Shown here: positions 1 to 46,205 of the stretch, piece by piece
How the letters are laid out: the number at the start of each line of letters is the position of its first letter
How positions within the stretch are numbered: the first letter of the stretch is position 1
Source of the DNA: Candidatus Melainabacteria bacterium
GTDB lineage: Bacteria > Cyanobacteriota > Vampirovibrionia > Obscuribacterales > Obscuribacteraceae
DNA: 46,205 nucleotides
Direction: 5' to 3'
Assembly (NCBI GenBank): GCA_003963305.1
Contig: RXJR01000020.1
Span: 1 to 46,205 of the forward strand
Notes under the pieces: model-generated
The model's input: only the letters and a program-made list of their open reading frames with translations
Told to the model about the DNA's origin: nothing
The model's database searches: none
Program-made: the position numbers and the translations under genes

Positions 1-108
1 CATTCTCACGATCATGACCACTCGCACGATCACGGACATTCTCACGATCATGACCACTCGCACGATCACGGACATTCTCACGATCATGACCACTCGCACA
101 ATCACTCA
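1..108 (+). repeat. 36-bp tandem repeat coding the HypB histidine-rich tail
   Basis: Three tandem 36-bp units (1-36, 37-72, 73-108) encode a 12-residue His/Asp/Ser/Gly repeat. The first two units are identical; the third differs by a few bases. The array continues off the left edge, so its copy number is unknown. Such arrays change length easily by slippage. Confidence 0.9.
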
Positions 109-774
109 CGCGGTCAGGAACAAAAGTCCAAAGTGGTCAGCCTCGAGGAGCAAATTCTCGCTAAAAATGACAAGCTTGCCGAGCGGAATCGTGGATGGTT
201 TGAAGGTGCAAACGTTCTTGCGCTCAATCTAGTCGCATCACCGGGAGCAGGAAAGACGACGCTGCTCGAACGGACCATAAAAGATCTGAAAAACGACATT
301 ACTATATCTGTGATTGAAGGCGATCAAGCAACGCTAAATGATGCGCGAAGAATTCAGAGCACAGGTGCAAAAGTCGTACAAATCAATACCGGTGCTGGTT
401 GCCACCTTGATGCGGAGATGCTTGCCCTCGGCTTGAAACAGTTGGCACCCGAACGTGACTCACTACTGTTCATCGAAAATGTAGGAAACCTCGTCTGCCC
501 GGCCCTCTTCGACCTGGGCGAGAAATGCAAGGTTGCAGTCCTATCCATTACAGAAGGCGAGGACAAACCAGTCAAGTATCCGCATATGTTTCAGGCAGCA
601 GAGGTATTGCTGCTAAATAAAATGGACCTTTTGCCATACCTGACTTTTGACATTGATGCGTGTAAGAAATTTGCTCTATCAGTAAATCCTCACATCAAGA
701 TCTTCGAAGTGTCAGCTACCCGAGGCGATGGTCTCGAAGCCTGGTACGAGTGGTTGAAATCACATCGAAGTTAA
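1..774 (+). CDS. hypB: Hydrogenase nickel-incorporation GTPase HypB (5' truncated)
   Basis: HypB is a SIMIBI-class GTPase that stores and delivers nickel, with HypA, during [NiFe]-hydrogenase maturation in the cytoplasm. The frame is open from base 1, so the true start lies upstream of the window. The visible N-terminus is a His/Asp/Ser-rich stretch of about 36 residues, typical of nickel-storing HypB proteins, followed by the G domain. Visible motifs are the P-loop SPGAGKTTLLE, the metal-site Cys-His pair in GAGCHLDAE, ENVGNLVCP, the NKMDLL base-recognition motif and a C-terminal SATRGDG. Everything after the His-rich region looks full length. No other hyp gene is visible downstream, so the rest of the operon would lie to the left. 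An internal ATG at 133 would drop the His-rich segment and is unlikely to be the start. Confidence 0.97.
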   Translation, partial: HSHDHDHSHDHGHSHDHDHSHDHGHSHDHDHSHNHSRGQEQKSKVVSLEEQILAKNDKLAERNRGWFEGANVLALNLVASPGAGKTTLLERTIKDLKNDITISVIEGDQATLNDARRIQSTGAKVVQINTGAGCHLDAEMLALGLKQLAPERDSLLFIENVGNLVCPALFDLGEKCKVAVLSITEGEDKPVKYPHMFQAAEVLLLNKMDLLPYLTFDIDACKKFALSVNPHIKIFEVSATRGDGLEAWYEWLKSHRS

Positions 775-856
775 TCTGAGCAGAGTGCAAGGCGCCGTCG
801 ACTCTACTCAGAGACTGCTAGACGTTCAGTCGGCTGGTCCTGCTTAACGAGCTAAG

Positions 857-1555
857 CTAGACCGCATGCGGTCGTCGTGGGTCTTGCTCAATCTTGCGCA
901 TCTGCTCCTTCTCAGCCTCAGTTGGCTCCTCTCCAGCATAGCCAGTCCATGTGCCAGTTTCCGGATCGACACCCAGACGAGGCTCGTTGCGAATACCCAT
1001 AGCCTCATTCGCCCGTTTCTTGAATTGTGCTTGCCATGCCTGTCTCTCCAGATCGCTCATCGAACCCCAGTTATCCGGCAACCGCTCTGAGTACTCTTGC
1101 CTTCCATTTCCAAAATTAGAAAGAGACCCCTTAGGTTGATCGCCCGCTCCGGAAGCCATGTTATCCGCATGCGACTGCAGATCGTCGGTTCCTCCGGCCA
1201 GTTTCGAACCAGACCCACGATTGTCTCGAGGTCTATCGTTTGCTTTGCCGCGAGACCCTGATTGTTTCTCGTCATCGCCAGCAAAATTCTGCTCACGAGA
1301 GCGTCCTCCCTTCGCGGCCGCACCAGATGCTCTATCTCCATATATAGAATTATGATCGAAGTTCAACGCAGCTACTTTGCCAGAACCATCACGATCGACA
1401 GAACCCTCATGACTCGCTGCGAATGTCTTCGCAAGCACACCAGAATTTCGACCGTAATCAAAGACCTGGTCGCGCGCCGCTGAAATGTGATCATTACTGG
1501 GTAAGTGCACATCATGCCTGACGTCAGTTTTAAAATCGGATTGCGCATGGCTCAT
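857..1555 (-). CDS. Hypothetical hydrophilic protein (232 aa)
   Basis: I do not recognise a family. The protein is hydrophilic and rich in Gly, Ser, Asp, Arg and Asn, with a low-complexity middle (roughly residues 65-165) and a more ordered C-terminus containing WGSMSDLERQAWQAQFKKRA and a Trp/Gly-rich stretch. There is no signal peptide or membrane segment. The start at 1555 was chosen because GGGAG lies about 8 nt upstream; the frame stays open for another 60 codons upstream without a ribosome binding site. It is convergent with hypB. Probably disordered; function unknown. Confidence 0.75.
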   Translation of the reverse strand: MSHAQSDFKTDVRHDVHLPSNDHISAARDQVFDYGRNSGVLAKTFAASHEGSVDRDGSGKVAALNFDHNSIYGDRASGAAAKGGRSREQNFAGDDEKQSGSRGKANDRPRDNRGSGSKLAGGTDDLQSHADNMASGAGDQPKGSLSNFGNGRQEYSERLPDNWGSMSDLERQAWQAQFKKRANEAMGIRNEPRLGVDPETGTWTGYAGEEPTEAEKEQMRKIEQDPRRPHAV

Positions 1556-1832
1556 AGTAAAAACTCCCTTTGGAGATACAACACCAGCAGAAAAAAATTT
1601 CGCAAGCTTGCACGTCACTCGGCTAACTATCATGGCGTGCACCGGCAGCGATGCTGGTATTTCTGAGACTAAATTCAGATGCGTCAAATTCTCATAAAAT
1701 GCATACCTGCACAAATCCGATTCAACACCATTCAATAATTAGTACGTCAAAAATCAATCGTCGCCGTTTTACGCCTATTTGATCGACGAAAGTTATCTTG
1801 TTAAACGTTGGTGTCTAAGGATTTTTCGCGCC

Positions 1833-2018
1833 ATGACAGAAATGATTACTAATACAAATTCAGCGCCTGCATCAGATCATGAAGCAAAGGCTCTATTGGT
1901 CCGACTGGCAATCGAATCCAGATATAGAAGCCCGAACGGTGGCTATGTTTCGACATTGAACAAAACAGCTGCGGAAATCGATGTTGGTGCAGGATCGGAC
2001 TCTCCAGCAACGCGCTAA
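1833..2018 (+). CDS. Small hypothetical ORF (61 aa)
   Basis: A short open frame with no recognisable domain and no strong ribosome binding site. It is in the same frame as the next gene (2190-2777), separated by one stop and about 170 bp, so it could be a remnant of a longer N-terminus or simply non-coding. Low confidence. Confidence 0.3.
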   Translation: MTEMITNTNSAPASDHEAKALLVRLAIESRYRSPNGGYVSTLNKTAAEIDVGAGSDSPATR

Positions 2019-2189
2019 ACAAGTAGTCTACGGACTGATCATTCCAATTTGTAACCTGCACGTCGTCAAAGGCTCGCATTTGACGAGAATTTTATGCCTC
2101 ACATTAGATCATCTAGGGGTGCTGGTTCACGGTGCAGTGCATTCTCTACGCCCAGTGTAGATGCCTGTGTCGAATCGAGAAGATTTGGA

Positions 2190-2777
2190 ATGATCACGAC
2201 AACAAACGTTCCAGAAATGATGTCTGCTGTAAAATCCCGACTGGCGAGAGGGTTTTCGGCTCAAGATATTCTGCTTGAAGAACTGGCCCCTCGCGGTATC
2301 AGTCGCATCACGACATTTGAAGACGACGAAATCTTCCCTGGTGAATCAGCACGCTTTGCCGCTAACGATAGAAGTTACGATTTCACAATAAGTTTGACCG
2401 AAGACGGATTAGCTTTGATTCGGTCACACGTAAAGGGATTTTTCCTACACGGCGGTGAAGCTGCAAATCTGGGTCGCTTCGGATATGACAGCCTGAGCCG
2501 CTTTGAACAACTAAGACGAATTGTTCCGCTGAGGGTTGGTCGAGATCTGCCACTCGGTGTAAAAGGGGATTGGATCTTCAAACCGCTTCCGAATCATTCA
2601 ATCGTTCCATTGAATATCGAGAGAGTTCCTTCACCACATGAGGTGATTCAACTCAATGTAAGCCAGACGCTGCTGTACACTGTTCGAGAGCTAACCAGAC
2701 AATCCGGCATGCTTTCGAGCAAACACCTTGGATGGTACGTCAAATTTACAGAAGCGCTTAATGTGCTTACAAGCTAG
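2190..2777 (+). CDS. Hypothetical protein (195 aa)
   Basis: The family is not recognised. It is soluble, mixed alpha/beta in appearance, with no membrane segment or signal peptide. The start at 2190 gives a sensible N-terminus; the frame is open back to 2094, but that extension looks like translated spacer. The ribosome binding site is weak (AGAAGAT upstream). Standalone plus-strand gene. Function unknown. Confidence 0.65.
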   Translation: MITTTNVPEMMSAVKSRLARGFSAQDILLEELAPRGISRITTFEDDEIFPGESARFAANDRSYDFTISLTEDGLALIRSHVKGFFLHGGEAANLGRFGYDSLSRFEQLRRIVPLRVGRDLPLGVKGDWIFKPLPNHSIVPLNIERVPSPHEVIQLNVSQTLLYTVRELTRQSGMLSSKHLGWYVKFTEALNVLTS

Positions 2778-2855
2778 AATACAAACGCACATTTAACCGC
2801 ATATAGTGGCACACACTAGGCGACTCTTGGCATAAACCTTGCATAGTAAGAATCA

Positions 2856-2887
2856 CTCTCGCCTGAGTCAGCACAATCAGGCGAGAG
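2856..2887 (-). terminator. Hairpin downstream of the 41-aa small ORF
   Basis: Perfect 11-bp inverted repeat (CTCTCGCCTGA / TCAGGCGAGAG) around a 10-nt loop, followed on the minus strand by a moderately T-rich tract. It sits 9 bp past the stop of the small gene at 2897-3022, as expected of an intrinsic terminator. Confidence 0.65.
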
Positions 2888-2896
2888 CCACTCAAA

Positions 2897-3022
2897 CTAC
2901 AAGTTGTGCGCACCGCTTCCAGAGGAATATGATTCGCCGAAATCCGAACAACTTCCTGGCGACCTCAAGATTACGTAAGTAACAAATCCATATACGATTG
3001 CAGCTCCGATTATAAATGTCAT
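2897..3022 (-). CDS. Small single-span membrane protein (41 aa)
   Basis: A 41-codon frame with a near-perfect ribosome binding site (GAGGTGGG, about 4 nt before ATG) and a hairpin just past its stop. The N-terminal half is a hydrophobic helix (FIIGAAIVYGFVTYVI); the C-terminal half is Ser/Gly-rich and polar. Size and layout resemble small membrane subunits such as KdpF- or YnhF-like proteins, but no family can be assigned. The strong translation signals and dedicated terminator make it a credible gene. Confidence 0.6.
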   Translation of the reverse strand: MTFIIGAAIVYGFVTYVILRSPGSCSDFGESYSSGSGAHNL

Positions 3023-3232
3023 AAACCCACCTCAATTCTGACAAGCGCACTAAGACTGCGCTTGCTTGTGTGTTGCATTTTTGTTTCCTTTAGTCTCTTT
3101 GCAACTACCGTAATGAAGTGTGTATTAAACAGGCATAAAATCACTCCACAGAAAATGGAACCAAATGCGGTTAATACGACTTAGGCCCATCAGATTCCCA
3201 TCGCACTCAAACGAAACTCGGAGCAATCCACC

Positions 3233-3808
3233 TTAAGCCTTTAGATCGTTCAATTTTTTTGCGTGTTTGAAGAGCTCGTTGCATTCATCAGCCAACACAC
3301 CACCAATGATGGTGCATTTGCCATATCGTGACGCATTCACAACCGTCTGAGCCCTTATGTTTATCTGGCCAAAATCACAAGTCTGCAAAAACGGAATCGA
3401 GCTGCCGTAGACAACAAGCGGCATCTTCGTCCAAACAATCGCCGACTGACACATAGGACACGATTCACCAGTAGTGTACAAACACATGTCTTGCCAGTTG
3501 AACGATTTGTCGCCGTCCGGGCAATTTCGAATAGCCGTCATCTCACCATGCCAGATCGGGTTCTTTTCGACTTGCACCCACCCCTCCGCCACGACCTTTT
3601 TTGTCTTGATGTTCACAACTACTGATCCAAAGGGACATTCGGGTACCTTCTTAGCTTGTTCGATTGCAAGGCGCATAAAATGATCGTGGTCTAGCTCGGG
3701 AAATTTCCTCGCGTTAGCAGCTTCTACCTTTATATGCGAGTAGCATGAAGCGAAAGCAGCTGCTGCTGAAAAAATGGCATTGCGACGGGTAATTTTCCAT
3801 TCTGTCAT
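3233..3808 (-). CDS. Cytidine-deaminase-fold protein with Tat-like leader
   Basis: Zinc-dependent nucleoside/guanine-deaminase-type protein of the CDA superfamily. It shows the HGE motif (WHGEMTAI), where His binds zinc and Glu acts as proton shuttle, and the second zinc motif in ESCPMCQSAI (S-C-P-M-C in place of the usual PCxxC). The order and spacing fit the guanine deaminase/tadA-like group. The N-terminus (KITRRN followed by a short Ala-rich hydrophobic stretch) resembles a twin-arginine or weak secretion signal, which is unusual for a deaminase and suggests a periplasmic or exported form. Start 3808 has AGAGG about 9 nt upstream. Substrate unknown. Confidence 0.85.
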   Translation of the reverse strand: MTEWKITRRNAIFSAAAAFASCYSHIKVEAANARKFPELDHDHFMRLAIEQAKKVPECPFGSVVVNIKTKKVVAEGWVQVEKNPIWHGEMTAIRNCPDGDKSFNWQDMCLYTTGESCPMCQSAIVWTKMPLVVYGSSIPFLQTCDFGQINIRAQTVVNASRYGKCTIIGGVLADECNELFKHAKKLNDLKA

Positions 3809-4033
3809 CGACTGAACCTCTAGGAACCGTTTTCTATTTACCCACTCGAGAATATTTCTGCTAATTCGTAGTTGAGTTGTCCGAACAGTTTTCCTTCTGA
3901 TCAATTCGTCCGCACGTTTTTTATACGGATTTTATGAGGGGTCTTGCAACATTACTATGAAGCTTCAGATTGAGATTTCTCCAGGGAAATACACCTCGAC
4001 TGAACCCAGGCAACTAGACGGAGTACAGCATCA

Positions 4034-5995
4034 GTGACACGTGAAGTTGGATCTTCTGAAGGAAGAGATACAGTCCATCACCGTTCGCATATTTCACACG
4101 GTGACGGACATCATGCCATGCATAGAGAAGCCGTAGCTGCCCTCTCCAGTCCTGGCGAATCTTACAAGTCAGCTGATGCAGGCGCATCAGATGGGGGCGG
4201 TGCAGCTCTGCATCCCTTTGCCATTTCGGACAGAAGACGCAAGTCCAGTCACCCTGCCGGCGCAGGTGCCGGTGCTGGCGCTGCCACCGAGACTGCCAGC
4301 GAATCTAGAGGCAGAGTAGAAGATCCGCGATACAACCTGCCCGACCTGAAAATATCCGGATTCATTCCAGCCAGAGACGCAACAAACAGCGTCAGTTCAC
4401 TAATTGAACGCGGCGTCTTCCATGATGCAAGACCAGCCGAAACACATCAAGGGCAAACCGAAACATATCAAAGAACAGCGGCCCCAGAAAGATTTGCCGC
4501 AGATACGTCAAGAATGCGCGATGCCGGAAGCGGTGACACACGAGCCAAACAGCCTGAAATCGTAGTGCAATATGGCGACGCACAAGGTCAGAATGGAAGC
4601 GGACAACAGTCACCAGATTTCGTCATTCGCAAAGATGGAACAATTGAGGTCCACCGCGACTTCGAAGCTAATCCACACGGCAACATTGTCGTACAAATGG
4701 AACGCAGCGAAGGACAGGTCGACCCGAGACAGAATCCAGAATATGCCAGGCAAATGCAAGCTCAAGCCGACTTGCTGAAATATCTCCAGGGACGAATCCA
4801 TAGTGCATATCCAGAAGCTAGAACAGACGGTGTCGCACTTCATGATGAACAGAACCTGGTTCCTGAGTCAGTACAAAAATCGATCGGTGCGCGTAAGACT
4901 GATTCCCTTGGAAAAGATTTTTCGCCAGAAACACAGCACGCTGTGGAAAATCTCGGTCGATTCAAAGGCGCAGGTCACGGCAGCATAAGTCGGCACGCAG
5001 CGGACGGATACTTCCCTCAGCGCGAAGTTCCTATTCAAAAGGGTGAAACCAACTCAGCAGCTGCTTTCAAAGACACAGTTGCCGCTCTGTTTCAAGCCGA
5101 TAAGGATCATCCTTATGAGACTATACGCCGCACCAGTGACGGTGGCCACGCCGTTGGTCGATATGGTCTGACAAAGCACCACATATCCAATTGGCTCGCA
5201 GGTCTAAACCTTGGCGAGCCGCCCGATCCAGCTAAAATCGCCGAGTTGATCAAGCAAGGCAAATTGCCGGAAGGATTTACGGCCGAGTCGGTGCAGAGAC
5301 TACAAAATCTGGCCAATAGACTTGGTGACGGAAACAGCAATATCACCGCAGACGAACTGAAAAGCGAACTGCCGAAAGAACTGCAAGAAAGAATCGCAAC
5401 TGGTCTCAGCAAACAGTATGCGGAAGAATCTCACGGCGATTCTGGAACAGCTGCGCTGGCATGGCTCAAGGGCAAACGCGTCGGTGAGCTTACTCAAGAA
5501 GAACAGAATGACCCGTCCGGAATGCAAATCAAAGATGCCGCGCAGAAAGCCTACAGTTTGGCGACCGCACGACAAATGTCTCAAGCTGGAGACCGCATCG
5601 AATTCAAAGACGGCGGTGATGGATCGCCTCTGGGAATTCAAATCGCCAGTCGAGCGCAGCATGTTGCTGAATCTATGGGAAGCGTTGGATACTGCAAACG
5701 CGGCGTAAGACAAGCACTCGAACCATTTGGAATTCATCTGCAAGGTTCATATGCAAAAGATTCAGCCGAGCAGTTAGCGCGCAACCCACGAGTGCAGGAG
5801 ATCTCGACAAGCGACCTTCGCCCGGGAGATGTACTTGTTCACCAACCAGCAGGATACGGTCGAACCATCGGCCAACGGTATGCCGGTCACATTGCCGTTT
5901 ATCTCGGTAAAGGACAGGAAGCGAGCGATCACGTGCAACATCTGATCAAGGGTCAGGGTTATGGTGGCACACGAGCGTTCAGAATCGTGAGCTAG
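4034..5995 (+). CDS. Large protein with C-terminal NlpC/P60- or CHAP-type cysteine peptidase domain
   Basis: 653 residues from a GTG start with GGAG about 10 nt upstream; an ATG at 4118 is an alternative. The first ~300 residues are His/Ala/Gly/Gln-rich and look disordered. The central part (about 300-520) is helical. The C-terminal ~130 residues resemble NlpC/P60 or CHAP amidases: Cys about 554 in GYCKRGVRQAL, the DLRPGDVLV turn, and His about 619 in AGHIAVYLG. These enzymes cut peptide bonds in peptidoglycan stems. There is no clear signal peptide, so export would need a non-classical route. It may be transcribed with the following gene (66-bp gap). Confidence 0.75.
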   Translation: MTREVGSSEGRDTVHHRSHISHGDGHHAMHREAVAALSSPGESYKSADAGASDGGGAALHPFAISDRRRKSSHPAGAGAGAGAATETASESRGRVEDPRYNLPDLKISGFIPARDATNSVSSLIERGVFHDARPAETHQGQTETYQRTAAPERFAADTSRMRDAGSGDTRAKQPEIVVQYGDAQGQNGSGQQSPDFVIRKDGTIEVHRDFEANPHGNIVVQMERSEGQVDPRQNPEYARQMQAQADLLKYLQGRIHSAYPEARTDGVALHDEQNLVPESVQKSIGARKTDSLGKDFSPETQHAVENLGRFKGAGHGSISRHAADGYFPQREVPIQKGETNSAAAFKDTVAALFQADKDHPYETIRRTSDGGHAVGRYGLTKHHISNWLAGLNLGEPPDPAKIAELIKQGKLPEGFTAESVQRLQNLANRLGDGNSNITADELKSELPKELQERIATGLSKQYAEESHGDSGTAALAWLKGKRVGELTQEEQNDPSGMQIKDAAQKAYSLATARQMSQAGDRIEFKDGGDGSPLGIQIASRAQHVAESMGSVGYCKRGVRQALEPFGIHLQGSYAKDSAEQLARNPRVQEISTSDLRPGDVLVHQPAGYGRTIGQRYAGHIAVYLGKGQEASDHVQHLIKGQGYGGTRAFRIVS

Positions 5996-6061
5996 TCTCA
6001 AGCAAGCGAAAACGTAGGGTACAAGGCAAACTGGGCGCATCCGAGAAGAAAGAAACAATCA

Positions 6062-6721
6062 ATGACACATACAGATCGACCAGAAAATTCCGAAACAAGG
6101 TCGAGTGAAAGTACCCCATCGTCCCTCTGGAAATCAGCATACGAACACAAGGAGGCAATTGGTCTTGGTGCGGCTGCCGTGGCGGCAACAGCGTTGCATC
6201 TGAAACGAAAAGGCACAGAAGTGTTAGTTGTAGAAGCGGCACCCTTTATGGGTAAAGCAATGCGCGATTCGCTAGAGTCAGCCGGTCATAAAGTAACATG
6301 GATCACGGAGATTAATACACTCAAACCGCTGGTCGGAATTACTGAAGGGAAAGAGAAATTACTACTAAACCCGCGGCGTTTCGGGACTGCTTTTATAGAC
6401 CCAAACCACGTCTCACCCGACTCTGTCGACTTCGAGCACGTGGCACCATTCTTCCAGAAAGAAAGAATAAGAACAATTGGAACGAGCGCAATGTCAGCCG
6501 TTAACAAAGACATGCTGGCGAGCGGATTTGATCTGGCCGGCAACAAGACAGCAGTGTTGACGTCGATAGTCGGGCGCCGACTCGATCTACAACAAATCGG
6601 AAGAGCACCGGCAGAAGCACAATCCATTTTATCGAATTTGGAAACTAGAATAAATTCGCAAGAGCTTGCAGATGCACGTTCTCAGGCTAGAAAGCTGATC
6701 GCGAAATATGCAGTGCAATAA
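6062..6721 (+). CDS. Hypothetical protein with one membrane segment and receiver-like fold (219 aa)
   Basis: An N-terminal polar region of about 30 residues, a short Ala-rich hydrophobic helix (about 33-48), then a domain beginning VLVVEAAPFMGKAMRDSLESAG. This resembles the first beta strand and helix of response-regulator receiver domains, but the canonical Asp pair is not evident (EA instead of ED/DD). If receiver-like, it is probably non-phosphorylated. It follows the NlpC/P60 gene by 66 bp in the same orientation. Assignment tentative. Confidence 0.6.
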   Translation: MTHTDRPENSETRSSESTPSSLWKSAYEHKEAIGLGAAAVAATALHLKRKGTEVLVVEAAPFMGKAMRDSLESAGHKVTWITEINTLKPLVGITEGKEKLLLNPRRFGTAFIDPNHVSPDSVDFEHVAPFFQKERIRTIGTSAMSAVNKDMLASGFDLAGNKTAVLTSIVGRRLDLQQIGRAPAEAQSILSNLETRINSQELADARSQARKLIAKYAVQ

Positions 6722-6884
6722 TTTTGACTTCAGCAGAATTGAAGATTTTAATTGAATATTAAATGATCAACTGAGAACCATATGTGGTGTCAAAAAAGTT
6801 CGTCGTGCGGATAGATATACTCGAACGAACGAAACGACACACACATGCACGGTGTGAAAACCTGCATGCTCAGAGGGCAAGCGA

Positions 6885-7538
6885 ATGAGTCGAAGATTTG
6901 ATCATACACCACACATACAAATCGAAAATACAGCAAATCACTTCACTCGAAGTGGTTTTTCTGATCAATCCAGCGTTAACGAATCGAATTTTAAAAGTTC
7001 GGGATTGCAAGCATTTGATGCAGTCGATCTGAATCGCGACGGACTATTACAAAAGCGAGAACTAGAGAATGCTGTTAATTACAATGTGGTAAATGGTGTA
7101 GAAAGAAAAGCCGTTCAAGTGATGCTAGACAACTTTGATGTAGTCGATTGCCTGTCCGGCGATCTCCCGCTCGACAAAAAACACAAAGATGGAATCAGCA
7201 AATCTGATTTGGAAGGTTTCGACAAGATTCGATCTGGCGAAAGCAGTTTTTTGAGCAGTTATGCTAAGAGCAACATTAAGGAAGCGGCTTATTATACATC
7301 CTACGTTGCAGGTGTTCTGTCGCCACTAGAGGCAATCGGGCTCACAGCTTTGCAAAGGGGCGCATCACACTCGGTTTTGGCCCTGGAAGTCGCTGGATGT
7401 GTTGGCGGCGCGACGCTTCTCGGTATGGCAGGAGCAGCAGGATACAGTTATTACAAATACAAGCATGAACAGAGTCCAAAAGTCGCTTCTTTCCTGAATG
7501 AACTCAATGCAAGCAGCGAATTGCGTTCACGCTTGTAG
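6885..7538 (+). CDS. EF-hand protein with C-terminal membrane segments (217 aa)
   Basis: A canonical EF-hand calcium loop is visible at about residues 48-59 (DLNRDGLLQKRE: D-x-N-x-D-G-x5-E). A second, poorer candidate follows (DKKHKDGISKSDLE). The C-terminal third contains two hydrophobic stretches rich in Ala/Gly, suggesting a membrane anchor. The start has GAGGG upstream. Probably a calcium-responsive envelope protein; partner unknown. Confidence 0.7.
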   Translation: MSRRFDHTPHIQIENTANHFTRSGFSDQSSVNESNFKSSGLQAFDAVDLNRDGLLQKRELENAVNYNVVNGVERKAVQVMLDNFDVVDCLSGDLPLDKKHKDGISKSDLEGFDKIRSGESSFLSSYAKSNIKEAAYYTSYVAGVLSPLEAIGLTALQRGASHSVLALEVAGCVGGATLLGMAGAAGYSYYKYKHEQSPKVASFLNELNASSELRSRL

Positions 7539-7539
7539 A

Positions 7540-7962
7540 CTAACCTGCCGTCCAGGGGTTGGTCGTCTGCACACCCAGTGATTCGAATGAAGCGCAATCC
7601 CGCGTTGCGACTACGAAGCCATGAACACTAGCGACGGCAGCGATTGTTGCAACAGCATTCGTGACGTCTGTGCCTCCAGATTTCGCAGCATTCAGCAATG
7701 AACAGTAGGAGAGCGCTGCGAGATGGTCGAAAGGCAAAATTCTCGATGAGAACAGCCGATCAATCAACAAATCAAGGGCAGAACGAATCTGATTCTTTCT
7801 TTTGCCATCGGCTATTTCGTTCACGCCCATCAACAATTCAGAAAGACTTGTTGCGGTCAAGTACAAAGTTTCGGCCGATTGTCTATCGAGCCATTCGATC
7901 AGCGCCGGATCTCGTCCAGGCGTGAGCGCTTCTGCAACAACACATGTGTCTAGAATAATCAC
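7540..7962 (-). CDS. PIN-domain toxin (VapC/FitB family)
   Basis: 140-residue PIN-domain ribonuclease, the usual length for VapC/FitB toxins. Acidic active-site residues are visible: IILDTCV at the N-terminus, the E of SLSELLMG, and the C-terminal TDVTNAVA and ATRDCASFESLGV region. The start overlaps the antitoxin stop by 4 nt (ATGA), the classical coupled arrangement. The toxin would cleave RNA when its antitoxin is degraded. Confidence 0.92.
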   Translation of the reverse strand: MIILDTCVVAEALTPGRDPALIEWLDRQSAETLYLTATSLSELLMGVNEIADGKRKNQIRSALDLLIDRLFSSRILPFDHLAALSYCSLLNAAKSGGTDVTNAVATIAAVASVHGFVVATRDCASFESLGVQTTNPWTAG

Positions 7963-8255
7963 TTGATGTTCGTTCCATCTTGTGAATCGTGTTCGTGCTT
8001 ACTTGCATCGCGCAGAATACTCGAGGCATCGGTGAAATTAGGTAAGAGCGAAGTTTTTAGATCATCGAGTTTGTATCTGTCTCCAAATGCTGCAAGAACA
8101 GAACCAACTTTCATCCTGTCTTGAGGTCGCACTGCTGATTCCAAAATTGCTCGCACTTCTGCTTCGGTGCTACGCCCATTTTGAGCTGCACGGACCCTTA
8201 ACGCCTGATGAGTTTCCTCAGGCAGATTTCTAACGGTTATCGTTCCCAAATTCAC
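7959..8255 (-). CDS. Ribbon-helix-helix antitoxin (FitA/Arc type)
   Basis: 98 residues. The N-terminal ribbon-helix-helix DNA-binding domain (ITVRNLPEETHQALRVRAAQNGRSTEAEVRAIL) matches the FitA/VapB antitoxin pattern; the C-terminal tail should wrap the toxin. It is transcribed first and overlaps the PIN toxin gene. Inverted repeats just upstream (8278-8310) are the likely autoregulatory operator. Confidence 0.92.
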   Translation of the reverse strand: MNLGTITVRNLPEETHQALRVRAAQNGRSTEAEVRAILESAVRPQDRMKVGSVLAAFGDRYKLDDLKTSLLPNFTDASSILRDASKHEHDSQDGTNIK

Positions 8256-8277
8256 CTCTGAAGTAGCTCAATTTGGT

Positions 8278-8310
8278 AGCAATGCTATCAAATTATATCC
8301 AATGCTAGCA
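8278..8310. promoter_or_regulatory. Putative FitA-type operator
   Basis: Two palindromes lie directly upstream of the antitoxin start: TAGCA-A-TGCTA (8278-8288) and TGCTAGCA (8303-8310), separated by an AT-rich spacer. The half-site TGCTATCA resembles the one I recall for neisserial FitAB. Binding by the antitoxin and autorepression are inferred. Confidence 0.65.
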
Positions 8311-8417
8311 AGTGGATGTAGAGGTCGAATGGGTTTAGAGTGGGTACGTACCTTCCAGGAGAGATTTTTGCAGTTCAGATTACCCAAGCCAACCCGCGAT
8401 GAGTAGAACACGGAAAC

Positions 8418-8435
8418 TAATAGACCAGTCTACTA
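8418..8435. repeat. Left 18-bp boundary palindrome
   Basis: TAATAGACCAGTCTACTA is an imperfect palindrome that matches the perfect palindrome at 44026-44043 at 16 of 18 positions. It lies just outside the terminator that ends the left arm. It could be an attachment-site remnant, an insulator or a TetR-type operator. Confidence 0.6.
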
Positions 8436-8453
8436 CAAAGCCGAAAAAAATTA

Positions 8454-8496
8454 CAAGAACACCACATACGGCGAAATGCCGCATATGGTGTTCTTG
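8454..8496 (-). terminator. Intrinsic terminator ending the left arm
   Basis: A long hairpin (CAAGAACACCA-type arms, 5-nt GAAAT loop, nearly 19 bp with two mismatches) is followed on the minus strand by TAATTTTTTTC. It is one of the few hairpins in the left arm with a proper U-tract and lies beyond the last gene, so it is a good candidate for the true end of the array. A small TGCCC/GGGCA hairpin (8497-8515) precedes it. Confidence 0.85.
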
Positions 8497-8556
8497 GTGC
8501 CCCGAACTTAGGGCATTATCGATGGAACTTGGTTCTGCCTAACTGCGGCATAAGAA

Positions 8557-8967
8557 TCAGTGGAACTCCCAGATGGTAATAACGCCGCGCAGAACTTGAA
8601 TTTCTTTCGGCGCCCAACGAATGATCGCGGATTGCGTCAACAAGACCGCGAGCCCAAACAAAACTCCGCCAGTAGAAGTGGCCAGTGAGACGATGAACGA
8701 GCACCAGAGCATTCGCCTGACCAGATCGATGAACCGATCATAATCGCTCATTTTTGGCGTCTCGTTGACATCGCAATAAAGTCGCCGGATACGCGACAAG
8801 GAATCAACCGCCCACGTGAGGAGGAACAGGGCCGGGACCACCTCACCGGAACCAAAATAAATGGTGATTGCGAAACAGACTAGCGTGATCTCCAGCTGAA
8901 TATTGGCGTATGCCACTCTATCCACGTGGTGAAAGTTAGTCCAGAGAGGAGTTTTGTATTTGGACAT
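8557..8967 (-). CDS. Small multi-span membrane protein (136 aa)
   Basis: Last gene of the left arm. Hydrophobic segments lie at about residues 22-58 and 84-112 (three or four helices), with a charged loop between them (SRIRRLYCDVNETPKMSDYDRF). AGGAG lies about 9 nt upstream of the start. No family recognised. The leader contains hairpin G1 (9015-9039). Confidence 0.75.
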   Translation of the reverse strand: MSKYKTPLWTNFHHVDRVAYANIQLEITLVCFAITIYFGSGEVVPALFLLTWAVDSLSRIRRLYCDVNETPKMSDYDRFIDLVRRMLWCSFIVSLATSTGGVLFGLAVLLTQSAIIRWAPKEIQVLRGVITIWEFH

Positions 8968-9014
8968 AGAGATCTCCTGATTTTCCTTCGAGGACCTGGA
9001 GTTGTATCAACCGA

Positions 9015-9039
9015 CCACAGGCACTTCGATCGCCTGTGG
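9015..9039 (-). promoter_or_regulatory. Leader hairpin G1
   Basis: CCACAGGC / GCCTGTGG, 8 bp with a 9-nt loop, between two small membrane-protein genes. The arms are shared with hairpin G2 (9398-9425) and resemble G3 (9729-9758), so three neighbouring genes have related leaders. There is no U-tract on the minus strand. Confidence 0.55.
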
Positions 9040-9058
9040 CTTCCCGCGAAAGCCTCGA

Positions 9059-9343
9059 TCAGTTCTTTCCGAGAAATGACTGAATGATGGCGCCGACCAA
9101 AAACGCCCCGGCGAAAGTCGAGACTTGCGAAAGAACGACAAGAGCAGTGGTTCCCGCAAGAATCAGATGAAAGATCGACACCGAGAGCGCCCCCAGAACG
9201 ACAACGACCGCGGCCAGAATGATCAACAGAAGACCAGCAGTGCCGGCGGAAGGTCCTTTACCGTTGAGTGACGATAGAGTCAGCCAGCCAGCAACGAGAC
9301 CAAAGAGCAGCGCCAGCATCGGCGAAGAGAGAACATCAGCCAT
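9059..9343 (-). CDS. Small hydrophobic membrane protein (94 aa)
   Basis: Almost entirely hydrophobic, with about three or four predicted helices separated by a short Gly/Ser/Lys loop (NGKGPSAGT). The start at 9343 (ATG) has GGGGTG upstream; an in-frame GTG at 9352 is less well placed. No family recognised. The layout loosely resembles small phage or conjugation membrane proteins, but nothing specific supports that. Confidence 0.75.
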   Translation of the reverse strand: MADVLSSPMLALLFGLVAGWLTLSSLNGKGPSAGTAGLLLIILAAVVVVLGALSVSIFHLILAGTTALVVLSQVSTFAGAFLVGAIIQSFLGKN

Positions 9344-9397
9344 GTTAGACACCCCATGTTATTTCTGTCAGGAAAACCGCAACTTATAGCTTCGGCG

Positions 9398-9425
9398 ACC
9401 ACAGGCAATCGATACCGCCTGTGGT
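9398..9425 (-). promoter_or_regulatory. Leader hairpin G2
   Basis: ACCACAGGC / GCCTGTGGT, 9 bp, between the 70-aa and 94-aa membrane-protein genes. Same arms as G1. The loop on the minus strand contains GGTATCGAT, part of which (GGTATC) recurs in G3 and in the F-family leaders. Confidence 0.55.
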
Positions 9426-9454
9426 TCTTCTCCGATTCGATTAGAATCGATCAT

Positions 9455-9667
9455 TCACGACTTGAAGCCGCGAACGTAGAACTCGCGCTCCAGCGACAAC
9501 AGGCAGTAAGAGATCACGACGGTATCGGTGCAGAAGAGGGCGAGCTTGAAAATCAGCACCTCCCACTCCGGCACCCGTGGCACAATGACTGGTCCGCTGA
9601 AAACGAGAAGAGCCGCAATGGCAGCGAGAAGGATAAAGAAGGTGACGATACCAGCAAAAACTCTCAT
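9455..9667 (-). CDS. Small two-span membrane protein (70 aa)
   Basis: Two hydrophobic helices (about residues 3-27 and 38-57) with a short C-terminal basic tail (REFYVRGFKS). The start has AGGAG about 8 nt upstream. Family unknown. Confidence 0.75.
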   Translation of the reverse strand: MRVFAGIVTFFILLAAIAALLVFSGPVIVPRVPEWEVLIFKLALFCTDTVVISYCLLSLEREFYVRGFKS

Positions 9668-9683
9668 TTCTTATACTCCTGTC

Positions 9684-9705
9684 TTGGTCAGGAACCATTT
9701 CCTGA
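9684..9705 (-). promoter_or_regulatory. Second leader hairpin upstream of the 70-aa gene
   Basis: Perfect 9-bp stem (GGTCAGGAA / TTCCTGACC) with a 4-nt loop, just upstream of the ribosome binding site. With G3 it gives a two-hairpin leader like those at the E elements. Confidence 0.6.
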
Positions 9706-9728
9706 CCAGCATTGACGTACTTCGATGT

Positions 9729-9758
9729 CCCCAGGCAGCGGTGATACCGCCCCTGGGG
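9729..9758 (-). promoter_or_regulatory. Hairpin G3 between the 138-aa and 70-aa genes
   Basis: CCCCAGG / CCTGGGG outer stem with an inner GCGG/CCGC stem. It shares the GGCGGTATC segment with G2 on the minus strand. Weak or no U-tract follows. Confidence 0.55.
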
Positions 9759-9776
9759 CATTGTTAACGAGGCTGG

Positions 9777-10193
9777 TCAGGCAGCCATCAGAACGTAATC
9801 TTCACGACCATTACGCGATGAAGAACGATTCCTGATCGTAACCACCCGGCCAGCTTCGCGGAAGAATTGGGCCAGGTAACTCGCCACGACAGCGCTCGGA
9901 CGCACTCCCAAGATTTCGCTGCCGCAGTCGTCGTGGCTTTTCCAAACCTCGGACCCCGTCATCGTTAGCACGATCACAGAGCCTTTCCTGCGCGAGTCGA
10001 GAAGTTTCTGACTGACGTCCGCAATGATGCGATCGACCAGTTCCCGCTCGGCCGAAAGCTGGGTTTGGCGCGCAAAAGCCGCGGCTTCTGCCTGCGCCGA
10101 CTCAATCTGGCGGAGGTCCTCACGCTGACTCGCAGACAGGCTCTCAAACTTACGCTTGAGCTCCCGCGCGGCTCTTTTGTGGATAGCAAACAT
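9777..10193 (-). CDS. Hypothetical protein, paralogue of 16078-16497 (138 aa)
   Basis: N-terminal basic/helical region likely to form a coiled coil (about residues 5-65), then a small alpha/beta domain. By-eye alignment shows a clear paralogue at 16078-16497: both share an (E/Q)REDxR helix, (R)xxQLSA, VxRII, a SEV segment, then AxxASYxxxFFxxAGRVV. The start at 10193 has GGGAG about 7 nt upstream; the frame is open further upstream. Function unknown; the pair implies duplication within the element. Confidence 0.75.
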   Translation of the reverse strand: MFAIHKRAARELKRKFESLSASQREDLRQIESAQAEAAAFARQTQLSAERELVDRIIADVSQKLLDSRRKGSVIVLTMTGSEVWKSHDDCGSEILGVRPSAVVASYLAQFFREAGRVVTIRNRSSSRNGREDYVLMAA

Positions 10194-10218
10194 TCGATTT
10201 CTCCCGGAAACGAGTTGA

Positions 10219-10425
10219 TTAACTACGCGGCGACAGATGAGACTCCGGCACCCAAACGTGATGACCCGCAGCGAAGCCGAAGACATATCCTGCCTCCGGG
10301 GGCATCAGCTCGCTGGGAGGATCGAGTTCGACGAACTCTTCACCTATTTCCAAGTTGAAATTCATCCGCTCAAGAGCGGCGGCTTCATAGGGATGCATCG
10401 TGAATTTGATGATCTGGCGTTTCAT
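10219..10425 (-). CDS. Small soluble hypothetical protein (68 aa)
   Basis: Begins with a strand-like MKRQIIKFTMHPYEAAALERM segment; acidic middle (EIGEEFVELDPPSELMPPEAG) and a His-containing C-terminus. GGAG about 9 nt upstream of the ATG. No family recognised. The leader (10426-10583) holds no E element. Confidence 0.65.
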   Translation of the reverse strand: MKRQIIKFTMHPYEAAALERMNFNLEIGEEFVELDPPSELMPPEAGYVFGFAAGHHVWVPESHLSPRS

Positions 10426-10583
10426 GGTATTTCACTCCATTGATCGTTCGTTGGCGCGGGCGCACCATTGCGTCCACACCTGTGTTCACGGTCGTAGCGT
10501 CAATCCAGTGATTAATGCAGCATTAACGACCGTCTTCGATCACCTCGGTGCTGTATATGCTGCTCCAAGCGTGATTCTTCTGG

Positions 10584-11087
10584 TTAATAATAGAAACCTG
10601 CAGCGAAGAGGCCGAAGGCAACTATTAAACAGACCAGCATGAAAACTTGTTCGTTGGAGATTTCAACCTCGGGGCGACGACACGCTGGTTTGTCGAAACA
10701 CGCATCGCTAAACCTCGAATCATAGAAGTCTTGACCCGAACCTTTGAGCGGAACAAAGAGCTCGGAATACAAATAAATGCCGTTGGCGACGCCGCCGGTG
10801 CAAGCTCTGTAAATGCGAATCTTCGGCTCAAATCCGAGGTCTTTGAGCCTTTCGATCAGATCGACCAGCCAGCCTCTCGGCTCGGTTTTCCACGACGGCA
10901 GGTAATAACATTCGCGGTGAAAGCCGAAGACTTCGTTATAGGAATCCTTCGGAATTTGGAAGCTGACGCTATGGTAGTGGCTCATTTGCTCCATTAACCC
11001 GGGCAGCATGAAGAGCAGATCAGCCCACCACGCAGTGTTCTCGTTAATCGAGTCGACATTCGCGCTGGCATGATGCACGTTAGACAT
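10584..11087 (-). CDS. Tail-anchored hypothetical protein (167 aa)
   Basis: A soluble alpha/beta-looking N-terminal part (about residues 1-145) is followed by a single C-terminal hydrophobic helix (VFMLVCLIVAFGLFAAGFYY) ending at the stop, so it is probably tail-anchored with the bulk in the cytoplasm. It includes a helix-then-strand unit (LVDLIERLKDLGFEPKIRI) of a kind that recurs in other small proteins of this arm. GGAG precedes the start. Function unknown. Confidence 0.75.
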   Translation of the reverse strand: MSNVHHASANVDSINENTAWWADLLFMLPGLMEQMSHYHSVSFQIPKDSYNEVFGFHRECYYLPSWKTEPRGWLVDLIERLKDLGFEPKIRIYRACTGGVANGIYLYSELFVPLKGSGQDFYDSRFSDACFDKPACRRPEVEISNEQVFMLVCLIVAFGLFAAGFYY

Positions 11088-11111
11088 GAAAGTAGCTCCG
11101 TTTCTACGTTG

Positions 11112-11146
11112 TCGGCGATAGCACCAAATATAGTGCTATCGCCGGA
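11112..11146 (-). terminator. Gene-end/leader hairpin downstream of the ClpP-like gene
   Basis: Stem GGCGATAGCAC / GTGCTATCGCC (11 bp) with an 8-nt AT-rich loop in the gap between the ClpP-like gene and the 167-aa gene. There is no U-tract on the minus strand, so it may be a processing or stability hairpin rather than a terminator. Confidence 0.6.
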
Positions 11147-11157
11147 CAGATATGACA

Positions 11158-11814
11158 TCAGCTTGCAGAGTTACCCGCAAGCAGAGCCGAGACATAGCCC
11201 TTGGCGTCAACGAATACCGGTTCGTAGACAACATCAAGCCAACCATTTTCGACCGCTTCCTCCGCTGAGAAGATGTGGTCGAATCCGTCGCTGATCTTCT
11301 TCGCCAACTTTCGAGCAGCCTTTTTCGGCTTCGCTGCCCGAGAGCATAGAATCTGAGTGAACTCCTTCTGATTGCGTTCAATCGAATGCTGCGCTCGTTT
11401 TAGGTCAGCCGCGCTCTGCGGTCCCTTCATGTCCCACCTCACACAGTGGTACATCAGGGCCGCGCGAGGCAACCCAATTCGAACGTCTGCGCACTGGATA
11501 AACCAGAGCGCACAACTTTGAGCTTTGACGACGATGAAGACGAAGCGCACGCTGTACATCGCCCGAATCAGCAAAATGCTGTTGTAGGCTTTCCGGCAGT
11601 CATCGACACCACCTCCCTCGCTGCTGAAGATCACCGACAATTCGGAGTTCGGATGCTGCTTAGCGAACTCCTCCAGGACGACGATCTTCGACTGACAGCC
11701 GGTCATCAGGCCAGTCCACTCAAAGACGAACTTTCCATTCACGACCTGCACTTGAGGAACAGGTTCGCTCGTTTGGTCCGGAGGAACAGTTGTTCCGTTT
11801 TGATCCTGCGTCAT
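11158..11814 (-). CDS. ClpP-like serine protease (crotonase/ClpP fold)
   Basis: 218 residues. The protein follows the ClpP pattern: SEGGGVDDCRKAYNSI (oxyanion Gly loop), Ser100 in AQSCALWFIQCA, His123 in LPRAALMYH, and FSAEEAVENGWLDVV near the C-terminus, preceded by Asp176/Asp179 as candidate third catalytic residue. In ClpP the Ser-His spacing is 25 residues; here it is 23, and the GAASMG context is altered, so this is a divergent member that may form a different oligomer. No ClpX- or ClpA-type unfoldase is adjacent, but a degenerate AAA+ protein lies at 24024-24572. The ribosome binding site is weak; the leader contains a strong hairpin (11833-11859). Confidence 0.8.
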   Translation of the reverse strand: MTQDQNGTTVPPDQTSEPVPQVQVVNGKFVFEWTGLMTGCQSKIVVLEEFAKQHPNSELSVIFSSEGGGVDDCRKAYNSILLIRAMYSVRFVFIVVKAQSCALWFIQCADVRIGLPRAALMYHCVRWDMKGPQSAADLKRAQHSIERNQKEFTQILCSRAAKPKKAARKLAKKISDGFDHIFSAEEAVENGWLDVVYEPVFVDAKGYVSALLAGNSAS

Positions 11815-11832
11815 TTGTGCTGCTTTCTTTGG

Positions 11833-11859
11833 TCGGATCGGCTATGCAGCCAAATCCGA
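11833..11859 (-). promoter_or_regulatory. Leader hairpin of the ClpP-like gene
   Basis: TCGGAT / ATCCGA outer stem and GGCT / AGCC inner stem separated by a 1x2 internal loop, with a 4-nt loop. It ends about 19 nt before the start codon. The architecture (two stems and a small internal loop) is like the E elements, but the sequence is unrelated. Confidence 0.55.
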
Positions 11860-11887
11860 AAGCTGCTGTGAGGTGACTTACGAGGTG

Positions 11888-11904
11888 CGCAGCCTCAGGC
11901 TGCG
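11888..11904 (-). terminator. Hairpin overlapping the stop of the 147-aa gene
   Basis: CGCAGCCT / AGGCTGCG, 8 bp around a single base; it overlaps the last codons of 11895-12338. No U-tract. Probably the gene-end hairpin. Confidence 0.45.
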
Positions 11905-12338
11905 ACCTTCTTCGGGTTACGCACAGATAGCCAATGGATGGCAATCTGCGCCGTTCTGGCTGCTCCGAACTGCGCCTTCTCCCACCTTTTGGCAGACTGG
12001 GCAGCAAGAGCAGATTCATAAGTCGCGGGCTTCTTTGCGCATTCCGCGATTTTAGCTTCTGCGATTTGATGTGCCCTGAGCATGGCGGCCAACCAATGGC
12101 TCTCGCTCAAAGCAAGCCCCATCAACACAGCCTCTTCGAGTTCCTGACGAATCACCGACTGAACGGTCCCTTCGTCATTGGCGGAGACCATCTCCCTTTC
12201 GAGGAACAGCGAAAATGCAGCCTCAAGAGTGGAGATTGCGGCGTCCATTGCCAATTTATTTGCATCCGGACCTTCCGCAGCCACAAACATCGGCCACGCT
12301 CGCTTCGATTGCAGTTCAAGGATACTGACGACATTCAT
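11895..12338 (-). CDS. Alanine-rich helical hypothetical protein (147 aa)
   Basis: Almost entirely helical, Ala/Glu-rich, no membrane segment. It has an ideal ribosome binding site (AGGAGG, 8 nt before ATG). It is preceded by E element 1 (12403-12449), so it belongs to the E-led gene set. No family recognised; an adaptor or scaffold-like helical bundle is possible. Confidence 0.75.
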   Translation of the reverse strand: MNVVSILELQSKRAWPMFVAAEGPDANKLAMDAAISTLEAAFSLFLEREMVSANDEGTVQSVIRQELEEAVLMGLALSESHWLAAMLRAHQIAEAKIAECAKKPATYESALAAQSAKRWEKAQFGAARTAQIAIHWLSVRNPKKVAA

Positions 12339-12402
12339 CTTTACCTCCTGTATTTCAGACGACAATGAATGATTCCCTTGAATGGAATGCCGAGAGATTT
12401 CT

Positions 12403-12449
12403 CGACCTTCCTGAATAAGCACGATAAAGATGCTTATTCAGCAAAGTCG
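12403..12449 (-). promoter_or_regulatory. E element 1
   Basis: On the minus strand: CGACTTT-G-CTGAATAAGCA, a 9-nt loop, TGCTTATTCAG-G-AAGGTCG. The inner stem is a perfect 11 bp with A-U replacing G-C pairs of other copies (compensatory). The third-arm hairpin appears as CGAGA/TCTCG (12391-12404). Leads the 147-aa gene. Confidence 0.8.
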
Positions 12450-12461
12450 CCTTTGAACTGA

Positions 12462-12489
12462 GATGCTGGCGAGTTAACTCGCCAGCATC
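12462..12489 (-). terminator. Gene-end hairpin after the 124-aa gene
   Basis: Perfect 28-bp palindrome (GATGCTGGCGAGTT / AACTCGCCAGCATC). The T-run (TTTTT) lies on the plus-strand side; in the minus direction there is no U-tract. It is therefore either a plus-strand terminator or a processing hairpin. Confidence 0.65.
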
Positions 12490-12588
12490 TTTTTCATTCG
12501 CACACCAAGATTGTCTATTACGAAAAGCTCAAGAAAGAATGAGCCTTTCGTATGCTCTTAAAATTTCAAGAGAAAAAACTTACTAGGA

Positions 12589-12963
12589 TCAATTGTTGCA
12601 GTAGCTCTGCCCGCAGGAGAGATAGTTTTCGACCTGTTCAGTCATATAACCGGCTTCGCGAAGTGTTGGCAGAGCAGCATGAATATTGCCATCGTCCAAC
12701 AGATGATCCGCCTGTTTGATTGTTACTTGAACAAAGTGCACCATTTTGTGAGCCTCAATGTTCTCTGGATACTTGCTTGTTTTGTCGAGTGCCTGAACGT
12801 AACGACTGAAGACCAGCTGCCGATAGCTCCAGACGATATCGTTGTTATCGGCTTCCAACTTGGTCTGATTGGACGCAAGATCGACAATGGCGATGATGCA
12901 ACCAAGAACGGCGGCAACAAGCACCGCGAGCGTAACAGCAAGAGCGTTCTGAGACTGTGTCAT
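12589..12963 (-). CDS. Membrane-anchored helical protein, paralogue of 22601-22984 (124 aa)
   Basis: One N-terminal hydrophobic helix (about residues 6-28), then a helical extracytoplasmic or cytoplasmic domain and a conserved cysteine tail. By-eye alignment to 22601-22984 shows YRQxxxxR, KxPENxEAxxxV, Qxx(I/A)xxxDxL, ENxLxCGxSxC. The two tail cysteines are conserved in both, suggesting a disulfide or metal site. The start at 12963 has GAGGA upstream; a longer open frame is present but lacks signals. Function unknown. Confidence 0.75.
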   Translation of the reverse strand: MTQSQNALAVTLAVLVAAVLGCIIAIVDLASNQTKLEADNNDIVWSYRQLVFSRYVQALDKTSKYPENIEAHKMVHFVQVTIKQADHLLDDGNIHAALPTLREAGYMTEQVENYLSCGQSYCNN

Positions 12964-13077
12964 TTTTGCAGTCCTCGGTTGTGCGATGACGGCTAGCCAT
13001 CGACTTTGGTTGAAGATGTGTTGAGCGCAACAGGTAACTTGATGACGAGATTTGAACACATAGATGGAACATTCAAA

Positions 13078-13113
13078 AGCAGCAGGAGAACACAAAGATG
13101 CTCTCCTGCTGCT
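13078..13113 (-). terminator. Intrinsic terminator after the 97-aa membrane gene
   Basis: AGCAGCAGGAGA / TCTCCTGCTGCT (12 bp, 12-nt loop) followed on the minus strand by CTTTTGAATG, a short U-tract. It lies 31 bp past the stop of 13145-13438. Confidence 0.65.
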
Positions 13114-13144
13114 ATAGGCGTTAGCACACGAAGGAAGCCAATCG

Positions 13145-13438
13145 CTAATCTCGATCGTAAAATGCAAAGGCGCCACCAAGTAAGTAGCCACCAATGATAA
13201 GACTGATGAACGAGACCGGTTCCGCTAGATCCGGCCAGAACTTTTGAAATATCAGATTCTCCACGACCCCAAGCACCAGCACGACAACGGCCGTGATTCC
13301 CAGCCTCAATCCCCCAGACAGTCCAATGTGACTCGTCTTGTCGATGAAGTCCTGGTTCATTCCCATGCAGGCGTAGTCGAACGCTCCCACGACAAAACCA
13401 ATTCCAAACAGGGCGCAGGTGGCAAAGTCGAACTCCAT
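13145..13438 (-). CDS. Small three-span membrane protein (97 aa)
   Basis: Hydrophobic helices at about residues 6-25, 45-64 and 74-92, with short polar loops. The start has GGAG about 8 nt upstream. Its leader contains an apparently internally deleted E element (13472-13499). No family recognised. Confidence 0.75.
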   Translation of the reverse strand: MEFDFATCALFGIGFVVGAFDYACMGMNQDFIDKTSHIGLSGGLRLGITAVVVLVLGVVENLIFQKFWPDLAEPVSFISLIIGGYLLGGAFAFYDRD

Positions 13439-13471
13439 GGCTTTACTCCGAGTTTTATCAGGGAACTAGTT

Positions 13472-13499
13472 GCTGACTTTCAATTCAGAAAAGCGCAGC
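13472..13499 (-). promoter_or_regulatory. Vestigial/minimal E-like element
   Basis: Only the outer E arms remain: on the plus strand GACTTTC is directly followed by AATTCAG and AAAAGC, as if the inner stem-loop had been deleted. It sits at the same position relative to the next gene as true E elements and is preceded by a gene-end hairpin (13519-13536). Confidence 0.4.
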
Positions 13500-13518
13500 T
13501 AGGTCCCTCGAGAAGAAT

Positions 13519-13536
13519 TCAGTCAGAGCAGACTGA
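13519..13536 (-). terminator. Gene-end hairpin after the 67-aa gene
   Basis: TCAGTC / GACTGA, 6 bp with a 6-nt loop, extendable with mismatches to about 24 nt; 13 bp past the stop of 13549-13752. No U-tract. Confidence 0.45.
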
Positions 13537-13548
13537 GTTTGTCGACCA

Positions 13549-13752
13549 TCAGTCGCCAAAATTCACGCCCGCGGAGATCTTGTCCACCACCTGCTGCTGC
13601 AGGTCGAGGATGGGTCCGAACGCGAACGCCGTGAGCGCACTCAGGCACACCGCAGGGACGACCAAACCGAGGCGCGACAGTTCGTCAGACTGATCGAGCC
13701 AGGTCTGGCGCGCCGCTTGAGTCAGCGCAAAAGTGACGATGAGAGCGTGCAT
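13549..13752 (-). CDS. Small membrane protein (67 aa)
   Basis: Two hydrophobic segments (about residues 2-12 and 28-50) linked by a Gln/Trp/Asp-containing loop. The start at 13752 has GGAGAAGG just upstream; an in-frame GTG at 13764 overlaps that ribosome binding site and is unlikely. Family unknown. Confidence 0.7.
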   Translation of the reverse strand: MHALIVTFALTQAARQTWLDQSDELSRLGLVVPAVCLSALTAFAFGPILDLQQQVVDKISAGVNFGD

Positions 13753-13938
13753 AACCTTCTCCACACTTGTGTGATGGTTCCAGGATGGAACCCGGTTTCA
13801 GCTTCAGAGCAGCAGCAAGAATGCTTCTGCCCCGCAAGTTTATGTGGTGGCAACTAAGTCGCCACCACCTTACTCCACAACGACGCTACCCGACCACCGG
13901 AGATTTTTCGGAATTACGCCGAACTGGTTGTGTTTTGT

Positions 13939-14571
13939 TTAGACGTTGACGAAAACGCCCCAGTTGAGAGGACGCCCCTGGAAGCCGCCGCACGGCACGA
14001 ACTCGAACTCATAACCATTGCCGCGCAGCCAATCGAGAACCCAGTGCGCATGCTCCGGCATTTTTTCTTCGAGCGGCGCCTGACCGAGGATCCTCTGCTT
14101 GAGCGTCCGGGGGCAGAGTTTCCATTCGACAACGAGAGCGTTCACTTGGGTCTCCCTGTTGCCGCTTTCGAAGCGCGGGGAATTGGCGCTTCTTGCATGT
14201 GCGGCAGCCAACAACGCCTTGAAGTGGGAGACGGCGGCCGACAAAAACTGGTCTTTCGGCGCCTGCACTTCAACGCGCGTCCGGTCTCCGAGATGCACGA
14301 TGCGATACTTCAAGTCCGGCTGTTCGTTCAGCCACTCGATGGCCAGCCGATACTGCAGGGGCATTTCTTCGAAGAGCGGCACGGCGCGCAAAAGTCGATC
14401 GGCCCACGAGAGAGTCTCGCACGCCGACCAGTGGCAAACCAGCACGGTTTCCCACGGTTTGATCAGACGCACGCACCACTCACGGGTGTTTTCCACCTTC
14501 TCCGCCAGGTTGGCGAGGTAAGCGGCGCGGTCGAAGGTCAGATCCGCGTTCTCGGAAGAGATGTAGATCAT
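13939..14571 (-). CDS. Hypothetical protein with internal duplication (210 aa)
   Basis: Soluble, no membrane segment. Two copies of one unit are visible: VPLFEEMPLQYRLAIEWL... about residues 64-85, and APLEEKMPEHAHWVLDWL about 165-183, each followed by a strand and a Gly. The repeated unit is EEKMP-x5-LxWL. The ATG at 14571 has GGAG 7 nt upstream; a GTG at 14574 is the alternative. No family recognised; the duplicated alpha/beta unit could be a binding domain. Confidence 0.75.
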   Translation of the reverse strand: MIYISSENADLTFDRAAYLANLAEKVENTREWCVRLIKPWETVLVCHWSACETLSWADRLLRAVPLFEEMPLQYRLAIEWLNEQPDLKYRIVHLGDRTRVEVQAPKDQFLSAAVSHFKALLAAAHARSANSPRFESGNRETQVNALVVEWKLCPRTLKQRILGQAPLEEKMPEHAHWVLDWLRGNGYEFEFVPCGGFQGRPLNWGVFVNV

Positions 14572-14607
14572 CACGATTCTCCAAAGTTCCTGTTACGAGA
14601 AAAAGCA

Positions 14608-14627
14608 AGTGGCAATTGCTCGCCACT
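14608..14627 (-). terminator. Intrinsic terminator between nuclease and duplicated-domain genes
   Basis: AGTGGC / GCCACT stem with an 8-nt loop followed on the minus strand by TTGCTTTTTCTCG. The U-rich tail makes this a plausible terminator for the nuclease transcript. Confidence 0.6.
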
Positions 14628-14692
14628 CACATTGTCTAGAACATGCCGAACGAACTACTGGGCAGATGCCGATCGTACATTCCGAACAGTTC

Positions 14693-15649
14693 TCACCTGG
14701 CTTCGAGTTGAGCATTCAGCCACTCTTGCCCAACTTTGCAATCACTGCGATAGTCACAGCCCTCACAGTGAGAGCCTGGCTTCACAAGGAAATGCTTGCG
14801 TTCCCACGATGCATCGATGTCTCTGATATAACCTTCGATGCCCGCAAGACGCTCCTTTTGCACAGGATTCAGTTCCGGCTTGATTGTGTCCAGCACCCAT
14901 TCCGGGCGACTCAGCTGGCTGCCGTCCGGAGCGCGTAGGTAGACCAGCCTGGTCTTCACGTTTCCGTTGAAGGTCAGACCCCAGAACTTTTCCCAGGCCC
15001 TGGAGCGTCGAACCACCAGCCCCATCATGAACGGCACCAGATGGGCGAACCGATGACGATGACGACCGGTTTTGGTGTCGTCTACCCCGACGAACGTGCT
15101 GCGCCCGTCATTCACGACCCTCAGCTGGTCCGGTTTAACCACCCAGAATGTCCTGGTCCGTTCGTCAAAGTGAAAGAACGCCTTCGGCTCCTTGATAATG
15201 GGGTGAGTGATTTGAGGAGCTTCTCGCCTCGCAGCGCGAGTCGCCACCTTGACCATCGATCTGGCCGTTATCACGGCCTTCTCAATCTCCTCTTTGGGAA
15301 TACGCGGCGCAACTACTTTAGCAGACGCCTCCGAGACCGCCATCGAAACGGCAGTCGCTACGCTCTCACGTTTCAGCGGAGCTGTGGCTATCTGCTTGTG
15401 CACCACGGCTCCAACCACCCGGGTCACTGGAGCAGCGGTCAAAGGCAAATCGCCTTCTGCGTGGCGTAGATACTCGGCAGGACAGTCGATATACTCAAGC
15501 AGCTGATACGGAGCAATGCTCCTGTTCCAGGGAGCGGTGATAGAGGCTATGTAGTTTCCGCCTCCTTTCACCACAATTTCCCTGTGCCGACGCCTTGCCT
15601 GACCTCGGTCCTGGCGCGACGGCTTGCGAGTGGGGTCGATATGATCCAC
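14693..15649 (-). CDS. PD-(D/E)XK nuclease, Cas4/RecB-like, with predicted Fe-S cluster (318 aa)
   Basis: Visible features are those of RecB/Cas4-type exonucleases: GxxxH motif (VGAVVHKQIA, His84), Glu154 region, catalytic D-x-K in GVDDTKTGRH (Asp190/191, Lys193), and four cysteines arranged as in Cas4 and AddB: Cys56 (CPAEYLRH) and Cys295-x2-Cys298-x5-Cys304. These would bind a [4Fe-4S] cluster. The enzyme probably trims DNA ends. The GTG start at 15649 has GGAGAG about 6 nt upstream; the frame stays open another 116 codons, but that part is an antisense shadow of the next gene. No cas1/cas2, CRISPR array or helicase is adjacent; the DEAH helicase lies in the other arm. Confidence 0.85.
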   Translation of the reverse strand: MDHIDPTRKPSRQDRGQARRRHREIVVKGGGNYIASITAPWNRSIAPYQLLEYIDCPAEYLRHAEGDLPLTAAPVTRVVGAVVHKQIATAPLKRESVATAVSMAVSEASAKVVAPRIPKEEIEKAVITARSMVKVATRAARREAPQITHPIIKEPKAFFHFDERTRTFWVVKPDQLRVVNDGRSTFVGVDDTKTGRHRHRFAHLVPFMMGLVVRRSRAWEKFWGLTFNGNVKTRLVYLRAPDGSQLSRPEWVLDTIKPELNPVQKERLAGIEGYIRDIDASWERKHFLVKPGSHCEGCDYRSDCKVGQEWLNAQLEAR

Positions 15650-15687
15650 GTGAACTCTCCATGTTTGGAGGTTGAAGATAAAGCCGC

Positions 15688-16017
15688 TTATGCGTTGCGG
15701 TACCACCATCCGCTCAGGAACGTGAAGAGCGCTGCCAGCGGCATGATGAGCAGCGACGGTAGTCCCATCACAGCACTCAGCGACGCGCCGATCAACGCAC
15801 AAATCGCACCCACACAAGCGCCAGCGAAGAAGCCAAAGCACAAATCCGCGCAGATCCACTGCGCGAAAGTGAAAGCTCCGACCGCTTCGATCGCCATGGC
15901 AGTGACAGTCAAGCCGGAATGATTGGACTTGAGCCCCACGACTTCCGTGATAAGAAGTATGAGTCCAAGCCCGATTATACAAGCCGACTGCAGCCAATTT
16001 TCCTGACGTGTCTTCAT
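15688..16017 (-). CDS. Hydrophobic membrane protein (109 aa)
   Basis: About four hydrophobic segments rich in Ala, Gly, Leu and Cys (roughly residues 8-26, 35-58, 60-80, 84-105). AAAGGA lies about 10 nt before the ATG at 16017. No family recognised. Confidence 0.75.
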   Translation of the reverse strand: MKTRQENWLQSACIIGLGLILLITEVVGLKSNHSGLTVTAMAIEAVGAFTFAQWICADLCFGFFAGACVGAICALIGASLSAVMGLPSLLIMPLAALFTFLSGWWYRNA

Positions 16018-16077
16018 GACGTCATTCCTTTCGTTTCTCTGCAAAATGGCTAGGCGCCATTGCGTTTCTACTGCTGA

Positions 16078-16497
16078 TTACCTCACACGCATTTCGTACT
16101 CCGGCGGTCCCCAGGAACGCATCTCCTTGGAGACCTTAACCACCCGACCGGCCGACTGGAAGAATTTCTCCACGTAGCTGGCAGCGATTGCCTCCACGGC
16201 AACGTGGATAAAGTCATCACTGTCAGTCCGGACTTCGGATGGTGCCAAGATCATCGCGAACACATATCCGTCATCAAGCCTCGTCTTAAGCCTGTGACTG
16301 GTCTCCTCGATGATGCGTTCAACTCGCGGCATCGCCGCCGAAAGCTGAGCGTCGCGCGCAGCTTTCACCGCCGCGGCTTGAGCCTGCTCCATTTTTCTAC
16401 GATCCTCGCGTTCAGCATCGAAGTTCTTCGCGAGGTTCTGTTGCTCGAGTATCTGCGCAAGCGCACGCGCAGCCGATTCATGATTGCTGCTAAGCAT
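16078..16497 (-). CDS. Hypothetical protein, paralogue of 9777-10193 (about 139 aa)
   Basis: Coiled-coil-like N-terminal half rich in Ala/Gln/Glu and an alpha/beta C-terminal half. Shares the QLSA, VxRII, SEV and AxxASYxxxFFxxAGRVV signature with 9777-10193. The two ATGs at 16503 and 16497 are both possible; GGAG lies 3 and 9 nt upstream respectively, so 16497 is preferred. Function unknown. Confidence 0.75.
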   Translation of the reverse strand: MLSSNHESAARALAQILEQQNLAKNFDAEREDRRKMEQAQAAAVKAARDAQLSAAMPRVERIIEETSHRLKTRLDDGYVFAMILAPSEVRTDSDDFIHVAVEAIAASYVEKFFQSAGRVVKVSKEMRSWGPPEYEMRVR

Positions 16498-16538
16498 TTC
16501 CATGTTCTCCAGTTAACTGCATGACGATTGGTTTATAG

Positions 16539-16844
16539 TCAGACGTTACCGACCAACTGGCTGAGCTCAGCCAGCACACAATCCGGATTGTGAGTCATCG
16601 CCGGATCATCGATGGCACGGCGCTCGTACGCGCTGCCGCGCACATTCATGCGCGACTTGCAGCACGGGCACTCGTAGTAATCGGGCTCGCCGAATCCAGT
16701 CAGATGCGGTTCCAAACCCAATGCATGCGAAGCAAACGCCGTGCGCAAGCGATCGACGAGTTGTCGAGTTTTCGGCTCGACAACCATGATTACAGCCACG
16801 TCAACACCAGCAGCCTCGGCGACTTTCTTCGGATCTTCGAACAT
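16539..16844 (-). CDS. Small zinc-ribbon-like protein (101 aa)
   Basis: An N-terminal helical half is followed by a probable zinc site: YECPCCKSRM (Cys-x2-Cys) and MTHNPDCVLA (His-x3-Cys) about 30 residues later. Similar C2HC arrangements occur in many small phage and plasmid proteins. AAGGA lies about 7 nt upstream of the ATG. Metal binding is inferred; the partner (DNA, RNA or protein) is unknown. Confidence 0.75.
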   Translation of the reverse strand: MFEDPKKVAEAAGVDVAVIMVVEPKTRQLVDRLRTAFASHALGLEPHLTGFGEPDYYECPCCKSRMNVRGSAYERRAIDDPAMTHNPDCVLAELSQLVGNV

Positions 16845-16894
16845 TTTGATTCCTTAGTGTTCTGACCTGTGACACCTGTGACAATTCGATCGAT

Positions 16895-17389
16895 TCAACG
16901 CTGCCGGCAAGACGGCACGGTAACGCGAACCCTCTTGCCGCCGCGCGGACGCGAACCCTGCCGATCGACGTTGAGGTCGAACAGCAGAGTGTCAAACGTC
17001 AGACAGACAACCCAGACAGAGAGCGCCAGAATCAGCGACGACTCGAACATGGGCAACCATCCGTCGAATTCCAGCACAGCGGATTTGCGCCCGATATGCT
17101 GCACCTGAGCCAGAGCCAGTGCGCTGATGAAGAACGGTGCCAAAACGCTCTTCGCCTCCATTTTGAAGTCGAAGAAAAATTTGCCGTTGCTGATCTGACT
17201 CACCACCCAGAGCACAAGCGCGACCTCAACGAGATCGCCGAGGGTGGCAATGAACAGCATAAAGCCGAATCTTGCCGCAGAGAGGATGTCCCCGGAAAAG
17301 ACAACACCGGGGACCATGGGCAGCACGAAGTAGCTGACCAGAGTCAACGTTGCGATTCTTCGCAGAGAACTATTAATGAGTTCCGACAT
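16895..17389 (-). CDS. Multi-span membrane protein (164 aa), E-led
   Basis: Four probable membrane helices (about residues 12-33, 40-62, 80-98, 112-132) and a strongly basic C-terminal tail (RQGSRPRGGKRVRVTVPSCRQR), which may face the cytoplasm and bind nucleic acid or lipid. The start at 17389 has AGGAG about 8 nt upstream. Preceded by E element 2. No family recognised. Confidence 0.75.
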   Translation of the reverse strand: MSELINSSLRRIATLTLVSYFVLPMVPGVVFSGDILSAARFGFMLFIATLGDLVEVALVLWVVSQISNGKFFFDFKMEAKSVLAPFFISALALAQVQHIGRKSAVLEFDGWLPMFESSLILALSVWVVCLTFDTLLFDLNVDRQGSRPRGGKRVRVTVPSCRQR

Positions 17390-17490
17390 TTTAGTCTCCT
17401 GATTTAGAGTGTTTTGGAAGATTCCATCGAGCCGCAAGAAGCATCACCTCACCTCTCGATGAGGTCTTTGAAATGCTCCAGCAGGTTCTC

Positions 17491-17536
17491 CGACCTTCCT
17501 GAATACGCACAAGACATGCGCATTCAGCAAAGTTGG
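17491..17536 (-). promoter_or_regulatory. E element 2
   Basis: Minus strand: CTGAATGCGCA, a 7-nt loop, TGCGTATTCAG, complete 11-bp inner stem with one G-U pair; outer arms CAACTTT / AAGGTCG pair less well. The third arm is weak (AGGT/ACCT). Leads the 164-aa membrane protein. Confidence 0.8.
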
Positions 17537-17577
17537 CGAAAGCCAGACTCGAATCGGAACCAGAGTCAGATGAGAGT

Positions 17578-17601
17578 GAAGTCGGCTGTGAAGCCGACTT
17601 C
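17578..17601 (-). terminator. Gene-end hairpin after the 149-aa gene
   Basis: GAAGTCGGCT / AGCCGACTTC, about 10 bp with a 4-nt loop, 25 bp past the stop. No U-tract on the minus strand. Confidence 0.6.
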
Positions 17602-17625
17602 TTTGTTGGGTCAGGTCAGTGCGGC

Positions 17626-18075
17626 TCACCATGCAGCAGACATGGTCACACCGGTGGTGAAACTAATCCCATCGTCTGAGTAGACGACGGTTTCGAAACA
17701 CACATTTCCGGCTCGGTCCGTTCCCTCCATCTGGAGATCAATCGGGCCAAGCTCTCCGAGTTCTCGCTTCAGGAAGCCAAACAGAGGCTCTGAAATCGAG
17801 CTTCGCTCGGCGTAAGCGCAAACTTTCTCGAATTTCAGCGAAGAGCCGCACGCGGCGTTATCGCTGTCATCCGTGTGAACCCAGATGCCATCAATGATGA
17901 CACTGAGTTTGCCACGCGGCGACCTGACAGGGCTGCGGGCAATCACGATCTGAATCGATTTTCCTCTCGCCCCGGTGAACCGAGCGAAGACCTCGGAACA
18001 ACCAAGAATCGACTCGTCGATCAGATGTCTGGCCGCTGCTTCGAGCCACAACGACGCTTTTGTTCTTTCCGTCAT
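17626..18075 (-). CDS. Hypothetical soluble protein (149 aa)
   Basis: Mixed alpha/beta, no membrane segment; contains RSPVRSPRGKLSVIIDGIWV and a C-terminal strand-rich part (VCFETVVYSDDGISF). The ribosome binding site is excellent (GAGGAGG about 8 nt upstream). Family not recognised. Confidence 0.7.
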   Translation of the reverse strand: MTERTKASLWLEAAARHLIDESILGCSEVFARFTGARGKSIQIVIARSPVRSPRGKLSVIIDGIWVHTDDSDNAACGSSLKFEKVCAYAERSSISEPLFGFLKRELGELGPIDLQMEGTDRAGNVCFETVVYSDDGISFTTGVTMSAAW

Positions 18076-18129
18076 GACTGTTCACCTCCTCTCGAAAGTG
18101 CCCGCCCTGGAATTGAGGCGAAGCGAGGT

Positions 18130-18157
18130 CTGACAGCCAGCTGATGCCGGCTGTCAG
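18130..18157 (-). terminator. Gene-end hairpin after the large S1-domain gene
   Basis: Perfect 9-bp stem CTGACAGCC / GGCTGTCAG with a 10-nt loop, 39 bp past the stop of 18196-19875. No U-tract. Confidence 0.6.
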
Positions 18158-18195
18158 TTTCTTTGTAGTCGCGCTGTTAACTGAACATATCAGTT

Positions 18196-19875
18196 TTACG
18201 CCAGACGAGCGGCGAGCGCAGCCTGCAGCTTGTCACCAATGGCGGTGCCAGGCGCGGTCAAGTGCGGTTGGGTATTACCGCCCTTTCTCTTGTCCTTGCC
18301 GCCATTCTTTCCGGTTTTGCCCTGACCGGGCTTGCCTCCTTTACCCTTGCCGCGACGGTCCTGCTCATTGCCGGCCTTCGAATGCACCGTATACCCGGGC
18401 GCATTGGTCTTCTCACCGAAGGTCCAAACGCGAGGGGGCCGGTTCTTCGATTGCTTCGGATGAGCGGGACCACGCATGGAAAGATCGACCTTCGGCATGC
18501 TCGCTCCTGTCTTCTCGTCCACTCGCCGGAACTTGTGCGCAACCCGCACATGCACCTGGTCGCCGATCTTGAAAACACGGCGCTGGCGCGTTCCTTTCAC
18601 GAACGGCACCTGGTTGCACCGCAGAACACCGGCAAGCTCGGTCCCGACCTTGACGAAATACAGAAACCGAGGCTCCTGACCATCTTTTCCGGGATGGGTG
18701 AGAATGTTCACGACAGTGCCGTCGACATCCTGCCCTTCAGAGAGCCACTCGTAATCTCGCTCGATCGCCGCCAGAGTCTCCTTTCGAGTTGTGGCGGTCT
18801 TGGTGATGTTCCCCTCGTAAGCCTTGAGGAGTTCATCCAGCGGAACACTAATCCGCATCGAGACGAAGCAGGTGTTCTTCTGTCGACTGGTCGAAACTAC
18901 CTTAACCCACTCGACAGTTCCTTTCGCAGGCACCGAGCCGATATCGAAACTGCTGGGCAGCTCGCTTTGCGGCAGGAAGCAACGCACCCCATTGTAAAAG
19001 CCCAGCAGACCAGGCTGACCGACGACCCGTTTGAAGGTCACTTGAAAGCGCCGCTCCGCAGCAGCGAAGCCGCGCAGTTCCTCCCATGCCTTCGAACGAG
19101 GTCCCTTCTTGTCACCGAGCGACTTCTTCGTTTCGGTGACAGGCGTGACCGTGCCCTCGTCGGCTGGCGCAGCCTGAGCCATCACCTCCTCGAGCGCACC
19201 GCAGGAGTGCTCGGTCTCGGTGAAGAGCAGAGGACTGCGAACCGGGGGTCCGTCCTCAGGAACAGGATCGACCACGTTGGTGCAACCGAGGAAACACGTC
19301 TTCGCATCCTCAATCGCCGCCGCCAAACCAGGACTCATCTCATCCGCCGGACCGTCCACCAGATACTGGGCCGCAACGGGATCGAGCCCACCAGCCAGAG
19401 GGTTGGTGACCCCGAGCACGAACGTATGCGACTCCGAAGCGCTGACGTGCGCGCCAACGAACCTGGAGAGCTCTTCGCCCTGCCCCTCGGCGTCAACCGC
19501 ATCCGAGGGAATCTCCACGCCGAACATCATGTGAGTGAAATCGTTGACCGGCATCTGACCGAGGTCGAGTCCATGACCAGGGTAGGTGATAAGAGCGACC
19601 GTACCAGGGTCTCGGTGGTTGATTTGCATGTTCCGCTCCCGTTCCTGAAGTTCGCGGTACTTCTGCCCAGCCGTCTCTTTCTTGCTCAGGGCGAGCTGCA
19701 GCGCGTCCTTCTCCTGGGACACGATGTCCACAGTGAGCGTGTCGCCCTTCTTGGGGTTAACGTCACCGAATGCGGCGGTTGGCAGAAAGCCCCGACGACC
19801 GTCCGCGAGTTTGACAACGACGCCCGCCTTCTTCTTCGAAGAGACAGTGCCGGTGATGTTGTTGAGATTGATCAT
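18196..19875 (-). CDS. Multi-domain S1-like RNA-binding protein (about 559 aa)
   Basis: The N-terminal ~65 residues form an S1/OB domain (ITGTVSSKKKAGVVVKLADGRRGFLP...DTLTVDIVSQ). Residues about 270-500 contain at least two more S1-like units (LLGFYNGVRCFLPQSEL..., then DGTVVNIL...FVKVGTELAGVLRCNQVPFV...GDQVHVRV). The C-terminus is a basic, Gly/Lys-rich tail (GKGKGGKPGQGKTGKNGGKD). The C-terminal half aligns with 20517-21212. ATG 19875 is 8 nt from AAGGA; ATG 19881 is too close. It probably binds RNA, perhaps the structured leaders of this element. Preceded by F repeat 1. Confidence 0.85.
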   Translation of the reverse strand: MINLNNITGTVSSKKKAGVVVKLADGRRGFLPTAAFGDVNPKKGDTLTVDIVSQEKDALQLALSKKETAGQKYRELQERERNMQINHRDPGTVALITYPGHGLDLGQMPVNDFTHMMFGVEIPSDAVDAEGQGEELSRFVGAHVSASESHTFVLGVTNPLAGGLDPVAAQYLVDGPADEMSPGLAAAIEDAKTCFLGCTNVVDPVPEDGPPVRSPLLFTETEHSCGALEEVMAQAAPADEGTVTPVTETKKSLGDKKGPRSKAWEELRGFAAAERRFQVTFKRVVGQPGLLGFYNGVRCFLPQSELPSSFDIGSVPAKGTVEWVKVVSTSRQKNTCFVSMRISVPLDELLKAYEGNITKTATTRKETLAAIERDYEWLSEGQDVDGTVVNILTHPGKDGQEPRFLYFVKVGTELAGVLRCNQVPFVKGTRQRRVFKIGDQVHVRVAHKFRRVDEKTGASMPKVDLSMRGPAHPKQSKNRPPRVWTFGEKTNAPGYTVHSKAGNEQDRRGKGKGGKPGQGKTGKNGGKDKRKGGNTQPHLTAPGTAIGDKLQAALAARLA

Positions 19876-19884
19876 GTTCATCGT

Positions 19885-19981
19885 CCTTGATTGAGCGCAT
19901 CAGCGCTTGCCTGTTGCGATACCGGTGCTGGTGGCACCGTATTTACTTTTTCGCCAGGGTCGTGACCCGGGCGATCTGGCA
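19885..19981 (-). promoter_or_regulatory. F leader repeat 1
   Basis: About 97 bp, roughly 90% identical to F repeat 2 (20407-20504). It contains, in minus-strand order, a GGGTC/GACCC hairpin, a CGGTGC-CACCA-GCACCG hairpin and an AGCGC/GCGCT hairpin, then AAGGA and the start codon. Leader of the large S1 protein. Confidence 0.8.
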
Positions 19982-20067
19982 AACGACAAAGCATGCTTCG
20001 TCGCATATCTGACCTCTCACTTGACCGGACGGATTTCTCCGTCTGTGTGAAGAGCCTCGAATCGGTT

Positions 20068-20397
20068 TCACCGCCGCCGCACACCCTGGAAACGTTCGGA
20101 CGGAAAAGAGCCAACCGCCGGGAGCGTGGGAGTGTTGTTAACGAGACTGCGGACCCTGAGGTTGTTGAAGAACTTCCGCACAGCCGGGCTCGGGCCGCGA
20201 GGAATACGCCGAAGCGCGCTGAACATCAGGTCGTACTCGTCGAAGAGAACGAGAGGGTTCTGCATTCGTTCGGAGAGCTGTCGCGCAGCTGACCGACACT
20301 GCGCAAACCTGGCTGAGAAGGCGTTACACCCGAAACGCGAATCCCACTGAAGACCGCCCACAGTGATTTCCGGAGCGACAGTTTTCTGCTTGGTCAT
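20068..20397 (-). CDS. Hypothetical basic protein (109 aa), F-led
   Basis: Soluble and Arg/Ser-rich, with LVLFDEYDLMFSALRRIPRG in the middle and a basic C-terminus (PSERFQGVRRR). Lies between the two S1-domain genes and shares their leader family, so probably functions with them. ATG 20397 is 8 nt from AAGGA, the same geometry as in the S1 gene at 19875. No family recognised. Confidence 0.7.
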   Translation of the reverse strand: MTKQKTVAPEITVGGLQWDSRFGCNAFSARFAQCRSAARQLSERMQNPLVLFDEYDLMFSALRRIPRGPSPAVRKFFNNLRVRSLVNNTPTLPAVGSFPSERFQGVRRR

Positions 20398-20406
20398 CGT
20401 CATGTT

Positions 20407-20504
20407 CCTTGATTGAGCGCATCAGCGCTTGCATGTTGCGATACCGGTGCTGGTGGCACCGTAATCACCTGTTTCGCCCGGGTCGTAACCCGGACGATCT
20501 GGCA
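20407..20504 (-). promoter_or_regulatory. F leader repeat 2
   Basis: Near-copy of F repeat 1 with the same three hairpins. In the first hairpin the stem reads CCGGGT/ACCCGG. One 1-nt indel and about eight substitutions distinguish the copies. Leader of the 109-aa gene. Confidence 0.8.
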
Positions 20505-20516
20505 GCAGGCGAACAG

Positions 20517-21212
20517 TTATTCGCCTTCCGGCGCCGAAACAGCCCACGTCAGATCGACCTTGGGTTTCGACTTGCCGGTTTTCTGGTCGACCTTCGCGTA
20601 CTTGCGGTGCACGCGCACGTCGAACTTTTCGCCCTTCGCGAGCGTGCGACGAGTCTTGCTGCCGTCCACGAAGGGAAGATCTTGCTCGCGAATGGCGCCG
20701 ACGAGATGCTCTCCGATCTTGACGAAGTAGAGCAGATTCGCCTTGCCACGCTTCGGTTTCAGCTTGATCGAATGAAGCACGGTGCCGCTGACGGTGGCGC
20801 CCTCCTTGAGCCGGCCGAATTCCGCCAGCGCCGCCTTCTCGGACGCAGCCTGCTTGTCCAGACCGCGTTTACGCTTGACAGCGAGAGCCTGCCGCTCAGC
20901 AGCTTCCTGCTGGAGCTGCTCGATGGTCGCCGACAGGCGCGTGGTGACAAGCGCACTGCGCAGCTTGCGACTGGTCTTCACGACCTTGACCGAGAGCTCG
21001 TAGACCTCCTGGTCGGCGGTGCCGGCGATCTCGCTTTTGGCCAGATAGCACGGAATGCCCCGGAATCGCGCCATCAGCCAACCGGCGCTTTCGGCCGGTT
21101 TGAACTTGAGACTGACGGACTGCTCGGCTTCGAGCAGAACGCGCAGGGCTTGCCAGGCAACGCTACGCTTCGAGGGCTTCGTTTGCACGGGAGTGGTGGC
21201 ATCGATAGTCAT
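20517..21212 (-). CDS. S1-like RNA-binding protein (231 aa), paralogue of the 559-aa protein
   Basis: Aligns with the C-terminal half of 18196-19875: a first OB-like unit (WLMARFRGIPCYLAKSEI), a linker helix rich in Gln/Ala/Lys, and a second S1 unit (VSGTVLHSIKL...LLYFVKIGEHLVGAIREQDLPFV...FDVRVHRKYAKVDQKTGKSKPKVDL). The shared FVK(V/I)G...PFV...HxKxxxVDxKTG...KVDL signature is diagnostic of the pair. Start 21212 has a GGGAAAG ribosome binding site. Leader F3 precedes it. Confidence 0.82.
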   Translation of the reverse strand: MTIDATTPVQTKPSKRSVAWQALRVLLEAEQSVSLKFKPAESAGWLMARFRGIPCYLAKSEIAGTADQEVYELSVKVVKTSRKLRSALVTTRLSATIEQLQQEAAERQALAVKRKRGLDKQAASEKAALAEFGRLKEGATVSGTVLHSIKLKPKRGKANLLYFVKIGEHLVGAIREQDLPFVDGSKTRRTLAKGEKFDVRVHRKYAKVDQKTGKSKPKVDLTWAVSAPEGE

Positions 21213-21231
21213 GCTTGCTTTCCCTTTCTCT

Positions 21232-21283
21232 AACTGAGCACAATGCTCTCCATGTTTTGGCACCGATGCTGGTGGCATCGGAC
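21232..21283 (-). promoter_or_regulatory. F leader repeat 3 (diverged)
   Basis: Shares TGAGC, CATGTT and the ACCGnTGC-TGGTG-GCAnCG hairpin with F1/F2. In F1/F2 the stem pair is GGTGC/GCACC; here it is GATGC/GCATC, a compensatory change with the loop conserved. Confidence 0.65.
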
Positions 21284-21314
21284 CAAGCCGGCTTGTGGAT
21301 GGTCAACTCCTCAA

Positions 21315-21343
21315 CATGGGCTGATGCAGACCACCAGCCCATG
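21315..21343 (-). terminator. Gene-end hairpin after the M50 protease gene
   Basis: CATGGGCTG / CAGCCCATG, perfect 9 bp with an 11-nt loop, 16 bp past the stop. No U-tract. Confidence 0.6.
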
Positions 21344-21358
21344 CTGTTATTTAGCAAC

Positions 21359-22537
21359 CTAACCGATCAGGTTCATAACGATGTGCTTGATGTCGTTGCA
21401 GAAACCGTAGAGCATAAAGCACACCATCAACCCAGCGCCAATCTTCTGAGCAAGAATGCGCTTGGGCGCCGCGAGGGGTTTACCTCGCACCGCTTCGAGC
21501 AGGTAGAAGATCAGGTGTCCGCCATCCAGGACAGGCACAGGCGCAAGATTGATCAGACCCAGTCCCATCGAGATCACGAACAAGCTCCAGCCGTAATTGA
21601 ACATTCCGGATTCGTAGGCAGCGGCACCTTGCTGAGCCATGTATATGATTCCACGCACCTCAATGTCGCTCGCCTTCAGAGAGTCAGGCTTTTTCACCAG
21701 GTGAAAAGCCATACCCAGCCCCTCAAACGTTTTGAAAAACGTCTCCTCAGTTTTCTCCCAGGCCAGGCTAAGCGTTTCGCCCAGAGGTCTCCGGTAAAAG
21801 ACGCGCTCAATAATCGGGCTCGTCCGCATGCCGATGTGACCGTCACTGTCAGGGATAACCAACGCAGGCACAGAGATACCGCCACGATCAAGCATGATAG
21901 TGACAGGCGCACCCTTGTAGCGCTCCATGACCGACCTCAAAGCCAGTGGATCAGTGACACTTGTGCCGCCCACCGAGACGATTCGGTCGTTGATCATGAT
22001 GCCCGAATTGCGAGCGATGGAAGGAACGTCAGAGAGTTCATCGACCACCGAACGTAATTCCTTGAGCGGCTGACCATAGTAGGCGTACAGTCCGAACAGC
22101 AAGATGAACGCCGAGATGACATTGGCAGCGGGACCCGCCAGAGCAACAAGAGCTCGCTGCCAGAGCGGGAAGACTTTCAAGCCCTCGAACTCACCGAACG
22201 TGATGCTCTCGTCGGCCAGCTCCGGTATGGAGACGAAGCCTCCAAACGGGAACCAACCGATGCGCCATTGCGTTTCCTTCCAAGTGCCGAGCACAAAAGA
22301 GTATTTGAGTGAACCGAAGCCGACGCTGAAGACGGGGGTCTGCATGCCGCAGCGCCGAGCCACTGACCAATGAGCGAGCTCATGGAAGGTGATCACCATC
22401 ATGCAGCCAAACCAGATCGCTGCATATGCCGGCACACCGCCGCCCATGGAGACAACCGCCCGTTCCACCGATTCGATACCACCCATCCAGGCAAACGCCA
22501 TGGCTGATGGTAAATGTCTGAGCAAACGAAGTTTCAT
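21359..22537 (-). CDS. M50-family intramembrane zinc metalloprotease (RseP/site-2 protease type)
   Basis: 392 residues. HELAH (His52-Glu53...His56) lies in the first conserved membrane helix and the third ligand Asp338 in NLAPVPVLDGG, as in RseP/S2P. A single PDZ domain lies between them (about 170-235: SDVPSIARNSGIMINDRIVSVGGTSV), with membrane segments near 40-58, 120-140, 310-330 and 365-385. Such enzymes cut single-span proteins inside the membrane, classically anti-sigma factors. Several small single-span proteins in this arm could be substrates. AGGAG is 9 nt upstream of the start. Confidence 0.93.
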   Translation of the reverse strand: MKLRLLRHLPSAMAFAWMGGIESVERAVVSMGGGVPAYAAIWFGCMMVITFHELAHWSVARRCGMQTPVFSVGFGSLKYSFVLGTWKETQWRIGWFPFGGFVSIPELADESITFGEFEGLKVFPLWQRALVALAGPAANVISAFILLFGLYAYYGQPLKELRSVVDELSDVPSIARNSGIMINDRIVSVGGTSVTDPLALRSVMERYKGAPVTIMLDRGGISVPALVIPDSDGHIGMRTSPIIERVFYRRPLGETLSLAWEKTEETFFKTFEGLGMAFHLVKKPDSLKASDIEVRGIIYMAQQGAAAYESGMFNYGWSLFVISMGLGLINLAPVPVLDGGHLIFYLLEAVRGKPLAAPKRILAQKIGAGLMVCFMLYGFCNDIKHIVMNLIG

Positions 22538-22561
22538 TGCTGAAGCTCCTCTGTTGGGAAA

Positions 22562-22575
22562 CGGTTTTACAACCG
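22562..22575 (-). terminator. Small hairpin after the 127-aa gene
   Basis: CGGTT / AACCG with a 4-nt loop, in the 63-bp gap before the M50 gene. Weak, no U-tract. Confidence 0.35.
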
Positions 22576-22600
22576 CCTCGCGTTTACATGCGATCTGAAA

Positions 22601-22984
22601 TTATTCGATGTCGCAGGATGACTCGCCGCATTTGAGCTGATTTTCCATCTTCTCGATGAGAGGGAAAGTGCTCCGATAGAAGGAGAGTGCCGTGGCAGCC
22701 TCGCCCTCGGTGACAAGCTGATCGCCCAGATCAATTTGCCTCTGGGCTTCAGCAACCAGCGCCCTGGCTTCGACATTTTCAGGATGTTTGTTGGCATTCG
22801 CCAACGCCAGGCGATGACGGTGCAAAGCTTCCTGCCGATAGGTAAGAACCAATTCCTGCACAACAGGCTCGAGTCTAAAGACTTTGCCGGCGGTTCCAAG
22901 GGTGACAAACAAAGTGCAGGCGCTCCCGATCATGTTCAGCACAATCATCACGAGAAGCCAGGTGTGAGTATTTGAATGTCTCAT
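22601..22984 (-). CDS. Membrane-anchored helical protein, paralogue of 12589-12963 (127 aa)
   Basis: N-terminal membrane helix (about residues 8-30) followed by a helical domain and a CGESSCD tail matching the CGQSYC tail of the paralogue. Shared residues: YRQ, KxPENVEA, Q, DQL, EN-x-L-x-CG-x-S-x-C. It lies directly upstream of the M50 protease gene and has the single-span topology of that family's substrates. GGAG about 8 nt upstream of the start. Confidence 0.78.
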   Translation of the reverse strand: MRHSNTHTWLLVMIVLNMIGSACTLFVTLGTAGKVFRLEPVVQELVLTYRQEALHRHRLALANANKHPENVEARALVAEAQRQIDLGDQLVTEGEAATALSFYRSTFPLIEKMENQLKCGESSCDIE

Positions 22985-23047
22985 TTTGAGTCTCCGTTTT
23001 TGATGTCAATTAGACATCGGTGATTGCGAGAAAACAAAACTGCTGCA

Positions 23048-23062
23048 AGCGGCAACTCCGCT
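23048..23062 (-). terminator. Probable terminator after the 129-aa gene
   Basis: AGCGG / CCGCT stem, 5-nt loop, followed within 15 nt on the minus strand by a T-rich stretch (AGTTTTGTTTTC). Confidence 0.45.
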
Positions 23063-23098
23063 AAGCGATTCGCCGCCTCAGATGCTATTCGTGCAGTA

Positions 23099-23488
23099 TC
23101 ACTGCCCGAGCAAGTAGCTTCCGATTCCATAGACCGCAATCAGACCAGCTTTTGCTTCCAGCTGGCTGAGAACTCTAGGAATCTTTTCTGCCTTGGTTGA
23201 CTGATTGCTGTACCTGACACTGCTTCCGACGATGGCAGCAATGTCGAACTTGCGCCAGGATTCGCCGTCATAGACGACTCCTGTGAAAAATCCAGAGTAA
23301 CCGCGCAAACGACATTTCCTGGTTTTGCCGGCGCGATTAGCCCGACCCTGTTCATCGAGGTGGCAATCGATTTTGATGTCACCTCTTTGAAGTTGGTCAG
23401 GCAATTTATACCGAGGATAGTACGGGGCGAGATACGCAGCCACATACACCTTGCCCGTGAGGGCAATCGGGTCTGTGTCCTTTTTCAT
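23099..23488 (-). CDS. Hypothetical protein (129 aa)
   Basis: Soluble, with a basic Cys-containing middle (TRKCRLRGYSGFF) and a C-terminal hydrophobic patch (LIAVYGIGSYLLG). Start uncertain: ATG 23488 has a weak GAG upstream; ATG 23530 adds a Cys-rich MVTCCDCSQ segment without a ribosome binding site. No family recognised. Confidence 0.65.
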   Translation of the reverse strand: MKKDTDPIALTGKVYVAAYLAPYYPRYKLPDQLQRGDIKIDCHLDEQGRANRAGKTRKCRLRGYSGFFTGVVYDGESWRKFDIAAIVGSSVRYSNQSTKAEKIPRVLSQLEAKAGLIAVYGIGSYLLGQ

Positions 23489-23559
23489 AAGTTTCTCGCT
23501 AAGTTGCGAACAGTCACAGCACGTGACCATTTCATTTGTTAGAGCGTGGTGCGAAGCTG

Positions 23560-23874
23560 TTACTTGACGCGCCGCACCATGAATTCAGCAGAACACTGCC
23601 CGGGCAATCTGTCACCACATGTGACACTAAAGCCACGCTTGCGCATGATCTGAAGTGCCCGTGTTATCACTGATTGATCGGGCGCGACAAGAAGCTGAAC
23701 CGCGATCAAACTATTGTTCTGAGCTGAGCCGCGGTCTTTCAACTCTACGACTCGACGTTCGAGTTGTTCGGCAAAGGCTTGAGCCTGAGCCTCAAATTCG
23801 CTGATATAGGCGTCGTTCACATATACATTCCAGTTGGCTGGAAGATATGGATTCCGCCTTCTCTCTATGCTCAT
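23560..23874 (-). CDS. Hypothetical soluble protein (104 aa), E-led
   Basis: Helical N-terminal half (EAQAQAFAEQLERRVVELKD) followed by strand-helix-strand with ITRALQIMRKRGFSVTC. The helix-then-strand unit resembles one in 31945-32241 (GKRRLENRGYLVEF). AGGAG about 8 nt before the ATG. E element 3 precedes it. Family unknown. Confidence 0.72.
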   Translation of the reverse strand: MSIERRRNPYLPANWNVYVNDAYISEFEAQAQAFAEQLERRVVELKDRGSAQNNSLIAVQLLVAPDQSVITRALQIMRKRGFSVTCGDRLPGQCSAEFMVRRVK

Positions 23875-23906
23875 TTGCGAACTCCTGACTTAATTTGGAG
23901 TAAACG

Positions 23907-23960
23907 CGGCCCTCCCGAATACGCACCATATCCGCACCGTGTGCGCATTCAGAAAAGTCG
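23907..23960 (-). promoter_or_regulatory. E element 3
   Basis: Minus strand: CGACTTT-T-CTGAATGCGCA, 16-nt loop (the longest of the set), TGCGTATTCGG-G-AGGGCCG. The inner stem is kept with two wobble pairs; the outer stem keeps most pairs through G-U. A gene-end hairpin (CGGCGG/CCGCCG, 23970-23991) lies upstream. Confidence 0.7.
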
Positions 23961-23969
23961 CGGCTTCAA

Positions 23970-23991
23970 CGGCGGAACCAAAATCCCGCCG
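23970..23991 (-). terminator. Gene-end hairpin after the pseudo-AAA+ gene
   Basis: CGGCGG / CCGCCG, 6 bp with a 10-nt loop, 32 bp past the stop of 24024-24572. No U-tract. Confidence 0.5.
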
Positions 23992-24023
23992 CTGATTGCT
24001 TGGGACTCTTGCCCGAACCGATA

Positions 24024-24572
24024 TCAGTAGTCCGCGCAAAATGCCTCTAGACGCGGCAGCCGACCAGCCACAGTGAAAGGCATATCAACTTCGACGGCGC
24101 TGGAGACGACCACGAAAACCTTGTTCTCGTCATTGCAATCGAGCTTGCGTAGCTCGTCAAGCATTTTGTTTCCGAGTTCGTAGTAGTCGCTCTCCGACAA
24201 GCCAGTCGCTGTCCGCGAGCCGATCTCCTCGAAGTTCTGAATATACAGCAGCACCGGCGTTTGCAATCGCCGGCTCACCCGAATGGCGTTCTCGAATGCC
24301 GTTTTGACTGGGTTCAGCCGAGGTGAGCCGCGAAAGGTGGTGGAAAACACCAGAGCGCTTTCTTCGATGATGACCATGCCGGTCTGTGATGCGATCGACT
24401 GAACAAGGCTCACACGATCGGCTCCATTCAGGACGACGCCATTGATTCTGTGACCGCGATTGTCAACCACGGCACAGCCGAGCCGGCGCAATACATTGAG
24501 CTGAACGACCAGCTGCTGCAAACCGACGTTTTCGGCAGCGGTGGCGCCTGTAGTGACATTTTCCTTTGTCAT
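24024..24572 (-). CDS. Degenerate AAA+ domain protein (pseudo-ATPase, FtsH-like)
   Basis: 182 residues tracking an FtsH/AAA+ module with key residues replaced. GVVLNGADRVSLVQSIASQTG (45-65) corresponds to the P-loop region GxxGxGKT, but lacks the Gly-rich loop and Lys. VLLYIQNFEEIGSR (107-120) corresponds to Walker B ILFIDEIDAIG with Asp-Glu replaced by Gln-Asn. KVFVVVSSAVEVD (151-163) matches the sensor-1 strand VIAATN. It therefore probably neither binds nor hydrolyses ATP and may act as a structural or inhibitory partner. GGAGAG lies just before the ATG at 24572. The ClpP-like gene of the same arm is 12 kb downstream. Confidence 0.65.
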   Translation of the reverse strand: MTKENVTTGATAAENVGLQQLVVQLNVLRRLGCAVVDNRGHRINGVVLNGADRVSLVQSIASQTGMVIIEESALVFSTTFRGSPRLNPVKTAFENAIRVSRRLQTPVLLYIQNFEEIGSRTATGLSESDYYELGNKMLDELRKLDCNDENKVFVVVSSAVEVDMPFTVAGRLPRLEAFCADY

Positions 24573-24621
24573 ACTTCTCTCCAATGGTCCATGATGAATT
24601 CATGAAGTTGCTTTGAATGCC

Positions 24622-24652
24622 CGAAAGGCAGACTCGTTAAGTCCGCCTTTCG
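24622..24652 (-). terminator. Gene-end hairpin after the acidic 393-aa gene
   Basis: CGAAAGGC-GACT / AGTC-GCCTTTCG, 12 bp with one A-C mismatch and a 5-nt loop, 21 bp past the stop. No U-tract. Confidence 0.6.
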
Positions 24653-24672
24653 ACTTCTTGATGCGTCCTGCG

Positions 24673-25854
24673 TCAGACCTTCTTCTTCAGCAGAACACTG
24701 CGGACATGAGCGTTCAGATCCTCCACCTGAAAGCCCAGATCGCCCAGGCGCTTACGCGCCCTGCTAGCGTCGACCAGAGTCACCTTGTACATCGAAGCCG
24801 CGCTGTGACGAGGCTTCGACCCGCGGCCGCCACGGCGATTGCGCTTCTTCTTGCCGTCCCAAGCCATGTCCTGATCGGTGGCTTCGAGAAGAGCTTCCGC
24901 CATGTCGCGATGCGACCAGTCGTTTCGCTTATCCCGAAAGAAGTCGGAATATTCCACACACTCGGCACTGCGCTTGCCTTTGACGATGCGCCGGCTGCCG
25001 TCAGCATTCTTATCCGAAACCATAACGCCGTCGACCCAACGCTTGCTCCACCTATCGACGTAGGCGCGACGATTGCCGCCACGCTGTTCCTTGTTCTTCT
25101 TGAAACGCTCCTTGCGCCCGGGCAGGCGCACGAAACGCTCGGTCGAAAAACGCAGACGATCGTAGATGGGGCTCGGCACCAAGAGCGAGCTGGGGTCGCA
25201 ATAGGGCACATAATCCCACCAGCTGTTGATTCCGAAGTCAGGATCGAACTCGCGCCGCGGGTCCACGAGCATCGCGGCCCGCAACCCGAGCGCCTCAAGC
25301 AGGACATCCGCGAGCGAGATTCCAGCTTCCGAGGAACCATACGCCGACGCCGACTCGGTCTCGGAGACCGAAGCCAGTTCCGAGTTGTAGCAGCGCGGAT
25401 GATCGTCGTAGCACGGATCGAAATCGAAGTCGTCGTCTTCGAAGTCGGTGTCGTCATCGAAGCACGACTCGTGATCACGGGAGTCGTCATCGCTGTCATG
25501 CAGATCGTCATAGCGCTCCAACGCATATCGCCAACCATCCCCCCACCGGCGGTCGCCGCAGTAGTGAGTGAATCCGCTGCCGTAGCGCCAGTGATCCCAG
25601 CGCTCCTCGACGTAGGGGTCCCAGAGTTCAGAATCGCGGTCGTCATAATCGTCCGCATATTCGGGCTCAGGATTGTGCAAATTGGCAAGAGCTTCAGCGA
25701 TCTCGGCGTCCAGCTCCTGTTCCTGAATACGCTCCCTCAGCTTGTTTCTGGTGAACTTGGACCTCGGCAAGGTCTTCGTCTTCTTCCCAATGCCCAGAAC
25801 GGTGGCAGGCACGGTGGCAGACTGAGAGACAATGCTGATGATGAGGTTTTTCAT
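24673..25854 (-). CDS. Large Asp-rich hypothetical protein with basic C-terminus (393 aa)
   Basis: Strongly bipolar in charge. Residues about 60-150 are extremely Asp/Glu/Tyr/Trp-rich, including runs such as DDDTDFEDDDFDFD. Residues about 235-370 are very basic (KERFKKNKEQRGGNRRAY, KKKRNRRGGRGSK). The C-terminal ~40 residues form a short alpha/beta segment (YKVTLVDASRARKRLGDLGFQVEDL). An acidic DNA-mimic-like part joined to a basic nucleic-acid-binding part is possible, but no family is recognised. GGAGC about 7 nt upstream of the start. The leader contains a possible F-like segment (25938-25985). Confidence 0.75.
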   Translation of the reverse strand: MKNLIISIVSQSATVPATVLGIGKKTKTLPRSKFTRNKLRERIQEQELDAEIAEALANLHNPEPEYADDYDDRDSELWDPYVEERWDHWRYGSGFTHYCGDRRWGDGWRYALERYDDLHDSDDDSRDHESCFDDDTDFEDDDFDFDPCYDDHPRCYNSELASVSETESASAYGSSEAGISLADVLLEALGLRAAMLVDPRREFDPDFGINSWWDYVPYCDPSSLLVPSPIYDRLRFSTERFVRLPGRKERFKKNKEQRGGNRRAYVDRWSKRWVDGVMVSDKNADGSRRIVKGKRSAECVEYSDFFRDKRNDWSHRDMAEALLEATDQDMAWDGKKKRNRRGGRGSKPRHSAASMYKVTLVDASRARKRLGDLGFQVEDLNAHVRSVLLKKKV

Positions 25855-25937
25855 ATTCTGCTCCAGATTTCAGGATGCACCAGAGGAGTTCAGTCTCTGG
25901 TAATTGACACCACCTTTAGGCGCGAGGTGTTGCGGTT

Positions 25938-25985
25938 AAGCGCTTGCACGATGCGCCGGTCAGAGACCCATGCCTGTCTGACCTG
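25938..25985 (-). promoter_or_regulatory. Possible fourth F-like leader
   Basis: Shares AGCGCTTGCA and a TGCG/CCGGT segment with F1/F2, followed by a GGTCAGA / TCTGACC hairpin (25958-25983). The similarity is short and could be coincidental. Confidence 0.35.
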
Positions 25986-26001
25986 TTCGGAATTTCACCG
26001 G

Positions 26002-26027
26002 TCCTGCCGCAGGATGGTGCGGCAGGA
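26002..26027 (-). terminator. Gene-end hairpin after the 174-aa membrane gene
   Basis: Perfect 9-bp stem TCCTGCCGC / GCGGCAGGA, 8-nt loop, 47 bp past the stop. No U-tract. Confidence 0.6.
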
Positions 26028-26074
26028 TTACTCGACATAGCCGAAGCTGTTGCGTCAGTTCCAGCTCACCGGAA

Positions 26075-26599
26075 CTACTTGCGACAAATCGGCGACTGTC
26101 CACACGCCTGAGAGCCAGAATCGACAGCGGACGCCGGAATGAAGGGCAGAGCCTTGGGGCTCGGACCAGGCAGGCGCAACGCTTCTTTCTGCGGACCAGT
26201 CAGGCGCAGCGACATTCCGTGCGGGCGGGGAGGCAGGTCGCCGCCCGCGTTGGACTCGAACGGCCGAGCCCAAGGCTCGAAATCTGCCAGCTCCGAACAG
26301 GGTTCGCTGCCACAGAAAAAGAGTCCGATGGCAGCGCCGACCAGAACGAAGCCTCCGATCAACCCCATTATGAACACCTGCATCGGGTCGGGCGAGAGCA
26401 TGATCAGAGCTATTGCCAGGTTCGACAGCACCGCCGTGATGATCCAGTTGCCCGCATTGGACCGTTTGGAAGAATTCGGACCATCGAGAGAAACCCAAAG
26501 CGCCGCGACCAGGTTGAAGCCGATCACGAAACCGAGAATCACCGCGCCGATAGAGACGGAACCGAGGTTGTGGGCGAGAAACAATTGAAGGCTGTTCAT
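26075..26599 (-). CDS. Three-span membrane protein with Pro-rich tail (174 aa)
   Basis: Hydrophobic helices at about residues 14-38, 50-68 and 75-95, then a long Pro/Gly/Ser-rich C-terminal tail containing several cysteines (FFCGSEPCSEL, CGQSPICRK). The cysteine pairs suggest disulfides if the tail is outside the cytoplasm. AAGGAA about 8 nt upstream. Family unknown. Confidence 0.72.
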   Translation of the reverse strand: MNSLQLFLAHNLGSVSIGAVILGFVIGFNLVAALWVSLDGPNSSKRSNAGNWIITAVLSNLAIALIMLSPDPMQVFIMGLIGGFVLVGAAIGLFFCGSEPCSELADFEPWARPFESNAGGDLPPRPHGMSLRLTGPQKEALRLPGPSPKALPFIPASAVDSGSQACGQSPICRK

Positions 26600-26638
26600 A
26601 GCATTTTCCTTGGCGAGTTTTGCATCTGAGGTGAAGGT

Positions 26639-26667
26639 GATGAAAGAGAGCTCGACCCTCTTTCATC
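26639..26667 (-). terminator. Gene-end hairpin after the first octad-repeat gene
   Basis: Perfect 10-bp stem GATGAAAGAG / CTCTTTCATC, 9-nt loop, 18 bp past the stop of 26685-27146. No clear U-tract. Confidence 0.6.
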
Positions 26668-26684
26668 TTCTTGGTTGAGCTTCT

Positions 26685-27146
26685 CTAGTAATAGATAGCT
26701 CCACGCTCAACATAAAGCGTGTTGCCTATGCCGCCGTAGACGATGGAACCAGCGCGGCAGACGACGCTAAGTGAGCGTCCCGGGGAGCCTGACCCGAGGG
26801 TAACGAGGTGTGCGTCTTGCAAGTGCACGTTAGCCCGTGCTTTCACAAGCGCGGTGACACCGCAACCAAGGCGGAGCGTTGTGCGATCGCCGCCTTCAAC
26901 GTAGGCTCCATACTCCGCCACATTGACGACAGCTGTACCAGCAGCCAAGACTTCCGATCCCTCGTACGCATACACGATCGAACCGTCATAAGCATAGACC
27001 CTGGAACCTTTGTAGGCATAGACGATAGATCCGCTTCTGGCATAGACCACCGACCCGCTGTAAGCCCAAACCACATAGTCGATTCCGACATCCAGTTTGG
27101 TTCCCTGACGAGCATGCAGATAATTTTTCGATTGAACTTCGTTCAT
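26685..27146 (-). CDS. Octad-repeat beta-solenoid-like protein A (153 aa), E-led
   Basis: Residues about 25-70 consist of tandem 8-residue units with consensus (V/I)VYAYxGS; later units are looser, up to about residue 140. Eight-residue units pairing into 16-residue coils are known from ice-nucleation-type and other beta-solenoids. The solvent-facing row of Tyr is notable. No signal peptide or membrane segment. Paralogue of 27371-27784. Preceded by E element 4. Possible roles: surface or ice binding, scaffold or filament. Confidence 0.78.
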   Translation of the reverse strand: MNEVQSKNYLHARQGTKLDVGIDYVVWAYSGSVVYARSGSIVYAYKGSRVYAYDGSIVYAYEGSEVLAAGTAVVNVAEYGAYVEGGDRTTLRLGCGVTALVKARANVHLQDAHLVTLGSGSPGRSLSVVCRAGSIVYGGIGNTLYVERGAIYY

Positions 27147-27268
27147 GTCGAATCCGTTTCTTGGGGTGTAGGGTCGTTTCGAAGAGCCGACCCGAGCTGT
27201 TTCTTGTCACACTGAATTCGGATTTACGGCATTTATGATCTCCCTCTACGTCTGGCGTGGATAGTCGC

Positions 27269-27312
27269 CGACCATCCTGAATGCGCACACTTATGCGCAT
27301 TCAGCAAAGCCG
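27269..27312 (-). promoter_or_regulatory. E element 4
   Basis: Minus strand: CTGAATGCGCA, 6-nt loop, TGCGCATTCAG, perfect 11-bp inner stem. Arm 2 (GGATGGTC) and arm 3 (GACTATCC, 27259-27266) have changed together relative to GGAAAGTC/GACTTTCC in other copies. Confidence 0.85.
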
Positions 27313-27319
27313 GGAAACC

Positions 27320-27347
27320 GGTCATGCAAGCCTGAGCTTGCATGACC
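27320..27347 (-). terminator. Gene-end hairpin after the second octad-repeat gene
   Basis: Perfect 12-bp stem GGTCATGCAAGC / GCTTGCATGACC with a 4-nt loop, 23 bp past the stop of 27371-27784. No U-tract on the minus strand. Confidence 0.7.
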
Positions 27348-27370
27348 AGATTTTGTTCAGATTGTCAAAG

Positions 27371-27784
27371 CTAGGCGCGCGGAATGATTGTGCCACCACG
27401 ATTGGTGATGATCGAATCATTGGCTGCAAAGACCGTTGCGCCTTTCTCAGCCGTAACATGCGAACCAGCCTCAGCGAAGACTTTCGATTTGTCACCGGCA
27501 GTAACCGTCGACCCAAACTTCGCAAACACTACTGAACCGCTCTCCGCCCAAACCTTGGAACCGGCGTAGGCAATTACGTGAGCTCCGGCTTCGGCATGAA
27601 CCTGAGAGCCAGCCTCGGCGAAAACCTGAGAACCACGGTGGGCAACAACGACCGACCCGTGTTTCGCATGAACCGTCGAATTGGCTTCGGCGACCCACTC
27701 TTGATTCGACAAAGCATCGACTGGCAGACCGGCTTTGGCGATATGCGGTTGCGACCGACGCGGACGAGATGTGCTTCTCGACAT
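27371..27784 (-). CDS. Octad-repeat beta-solenoid-like protein B (137 aa), E-led
   Basis: After a basic N-terminus (MSRSTSRPRRSQPH), residues about 35-130 are about 12 tandem octads with consensus xVxAxxGS. The regularity strongly predicts a right- or left-handed beta-solenoid with Val/Ala inside and Gly-Ser turns. ATG 27784 has AAGGAAG about 7 nt upstream. Preceded by E element 5. With the neighbouring paralogue it makes a pair that could co-assemble. Confidence 0.8.
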   Translation of the reverse strand: MSRSTSRPRRSQPHIAKAGLPVDALSNQEWVAEANSTVHAKHGSVVVAHRGSQVFAEAGSQVHAEAGAHVIAYAGSKVWAESGSVVFAKFGSTVTAGDKSKVFAEAGSHVTAEKGATVFAANDSIITNRGGTIIPRA

Positions 27785-27851
27785 TTGCATCTTCCTTATC
27801 AGAGTGACTAACACCTTCTAGTGTCAGTCGTTTACAGAGCGGAAAGTCACT

Positions 27852-27900
27852 CGACTTTCCTGAATGTACACCAGGTTTTGATGCACATTAAGCAAAATCG
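27852..27900 (-). promoter_or_regulatory. E element 5
   Basis: Minus strand: CTTAATGTGCA, 11-nt loop, TGTACATTCAG (one mismatch, one wobble); outer arms CGATTTT/AAAGTCG. The third arm is a perfect 8-bp GGAAAGTC / GACTTTCC (27841-27860). Leads the octad-repeat protein B gene. Confidence 0.8.
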
Positions 27901-27911
27901 CACTTATGACT

Positions 27912-27933
27912 GGGGCCGGCGATTGCCGACCCC
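27912..27933 (-). terminator. Gene-end hairpin after the 80-aa gene
   Basis: GGGG(C/T)CGGC / GCCG(A/G)CCCC, 9 bp with one wobble and a 4-nt loop, 13 bp past the stop of 27947-28189. No U-tract on the minus strand. Confidence 0.6.
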
Positions 27934-27946
27934 AAAAATTGTGTGT

Positions 27947-28189
27947 TCACAGAAGCGGAATCTTGGCGCCGCCGATGGTGAAGACGAATACGACGTCGAA
28001 CACCGCAAGCACAGCGAACCAGATCGAAGCCTGCCTCGCCTTGCGCATCCAGCCTTTGACCCGCGCGATGCGCGGATGCTTGAAGTCCCATTGCGCCTCC
28101 TCGTAAATGGCTCGCGCACGAGGGGTGGTTAAGAAGAACCCCGGATCGAGGTCGGCGAAGCGAATTGCTTTCTTGTCCTTCAAGCTCAT
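27947..28189 (-). CDS. Small C-terminally anchored protein (80 aa)
   Basis: Charged N-terminal ~50 residues (MSLKDKKAIRFADLDPGFF, PRIARVKGWMRKARQ) and one C-terminal hydrophobic helix (IWFAVLAVFDVVFVFTIG). Probably an inner-membrane protein with a basic cytoplasmic face. Good AGGAG upstream. Family unknown. Confidence 0.7.
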   Translation of the reverse strand: MSLKDKKAIRFADLDPGFFLTTPRARAIYEEAQWDFKHPRIARVKGWMRKARQASIWFAVLAVFDVVFVFTIGGAKIPLL

Positions 28190-28222
28190 GATCGTCTCCT
28201 GATTTAACGTTGGTTGAAAAAT

Positions 28223-28254
28223 GATGTCGGGGCCGATGCACCGGTCCCGACATC
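28223..28254 (-). terminator. Intrinsic terminator after the 89-aa basic gene
   Basis: GATGTCGGG / CCCGACATC, 9 bp extended by an inner GGCCG/CCGGTCC region, followed on the minus strand by ATTTTTC. One of the few left-arm hairpins with a U-tract. Confidence 0.7.
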
Positions 28255-28276
28255 GTGTTGAAGACTGGCAGTCGAA

Positions 28277-28546
28277 CTACTTGCTTCGATCTTCTCGCAT
28301 CATGCTGCTTTTGCCCTTCCTGTTCTTACGAGGCGAGAGCTGATCGAAGTCGTGTCCGGCGCCAACCAGCGCCATCAGCTGCTTCGTATTCTGACGAGCT
28401 TGCCGATGTTGATCGCGCTTCGCGCCGCCGTGAGCGCCGCGAGCCTGTTTGACGTTGGGGCCCTTACCGGCGACAGATGCCAACCGGGCCATATCTTGCA
28501 CATGAGCACCACTGATAGTAGTGGGCGCTTTAGCTTTCTTCGACAT
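28277..28546 (-). CDS. Small basic protein (89 aa)
   Basis: Lys/Arg/Gln/Gly/His-rich throughout (GGAKRDQHRQARQNTKQLM, SPRKNRKGKSSMMREDRSK), as in disordered nucleic-acid-binding or ribosome-associated proteins. The start at 28546 has GGAG about 7 nt upstream. No domain recognised. Confidence 0.68.
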   Translation of the reverse strand: MSKKAKAPTTISGAHVQDMARLASVAGKGPNVKQARGAHGGAKRDQHRQARQNTKQLMALVGAGHDFDQLSPRKNRKGKSSMMREDRSK

Positions 28547-28573
28547 TTGATGCTCCAATTTTCCATACACCGG

Positions 28574-28819
28574 TTACGATTTCGAACGCGCCAGAAACCA
28601 GCGCATAATCCGAATGACCACGACAGAGAACATAATCGCAACGCCCATGTAGACATAGTCGTGCGTGAACGCCGGCATGGCGAAACCCATCACCACAACC
28701 AGAGCGATGTACCCGAACGAGCAATCAGCCATCTCGTAAAGGGCGATTACGACGATAACCAAGCCAATCGCCATCTGCCACAATTCGGGCATGGCGGCGC
28801 AAGCATGCAAACTAGTCAT
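28574..28819 (-). CDS. Small membrane protein (81 aa), E-led
   Basis: Two to three hydrophobic helices (about residues 15-47 and 54-72) with a basic C-terminal RIMRWFLARSKS. The start at 28819 has GAGGA upstream. Preceded by E element 6. Family unknown. Confidence 0.72.
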   Translation of the reverse strand: MTSLHACAAMPELWQMAIGLVIVVIALYEMADCSFGYIALVVVMGFAMPAFTHDYVYMGVAIMFSVVVIRIMRWFLARSKS

Positions 28820-28879
28820 ATCATCCTCTTTTGTTGCGAAGAACGAACACATCACAGCGATGGGTCCGCGAAAGTCAAA

Positions 28880-28929
28880 CGACTTTCTTGAATGCGCACC
28901 ACCAGGATGATGCACATTCAGCAAAGTCG
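28880..28929 (-). promoter_or_regulatory. E element 6
   Basis: Minus strand: CGACTTT-G-CTGAATGTGCA, 12-nt loop, TGCGCATTCAA-G-AAAGTCG. The outer 7-bp stem is perfect; the inner stem has one U-G pair. The third arm is GAAAGTC/GACTTTC (28870-28887). Confidence 0.82.
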
Positions 28930-28933
28930 ATGT

Positions 28934-28963
28934 GGGAGAAGCGAACTTTCGCTCCCTTCTCCC
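28934..28963 (-). terminator. Gene-end hairpin after the second 81-aa membrane gene
   Basis: GGGAGAAG / CTTCTCCC arms with an inner CGAA/TTCG stem, 14 bp past the stop of 28977-29219. No U-tract. Confidence 0.6.
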
Positions 28964-28976
28964 AGATCTCAATCAA

Positions 28977-29219
28977 TCAAGCAGGGCACTGCACAAATGT
29001 TTGCCTGCTGCCCAGCAAGACACGCACCAGCAGAAGCGAATTGAAAGCGATAAAACCAACAGAGGGCATCGCCATTGCCATTCCGCCCGACTGGAACGCC
29101 ATAACCGCCAGCACCGAGTGATAGACACAGCCGAAGCCGGCAGCCCATTTGCTGAAGAACAGAAACATGAGCGCCTTTACTGCCACGTTCGATTCGTAAG
29201 TCGTGATGAGGTCTCGCAT
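28977..29219 (-). CDS. Small membrane protein (80 aa)
   Basis: About two hydrophobic segments (residues 14-44 and 48-68) containing Gly/Met/Ala-rich stretches. Two adjacent ATGs (29222 and 29219) follow GAGGAG; the second has the better 6-nt spacing. No E element precedes it; the leader holds two large hairpins instead. Family unknown. Confidence 0.7.
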   Translation of the reverse strand: MRDLITTYESNVAVKALMFLFFSKWAAGFGCVYHSVLAVMAFQSGGMAMAMPSVGFIAFNSLLLVRVLLGSRQTFVQCPA

Positions 29220-29290
29220 CATATGCTCCTCATAAATTCCACGAAGAAGCTTTCGCTTTTCGCAGGAGTCGAAAAACTCCCCAGCCTAGA

Positions 29291-29327
29291 CTTATTTGAT
29301 TGAGCCTTTTTGACTCGATCAAATAAG
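29291..29327 (-). promoter_or_regulatory. Long leader hairpin upstream of the 80-aa membrane gene
   Basis: CTTATTTGA / TCAAATAAG (9 bp) extended by TGAG/CTC-type pairing. An 8-codon mini-frame (ATG at 29347 on the minus strand) ends inside the hairpin's 5' arm, which may be chance or a leader peptide. The rest of 29223-29487 shows only this hairpin and 29448-29475. Confidence 0.4.
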
Positions 29328-29447
29328 CCTACGCGCGACTTCCATAAGTCACGCTGGTCCCTCCTGGACCAACCAGCACCTCCTTTCGACAGAGAGGCCC
29401 CACCGCCAGGGTCATATGACAGGGCGGATCGGGGAAATGGTTAGGAA

Positions 29448-29475
29448 CTCCGGGACTGATTGCGCAGTCCCGGAG
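29448..29475 (-). terminator. Gene-end hairpin after the 44-aa gene
   Basis: Perfect 10-bp stem CTCCGGGACT / AGTCCCGGAG with an 8-nt loop, 13 bp past the stop. No U-tract. Confidence 0.65.
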
Positions 29476-29487
29476 AAGTTGATCAGG

Positions 29488-29622
29488 TTAGTTGCATTGA
29501 CGCGTCCGCCTCAGCAAGCGCAATTCGATGGAACGGCGCTTGCGAGTTTTCGAGCGAGTCGGATCGAAACGACGATTCTTATCCGCCCGATCTGCTTTGT
29601 TTTTCGGAACTGAATTGCTCAT
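29488..29622 (-). CDS. Very small basic protein (44 aa), E-led
   Basis: Highly basic (MSNSVPKNKADRADKNRRF, RSKTRKRRS, LRLLRRTRQCN), no hydrophobic helix; the composition resembles small ribosomal or nucleic-acid-binding peptides. AGGAG lies about 8 nt before the ATG. It has its own gene-end hairpin and E element 7, which strongly supports it as a gene despite its size. Confidence 0.65.
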   Translation of the reverse strand: MSNSVPKNKADRADKNRRFDPTRSKTRKRRSIELRLLRRTRQCN

Positions 29623-29650
29623 AGCATTTCTCCTTAACTGCAGCATTCGC

Positions 29651-29682
29651 TGCTGAATAAGCGCACATACGCTCATTCAGCA
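29651..29682 (-). promoter_or_regulatory. E element 7 (diverged outer arms)
   Basis: Minus strand: TGCTGAATGAGCG, 6-nt loop, CGCTTATTCAGCA, a 13-bp inner stem with one wobble and a compensatory GCG/CGC change. The GACTTT outer arms are lost. The third-arm hairpin persists with unrelated sequence (GCAGC/GCTGC, 29640-29653). Confidence 0.75.
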
Positions 29683-29701
29683 ATGAAAGCGATAACTGGG
29701 A

Positions 29702-29732
29702 GATACGGGGCTGGCCAAGCCAGCCCCGTATC
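29702..29732 (-). terminator. Gene-end hairpin after the 91-aa gene
   Basis: Perfect 14-bp stem GATACGGGGCTGGC / GCCAGCCCCGTATC with a 3-nt loop, starting 5 bp past the stop. No U-tract on the minus strand. Confidence 0.7.
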
Positions 29733-29737
29733 ATGAT

Positions 29738-30013
29738 TTACGCGCGCGCGCGGTGGACGCGGCGACTGGAGGCGCTGCGCCTCGTGGTGCGGATGTAAAG
29801 CTGCCTGTACCTCTCGGTCGACAACATTTCCATCGCACCTCCCTGCAGGCACGCGACCTCAAGCAGTCCCAGCCGAGCTTCGTGGTCCATACCGGCCAGC
29901 GAAACAGGGCTGACAACGATGTGCCGCCTGTCGCCATTCGGATTCGGCACTGCCGGACTCAGGATGCCGTACTTTTCGAGCATGTTTCCATCAAATTCGC
30001 GAATGACTGACAT
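29738..30013 (-). CDS. Small soluble hypothetical protein (91 aa), E-led
   Basis: Contains RRHIVVSPVSLAGMDHEARLGLLEVACL and an Arg-rich C-terminus (RRSASSRRVHRARA). No membrane segment. TGGAG upstream of the ATG at 30013. Preceded by E element 8. Family unknown. Confidence 0.7.
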   Translation of the reverse strand: MSVIREFDGNMLEKYGILSPAVPNPNGDRRHIVVSPVSLAGMDHEARLGLLEVACLQGGAMEMLSTERYRQLYIRTTRRSASSRRVHRARA

Positions 30014-30114
30014 GATTCACTCCATCGATTTGAGCGAAGTTCGCTCGTTGTGGCGAGGCACCAGTGCCATCGCCAGTAATACCGGTTGCCACTGCAACCA
30101 GCAAGAAAGTCACC

Positions 30115-30157
30115 CGACTTTCTTGAATAAGCACAACATGCCCATTCAGCAAAGCCG
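30115..30157 (-). promoter_or_regulatory. E element 8
   Basis: Minus strand: CGGCTTT-G-CTGAATGGGCA, 5-nt loop, TGCTTATTCAA-G-AAAGTCG. The third arm is a perfect 10-bp CAAGAAAGTC / GACTTTCTTG (30102-30125). Together with its upstream gene-end hairpin it is a near copy of E element 9. Confidence 0.85.
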
Positions 30158-30169
30158 AATTGTGTGATT

Positions 30170-30200
30170 GATGGCGAGCCCTGATTTTGAGCCCGCCATC
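30170..30200 (-). terminator. Gene-end hairpin shared with 31262-31291
   Basis: GATGGCGGGC / GCCCGCCATC-type stem (GATGGCG...GCCATC with an internal mismatch). Almost the same sequence occurs at 31262-31291, in the same position relative to an E element. No U-tract. Confidence 0.6.
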
Positions 30201-30210
30201 AAAGTTTTCG

Positions 30211-30309
30211 CTAGGACTCGAAATCGAGTTCAGACACCGCAAGAAGAGCTCTGACCATCGCAATTTGGAAGTTCTCCGACACAAAGTCCGAGAACTTCCT
30301 TCGCAACAT
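30211..30309 (-). CDS. Possible very small gene (32 aa)
   Basis: A 32-codon frame (MLRRKFSDFVSENFQIAMV...) just downstream of the 274-aa gene. Its stop lies 11 bp from the gene-end hairpin at 30170-30200, exactly the stop-to-hairpin distance at the duplicated copy (31302/31291). A 10-bp GGAAGTTCTC/GAGAACTTCC hairpin lies inside the frame, and the ribosome binding site is poor, so translation may be coupled to the upstream gene. Confidence 0.35.
   Translation of the reverse strand: MLRRKFSDFVSENFQIAMVRALLAVSELDFES
30267..30299 (-). promoter_or_regulatory. Hairpin after the 274-aa gene
   Basis: Perfect 10-bp stem GGAAGTTCTC / GAGAACTTCC, then a single-base mismatch, a GAC/GTC inner stem and a 5-nt loop. 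It lies 24 bp past the stop of 30323-31147. No U-tract. Confidence 0.55.
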
Positions 30310-30322
30310 CGACGCCGATTGC

Positions 30323-31147
30323 TCAGATCTTCGCCAGGCTATCCTCGTAGTCCTTGATGAGGTCAGCCAGGTCGTTGCGCAGCGACAGGCGGGTCGACTC
30401 GAAGTCGTCCAGCTCGCCGACAAGCGTCACAACAGTCTCGATCTGCTCACGCATGACGACTCTAGCCAGGTCATGAAGGGCGTTTCCGTCTTCCGCTTGG
30501 GTGTCGTTGCGCCACCAGGCGTCGATGCAGAGAGCCAGCTCACTTTCGTGCTCGTTGAATGGACGGTCATCAGCGCTGAGATTCTTCCCTTCGGCGCGAA
30601 GCTCGATCACTCGACGAGCAGCATTCAGCGCTTGCTCGACAGAGCCGGTGATGATGGCAGCCAGCGATGCACGAGCGTTCTTCTCCTTTCCGCTGGTGTC
30701 CGCGATCATCTCCAGCACCTGTTCCAGCCCGCCGGCAACTGCCTTGATGTGATGGTCCGTGCAGGCAGCGCGGCTGCGCATCAAGTCGCGCCAGTCGCCC
30801 AGCTTCACAGTCTTCTGCTTCAGAGCGGCAGAATGAGGCTCGTCCAGAATCTGCCTGGCGCGAATCTCCACATCGACTTCGGCGCTATGGTTGGTCACGA
30901 CGGACGATGCCGGCTGCGACGCCTCAGAAACACGGTCGACGCAGCGGATAACCCAGATCGTCTTGGCGCGATTTTCGCTGAGGACAATATACGTCCACGT
31001 TTCTCCATCCTCGGGCTGCCCACCAAACTTCTCCGAGGGGAAGGCAATGCGCGACGGAAGTCCGCGGTACTCGATGAAAGTCTTCACGCCACCGCCCTTC
31101 GCAGCGGAGAACTTCGCCTGGGGAAGGTTCGGGCTCGAGTTTGACAT
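30323..31147 (-). CDS. Hypothetical helical protein (274 aa), E-led
   Basis: A strand-containing N-terminal ~90 residues (FIEYRGLPSRIAFPSEKFGG, TWTYIVLSENRAKTIWVIRCV) followed by a long, Glu/Asp/Arg-rich helical C-terminal part (about 120-274). Start 31147 has GGAGAG upstream; the open frame continues 30 codons further without a ribosome binding site and would translate E element 9. No family recognised; charge and helicity suggest a protein-interaction or coiled-coil role. Confidence 0.75.
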   Translation of the reverse strand: MSNSSPNLPQAKFSAAKGGGVKTFIEYRGLPSRIAFPSEKFGGQPEDGETWTYIVLSENRAKTIWVIRCVDRVSEASQPASSVVTNHSAEVDVEIRARQILDEPHSAALKQKTVKLGDWRDLMRSRAACTDHHIKAVAGGLEQVLEMIADTSGKEKNARASLAAIITGSVEQALNAARRVIELRAEGKNLSADDRPFNEHESELALCIDAWWRNDTQAEDGNALHDLARVVMREQIETVVTLVGELDDFESTRLSLRNDLADLIKDYEDSLAKI

Positions 31148-31206
31148 GGAACTCTCCTTTGTTATCGATTTAGACAAGTACTTAAATGTGCTTGCCAGAA
31201 AGTCGT

Positions 31207-31249
31207 CGACTTTCTTGAATGAACACATCATGCTCATTCAGCAAAGCCG
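31207..31249 (-). promoter_or_regulatory. E element 9
   Basis: Minus strand: CGGCTTT-G-CTGAATGAGCA, 5-nt loop, TGTTCATTCAA-G-AAAGTCG. The third arm AGAAAGTCG / CGACTTTCT (9 bp) overlaps the 3' arm (31197-31215). Leads the 274-aa gene. Confidence 0.85.
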
Positions 31250-31261
31250 AATTGTGTGATT

Positions 31262-31291
31262 GATAGCGAGCCCTGAGTTGAGCCCGCCATC
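31262..31291 (-). terminator. Gene-end hairpin after the 98-aa membrane gene
   Basis: GATGGCGGGC / GAGCCCGCCATC-type stem with mismatches, 11 bp past the stop of 31302-31598; near-identical to 30170-30200. No U-tract. Confidence 0.6.
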
Positions 31292-31301
31292 AATTTGTCA
31301 G

Positions 31302-31598
31302 TTAACGCTGCTCGAATTTTTTCACGAACAGCTCCCACCAGGGATGACCGCCCCACCAGAGCGCACCGCCGACCACGCCAATGTATGCCACCATCGCCAC
31401 CGGCAAAAGAACATCGACGGCGAAGTAGTCAAACCATCCAATCGAGCTGGGACTCGCGATCTGCCGAACCGCGAGGCGATCCATCGCCGCGATGATGTCC
31501 GTAACTTTGCCCTTGATTCCCAGAGCGAGAATAAGGGAGACAACGGCAACAAAAAGACCCTTGTCCAGGCGCTCGGTTTCAGATTTAGAGAGATTCAT
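31302..31598 (-). CDS. Two-span membrane protein (98 aa)
   Basis: Hydrophobic helices at about residues 15-30 and 62-82, a Trp-rich segment near the end (GGALWWGGHPWWELF) and a basic C-terminus. Start 31598 has AAGGA about 9 nt upstream. It follows the 108-aa gene by 23 bp, so these last genes of the cluster form a small operon. Family unknown. Confidence 0.75.
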   Translation of the reverse strand: MNLSKSETERLDKGLFVAVVSLILALGIKGKVTDIIAAMDRLAVRQIASPSSIGWFDYFAVDVLLPVAMVAYIGVVGGALWWGGHPWWELFVKKFEQR

Positions 31599-31621
31599 TG
31601 CACAAATTCCTTCTGTTCGAG

Positions 31622-31948
31622 TTAGCATGCCCTGACGAATTTGCCGTTTCTGCCGTACATGGCGTGATAACGTTCCATGAGACAATCGAAATCGTCACCG
31701 AACATAAACGCAGCCCCTTCGTAGTCCATCTTCTTCATCAGCGACTGCCCCTCGGCGTCCATGGCGGCAAGAGCCAGATTCCCGAGCCGAATAAAAATCA
31801 CCATGCCGCTGATGAGGTGTTCGGCAGTGTCGGGAAGTCGTTGCTCCTTGCGGTATTGGTCGGTGCGCTGCCACTCTGTAAGGGGAGACAGGGCTTCCGT
31901 ATAAGCCACATACGCAGCCTGCACCGCAGGTGTTGTACCTGGGTTCAT
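31622..31948 (-). CDS. Hypothetical soluble protein (108 aa)
   Basis: Helical, with a central hydrophobic patch (HLISGMVIFIRLGNLALAAM) and a C-terminal acidic/Tyr-rich part (FGDDFDCLMERYHAMYG). The start overlaps the preceding gene's stop by 4 nt (ATGA), so translation is coupled. Family unknown. Confidence 0.72.
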   Translation of the reverse strand: MNPGTTPAVQAAYVAYTEALSPLTEWQRTDQYRKEQRLPDTAEHLISGMVIFIRLGNLALAAMDAEGQSLMKKMDYEGAAFMFGDDFDCLMERYHAMYGRNGKFVRAC

Positions 31949-32241
31949 GACCTCGCTCCTTTCCTTTTCGAAATATTGACCTTCCTGTCGAATCTCGGAT
32001 TCGATCGATTTCGGGGGCCGACGGAGGAAAATTCGACGAGATAACCCCGATTTTCCAGACGCCGTTTGCCTTGCTCGATAGTCTCATCCGAGAAGTCGCT
32101 TGAGCAAAATTGCACAATGCAGGCGGAATCCTCACCCAACACATTCAGGCAATATTCACTGAATGGATCGGCTGTGGTTTGTCCGCCTACATCTTCACTC
32201 GTCCTTGCAGGTGCTCCGTATGACGGATTACTTGCTGACAT
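31945..32241 (-). CDS. Hypothetical soluble protein (98 aa)
   Basis: A Ser/Gly-rich N-terminus, then alpha/beta with DETIEQGKRRLENRGYLVEF and a strongly basic C-terminus (RNRSNPRFDRKVNISKRKGARS). AGGAG about 8 nt upstream of the start. Translationally coupled to the next gene. Family unknown. Confidence 0.72.
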   Translation of the reverse strand: MSASNPSYGAPARTSEDVGGQTTADPFSEYCLNVLGEDSACIVQFCSSDFSDETIEQGKRRLENRGYLVEFSSVGPRNRSNPRFDRKVNISKRKGARS

Positions 32242-32280
32242 AGCAAACTCCTTGCGAATTTGCAGGAGATGTGATCGAAA

Positions 32281-32297
32281 CGCGAGTCAGACTCACG
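32281..32297 (-). terminator. Hairpin between the 77-aa and 98-aa genes
   Basis: GAGT-GACTC palindromic core flanked by CG pairs, within the 72-bp gap; weak, with only a short T-run (GTTTC) after it. Confidence 0.35.
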
Positions 32298-32313
32298 TTC
32301 CCAGATTGATGTG

Positions 32314-32547
32314 TCAGGCTTTGTTCTTGACGTAGCCGAGCAAACGCTGGAGCGTGTTGTGGAACGCTGATGATTCGTCGACGAACTTCAAGTTCGACCG
32401 AATGATCCTGCGCACATGAGTCTTCTCCTTTGCAGAAAGCTCCTGCTTCAACACTCGGCGGCGTTCCAGTTCGGCTCTCATATTGGCGATGCCCTCGACA
32501 TCGACTTTGGACTTGGCCAGCTTCAAAGTCAGCAGATCGAAGTTCAT
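32314..32547 (-). CDS. Small helical basic protein (77 aa), E-led, first gene of the left arm
   Basis: Entirely helical and basic (MRAELERRRVLKQELSAKEKTHVRRIIRSNLKF), no membrane segment. AAAGGG about 9 nt before the ATG. It is promoter-proximal and preceded by E element 10, so it is a candidate for a regulator or RNA-binding factor of this arm. No family recognised. Confidence 0.72.
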   Translation of the reverse strand: MNFDLLTLKLAKSKVDVEGIANMRAELERRRVLKQELSAKEKTHVRRIIRSNLKFVDESSAFHNTLQRLLGYVKNKA

Positions 32548-32598
32548 TGTTTTGCCCTTTCAGTTTCGCGATATTGGTCGCACCAGGAAAGTCTGAAT

Positions 32599-32640
32599 GA
32601 CTTTCCTGAATGAGCACGAGCATGCCCATTCAGCAAAGTC
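32599..32640 (-). promoter_or_regulatory. E element 10 (promoter-proximal)
   Basis: Minus strand: GACTTT-G-CTGAATGGGCA, 6-nt loop, TGCTCATTCAG-G-AAAGTC. The outer 6-bp stem and 1x1 G-G mismatch are perfect in form. The third arm CAGGAAAGTC / GACTTTCCTG is a perfect 10 bp (32584-32608). It leads the first gene of the left arm and is the best model copy. Confidence 0.85.
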
Positions 32641-33674
32641 ATAGCGAATCGAGTTCTGCCTGTTGTTTGAAATCGAATTTTTGACACCTCGTGCGGCGAG
32701 GCAACAGCCGATACTGTTGCGAATTCTTTGTCAGCGAGGTTACTGTCTCTGGTTTGGTCCGTTGGTACGTCTACTGCGTGATGTTATATACATGTACTAA
32801 ATGCCTAACAAAATGGTTATTATCGCGTCAAGAGATAGACTTATATTTCTATTTAGATCATATGCAAGTATCTTCAGAGTCAATTCACCACATTCAGTAC
32901 CGATAACAGATTTGCTCGAGCTGATAATGAGCCTGTTTCTGGGGTACTCCAAATATGCTGGTGATGCCGATTTGCACAGAAATCAGAGCAACAAAACACC
33001 AGATTTAGCACTTAGCAAACGACCGTTCACGCGTAAATTGCCCATACAGATTCACACAGTTATGCGAGACCAATCAGAACTGAATCATGCGACTCAAACC
33101 AGCTTAAACAGCAGGTTACAGAATACGCTAGCTTCGCTACAGTTGATACTAAATATAGTGTCATACGCACAAACGAGCAGCTCGAAATTGATTCGAACCG
33201 CCCGCAAGACTTATGTGATTGATTGAAGTGGCTGAGAAGCAGCCTGGACCGTGATCACAGACTAATTATGACGTCATAAAATCGGTATAAAACGACACCA
33301 GACTCCAGGCAAAAAATGTCAGAGAGGACTTGAACCTGAACTTCCATCGAAAATCTGGCAACAGTCGATCAGCAAACTGCGCCAACTGCAACATGCGCAG
33401 CATCTGCGATATTGCCGTGTGAACGGGGCTTTCCAGAAATGACTCATTGTCATTTGCTAATTCTTGAATAAACTACAGGTACTCTTCTAAGAGCTTTTGA
33501 TACCAGATCTAAAGTATTGGAATATACAGCTCATGATATGGGCTAATAACTTCTTATAGCTATATATACCCTTCGTAGTAACACGTATAACAGCATCAAA
33601 TGTCATTCTCGCAGCAGCGCATGCCTGCGCTAGCCGCGCTCACCATTGCACCATATACGATACCAAAGCAAAAA

Positions 33675-33705
33675 CGGATGATTCGAAGCCTGTCCGAATC
33701 ATCCG
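33675..33705. terminator. Bidirectional intrinsic terminator in the centre
   Basis: Perfect 11-bp stem CGGATGATTCG / CGAATCATCCG with a 9-nt loop. On the plus strand it is followed by CTTGTTATTTGTTTTTG, on the minus strand by TTTTTGC. It would stop transcription from both sides and may end an unrecognised RNA from 33.2-33.7 kb. Confidence 0.75.
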
Positions 33706-33995
33706 CTTGTTATTTGTTTTTGCGCCGGTGCGTTACAACTTTCTTTCCAAATCCGCTTTAAGACCGCAAACAGTCTTACCCAGCAGTCTTACAGTAAATT
33801 AGGAAACATCAAATACACATAAAATAAGGGCTGCACGAGACACTCATTCAATCATACGAGCGCTCAGAAATCGGAAAAGCGACTGTTACAGAAAGAGCGT
33901 ATGACTGACATAGCGAAAGGCATTGGTGCTTAGAATGGATATAAGCGAAGACGCCTGCCACCAGGCTGTCTTCTATTAGCACTTTAAGGGAAACG

Positions 33996-34262
33996 ATGAA
34001 CTTTAGCAGAGACACCATAGAGCACCATTTAAACGAGATGCGTGAGGCCGCAGAATGCCAGCGCTATGAAATCATGGAATTAGAATATAGACACGCTCTG
34101 GAACGAGCAGAGGCACTGGTAGGAGTTAATGGTCCATTGCTTCTGTTGCTTCTATGCATGGCCAACAACTACGAATCTCAGGACAAAATGATTCATGCTG
34201 AAAACTTCAATCGCCGAGCACGCGAAATGATCATCGAGGCCAAGCATTTGCATGACAACTGA
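33996..34262 (+). CDS. Small helical TPR-like protein (88 aa)
   Basis: All-helical, Glu/Ala/Arg/His-rich, with a repeated helix pattern (YRHALERAEALVGV..., NYESQDKMIHAENFNRRAREMI) resembling one or two tetratricopeptide repeats. AAGGGA lies about 5 nt before the ATG. A hairpin (GAAGAC/GTCTTC, about 33948-33973) lies just upstream and a weak GCTGAA/TTCAGC hairpin (34341-34364) downstream. The only credible gene in the central region; it could mediate protein contacts in control of the element. Confidence 0.7.
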   Translation: MNFSRDTIEHHLNEMREAAECQRYEIMELEYRHALERAEALVGVNGPLLLLLLCMANNYESQDKMIHAENFNRRAREMIIEAKHLHDN

Positions 34263-34995
34263 CTGTTGATCGCAAACGTTTCTTTACAAGTCTCAGACAT
34301 TTTATATGTATTTGATGCCGCGCTTCATAAGCTTTGGGATGCTGAACTGTTTCTGCTATTCAGCCAGCAGAAATGAAGGTAGCTCTAGTTCAGTGCCACC
34401 AAATACAGTTGCGGGTAGTTCGAAGAAATTCGGGCTATCCGCTTATGGCTTTGGTACTACATGTGGTACCATCAACTAGCATAGCTCGCGCAGCCAAGCA
34501 GAGCTCCAATAGGCTTAAATTGGGCATCTTCACAAATTTCGTCGTCTGCTATCAGGAATTAGCGCAGCTTGCTCAACTTAGCGGAACCACCAGCGGTGCC
34601 TGAAATTGTCTAATAATCGCACGAACGTGATTCGACAATCGAAGTCGTAACTGCCCCTTAAACACACCATAAAAATCAGCAAGATGATTGCTCCATGAGC
34701 ATCCGGCGCTGGTTTCAATAGGTCTGGTCAGGAACTTTTTGTCTCAGTGATACTCCCCGCTTAGAACTCCTTCGAGATCAGTTGTGATCAAACACTCAAT
34801 TCTGATAAGCAGAATACATACTTACATCTAATTTTTTACAAGAGATATCATCACCAACTTGTAACGGCGTTTTATTCAAGAGCACTTTTGTTCAGCATGT
34901 CGCTGTTCTATCGCAACTCGGTCTGGCAGAATCGCTACTCTTCTGAGTATCGAGCTGCCTGGCTTCACAGGAACTCGAACTCTCGGGAGGGTGCT
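34263..34995. other. Non-coding stretch upstream of the S41 peptidase
   Basis: About 730 bp, AT-rich. Only short, unsupported frames are present. A weak hairpin at 34341-34364 and the GGGAGG ribosome binding site of the S41 gene (34985-34990) are the only features I can support; a right-arm promoter presumably lies here. Confidence 0.5.
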
Positions 34996-35979
34996 ATGCA
35001 CGACGAGAACAGCTCCAGAGGTCGTGAGCTGTATCATGAAATCTGGAAGACAATCGCCGCGCACTTCTATGATTTGCCGCGGCTGACGAATTGGGCGCAC
35101 TGGGAACACCTGTACGATGAGCGCATAACGGACGATCAATCGGCACTGGAATTTGCGCAAATCATGGTGTCATCTCTGGGCGACCTATACACTCGGATTC
35201 TGCCGGCATCGGAACTGGATGCCCCGAGTCAGGGTGACGAGGCAGACGGTCACGTAGTGGCAAAACGCCTCAAGGGAAATATCGGTTACATCGCAATCAA
35301 CAACTTCAGCGTCGGCAACATCGCAGACCTGACGGAAAGGGGTCTCAAGACCATCGCAGACTGTGATGGGTTCATTCTGAATCTTTCCGACAATCAAGGT
35401 GGCTCGCTCGGACGTGCAATCAACTGTCTGAGCCTGTTCATCGAGGAAGGTCCGCTGGCAGAGCTGGTTTTTCGCAGCGAATCCGGGGTCAATCTGCAGG
35501 AATTCTATCTGGTCAACGATGCGTGTATCATGGACGCCGCGCAACCGGATGGCTCCGTTGAGATGAGACCGTACGTGCGGCGCAGTTGTTTGATCGCCAA
35601 TAAGCCTGTAGCCCTGGTCATCGGTCCTGATTCTGCCAGCTGCTGCGAAACGTTCATCTCAGCTATGCTGGCGAACCGGCAAAATGCCCATGGTTTCAAG
35701 GGAAGGAGTGGCAAGACGCGTTTCTGCTGGTCGTTCGGTGAACGCACCAGCGGTAAAGGCATTATGCAAGCCACTCATAACATACTCGAAGGTCGAGCCC
35801 GGCTGCGGGTTTCTGTCGGGAAGTTCAAAGCGCCTGACGGACACTGGTTCGGCGATGGTCAATCAGACCAGCGCGGAATTCGGCCGGACTATCGGGTGAA
35901 AGGGAGGCAACTAAAAGCTTGCAAAGTGGCTTTGCGGCATATGAGAAAGCATCTGGGTCAGACTGCCGCCGCTGCTTAG
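34996..35979 (+). CDS. S41-family C-terminal-processing-type serine peptidase (327 aa)
   Basis: Resembles the core of the tail-specific protease family: catalytic Ser215 in PDSASCCETFISAM and Lys254 in TSGKGIMQ form the Ser/Lys dyad; FILNLSDNQGGSLGRAI (about 127-142) matches the conserved DLRxNxGG region; the Asp/Gly-rich C-terminal GDGQSDQRGIRPDY fits the family end. There is no PDZ domain or signal peptide, so it may act in the cytoplasm. Start 34996 follows GGGAGG; the frame is open 36 codons upstream. First gene of the right arm. Degrades proteins by C-terminal recognition in known relatives. Confidence 0.85.
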   Translation: MHDENSSRGRELYHEIWKTIAAHFYDLPRLTNWAHWEHLYDERITDDQSALEFAQIMVSSLGDLYTRILPASELDAPSQGDEADGHVVAKRLKGNIGYIAINNFSVGNIADLTERGLKTIADCDGFILNLSDNQGGSLGRAINCLSLFIEEGPLAELVFRSESGVNLQEFYLVNDACIMDAAQPDGSVEMRPYVRRSCLIANKPVALVIGPDSASCCETFISAMLANRQNAHGFKGRSGKTRFCWSFGERTSGKGIMQATHNILEGRARLRVSVGKFKAPDGHWFGDGQSDQRGIRPDYRVKGRQLKACKVALRHMRKHLGQTAAAA

Positions 35980-35995
35980 CAAGTTCGACTAATAC

Positions 35996-36019
35996 CCGTG
36001 GGAGAATGGTCTCCCACGG
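35996..36019 (+). terminator. Gene-end hairpin after the S41 gene
   Basis: Perfect 10-bp stem CCGTGGGAGA / TCTCCCACGG with a 4-nt loop, 17 bp past the stop and 35 bp before the next start. No U-tract: the same hairpin style as the left arm. Confidence 0.65.
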
Positions 36020-36053
36020 TTGCAACCAATGTTCTAGCTTAAGGACGAAATCC

Positions 36054-37529
36054 ATGCCTCAAGCCAGCAATTACAAAACATCGCCGCACGGCTCACTGCC
36101 GGAGGGCGCAGTCAATAGCGTTCTTCTCACACTGGCGAAGACCAACGCAACGTTCGCGCACGCCAATCCCGGCGAGCGCAACGCCAATCAGCCCGTTCAC
36201 ACGGTCTACGGCGGAGCGAACCTCTTCAAGGCTGACACAGCCGGGAAGCTGGGCAAACTCGGGCTGAAGGCGCTCACCACTTATGCGCCCAACTGGGTGG
36301 TTCTGGCCAGAGCGCTCAAGCTGCCAGGGTATGAGAAGATTCCCGAAAGCGATGAGGCAATCGCCGAGCTTCTTGAACTCGACGACCCGAGTCTTCGATC
36401 GCCGGAGTTCAACCTGCCGCACAAAGTCTATGTGCGTCTGGTCGAACGCCTCAAGTCAGCAACGGCAATCGAGGATCTGCGAGTCGACTTCGAGGACGGC
36501 TACGGCTACCGCAGCGATGCGGACGAAGACGCCCATGCGCACAGCGCTGCGCTGGAAATGGCGAAGGGTCTCACAGACAACACCCTGCCGCCATACATCG
36601 GCATCCGCATCAAGCCATTCACCGAGGAGCTCAAGATGCGCTCGGTGCGGACGCTCGACATCTTCGTGACGACATTGCTGCGCGCCACCGGCGGTATTCT
36701 CCCGCCGCACTTCGTAGTCACTTTGCCGAAGGTGACCACAACCTACCAGGTCACGGCTCTGGTCGAGTTGCTCAGGGAGCTCGAAAACGCAAGTGGGCTA
36801 CGCCTCGGCACCATCCCGATCGAATTGATGATCGAAACTCCGCAGTCGATCATTGGTCTGGATGGTTATGTGCCGTTGCGCAATTTCGCAGACGCGGCCG
36901 ACAGGCGGCTGCGCGGAGTTGCCTTCGGCACATATGACTACACGGCGCTGATCGGCGTCGCCGGCACGCACCAGGCGATGGGGCACCCGGCCTGTGACTT
37001 CGCCAGACAGGTAATGCTCACCGCGCTGAGCGGCACGGGCGTCTGGTGTTCGGATGGCGCCACCACCGCCATGCCGATCGGTCCCTTCACGGAGAAGGAC
37101 CTGGGTCGTCCGCTCAACGAAGACGAGAAGGCGAAGAACCAGGAAGTTGTGCATGAGGCGTGGAAACTCGCCTACGACAACGTCATGGACTCGCTCATCA
37201 TGGGGCTCTACCAGGGGTGGGACCTGAACCCCGCTCAGCTGGTGAGCCGCTATGCGGCGCTCTATGCGTTCTTCCTGGGCGGCATGCCCGAAGCGACGGA
37301 ACGGCTCAGCCGCTTCGTCAACAAGGCGTCTCAGGCGACTCTGACCGGCAACGCGTTTGACGACGCCGCCACCGGTCAGGGCTTCCTCAACTTCTTCTTG
37401 CGTGCTCTCAGCTGCGGAGCTGCGACCGAAGAAGAAGTGCTGGAGACGACAGGGCTGACGCGGGCTGAGCTGCGCACTCGGTCCTTCAAGCAGATCGTCG
37501 ATGCACGCAGCGCCAGGAACTCGGTCTGA
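36054..37529 (+). CDS. HpcH/HpaI aldolase / citrate-lyase superfamily protein (491 aa, DUF6986-like)
   Basis: TIM-barrel enzyme of the phosphoenolpyruvate/pyruvate superfamily. Characteristic stretches are visible: DLRVDFEDGYGYRSDADEDAHA (about 143-164), GIRIKPF, PLxxVTLPKV-like HFVVTLPKVTT, ELMIETPQSI (Glu in the metal site), RGVAFGTYDYTALIG and a C-terminal helical extension. Length and order match the family often annotated as DUF6986 or phosphoenolpyruvate-kinase-like. Probable reaction: metal-dependent C-C bond cleavage or phosphoryl chemistry on a keto-acid; substrate unknown. Start 36054 follows AAGGACG; it is GC-rich and fits the surrounding right arm. Confidence 0.85.
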   Translation: MPQASNYKTSPHGSLPEGAVNSVLLTLAKTNATFAHANPGERNANQPVHTVYGGANLFKADTAGKLGKLGLKALTTYAPNWVVLARALKLPGYEKIPESDEAIAELLELDDPSLRSPEFNLPHKVYVRLVERLKSATAIEDLRVDFEDGYGYRSDADEDAHAHSAALEMAKGLTDNTLPPYIGIRIKPFTEELKMRSVRTLDIFVTTLLRATGGILPPHFVVTLPKVTTTYQVTALVELLRELENASGLRLGTIPIELMIETPQSIIGLDGYVPLRNFADAADRRLRGVAFGTYDYTALIGVAGTHQAMGHPACDFARQVMLTALSGTGVWCSDGATTAMPIGPFTEKDLGRPLNEDEKAKNQEVVHEAWKLAYDNVMDSLIMGLYQGWDLNPAQLVSRYAALYAFFLGGMPEATERLSRFVNKASQATLTGNAFDDAATGQGFLNFFLRALSCGAATEEEVLETTGLTRAELRTRSFKQIVDARSARNSV

Positions 37530-37572
37530 CAATAGTTGCCGACGGAAGTAACCCCGCCGGCGATTTGACAAT

Positions 37573-37604
37573 GAGCATGGACACCACCCCCGGTGCCCAT
37601 GCTC
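37573..37604 (+). terminator. Gene-end hairpin after the aldolase gene
   Basis: GAGCATGG / CCATGCTC (8 bp) continuing through CACC/GGTG after a 1x1 mismatch, with a C-rich loop, 44 bp past the stop. Short U-tract (CCCTTTCTC). Confidence 0.6.
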
Positions 37605-37702
37605 CCTTTCTCAACGCTCGTCGATGAATCGTGGAGAGTACGCAGCGATGCGTGGCTAATCAGGAGCACTCGACGTACGCATGAAGAGTGGAAGGAATTA
37701 AA

Positions 37703-38158
37703 ATGGCTGCAATCATCAGACCCATGCGCATTGGCGATCTTCCCCAGGTCGTTCGCCTGGTGGAGAGCACCGAAGGACTCGCTTTCAAGAAGTGGGAAAC
37801 CTTCCTGGTTCTCACCAGAACTCTTTTGCGCAATTGGGGTTTAGCTCAAGTGGCTGTTCTCAACGGCGAAGTCGTCGGTTCCGTTTTTATCGCCGAGGGG
37901 CTCATGGTCATGGTTCATCACCTGGTCGTCGCCCCACAGGCACGAGGACAGAATTTGGCAACCAAAATGGTGCAGGCGGGACTCCGCCGCGTCTACCGCA
38001 AGAAATGGGCTTCACGCCGCGTGTATGTGACGACGCTGCCCTCGAACATCGGAGCACAAATCTTCTGGTCAAAGTTCGGCTTTACGCACCAGGCACTCGG
38101 GTATCTCGTGCTCTTCACGCTCGACCTGGGCGAACAAGAATGGCTGTCGCAGCAATAG
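37703..38158 (+). CDS. GNAT-family N-acetyltransferase (151 aa)
   Basis: Acetyl-CoA-dependent acyltransferase fold: N-terminal IRPMRIGDLPQVVRLV helix, AVLNGEVVGSVFI strand pair, HHLVVAPQARGQNLATKMVQAG containing the acetyl-CoA-binding Q/RxxGxG/A-like motif (QARGQN), and the C-terminal NIGAQIFWSKFGF typical of GNATs. ATG 37703 has GGAAGG 7 nt upstream; the GTG at 37688 is inside that site. Substrate unknown. Confidence 0.9.
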   Translation: MAAIIRPMRIGDLPQVVRLVESTEGLAFKKWETFLVLTRTLLRNWGLAQVAVLNGEVVGSVFIAEGLMVMVHHLVVAPQARGQNLATKMVQAGLRRVYRKKWASRRVYVTTLPSNIGAQIFWSKFGFTHQALGYLVLFTLDLGEQEWLSQQ

Positions 38159-38166
38159 CGACAGCC
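38143..38166 (+). terminator. Hairpin overlapping the GNAT stop codon
   Basis: GGCTGTCG / CGACAGCC, perfect 8 bp, 8-nt loop, spanning the last codons and stop. No U-tract immediately after. Confidence 0.5.
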
Positions 38167-38378
38167 AAGAACCCGTTTTATTGTCCATCGCAATAAGGAG
38201 CAGACCACTTGCGACGCGAATCGCTGTAACTCAGATCGGGCGCAAAGCGCCCGCCTGAGGAACAGAAACGGAAGGTTCGGCTCAGCGACTGGCTCCCTGG
38301 AGCGGGTCTCTGAACCGAGCCTTCCGCGGCACAGATGAACGTCACCGACGATCATCAAGTGAACGAGGAAAAAACGGA

Positions 38379-40811
38379 ATGATAACAAGCAGTGACTATA
38401 CTAGCGCGCAGAAGCGAGCTGGTAAGGAACTACTCCCCATCGAGAAATTCAAGGAGAGATTTCTTGCTTGCAATGCGCCTTACATCATCGTCGAAGCCGA
38501 AACCGGCAGCGGCAAATCCACAATGGTGCCATGGTGGTTGTTTGAACAGGGCAACCGAGTTCTCGTCACCGAACCCCTGATCGAGTCTGTCGTCGGCACA
38601 AGCGAATTCGTCGCCGGCATGATGGGCGTTGACCTGGGCACCACCGTCGGTTATCGCACCGCGGCCGAGAAGCGTGACAGCAAAGACACGCAGATTCTCT
38701 ACGTAACCGATGGTCTGGCGCTGGTGCGTGCCCTGGCCGGTCATAATCACTTCGATGTTCTCGTCATCGACGAGTTGCACCAGTGGACGACCAATCAGAG
38801 CACACTGGAAGCCTGGGCCTGGAGCTTGCTTCAAGCAGGAGAAGCCCCGTTCAAGCGTATCGTGGTCCTCAGCGCCACTCTCGACTCAGCAGGGCTTTCC
38901 CGCAAGCGTGGCAACGCGCCCGTCTTCAAAATACCCGGGCGTCAATTCAAGATTGTCGACCGTGCCCGGGGTGAGTCTATCGAAGCTGATATCCGGCAGC
39001 TCGTCCGCAAAGGCTACGATGTCCTCTGTTTCCAACCGACACAGATGGCTATCGAAAAATGCCTGGAAGAGCTGCAGGGACTGAATGCCGAGTTGATCCC
39101 GTTCCACGGGCGATTGACTCGCGAAGAGAAAGACCTCGCGTACGTGACCACATATGCGCGGCCCAAGGTAATCGTCAGCACCAACGCGCTCGAGACAGGG
39201 CGTACTGTGCAGCCGAACAAGAACCGTCGCCTCGCCGTAATCGATTCCGGTCTGGAGCGGCGAAATGAGTTGAACAACGGCATCGAAGGCTCTTTCATCA
39301 GAGCCATCTCGATTGCTCAGGAAAAGCAACGTCGAGGGCGCACCGGTCGCGTGGGAGAAGGGCTGTTCATCAGTCATTGTCCCGAGTCGAACCGCGACGC
39401 CTACCCGGTGCCCGAGATGTTGAGGACTCAGCTTAGCTCAACGATTCTTCGTCTGGCTATCGCAGGGTTCGATGCGTCGGATCTGCCCTTCTTCCACGAG
39501 TTGTCTGAAGAGGCACTTGAGGAGGGCAAGCGGTCGCTGATCGCACTCGGAGCGTTCGACACCAATCGCAACGTTACCGACATGGGTCGCCGCATCGCTC
39601 GCTTGCCTGTCGACGTTCACATCGGCAGGATGGTCATGGAAGCCGAACGTCTGGGAGTGGTCGGAGACATTCTCAAAATCGCGGCTTGCATGACAGTGGG
39701 TGGTATCAGGGACAACACCGGACGTTGGCAACGCTTTACCGGGGAAACCATGAGTGACGCGCTCGCCGAACGTGACGTCTTCAATGCCATCAGTCGGCGG
39801 GGGTATATCTTCGACTTCGAACACCTGGGGGTCTTCGGCAAAGCCTTCCAGCAGGCAAGTTACCTGTTGGAAAAGCTCGATAGTGCCTGCTGGAACCTCG
39901 GCATCAAAACGCGCAGCTCGGGCAACCGGCTGGCTATAGCCCGCGCTCTCTGCGCGGGAATGGTAGACCACCTCTACAAAGTCGGAAAGGATGGTGAATA
40001 CAGCAATCCGGAAAACCCACTGATGCGCGCCTTACACCATAAGAGCGTTCTGCGACGGCTCCCGGCTCGCCCTGACTGGGTGATCGGACAACCTCTGGAC
40101 CTGGAGCTAGTCAATAAGCAAGACAAGAAGCAAACGCACCATCTGCTCACGATGGTGACGAGCATCAACCCGTCTCTCTTAATTGAAGCAGCACCACATA
40201 TGGTGGCGTCGTCGCGGCGTAACTATCGCTTCGACGGGTCCAGGCAGAAAGTTCGCTGCGAGCACGTGCTCCTCTTCAACGGGCATGAGCTCGAATGCGA
40301 AGAGATCGAGGTCGATTGTGAGCTCGATCAAGAAGGACGACGCGTCTGGAACGAGGAGATGCAAGCTCGCATCTCCAGGCAGAAGGAGCTAGCCTGGAAA
40401 TCATTCAGGCTGATCAACAGAGACCGACCGGTCGCTGTGCGTGGCTTGGAAGCGCTGCCGACACTGCCGGAACCCAAAGTTTTCGACCGGAAGTCCAATG
40501 CGCTGGCGTATCCGGCGTTGCGGATTCAGTCAAAAGCCTGGGTGATTACCTGGTTCAAATCAAGTCAGGAAGCGGCAGAGCAAAATTCCAGAGCGCTTGA
40601 TGCAAAAGCCGTTCTCGATGTTCAAGAAGCATTGCGGCGCGCTGCCTGCGTGCCGCAGGAGCCTCAAACAACAACCAAGACGGCAAAAAAGCCGCGGTCA
40701 AACAAGTCAAACAAGCGCAGCCGGCGAGCCCGTGTTGGTCAGACTGCCACAGCGGAAACTCCGATGGAGTCGAAACTGATGGCTCTTGCGGCAGCCTTCA
40801 GCAAGCGCTAG
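38379..40811 (+). CDS. DEAH/DExH-box helicase (810 aa)
   Basis: Superfamily 2 helicase with motif I AETGSGKST (about 41-49), motif II DELH (about 131), motif III SAT (about 164), motif V STNALETGR and motif VI QEKQRRGRTGR, all in the DEAH order, followed by ratchet/HA2-like helices and a Lys/Arg-rich C-terminal tail (KKPRSNKSNKRSRRARVG). Architecture recalls HrpA/HrpB or eukaryotic DEAH RNA helicases; DELH instead of DEAH is a minor variant. Likely unwinds RNA, which would suit a system full of leader hairpins. GAGG lies upstream of the ATG. The long leader (38159-38378) holds a large hairpin (about 38270-38322). Confidence 0.9.
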   Translation: MITSSDYTSAQKRAGKELLPIEKFKERFLACNAPYIIVEAETGSGKSTMVPWWLFEQGNRVLVTEPLIESVVGTSEFVAGMMGVDLGTTVGYRTAAEKRDSKDTQILYVTDGLALVRALAGHNHFDVLVIDELHQWTTNQSTLEAWAWSLLQAGEAPFKRIVVLSATLDSAGLSRKRGNAPVFKIPGRQFKIVDRARGESIEADIRQLVRKGYDVLCFQPTQMAIEKCLEELQGLNAELIPFHGRLTREEKDLAYVTTYARPKVIVSTNALETGRTVQPNKNRRLAVIDSGLERRNELNNGIEGSFIRAISIAQEKQRRGRTGRVGEGLFISHCPESNRDAYPVPEMLRTQLSSTILRLAIAGFDASDLPFFHELSEEALEEGKRSLIALGAFDTNRNVTDMGRRIARLPVDVHIGRMVMEAERLGVVGDILKIAACMTVGGIRDNTGRWQRFTGETMSDALAERDVFNAISRRGYIFDFEHLGVFGKAFQQASYLLEKLDSACWNLGIKTRSSGNRLAIARALCAGMVDHLYKVGKDGEYSNPENPLMRALHHKSVLRRLPARPDWVIGQPLDLELVNKQDKKQTHHLLTMVTSINPSLLIEAAPHMVASSRRNYRFDGSRQKVRCEHVLLFNGHELECEEIEVDCELDQEGRRVWNEEMQARISRQKELAWKSFRLINRDRPVAVRGLEALPTLPEPKVFDRKSNALAYPALRIQSKAWVITWFKSSQEAAEQNSRALDAKAVLDVQEALRRAACVPQEPQTTTKTAKKPRSNKSNKRSRRARVGQTATAETPMESKLMALAAAFSKR

Positions 40812-40838
40812 TTCGCTCCGGCGCGATTACTAAGCGAG

Positions 40839-40854
40839 TCCGGATACAACCGGA
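40839..40854 (+). terminator. Small hairpin after the helicase gene
   Basis: TCCGG / CCGGA with a 6-nt loop, 28 bp past the stop. A second hairpin (TGCGCTCG/CGAGCGCA, 40920-40942) follows before the rhomboid gene. Confidence 0.45.
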
Positions 40855-40919
40855 TGCACGACAAATGGAACCGCCCCCGGTCATCTCCGGGTGCGCAATC
40901 TAGCTCTGATGCAATCGGA

Positions 40920-40942
40920 TGCGCTCGTACTGTGCGAGCGCA
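40920..40942 (+). promoter_or_regulatory. Leader hairpin of the rhomboid gene
   Basis: Perfect 8-bp stem TGCGCTCG / CGAGCGCA with a 7-nt loop, about 43 nt before the start codon. Confidence 0.5.
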
Positions 40943-40984
40943 TTGTCACAGACAGTTCAAACCAAAACAAGGAAGGAATACGAG

Positions 40985-41653
40985 ATGAAAAATCAGCCCT
41001 GGGCCACTGCAGCCCTTCTTCTCATCATCATCGCCGTGGCTTTCGGCTTCGGTGTTCAGTTCAATCCGTGGGAAGAGAATCAGGCCCAGTTCAGCCTCTT
41101 CATCAACCAGCACAGCCTCTCGGCCGTTCCGAACCGCGTGCTCGCCTTCTATTCGCCGACCTACTTTATGCAGGCGGCCGGCGGATATGTCACGGCTCTG
41201 TTCATCCATCACGGCTGGTTGCATGTGATGGAAGCCGTTTATCCGCTTGCCTTTCTGGGCGCGTCGGTGGAGCGAGCCTATGGATGGAAAGGACTTCTGA
41301 TCGCCTTCTTCGTGGGCGGCATTGGCGGCGAAATCGGCTCCAGTGCGATGCTTATCGCTCACACCGATGGCAACGGCAACATGGGCACGATCGGCGCGTC
41401 GCCTGCGATGTATGCGATCGTCGCCTTCTTCATCGTCGCCTATGCCCAGCGCTGGAAGACCTACTGGCTTCACCTTATTCTGGCCGTAGGAATCCTCGGG
41501 ATCGAAGCCTACACGATTTTGGACCTGCTCTCGGATCCGAACGTCAAGAATGCGAGCAATCACGCTTCGCATGTGAGCGGATTCCTGATCGGTCTCCTGC
41601 TCGCGCTCTGGCTCCGTCCGACCAGCAAGCAGAAGCTTGCGGTCGCGAGCTGA
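40985..41653 (+). CDS. Rhomboid-family intramembrane serine protease (222 aa)
   Basis: Six probable membrane helices. Rhomboid hallmarks: L1 HHGWLH region after TALFI (about 70-80), catalytic Ser139 in GASPAMYAI and His196 in NHASHVSGFLIG. Start 40985 has AGGAA about 9 nt upstream (an upstream in-frame ATG at 40919 lacks one). Cuts single-span membrane proteins in the membrane; with the M50 protease it is the second intramembrane protease of the element, and many small single-span proteins in the left arm are candidate substrates. Confidence 0.92.
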   Translation: MKNQPWATAALLLIIIAVAFGFGVQFNPWEENQAQFSLFINQHSLSAVPNRVLAFYSPTYFMQAAGGYVTALFIHHGWLHVMEAVYPLAFLGASVERAYGWKGLLIAFFVGGIGGEIGSSAMLIAHTDGNGNMGTIGASPAMYAIVAFFIVAYAQRWKTYWLHLILAVGILGIEAYTILDLLSDPNVKNASNHASHVSGFLIGLLLALWLRPTSKQKLAVAS

Positions 41654-41788
41654 CCGAAGCTTACAAAATCGGCGACGGACTCAGCAGAGCCCGTTGCCAC
41701 CACCTTTGGTGTGCCAGCCGCGATGAAATGTGTTTACCACCGCATCAGCACATCAATTCATCTCACAGCAAACAGAGGAACTACGATC

Positions 41789-42112
41789 ATGCAGCATATA
41801 TTCGTCTGGGAGGGCTCCCTTCCGAACAACTACCCGAGCCAGGCCAATCCTCACGTCAAAGAGATCGGCGCCTCAGTCGTTATCATCGCGCCGACGCTGA
41901 AGGTTGCCATCGAGCAACTGAAAAAGAAGATCATCCCCGGCGACAAATTCGGACCGTCGGCGCACTACCAGCAGATGGTCGAAGCTATGGCGACAACGAA
42001 GCCGACCAAATACATCCCCATCACCCTGCCCGGCGGCAACGGCGAGCCGCAAGTCCTCTCCGTGTCGATTGGCGCACACTACAACGACCCTCAGCCGCCG
42101 AGCACTACCTGA
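41789..42112 (+). CDS. Hypothetical soluble protein (107 aa)
   Basis: No recognised domain; alpha/beta with a Lys-rich helix (AIEQLKKKIIPGDKF) and a strand-rich C-terminal part ending in a Pro-rich tail. The upstream in-frame ATG at 41711 has no ribosome binding site; ATG 41789 follows AGAGGAA. A terminator-like hairpin (42146-42168) follows the stop. Confidence 0.7.
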   Translation: MQHIFVWEGSLPNNYPSQANPHVKEIGASVVIIAPTLKVAIEQLKKKIIPGDKFGPSAHYQQMVEAMATTKPTKYIPITLPGGNGEPQVLSVSIGAHYNDPQPPSTT

Positions 42113-42145
42113 CCCGACTCAGGTAGAACGCCAAAAACATTGGCT

Positions 42146-42168
42146 CGGGCTCTTCCAACAAGAGCCCG
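42146..42168 (+). terminator. Terminator-like hairpin after the 107-aa gene
   Basis: Perfect 9-bp stem CGGGCTCTT / AAGAGCCCG with a 5-nt loop, followed by GGTCAATCTTTCTC. Confidence 0.6.
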
Positions 42169-42231
42169 GGTCAATCTTTCTCAAAAAGGACAAACAACGC
42201 CCTTCAACAAACAGCAGCATAGGAGGCAACA

Positions 42232-42477
42232 ATGATTGTCTGCTCCTGCAACATTCGCTCTGATACGGAACTGAAAGCGGAGGCGGCCAAAGGCACTCCC
42301 TGGGATGAAGCCGTGCTTAAACTGCCAGTCAGCAATGTCTGCGGTCGTTGCAAACATCTTTGCAAACCGATGTATCTTGAGGCCCTCAAACTGGCAGAAT
42401 TTGAGCCCGAAACGAAAACTCCCCGCCGCCGTCGCAAAAAAAAACGCAACGGCGGTGCGGCTGGCTCGGAGACCTAG
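42232..42477 (+). CDS. Bfd-like [2Fe-2S] protein (81 aa)
   Basis: The N-terminal 45 residues match the bacterioferritin-associated ferredoxin (Fer2_BFD) pattern: Cys4-x-Cys6 (MIVCSCN) and Cys-x2-Cys in SNVCGRCKHLC, which ligate a [2Fe-2S] cluster in that family. The C-terminal tail is very basic (TPRRRRKKKRNGG), which is not usual for Bfd and suggests contact with nucleic acid or membrane. AGGAGG ribosome binding site. No bacterioferritin gene is adjacent. Confidence 0.85.
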   Translation: MIVCSCNIRSDTELKAEAAKGTPWDEAVLKLPVSNVCGRCKHLCKPMYLEALKLAEFEPETKTPRRRRKKKRNGGAAGSET

Positions 42478-42493
42478 CGATATGAAGAACAGC

Positions 42494-42548
42494 GCATCGA
42501 CGCTTGCAAACGGCATCACTTTTGGTGCCGTTTGGTCAGCGTCGATGC
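42494..42548 (+). promoter_or_regulatory. 55-nt near-perfect nested hairpin
   Basis: Outer stem GCATCGACGCT / AGCGTCGATGC (11 bp) encloses, after a small internal loop, an inner stem CAAACGGC / GCCGTTTG with a TTTT-containing loop. It lies between the Bfd-like gene and the M48 gene. It is the largest hairpin in the right arm. Confidence 0.7.
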
Positions 42549-42610
42549 AGCTCTGGAATTCTCTAATCACATGATCGCTTCCGGCGATTGCTTGAAAAAA
42601 GGAAACTCCC

Positions 42611-43930
42611 ATGAGCACTCAATTCGGAGAAGGTTATCTACAGTATCTGAAACTGGCACGCAGAGAGCAATTGCTCACACATGCCAGTTTTCTGATCACG
42701 ACGGCCCAGTTCGCCATCGCGGTCAAATTACTCAACTTAACCGTGCGCTCAAACCCAGACATCGCTGACAAGATCATGGACTCAGGACTTCTCGTCTTCA
42801 GCATGTTCCTGATGCCTCTGTTTATACCAGGCAGAGGCAGAGCTGTCGCAATCAACATGCCACTGCTAGCGCTGAACCTGGCATTAGCGTGTCATGCTTA
42901 TCCTGAAATGGTCTCTTTCAAGACCTTCGGAATATGGACGGGTCCGCTGTTTTCGCTCGCACTGTCGGTCGGCAGCTTTCTACTTGTCCTCCCGTCTGAC
43001 CTGAGCACCGATTGGAGGAGAGAAGGAGATCAGCTCGATCTCAAGCACTGGCTTAAGGCTAGAGCGATCACAAATCTACTAGCTTTTGCCCATGACTCGG
43101 TAACCTTTATTCTCGTGGTGCAAGTCTTCACCATGTCACTTCAATGGTGGTGGCTTCCCGTCACGGTAATCTTCTTCCTGGCAGGAGTCTCATACAATTT
43201 CTGCAGAAACTGCATGGCATTCTGGCTAGAGAACATTCAAACGATCGAAGCTCCGTCTTTTCTCTCATCATTGATTGAAAAGAGCGGGGTTCAGAATCTG
43301 CAACTTTTTAGGTACACGAAAACTCATGAGCTTGGAGAAGCTACCGACGCTTGGGTTCATTCTATAGCAGGTAAAACCATCATCGGACTGAGAGACGATC
43401 TCTTACTGGACAAGGAGACCAAAATACAGTTTGCTCTGGCACACGAACTTGGTCACGTGAAGCATCATGACACGTTGAACAGATGTTTCCTGGGCGCTAT
43501 CTTCCACCTCGTGACATTGAGCGGGTTGGCAGCCTTATGGCAGATTGAACTGGGCGTGCGTGTCGAAGAGATGTCTCCAACCGTCTTGCTGCCCATAGTT
43601 GTGCTGCTCGCATTTATATCAAGCCCGATGTTCTCAATGTTTGAGAACTGGTACTGTCGCTACATCGAGCGGAGGGCGGACGAATACGCAGTCGAATTGA
43701 TGGGAACTGCGACTGGAATGATTGAGGCCTTCAGTGAGTTAATTGAGCTGGAAGAGCCGACCCACATGCATGTCGAAACGGAGACGGAAGAACCACACCA
43801 CCACACGAAAGTGTCTGAGGTTCACCCGCTAATCTCGTTTATCACGGGTGGCACTCATCCCTCTCATGCAGAACGCCTGGAAACAGCAAAACGGCTTGCT
43901 CTGTCGTTTGACCACAAGGCCGCGGCCTGA
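42611..43930 (+). CDS. M48-family membrane metalloprotease (439 aa, HtpX/Ste24-like)
   Basis: Zinc motif HELGH at His278-Glu-Leu-Gly-His282, followed by KHHD; third ligand in RRADEYAVEL (Glu about 357), as in M48. Several membrane helices: about four in the first 190 residues and two flanking the motif (about 295-345). A His-rich acidic stretch (THMHVETETEEPHHH) lies near the C-terminus. AAAGGA about 8 nt before the ATG. M48 membrane proteases degrade misfolded membrane proteins. Base composition looks lower in GC than its right-arm neighbours. Confidence 0.9.
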   Translation: MSTQFGEGYLQYLKLARREQLLTHASFLITTAQFAIAVKLLNLTVRSNPDIADKIMDSGLLVFSMFLMPLFIPGRGRAVAINMPLLALNLALACHAYPEMVSFKTFGIWTGPLFSLALSVGSFLLVLPSDLSTDWRREGDQLDLKHWLKARAITNLLAFAHDSVTFILVVQVFTMSLQWWWLPVTVIFFLAGVSYNFCRNCMAFWLENIQTIEAPSFLSSLIEKSGVQNLQLFRYTKTHELGEATDAWVHSIAGKTIIGLRDDLLLDKETKIQFALAHELGHVKHHDTLNRCFLGAIFHLVTLSGLAALWQIELGVRVEEMSPTVLLPIVVLLAFISSPMFSMFENWYCRYIERRADEYAVELMGTATGMIEAFSELIELEEPTHMHVETETEEPHHHTKVSEVHPLISFITGGTHPSHAERLETAKRLALSFDHKAAA

Positions 43931-43936
43931 TTCATA

Positions 43937-43964
43937 CATGCGCCCGGGTCAGCCCGGGCGCATG
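43937..43964 (+). terminator. Terminal palindrome of the right arm
   Basis: Perfect 12-bp stem CATGCGCCCGGG / CCCGGGCGCATG with a 4-nt loop, 6 bp past the M48 stop. No U-tract, but very stable; mirrors the terminator at the other end of the island. Confidence 0.65.
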
Positions 43965-44025
43965 CAAGCTTCCGAGATGGATGCGAAAGACATCTATACC
44001 CAGGAGTTTTTATTTTCTGCAGTTA

Positions 44026-44043
44026 TAATAGACCGGTCTATTA
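44026..44043. repeat. Right 18-bp boundary palindrome
   Basis: TAATAGACCGGTCTATTA is a perfect palindrome. Sixteen of 18 bases match 8418-8435, at the other end of the island. A TetR-family operator of the TAGACCGGTCTA kind is an alternative reading; no such regulator gene is adjacent. Confidence 0.65.
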
Positions 44044-44149
44044 GCATCAAAATAGCCAAATAAGTACACCTGAGAGAAAGACTCTGCACAAACTATTGAA
44101 CTAGCTCTCAAAATCATCCAAACTTACACATCCACATACATCAAAGCCC

Positions 44150-44758
44150 ATGCCACTAATAGCCGGACCCAAGCTGACAAACTTTGAAGACGTGCACCCT
44201 GACTTGCGAAAAGAAGCAATTGGTCTGATTGCAGACGTACTTGCAAAGTCGAAAAGCTCGAATCGCCCCCGCCTAATTCATCTCTGCGGTATACCGGGTG
44301 CAGGAAAAACTCGCTATGCCAAACAGTGGATCAGCCAAAATTGCGACTTTGTATGCGTGCAATTCGATACCGTGATGGAACAGCTCTCAGGTTACTGCCG
44401 CGACCGTTCCGAATTGGGTCTGGCTAAGGCTTTCCAAAAATGGGAACTTCCGGCGCGCGCAATTGGGTACCACCTGTTTCAATCGCTGGTGGAAAACAGA
44501 AGAAACATTCTGTTTGACCACAGTGCCACTTCGAAATCACATATAGAGCTCATTCAGAACGTTAAAAACATGGGCTACCACACTGAAATGCACTATCTAA
44601 GCTGCTCTCCAGATGAAGCCATACGACGCGTTCAGCAAAGAGAAAAAATCATTCAGCGACATACACCAGAGAAGCTGATTCACGACAGACACAACGCACT
44701 ACCTGAACTTTTGCCAGTTTACGAGAGTTTGGTCGACTTGTTTGTCTCAGTAAGTTAA
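44150..44758 (+). CDS. P-loop kinase, zeta-toxin-like (202 aa)
   Basis: Walker A GIPGAGKT (about 47-54) followed by a DTVMEQLSGYCRDR-type substrate region, an LFDHSATSK stretch (Walker-B-like) and a C-terminal RxxQREKxxxRHTPEKLIHDR, as in zeta-toxin/AAA_33 nucleotide kinases. The usual zeta toxin is somewhat longer, and no antitoxin is visible upstream, so function as a metabolite or RNA kinase is also possible. Weak ribosome binding site. First gene right of the island. Confidence 0.7.
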   Translation: MPLIAGPKLTNFEDVHPDLRKEAIGLIADVLAKSKSSNRPRLIHLCGIPGAGKTRYAKQWISQNCDFVCVQFDTVMEQLSGYCRDRSELGLAKAFQKWELPARAIGYHLFQSLVENRRNILFDHSATSKSHIELIQNVKNMGYHTEMHYLSCSPDEAIRRVQQREKIIQRHTPEKLIHDRHNALPELLPVYESLVDLFVSVS

Positions 44759-44784
44759 CTGGTCAGTTCGCCGGAGCAACATAC

Positions 44785-45588
44785 ATGACCGATGCAAGCA
44801 AGAACAGGAAGACCGTTCTTATAACAGGAGCAGCAGGCAACATCGGAACGAAACTGCGAAGACACCTTCATGGACGATACACGCTTCGACTTTTAGACAT
44901 CAATGGTGGCGATCCTGATGAATCGCCTGAAATTATTCCTATAGATTTGAGCACCTGGAGCGATGCACTGCTCGAGCTGTTTGCCGGAGTTGATGCCGTT
45001 GTTCATCTCGCCGCTGATCCGCACGAAAACAAATCCTGGCAAGAACTTATCTCTCCCAATCTAGACGCTCTGAATAACGTCTTCATCGCAGCAACCAAAA
45101 CCAATGTGCCAAGGGTCGTTTTTGCCAGCTCAAATCATCTCATGGGAGGCTATTCAATTGAGACCCACACTGGCAGATGGCTGACTACGAATCTCCCGCC
45201 CAGACCGGGCACTCGTTACAAAACCGATGACGGCGAGGCACACGATAGCACTGCATACGGTGCTATGAAGTTGTGCGGCGAAAGACTCGGGAAGTGTTAC
45301 GCTGAAGCCGCAAAGGGAGTCTGCATTGCAATCCGCATTGGCTGGGTCAATCATATCGGAGAGAATCGAATTGAAGATCTGCCCTCAGAAGCGAGCCTAT
45401 GGTTCAAGCGAATGTGGCTATCGACGAAAGATCTGTGCCAGCTGATGGAACAGGCAATTACTGTTCAGCAAAAGCCCGGCTCATTTTTCGTTGTAAATGG
45501 AATGTCCGACAACAAGAATATGGTCTGGGACATAGAGAGCACGAAAACACTGCTCGGATACGAGCCCCAAGATGGTCTCGAGTTCTGA
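44785..45588 (+). CDS. NAD-dependent epimerase/dehydrogenase (extended SDR, 267 aa)
   Basis: Rossmann fold with GAAGNIG (about 15-21) and LLDINGG for NAD binding, VDAVVHLAADP, FASSNHLMGGY (catalytic Ser region) and YGAMKLCGE (Tyr-x3-Lys). Order and length are closest to uronate-dehydrogenase-like members of the family; substrate not certain. GGAGC about 8 nt before the ATG. It follows the kinase gene by 26 bp and may be co-transcribed. Confidence 0.85.
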   Translation: MTDASKNRKTVLITGAAGNIGTKLRRHLHGRYTLRLLDINGGDPDESPEIIPIDLSTWSDALLELFAGVDAVVHLAADPHENKSWQELISPNLDALNNVFIAATKTNVPRVVFASSNHLMGGYSIETHTGRWLTTNLPPRPGTRYKTDDGEAHDSTAYGAMKLCGERLGKCYAEAAKGVCIAIRIGWVNHIGENRIEDLPSEASLWFKRMWLSTKDLCQLMEQAITVQQKPGSFFVVNGMSDNKNMVWDIESTKTLLGYEPQDGLEF

Positions 45589-45720
45589 GTAGGACTCGAC
45601 ACTGATAGCCCTCGCAATATCTTCTACTACATTAATTTCGTGGAGCAGCGTTGGTTTGAATGAACTTTTTTAGTTCGTGCAACGTATGTAATGTTGTTAA
45701 ATAACAGCAGGAGGTCTTGC

Positions 45721-46205
45721 ATGAACGAATTGATTGCTGTCTTACGTGATGAATTTCGTACCGGCTTCGACAAGCTGGGCGGTCTAATCGCGGACACAAA
45801 CAATCGCCTTGCTACCACCAATGAAAAATTGGAAGAGCTGCGAGTCGACCTGACGAGTCGCATCGATAACACCAATCAAAAACTTGAAACTACAAACGAA
45901 AGAATTGACCAAACCAACGCGAAAATTGACCAAACAAACGAAAGAATCGATCAAACCAATCAACGCCTTGATCGAACAAACGAACGCCTCGACCAAACAA
46001 TCGAACGACTCGACCAAACAAACGAGCGACTCGACCAAACAAACGAGCGTCTTGACCAGGCAATTGTTCAAATTGGTCAAACCAATCAGCGCATAGACCA
46101 GACAAACGAGCGTCTCGACCTGGCAATTGTTCAAATCGGTCAAACCAATCAGCGCATAGACCAGACAAACGAACGTCTCGACCTGGCAATTGTTCAAATC
46201 GGTCA
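45721..46205 (+). CDS. Heptad-repeat coiled-coil protein (3' truncated, at least 161 aa)
   Basis: Ideal AGGAGG ribosome binding site 7 nt before the ATG at 45721. After about 45 residues of ordinary helix (MNELIAVLRDEFRTGFDKLGG) the protein becomes tandem heptads of the type (I/L)DQTNER, later alternating with LAIVQIGQTNQR units. This predicts a long coiled coil with an Asn/Thr/Gln-rich exposed face. The frame is open to the window edge. Known relatives of this pattern include adhesin stalks and microtubule- or plakin-like proteins, but no family can be named. Confidence 0.85.
   Translation, partial: MNELIAVLRDEFRTGFDKLGGLIADTNNRLATTNEKLEELRVDLTSRIDNTNQKLETTNERIDQTNAKIDQTNERIDQTNQRLDRTNERLDQTIERLDQTNERLDQTNERLDQAIVQIGQTNQRIDQTNERLDLAIVQIGQTNQRIDQTNERLDLAIVQIG
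45880..46205 (+). repeat. Heptad (21-bp) tandem repeat array
   Basis: Imperfect 21-bp units (core GACCAAACAAACGAGCG) repeat at least ten times from about 45880 and change to longer (about 63-bp) nearly identical units from about 46050 onward. Continues past the window. A likely site of length variation. Confidence 0.85.

Follow-up and report, generated by a model that had tools for sequence, protein, structure and literature searches.

A Lineage-Restricted RNA Hairpin Element Heading Genes of a Long Co-Oriented Cluster in a Melainabacterium

A short hairpin, here named E, stands ten times ahead of genes of one co-oriented cluster in the window (the whole stretch analysed, 46,205 nucleotides of contig RXJR01000020.1), and we conclude that it is a new lineage-restricted intercistronic RNA element. 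Its copies probably mark sites where one long mRNA is cut or regulated gene by gene. Regarding its role, mRNA processing of the RNase III type is the most likely, with a protein-controlled switch as the main rival.

Copies of E and Their Gene Context

The ten copies lie at the positions given by the first-pass annotation, all on the minus strand (Table 1), and score 50-65 bits each with a covariance model built from them, whereas no other independent site in the window exceeds 13 bits. The consensus proposed there, CTGAATNNGCA-N-TGCNNATTCAG, is matched exactly by four copies and by nothing in 100 dinucleotide shuffles, while the remaining six deviate from it by 1-3 bases. Between 8 and 9 window copies have the outer arms GACTTT/AAAGTC and a 1x1 G.G internal loop. 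In the wider set, the outermost C-G pair of CTGAAT/ATTCAG becomes C x A in many copies, so that the internal loop is often 2x2. The loop length differs between copies, as had been noted.

Table 1. Positions of E and associated features in the window (A, B and C, arms as described in the text).
Feature	Position	Strand	Gene headed	Score (bits)	Remark
Gene cluster holding E	11895-32547	-			about 33 co-oriented genes, mostly orphan; ten E-headed
E1 hairpin	12400-12451	-	11895-12338	62.3	arm C extends to about 12382; B:C hairpin -15.3 kcal/mol
E2	17488-17537	-	16895-17389	62.7	weak B:C; gene conserved in G002, ortholog also E-headed
E3	23904-23962	-	23560-23874	51.7	weak B:C; gene conserved in G002 together with its E
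E4	27266-27314	-	26685-27146 (bactofilin-like repeats)	64.3	A:B pair broken, B:C retained (GGATGGTC/GACTATCC)
GC-rich hairpin without U tract	27315-27346	-			example before E4, GGTCATGCAAGCTCAGGCTTGCATGACC
E5	27849-27902	-	27371-27784	56.4	
E6	28877-28931	-	28574-28819	60.5	
E7	29641-29690	-	29488-29622 (small ORF)	50.1	divergent outer arms CATTG/CGAATG; own B:C hairpin GCAGC/GCTGC
Arm C of E8	30094-30111	-			TGACTTTC; alternative partner of 3' outer arm B (GAAAGTCG)
E8	30112-30159	-	29738-30013	64.9	
E9	31204-31251	-	30323-31147	61.8	
E10	32595-32643	-	32314-32547	63.5	first copy of array

The leader position also stands: every copy is intergenic and co-oriented with the next gene, whose start codon follows 18-119 nt downstream, even though heuristic gene calls leave only 22% of the stretch non-coding. 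Upstream of E10, where the array begins, no gene is predicted over 1.35 kb. The cluster encodes S1-domain RNA-binding proteins (18196-19875 and its paralog at 20517-21212). A strong hairpin follows most genes of the array; in addition, a GC-rich hairpin without a U tract, absent from the first-pass annotation, ends 1-11 nt before E in eight of the ten window copies, and no U-tract terminator was seen at E copies. Sigma-70-like -35/-10 sites in the gaps holding E are rarer than in shuffles (z -0.8 and -0.4), leaving unsupported both a separate promoter for each gene and the assignment of E to a sigma-70 promoter or operator class, although the promoter consensus of this lineage may differ from that of sigma-70. 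The co-orientation of the genes and the absence of recognisable promoters point to co-transcription of the cluster, and the host genome carries an RNase III gene (220 bits).

The earlier wording "left arm" suggested a phage, but no phage gene was found and the contig is chromosomal. Ten cluster proteins gave no PHROG match, no similar phage DNA was found for the stretch, and a pattern match in a viral contig was located in the coding sequence of an unrelated phage and discarded as chance. A role in anti-phage defence was also set aside, as PADLOC gave a single weak match (DruK, PD-(D/E)XK nuclease).

RNA Structure and the Third Arm

Outer arms A and B, with the core between them, fold into a hairpin (A-core-B) that has about 19 pairs and a small conserved internal loop; neither the length nor the sequence of its terminal loop is conserved among 41 copies. 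The proposal that compensatory changes maintain the stem is borne out by strong covariation among these independent copies, with two-sided changes at 13 of 19 pairs and 42 covarying cells compared to 14.4+/-2.9 in shuffles and at most 16 in any slid alignment; adding copies raised the signal, rather than abolishing it. Moreover, the gene strand folds better than its complement in 39 of 43 copies (Wilcoxon p 1.4e-7), with 126 G.U pairs versus 45 and a mean advantage of 7.3 kcal/mol, which argues against a symmetric cruciform and for RNA, the two forms between which the annotation had left the choice. Besides the pairing, the core is conserved in sequence beyond what pairing needs.

Directly downstream of the hairpin lies an arm overlooked before, C, which pairs with the 3' outer arm B; as A and C share this partner, the helices A:B and B:C are mutually exclusive, and E can apparently take up either of two folds. 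The layout of E8 is repeated in E5, E6, E9 and E10, while two window copies form B:C poorly (Table 1). The B:C hairpin has a mean energy of -9.3, compared to -7.7+/-0.29 with downstream parts swapped, 90% of its cells are paired versus at most 54% in slid controls, and at least seven of its eight pairs are found in 26 of 43 copies, whereas shuffles gave 3.4 copies (maximum 10). Both helices are almost iso-energetic (median difference 0.3 kcal/mol), partly because A and C are similar sequences. C is complementary to B even in copies where it differs from A.

Proposed Role as a Processing Site

The reading that we favour, with a probability of roughly 0.4 as judged from sequence, is that E may be an RNase III-type processing site in polycistronic RNA, where the product of cutting would refold to form a hairpin cap at its 5' end. 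The cluster would be transcribed as a long polycistronic RNA, and the A-core-B stem would be cut by a double-strand endonuclease, such as the RNase III encoded by the host. The upstream mRNA would then retain the GC-rich hairpin as a 3' cap, while in the downstream mRNA, released from A, B would pair with C to give a capping hairpin at the 5' end, about 30-50 nt upstream of the ribosome-binding site, making each E-headed gene a separately stable message. A bias towards B:C could come from the conserved G that ends A, a G.G mismatch with B, versus the C that ends arm C and gives a G-C pair. Compared to the approximately 20 bp of double-stranded RNA expected of an RNase III intercistronic site, E has 19 pairs plus an internal loop, in a transcript whose continuity is deduced from gene layout. 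Against this reading, RNase III does not normally demand as much sequence conservation of its substrates as the core UUUGCUGAAU/AUUCA shows, and this conservation suggests a binder that recognises the sequence; the poor B:C of E2 and E3 also counts against it.

Each of the RNase III sites of phage T7 (R1.1 and others) is, like E, a single imperfect stem interrupted by an internal loop, and lies between genes of one polycistronic RNA, as is proposed for E. Unlike E, they are phage-borne and few, and to our knowledge an alternative third arm has not been described for them. R1.1 is a standard RNase III substrate (PMC6121014). Among chromosomal repeats, the Correia/NEMIS elements of Neisseria (CREE) are, similar to E, short inverted repeats, many of them beside genes, and RNase III binds the hairpins they form in mRNA, with cleavage or protection as the outcome (PMC2649163). 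The ERIC/IRU repeats of enterobacteria are intergenic, their RNA is co-transcribed with the neighbours, and a conformational change has been proposed to affect the stability of the flanking message (PMC2229807); ERIC differs from E in its length of 127 bp, unrelated sequence, mobility and use of RNase E instead of RNase III. Both families set a precedent for intergenic hairpins that are transcribed and then acted on by RNase III or RNase E, which speaks for the processing reading.

Going further, E could tentatively be regarded as an RNA of a new, bistable class that acts as a checkpoint for each gene of a very long orphan-gene operon, where the exclusive helices and the bias set by the G.G mismatch would couple cutting or protein binding to a protective 5' hairpin. 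If so, a single mismatch would decide which way the switch goes in a cut-and-refold design, and messages tuned one by one would arise from a single long transcript, in a lineage whose molecular biology is almost unstudied. Uncultured non-photosynthetic relatives of cyanobacteria would also have an RNA family not described before, and the shared element would define a regulon of orphan genes. E itself would offer a testable handle on the expression of very long co-directional gene clusters in these bacteria.

Alternative Readings of the Hairpin

A regulatory switch is possible, though less likely than processing: a protein acting in trans (alternatively a ligand or small RNA) would bind the core or internal loop, shift the balance between A:B and B:C and set the translation or stability of the E-headed regulon. 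The two exclusive, nearly iso-energetic helices, the conservation of the core past pairing needs, the presence of the same element before unrelated genes and the S1-domain proteins of the cluster are all consistent with it. However, arm C is no more complementary to the gene's own ribosome-binding region than controls are (-5.7 versus -5.8 and -6.2 kcal/mol), and structure prediction leaves most of that region unpaired, so that a translational switch through C is unsupported; the lack of a downstream U-tract terminator also counts against switching. Nor is the terminal loop conserved as in ligand-binding or ANTAR motifs; in the latter, A1 and G4 of a hexanucleotide loop are conserved and a terminator lies alongside (PMC3369931). 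The ANTAR dual-hairpin RNAs resemble E in that their second hairpin can refold into another structure, but the loops of the 41 copies of E vary in length and sequence, and E was not assigned to that class.

It is unlikely that E is a cis-acting antiterminator or anti-polarity RNA by which polymerase passes the GC-rich hairpins of a very long operon. The model here is put of HK022, also a cis-acting hairpin RNA in long transcripts, of which the core and B:C as adjacent hairpins are reminiscent, and a long co-directional array lacking recognisable promoters, with strong hairpins after most genes, would suit such a function. Yet hairpins without U tracts require no antitermination, E comes after and not before the nearest GC hairpin, and many array genes lack it. 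Moreover, put is about 70 nt long, unrelated in sequence and made of two conserved stem-loops, with two copies at the promoter-proximal start, downstream of early promoters, rather than one per gene (PMC9378689), whereas E has many copies, each before a gene, with a single conserved hairpin and an alternative arm.

Distribution and Conservation across Genomes

A genome-wide model search in the host, an Obscuribacterales-like Melainabacterium, found 11 copies of E in 7.48 Mb, 10 of them within the same 20 kb, in contrast to the random scatter that would have spoken against the element. A genome of the same genus (G002) has about 25 copies in the orthologous cluster, other family members have one or two, and 244 genomes of the phylum gave two matches outside the family, both single and weaker. 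A relative that has been cultivated, Melainabacteria sp. 17Bon1m, is kept in co-culture with a diatom (PMC10868163). Weak model matches in coding regions of three genomes (G065, G034 and G003) were taken as noise, and three single pattern matches outside the family, in Sphingobacterium, Pedobacter and a Bacteroidetes MAG, were treated as chance. The view that E is not a published family is upheld by its absence from Rfam 15, which gave no match in the window at or above the gathering threshold and, in a relaxed search of 27000-33000, nothing at E copies.

All six E-headed genes with a testable ortholog in G002 retain E (Fisher p 1.4e-4), while the proteins of these orthologs are only 37-53% identical; the position of E is therefore conserved ahead of fast-evolving genes of unassigned function. 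This retention argues against the view that E is a miniature repeat of the Correia/NEMIS or REP kind, mobile or selfish, and left between genes by chance. Such an origin seems improbable, despite the palindromic and dispersed nature of E and its uneven copy number (10 versus about 25 within one genus, 1-2 or 0 elsewhere), as E is nearly always oriented with its gene, and is restricted to one chromosomal stretch per genome, and no transposase was found nearby. Correia/NEMIS elements are mobile units of about 70-160 bp spread genome-wide, with long terminal inverted repeats and, in some, IHF sites and promoters, whereas E measures about 50 nt, stays within one cluster, is locked in orientation and has a competing third arm. 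That arm stays complementary to B even where it is unlike A, so it is not a target-site duplication; in the divergent copies it is no copy of A.

A DNA element (cruciform, attC-type recombination site or operator) is very improbable: as with integron cassettes, small orphan genes form an array here and the palindrome varies in its loop, but the G.U pairs are strand-asymmetric, no recombinase was found among 30 proteins scanned with Pfam (a set covering some of the small ORFs), gene order is largely conserved between genomes instead of shuffled, and the spacing is too variable for a rigid dimeric operator.

Homologs of these genes in other genera occur without E, which speaks against the processing reading, as cutting would not be essential there. 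The homolog of the E8-headed gene is E-headed in G002 and also in G068, which belongs to another genus.

Structure and position of the element

The repeated intergenic hairpin, here called E, is present in ten copies (E1 to E10) on the minus strand, all where the first-pass annotation had placed them. They score 50-65 bits under R1, the covariance model built from these copies, and the rest of the window reaches at most 13 bits, except for the opposite-strand readings of these palindromes. The full consensus ascribed to every copy is exact in only four of the ten; it found no match in 100 dinucleotide shuffles. The location in gene leaders, never inside a gene, holds for the whole set, each copy being non-coding and 18-119 nt upstream of the start codon of a same-strand gene; 22% of the stretch spanning E1 to E10 is non-coding by our own gene calls, made with a home-made codon-usage gene finder whose borders are approximate.

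The proposal that E acts as a folded RNA rather than as DNA is supported by covariation and by the stability of the gene strand. In a structure-blind alignment of 41 copies, 91% of the cells are paired, two-sided change is seen in 13 of 19 pairs, and 42 cells are changed on both sides, against 14.4 ± 2.9 in shuffles, a test inflated by related copies, and no more than 16 in slid controls, which preserve relatedness. G.U pairs number 126 on the gene strand versus 45 on the opposite one, and in 39 of 43 copies the gene strand folds more stably, by 7.3 kcal/mol on average. As the model was trained on gene-strand copies, a strand preference by score alone would be circular, which the energy comparison is not. 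Two exceptions are found in the related genomes G062 and G027, where a rhomboid gene is headed by the weaker strand of E.

A third arm and two exclusive helices

In most copies, a third arm (C, GACTTTC) lies just 3' of the 3' outer arm (B, GAAAGTC), being able to pair with it instead of the 5' outer arm (A, GACTTTG). In 26 of 43 copies, B and C are complementary at 7 or more of 8 positions, compared to 3.4 (maximum 10) after shuffling of the downstream bases, and swapping the downstream parts between copies weakens the B:C hairpin from -9.3 to -7.7 ± 0.29 kcal/mol. This pairing is kept by matching changes, as in E4 (GGATGGTC/GACTATCC, whose A:B is broken), E1 (GGAAGGTCGAGA/TCTCGGCATTCC), E7 (GCAGC/GCTGC) and the related genome G009 (GAAGGTC/GACCTTC); in a 28-copy alignment chosen for clear B:C, 10 cells are changed on both sides versus 3.9 shuffled. 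The two helices are mutually exclusive and near balance, with a median difference of 0.3 kcal/mol and 27 of 43 copies within 3 kcal/mol. The last base of A is a G, mismatched to a G of B, whereas the last base of C is a C that pairs with it, making B:C longer by one pair, and this extra pair may have a role.

Distribution and conservation at orthologous genes

With R1 and a broader model, R2, the host genome yields the ten window copies plus one on contig C18, likewise before a gene. Beyond it, G002, of the same genus, carries about 25 copies (see table), and six family genomes (G009, G071, G068, G060, G062 and G027) have one or two copies each. No copy was found in G001, also of the same genus, from which the two cluster proteins and one flanking protein looked for were all absent. 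Among 244 genomes of the phylum, single weaker matches occur in only two besides the host's own.

Comparing the window with G002 gave 30 reciprocal-best ortholog pairs. Six of these window genes are headed by E, and so are all six G002 orthologs, at 37-53% protein identity; 21 of the other 24 pairs lack E in both genomes (Fisher p 1.4e-4). Counterparts of the E8 gene are headed by E both in G002 and in G068, which belongs to another genus. E is a lineage-restricted element, because the E9-gene homologs of other genera are without it. Local gene amplification carries E along in G002 (locus L053).

Genomic setting

Contig C20 (236.6 kb), of which the window forms the first 46 kb, is part of a 7.48 Mb assembly. 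The host is very probably an Obscuribacterales bacterium, its relatives being recorded as Candidatus Melainabacteria and Candidatus Obscuribacterales. The genes flanking the cluster look chromosomal, with an S41 peptidase and a DEAH helicase (Pfam), as well as HypB and an aldolase-like protein recognized from translations inspected by eye only. About 33 genes are co-directional in the cluster, where known families are nearly absent (ClpP-like, PD-(D/E)XK, S1 and M50 in the window; in the sister cluster, trypsin-like and, weakly, ParA-like) and no phage or recombinase genes were found.

Between the stop codon of the preceding gene and E, eight of the ten copies in the window have a strong GC-rich hairpin that lacks a U tract and whose end is 1-11 nt away from E, which leaves little space for a promoter. 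Both up- and downstream of E, shuffles contain more sigma-70-like sites than the real sequence, for a consensus that may not be that of the host lineage. The simplest reading of this arrangement is that the cluster would be transcribed as a long polycistronic message.

Proposed function

We consider, with a probability of about 0.4, that E is a processing site cut by an RNase III-type enzyme between cistrons. The GC-rich hairpin would cap the 3' end of the upstream message, the stem of about 20 pairs would be the cutting site, and B:C would cap the 5' end of the downstream message, a model that employs every part. The genome encodes an RNase III (220 bits), and a similar design is described for Correia/NEMIS (PMC2649163) and ERIC (PMC2229807). 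A switch controlled by a protein, judged somewhat less probable, stays a strong rival to processing because the core sequence is conserved beyond the expectation for RNase III alone. There is no support for a translational switch by pairing of C with the ribosome-binding site.

As previously noted, no published family could be recognized; there is no Rfam match, and no description of E was found in the open-licence papers searched. E represents a new RNA family whose general kind, the intercistronic structured elements, is known, and its competing arm is unusual.

Coordinates of E and of other features in the window and in related genomes
Location	Position	Strand	Feature
Window	12400-32643	-	E1 to E10
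Window	19920-19938, 20442-20460, 21261-21279	-	Second leader hairpin family, GGTGCCACCAGCACCGGT; GAGCGC/GCGCTC-type hairpin next in most copies; lies ahead of an S1-domain gene, of its paralog and of a neighbour; present in G002 near orthologous genes
Window	26685-27146, 27371-27784	-	Adjoining paralogs built of repeated GSxVYAY / GSxVxAx units in a bactofilin-like beta-solenoid pattern; not assigned by Pfam
Window	32644-33995		AT-rich 1.35 kb, no predicted gene, at head of minus-strand array; mirrored in G002 (gap of 1.7 kb); candidate region for a promoter or leader
Window	45862-46071		At least seven 21-nt units, head to tail; a protein reading would be coiled-coil-like
G002, PLZS01000099.1 (250 kb)	54-127 kb		About 25 E copies
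G002, C137 (L052, L053)			Recurrent GC-rich 3' hairpin, near-identical CTCCGGGACTGGC..GCCAGCCCCGGAG, after many genes and immediately ahead of E; a repeated element in its own right
G002, L053	6628-10734		Three E9-gene paralogs close to one another, two with closely similar E copies and leaders
G062, L069; G027, L034	1501-1554		E-like hairpin heading a rhomboid protease gene; better-scoring strand antisense to the gene; gene strand has a different, B:C-like hairpin
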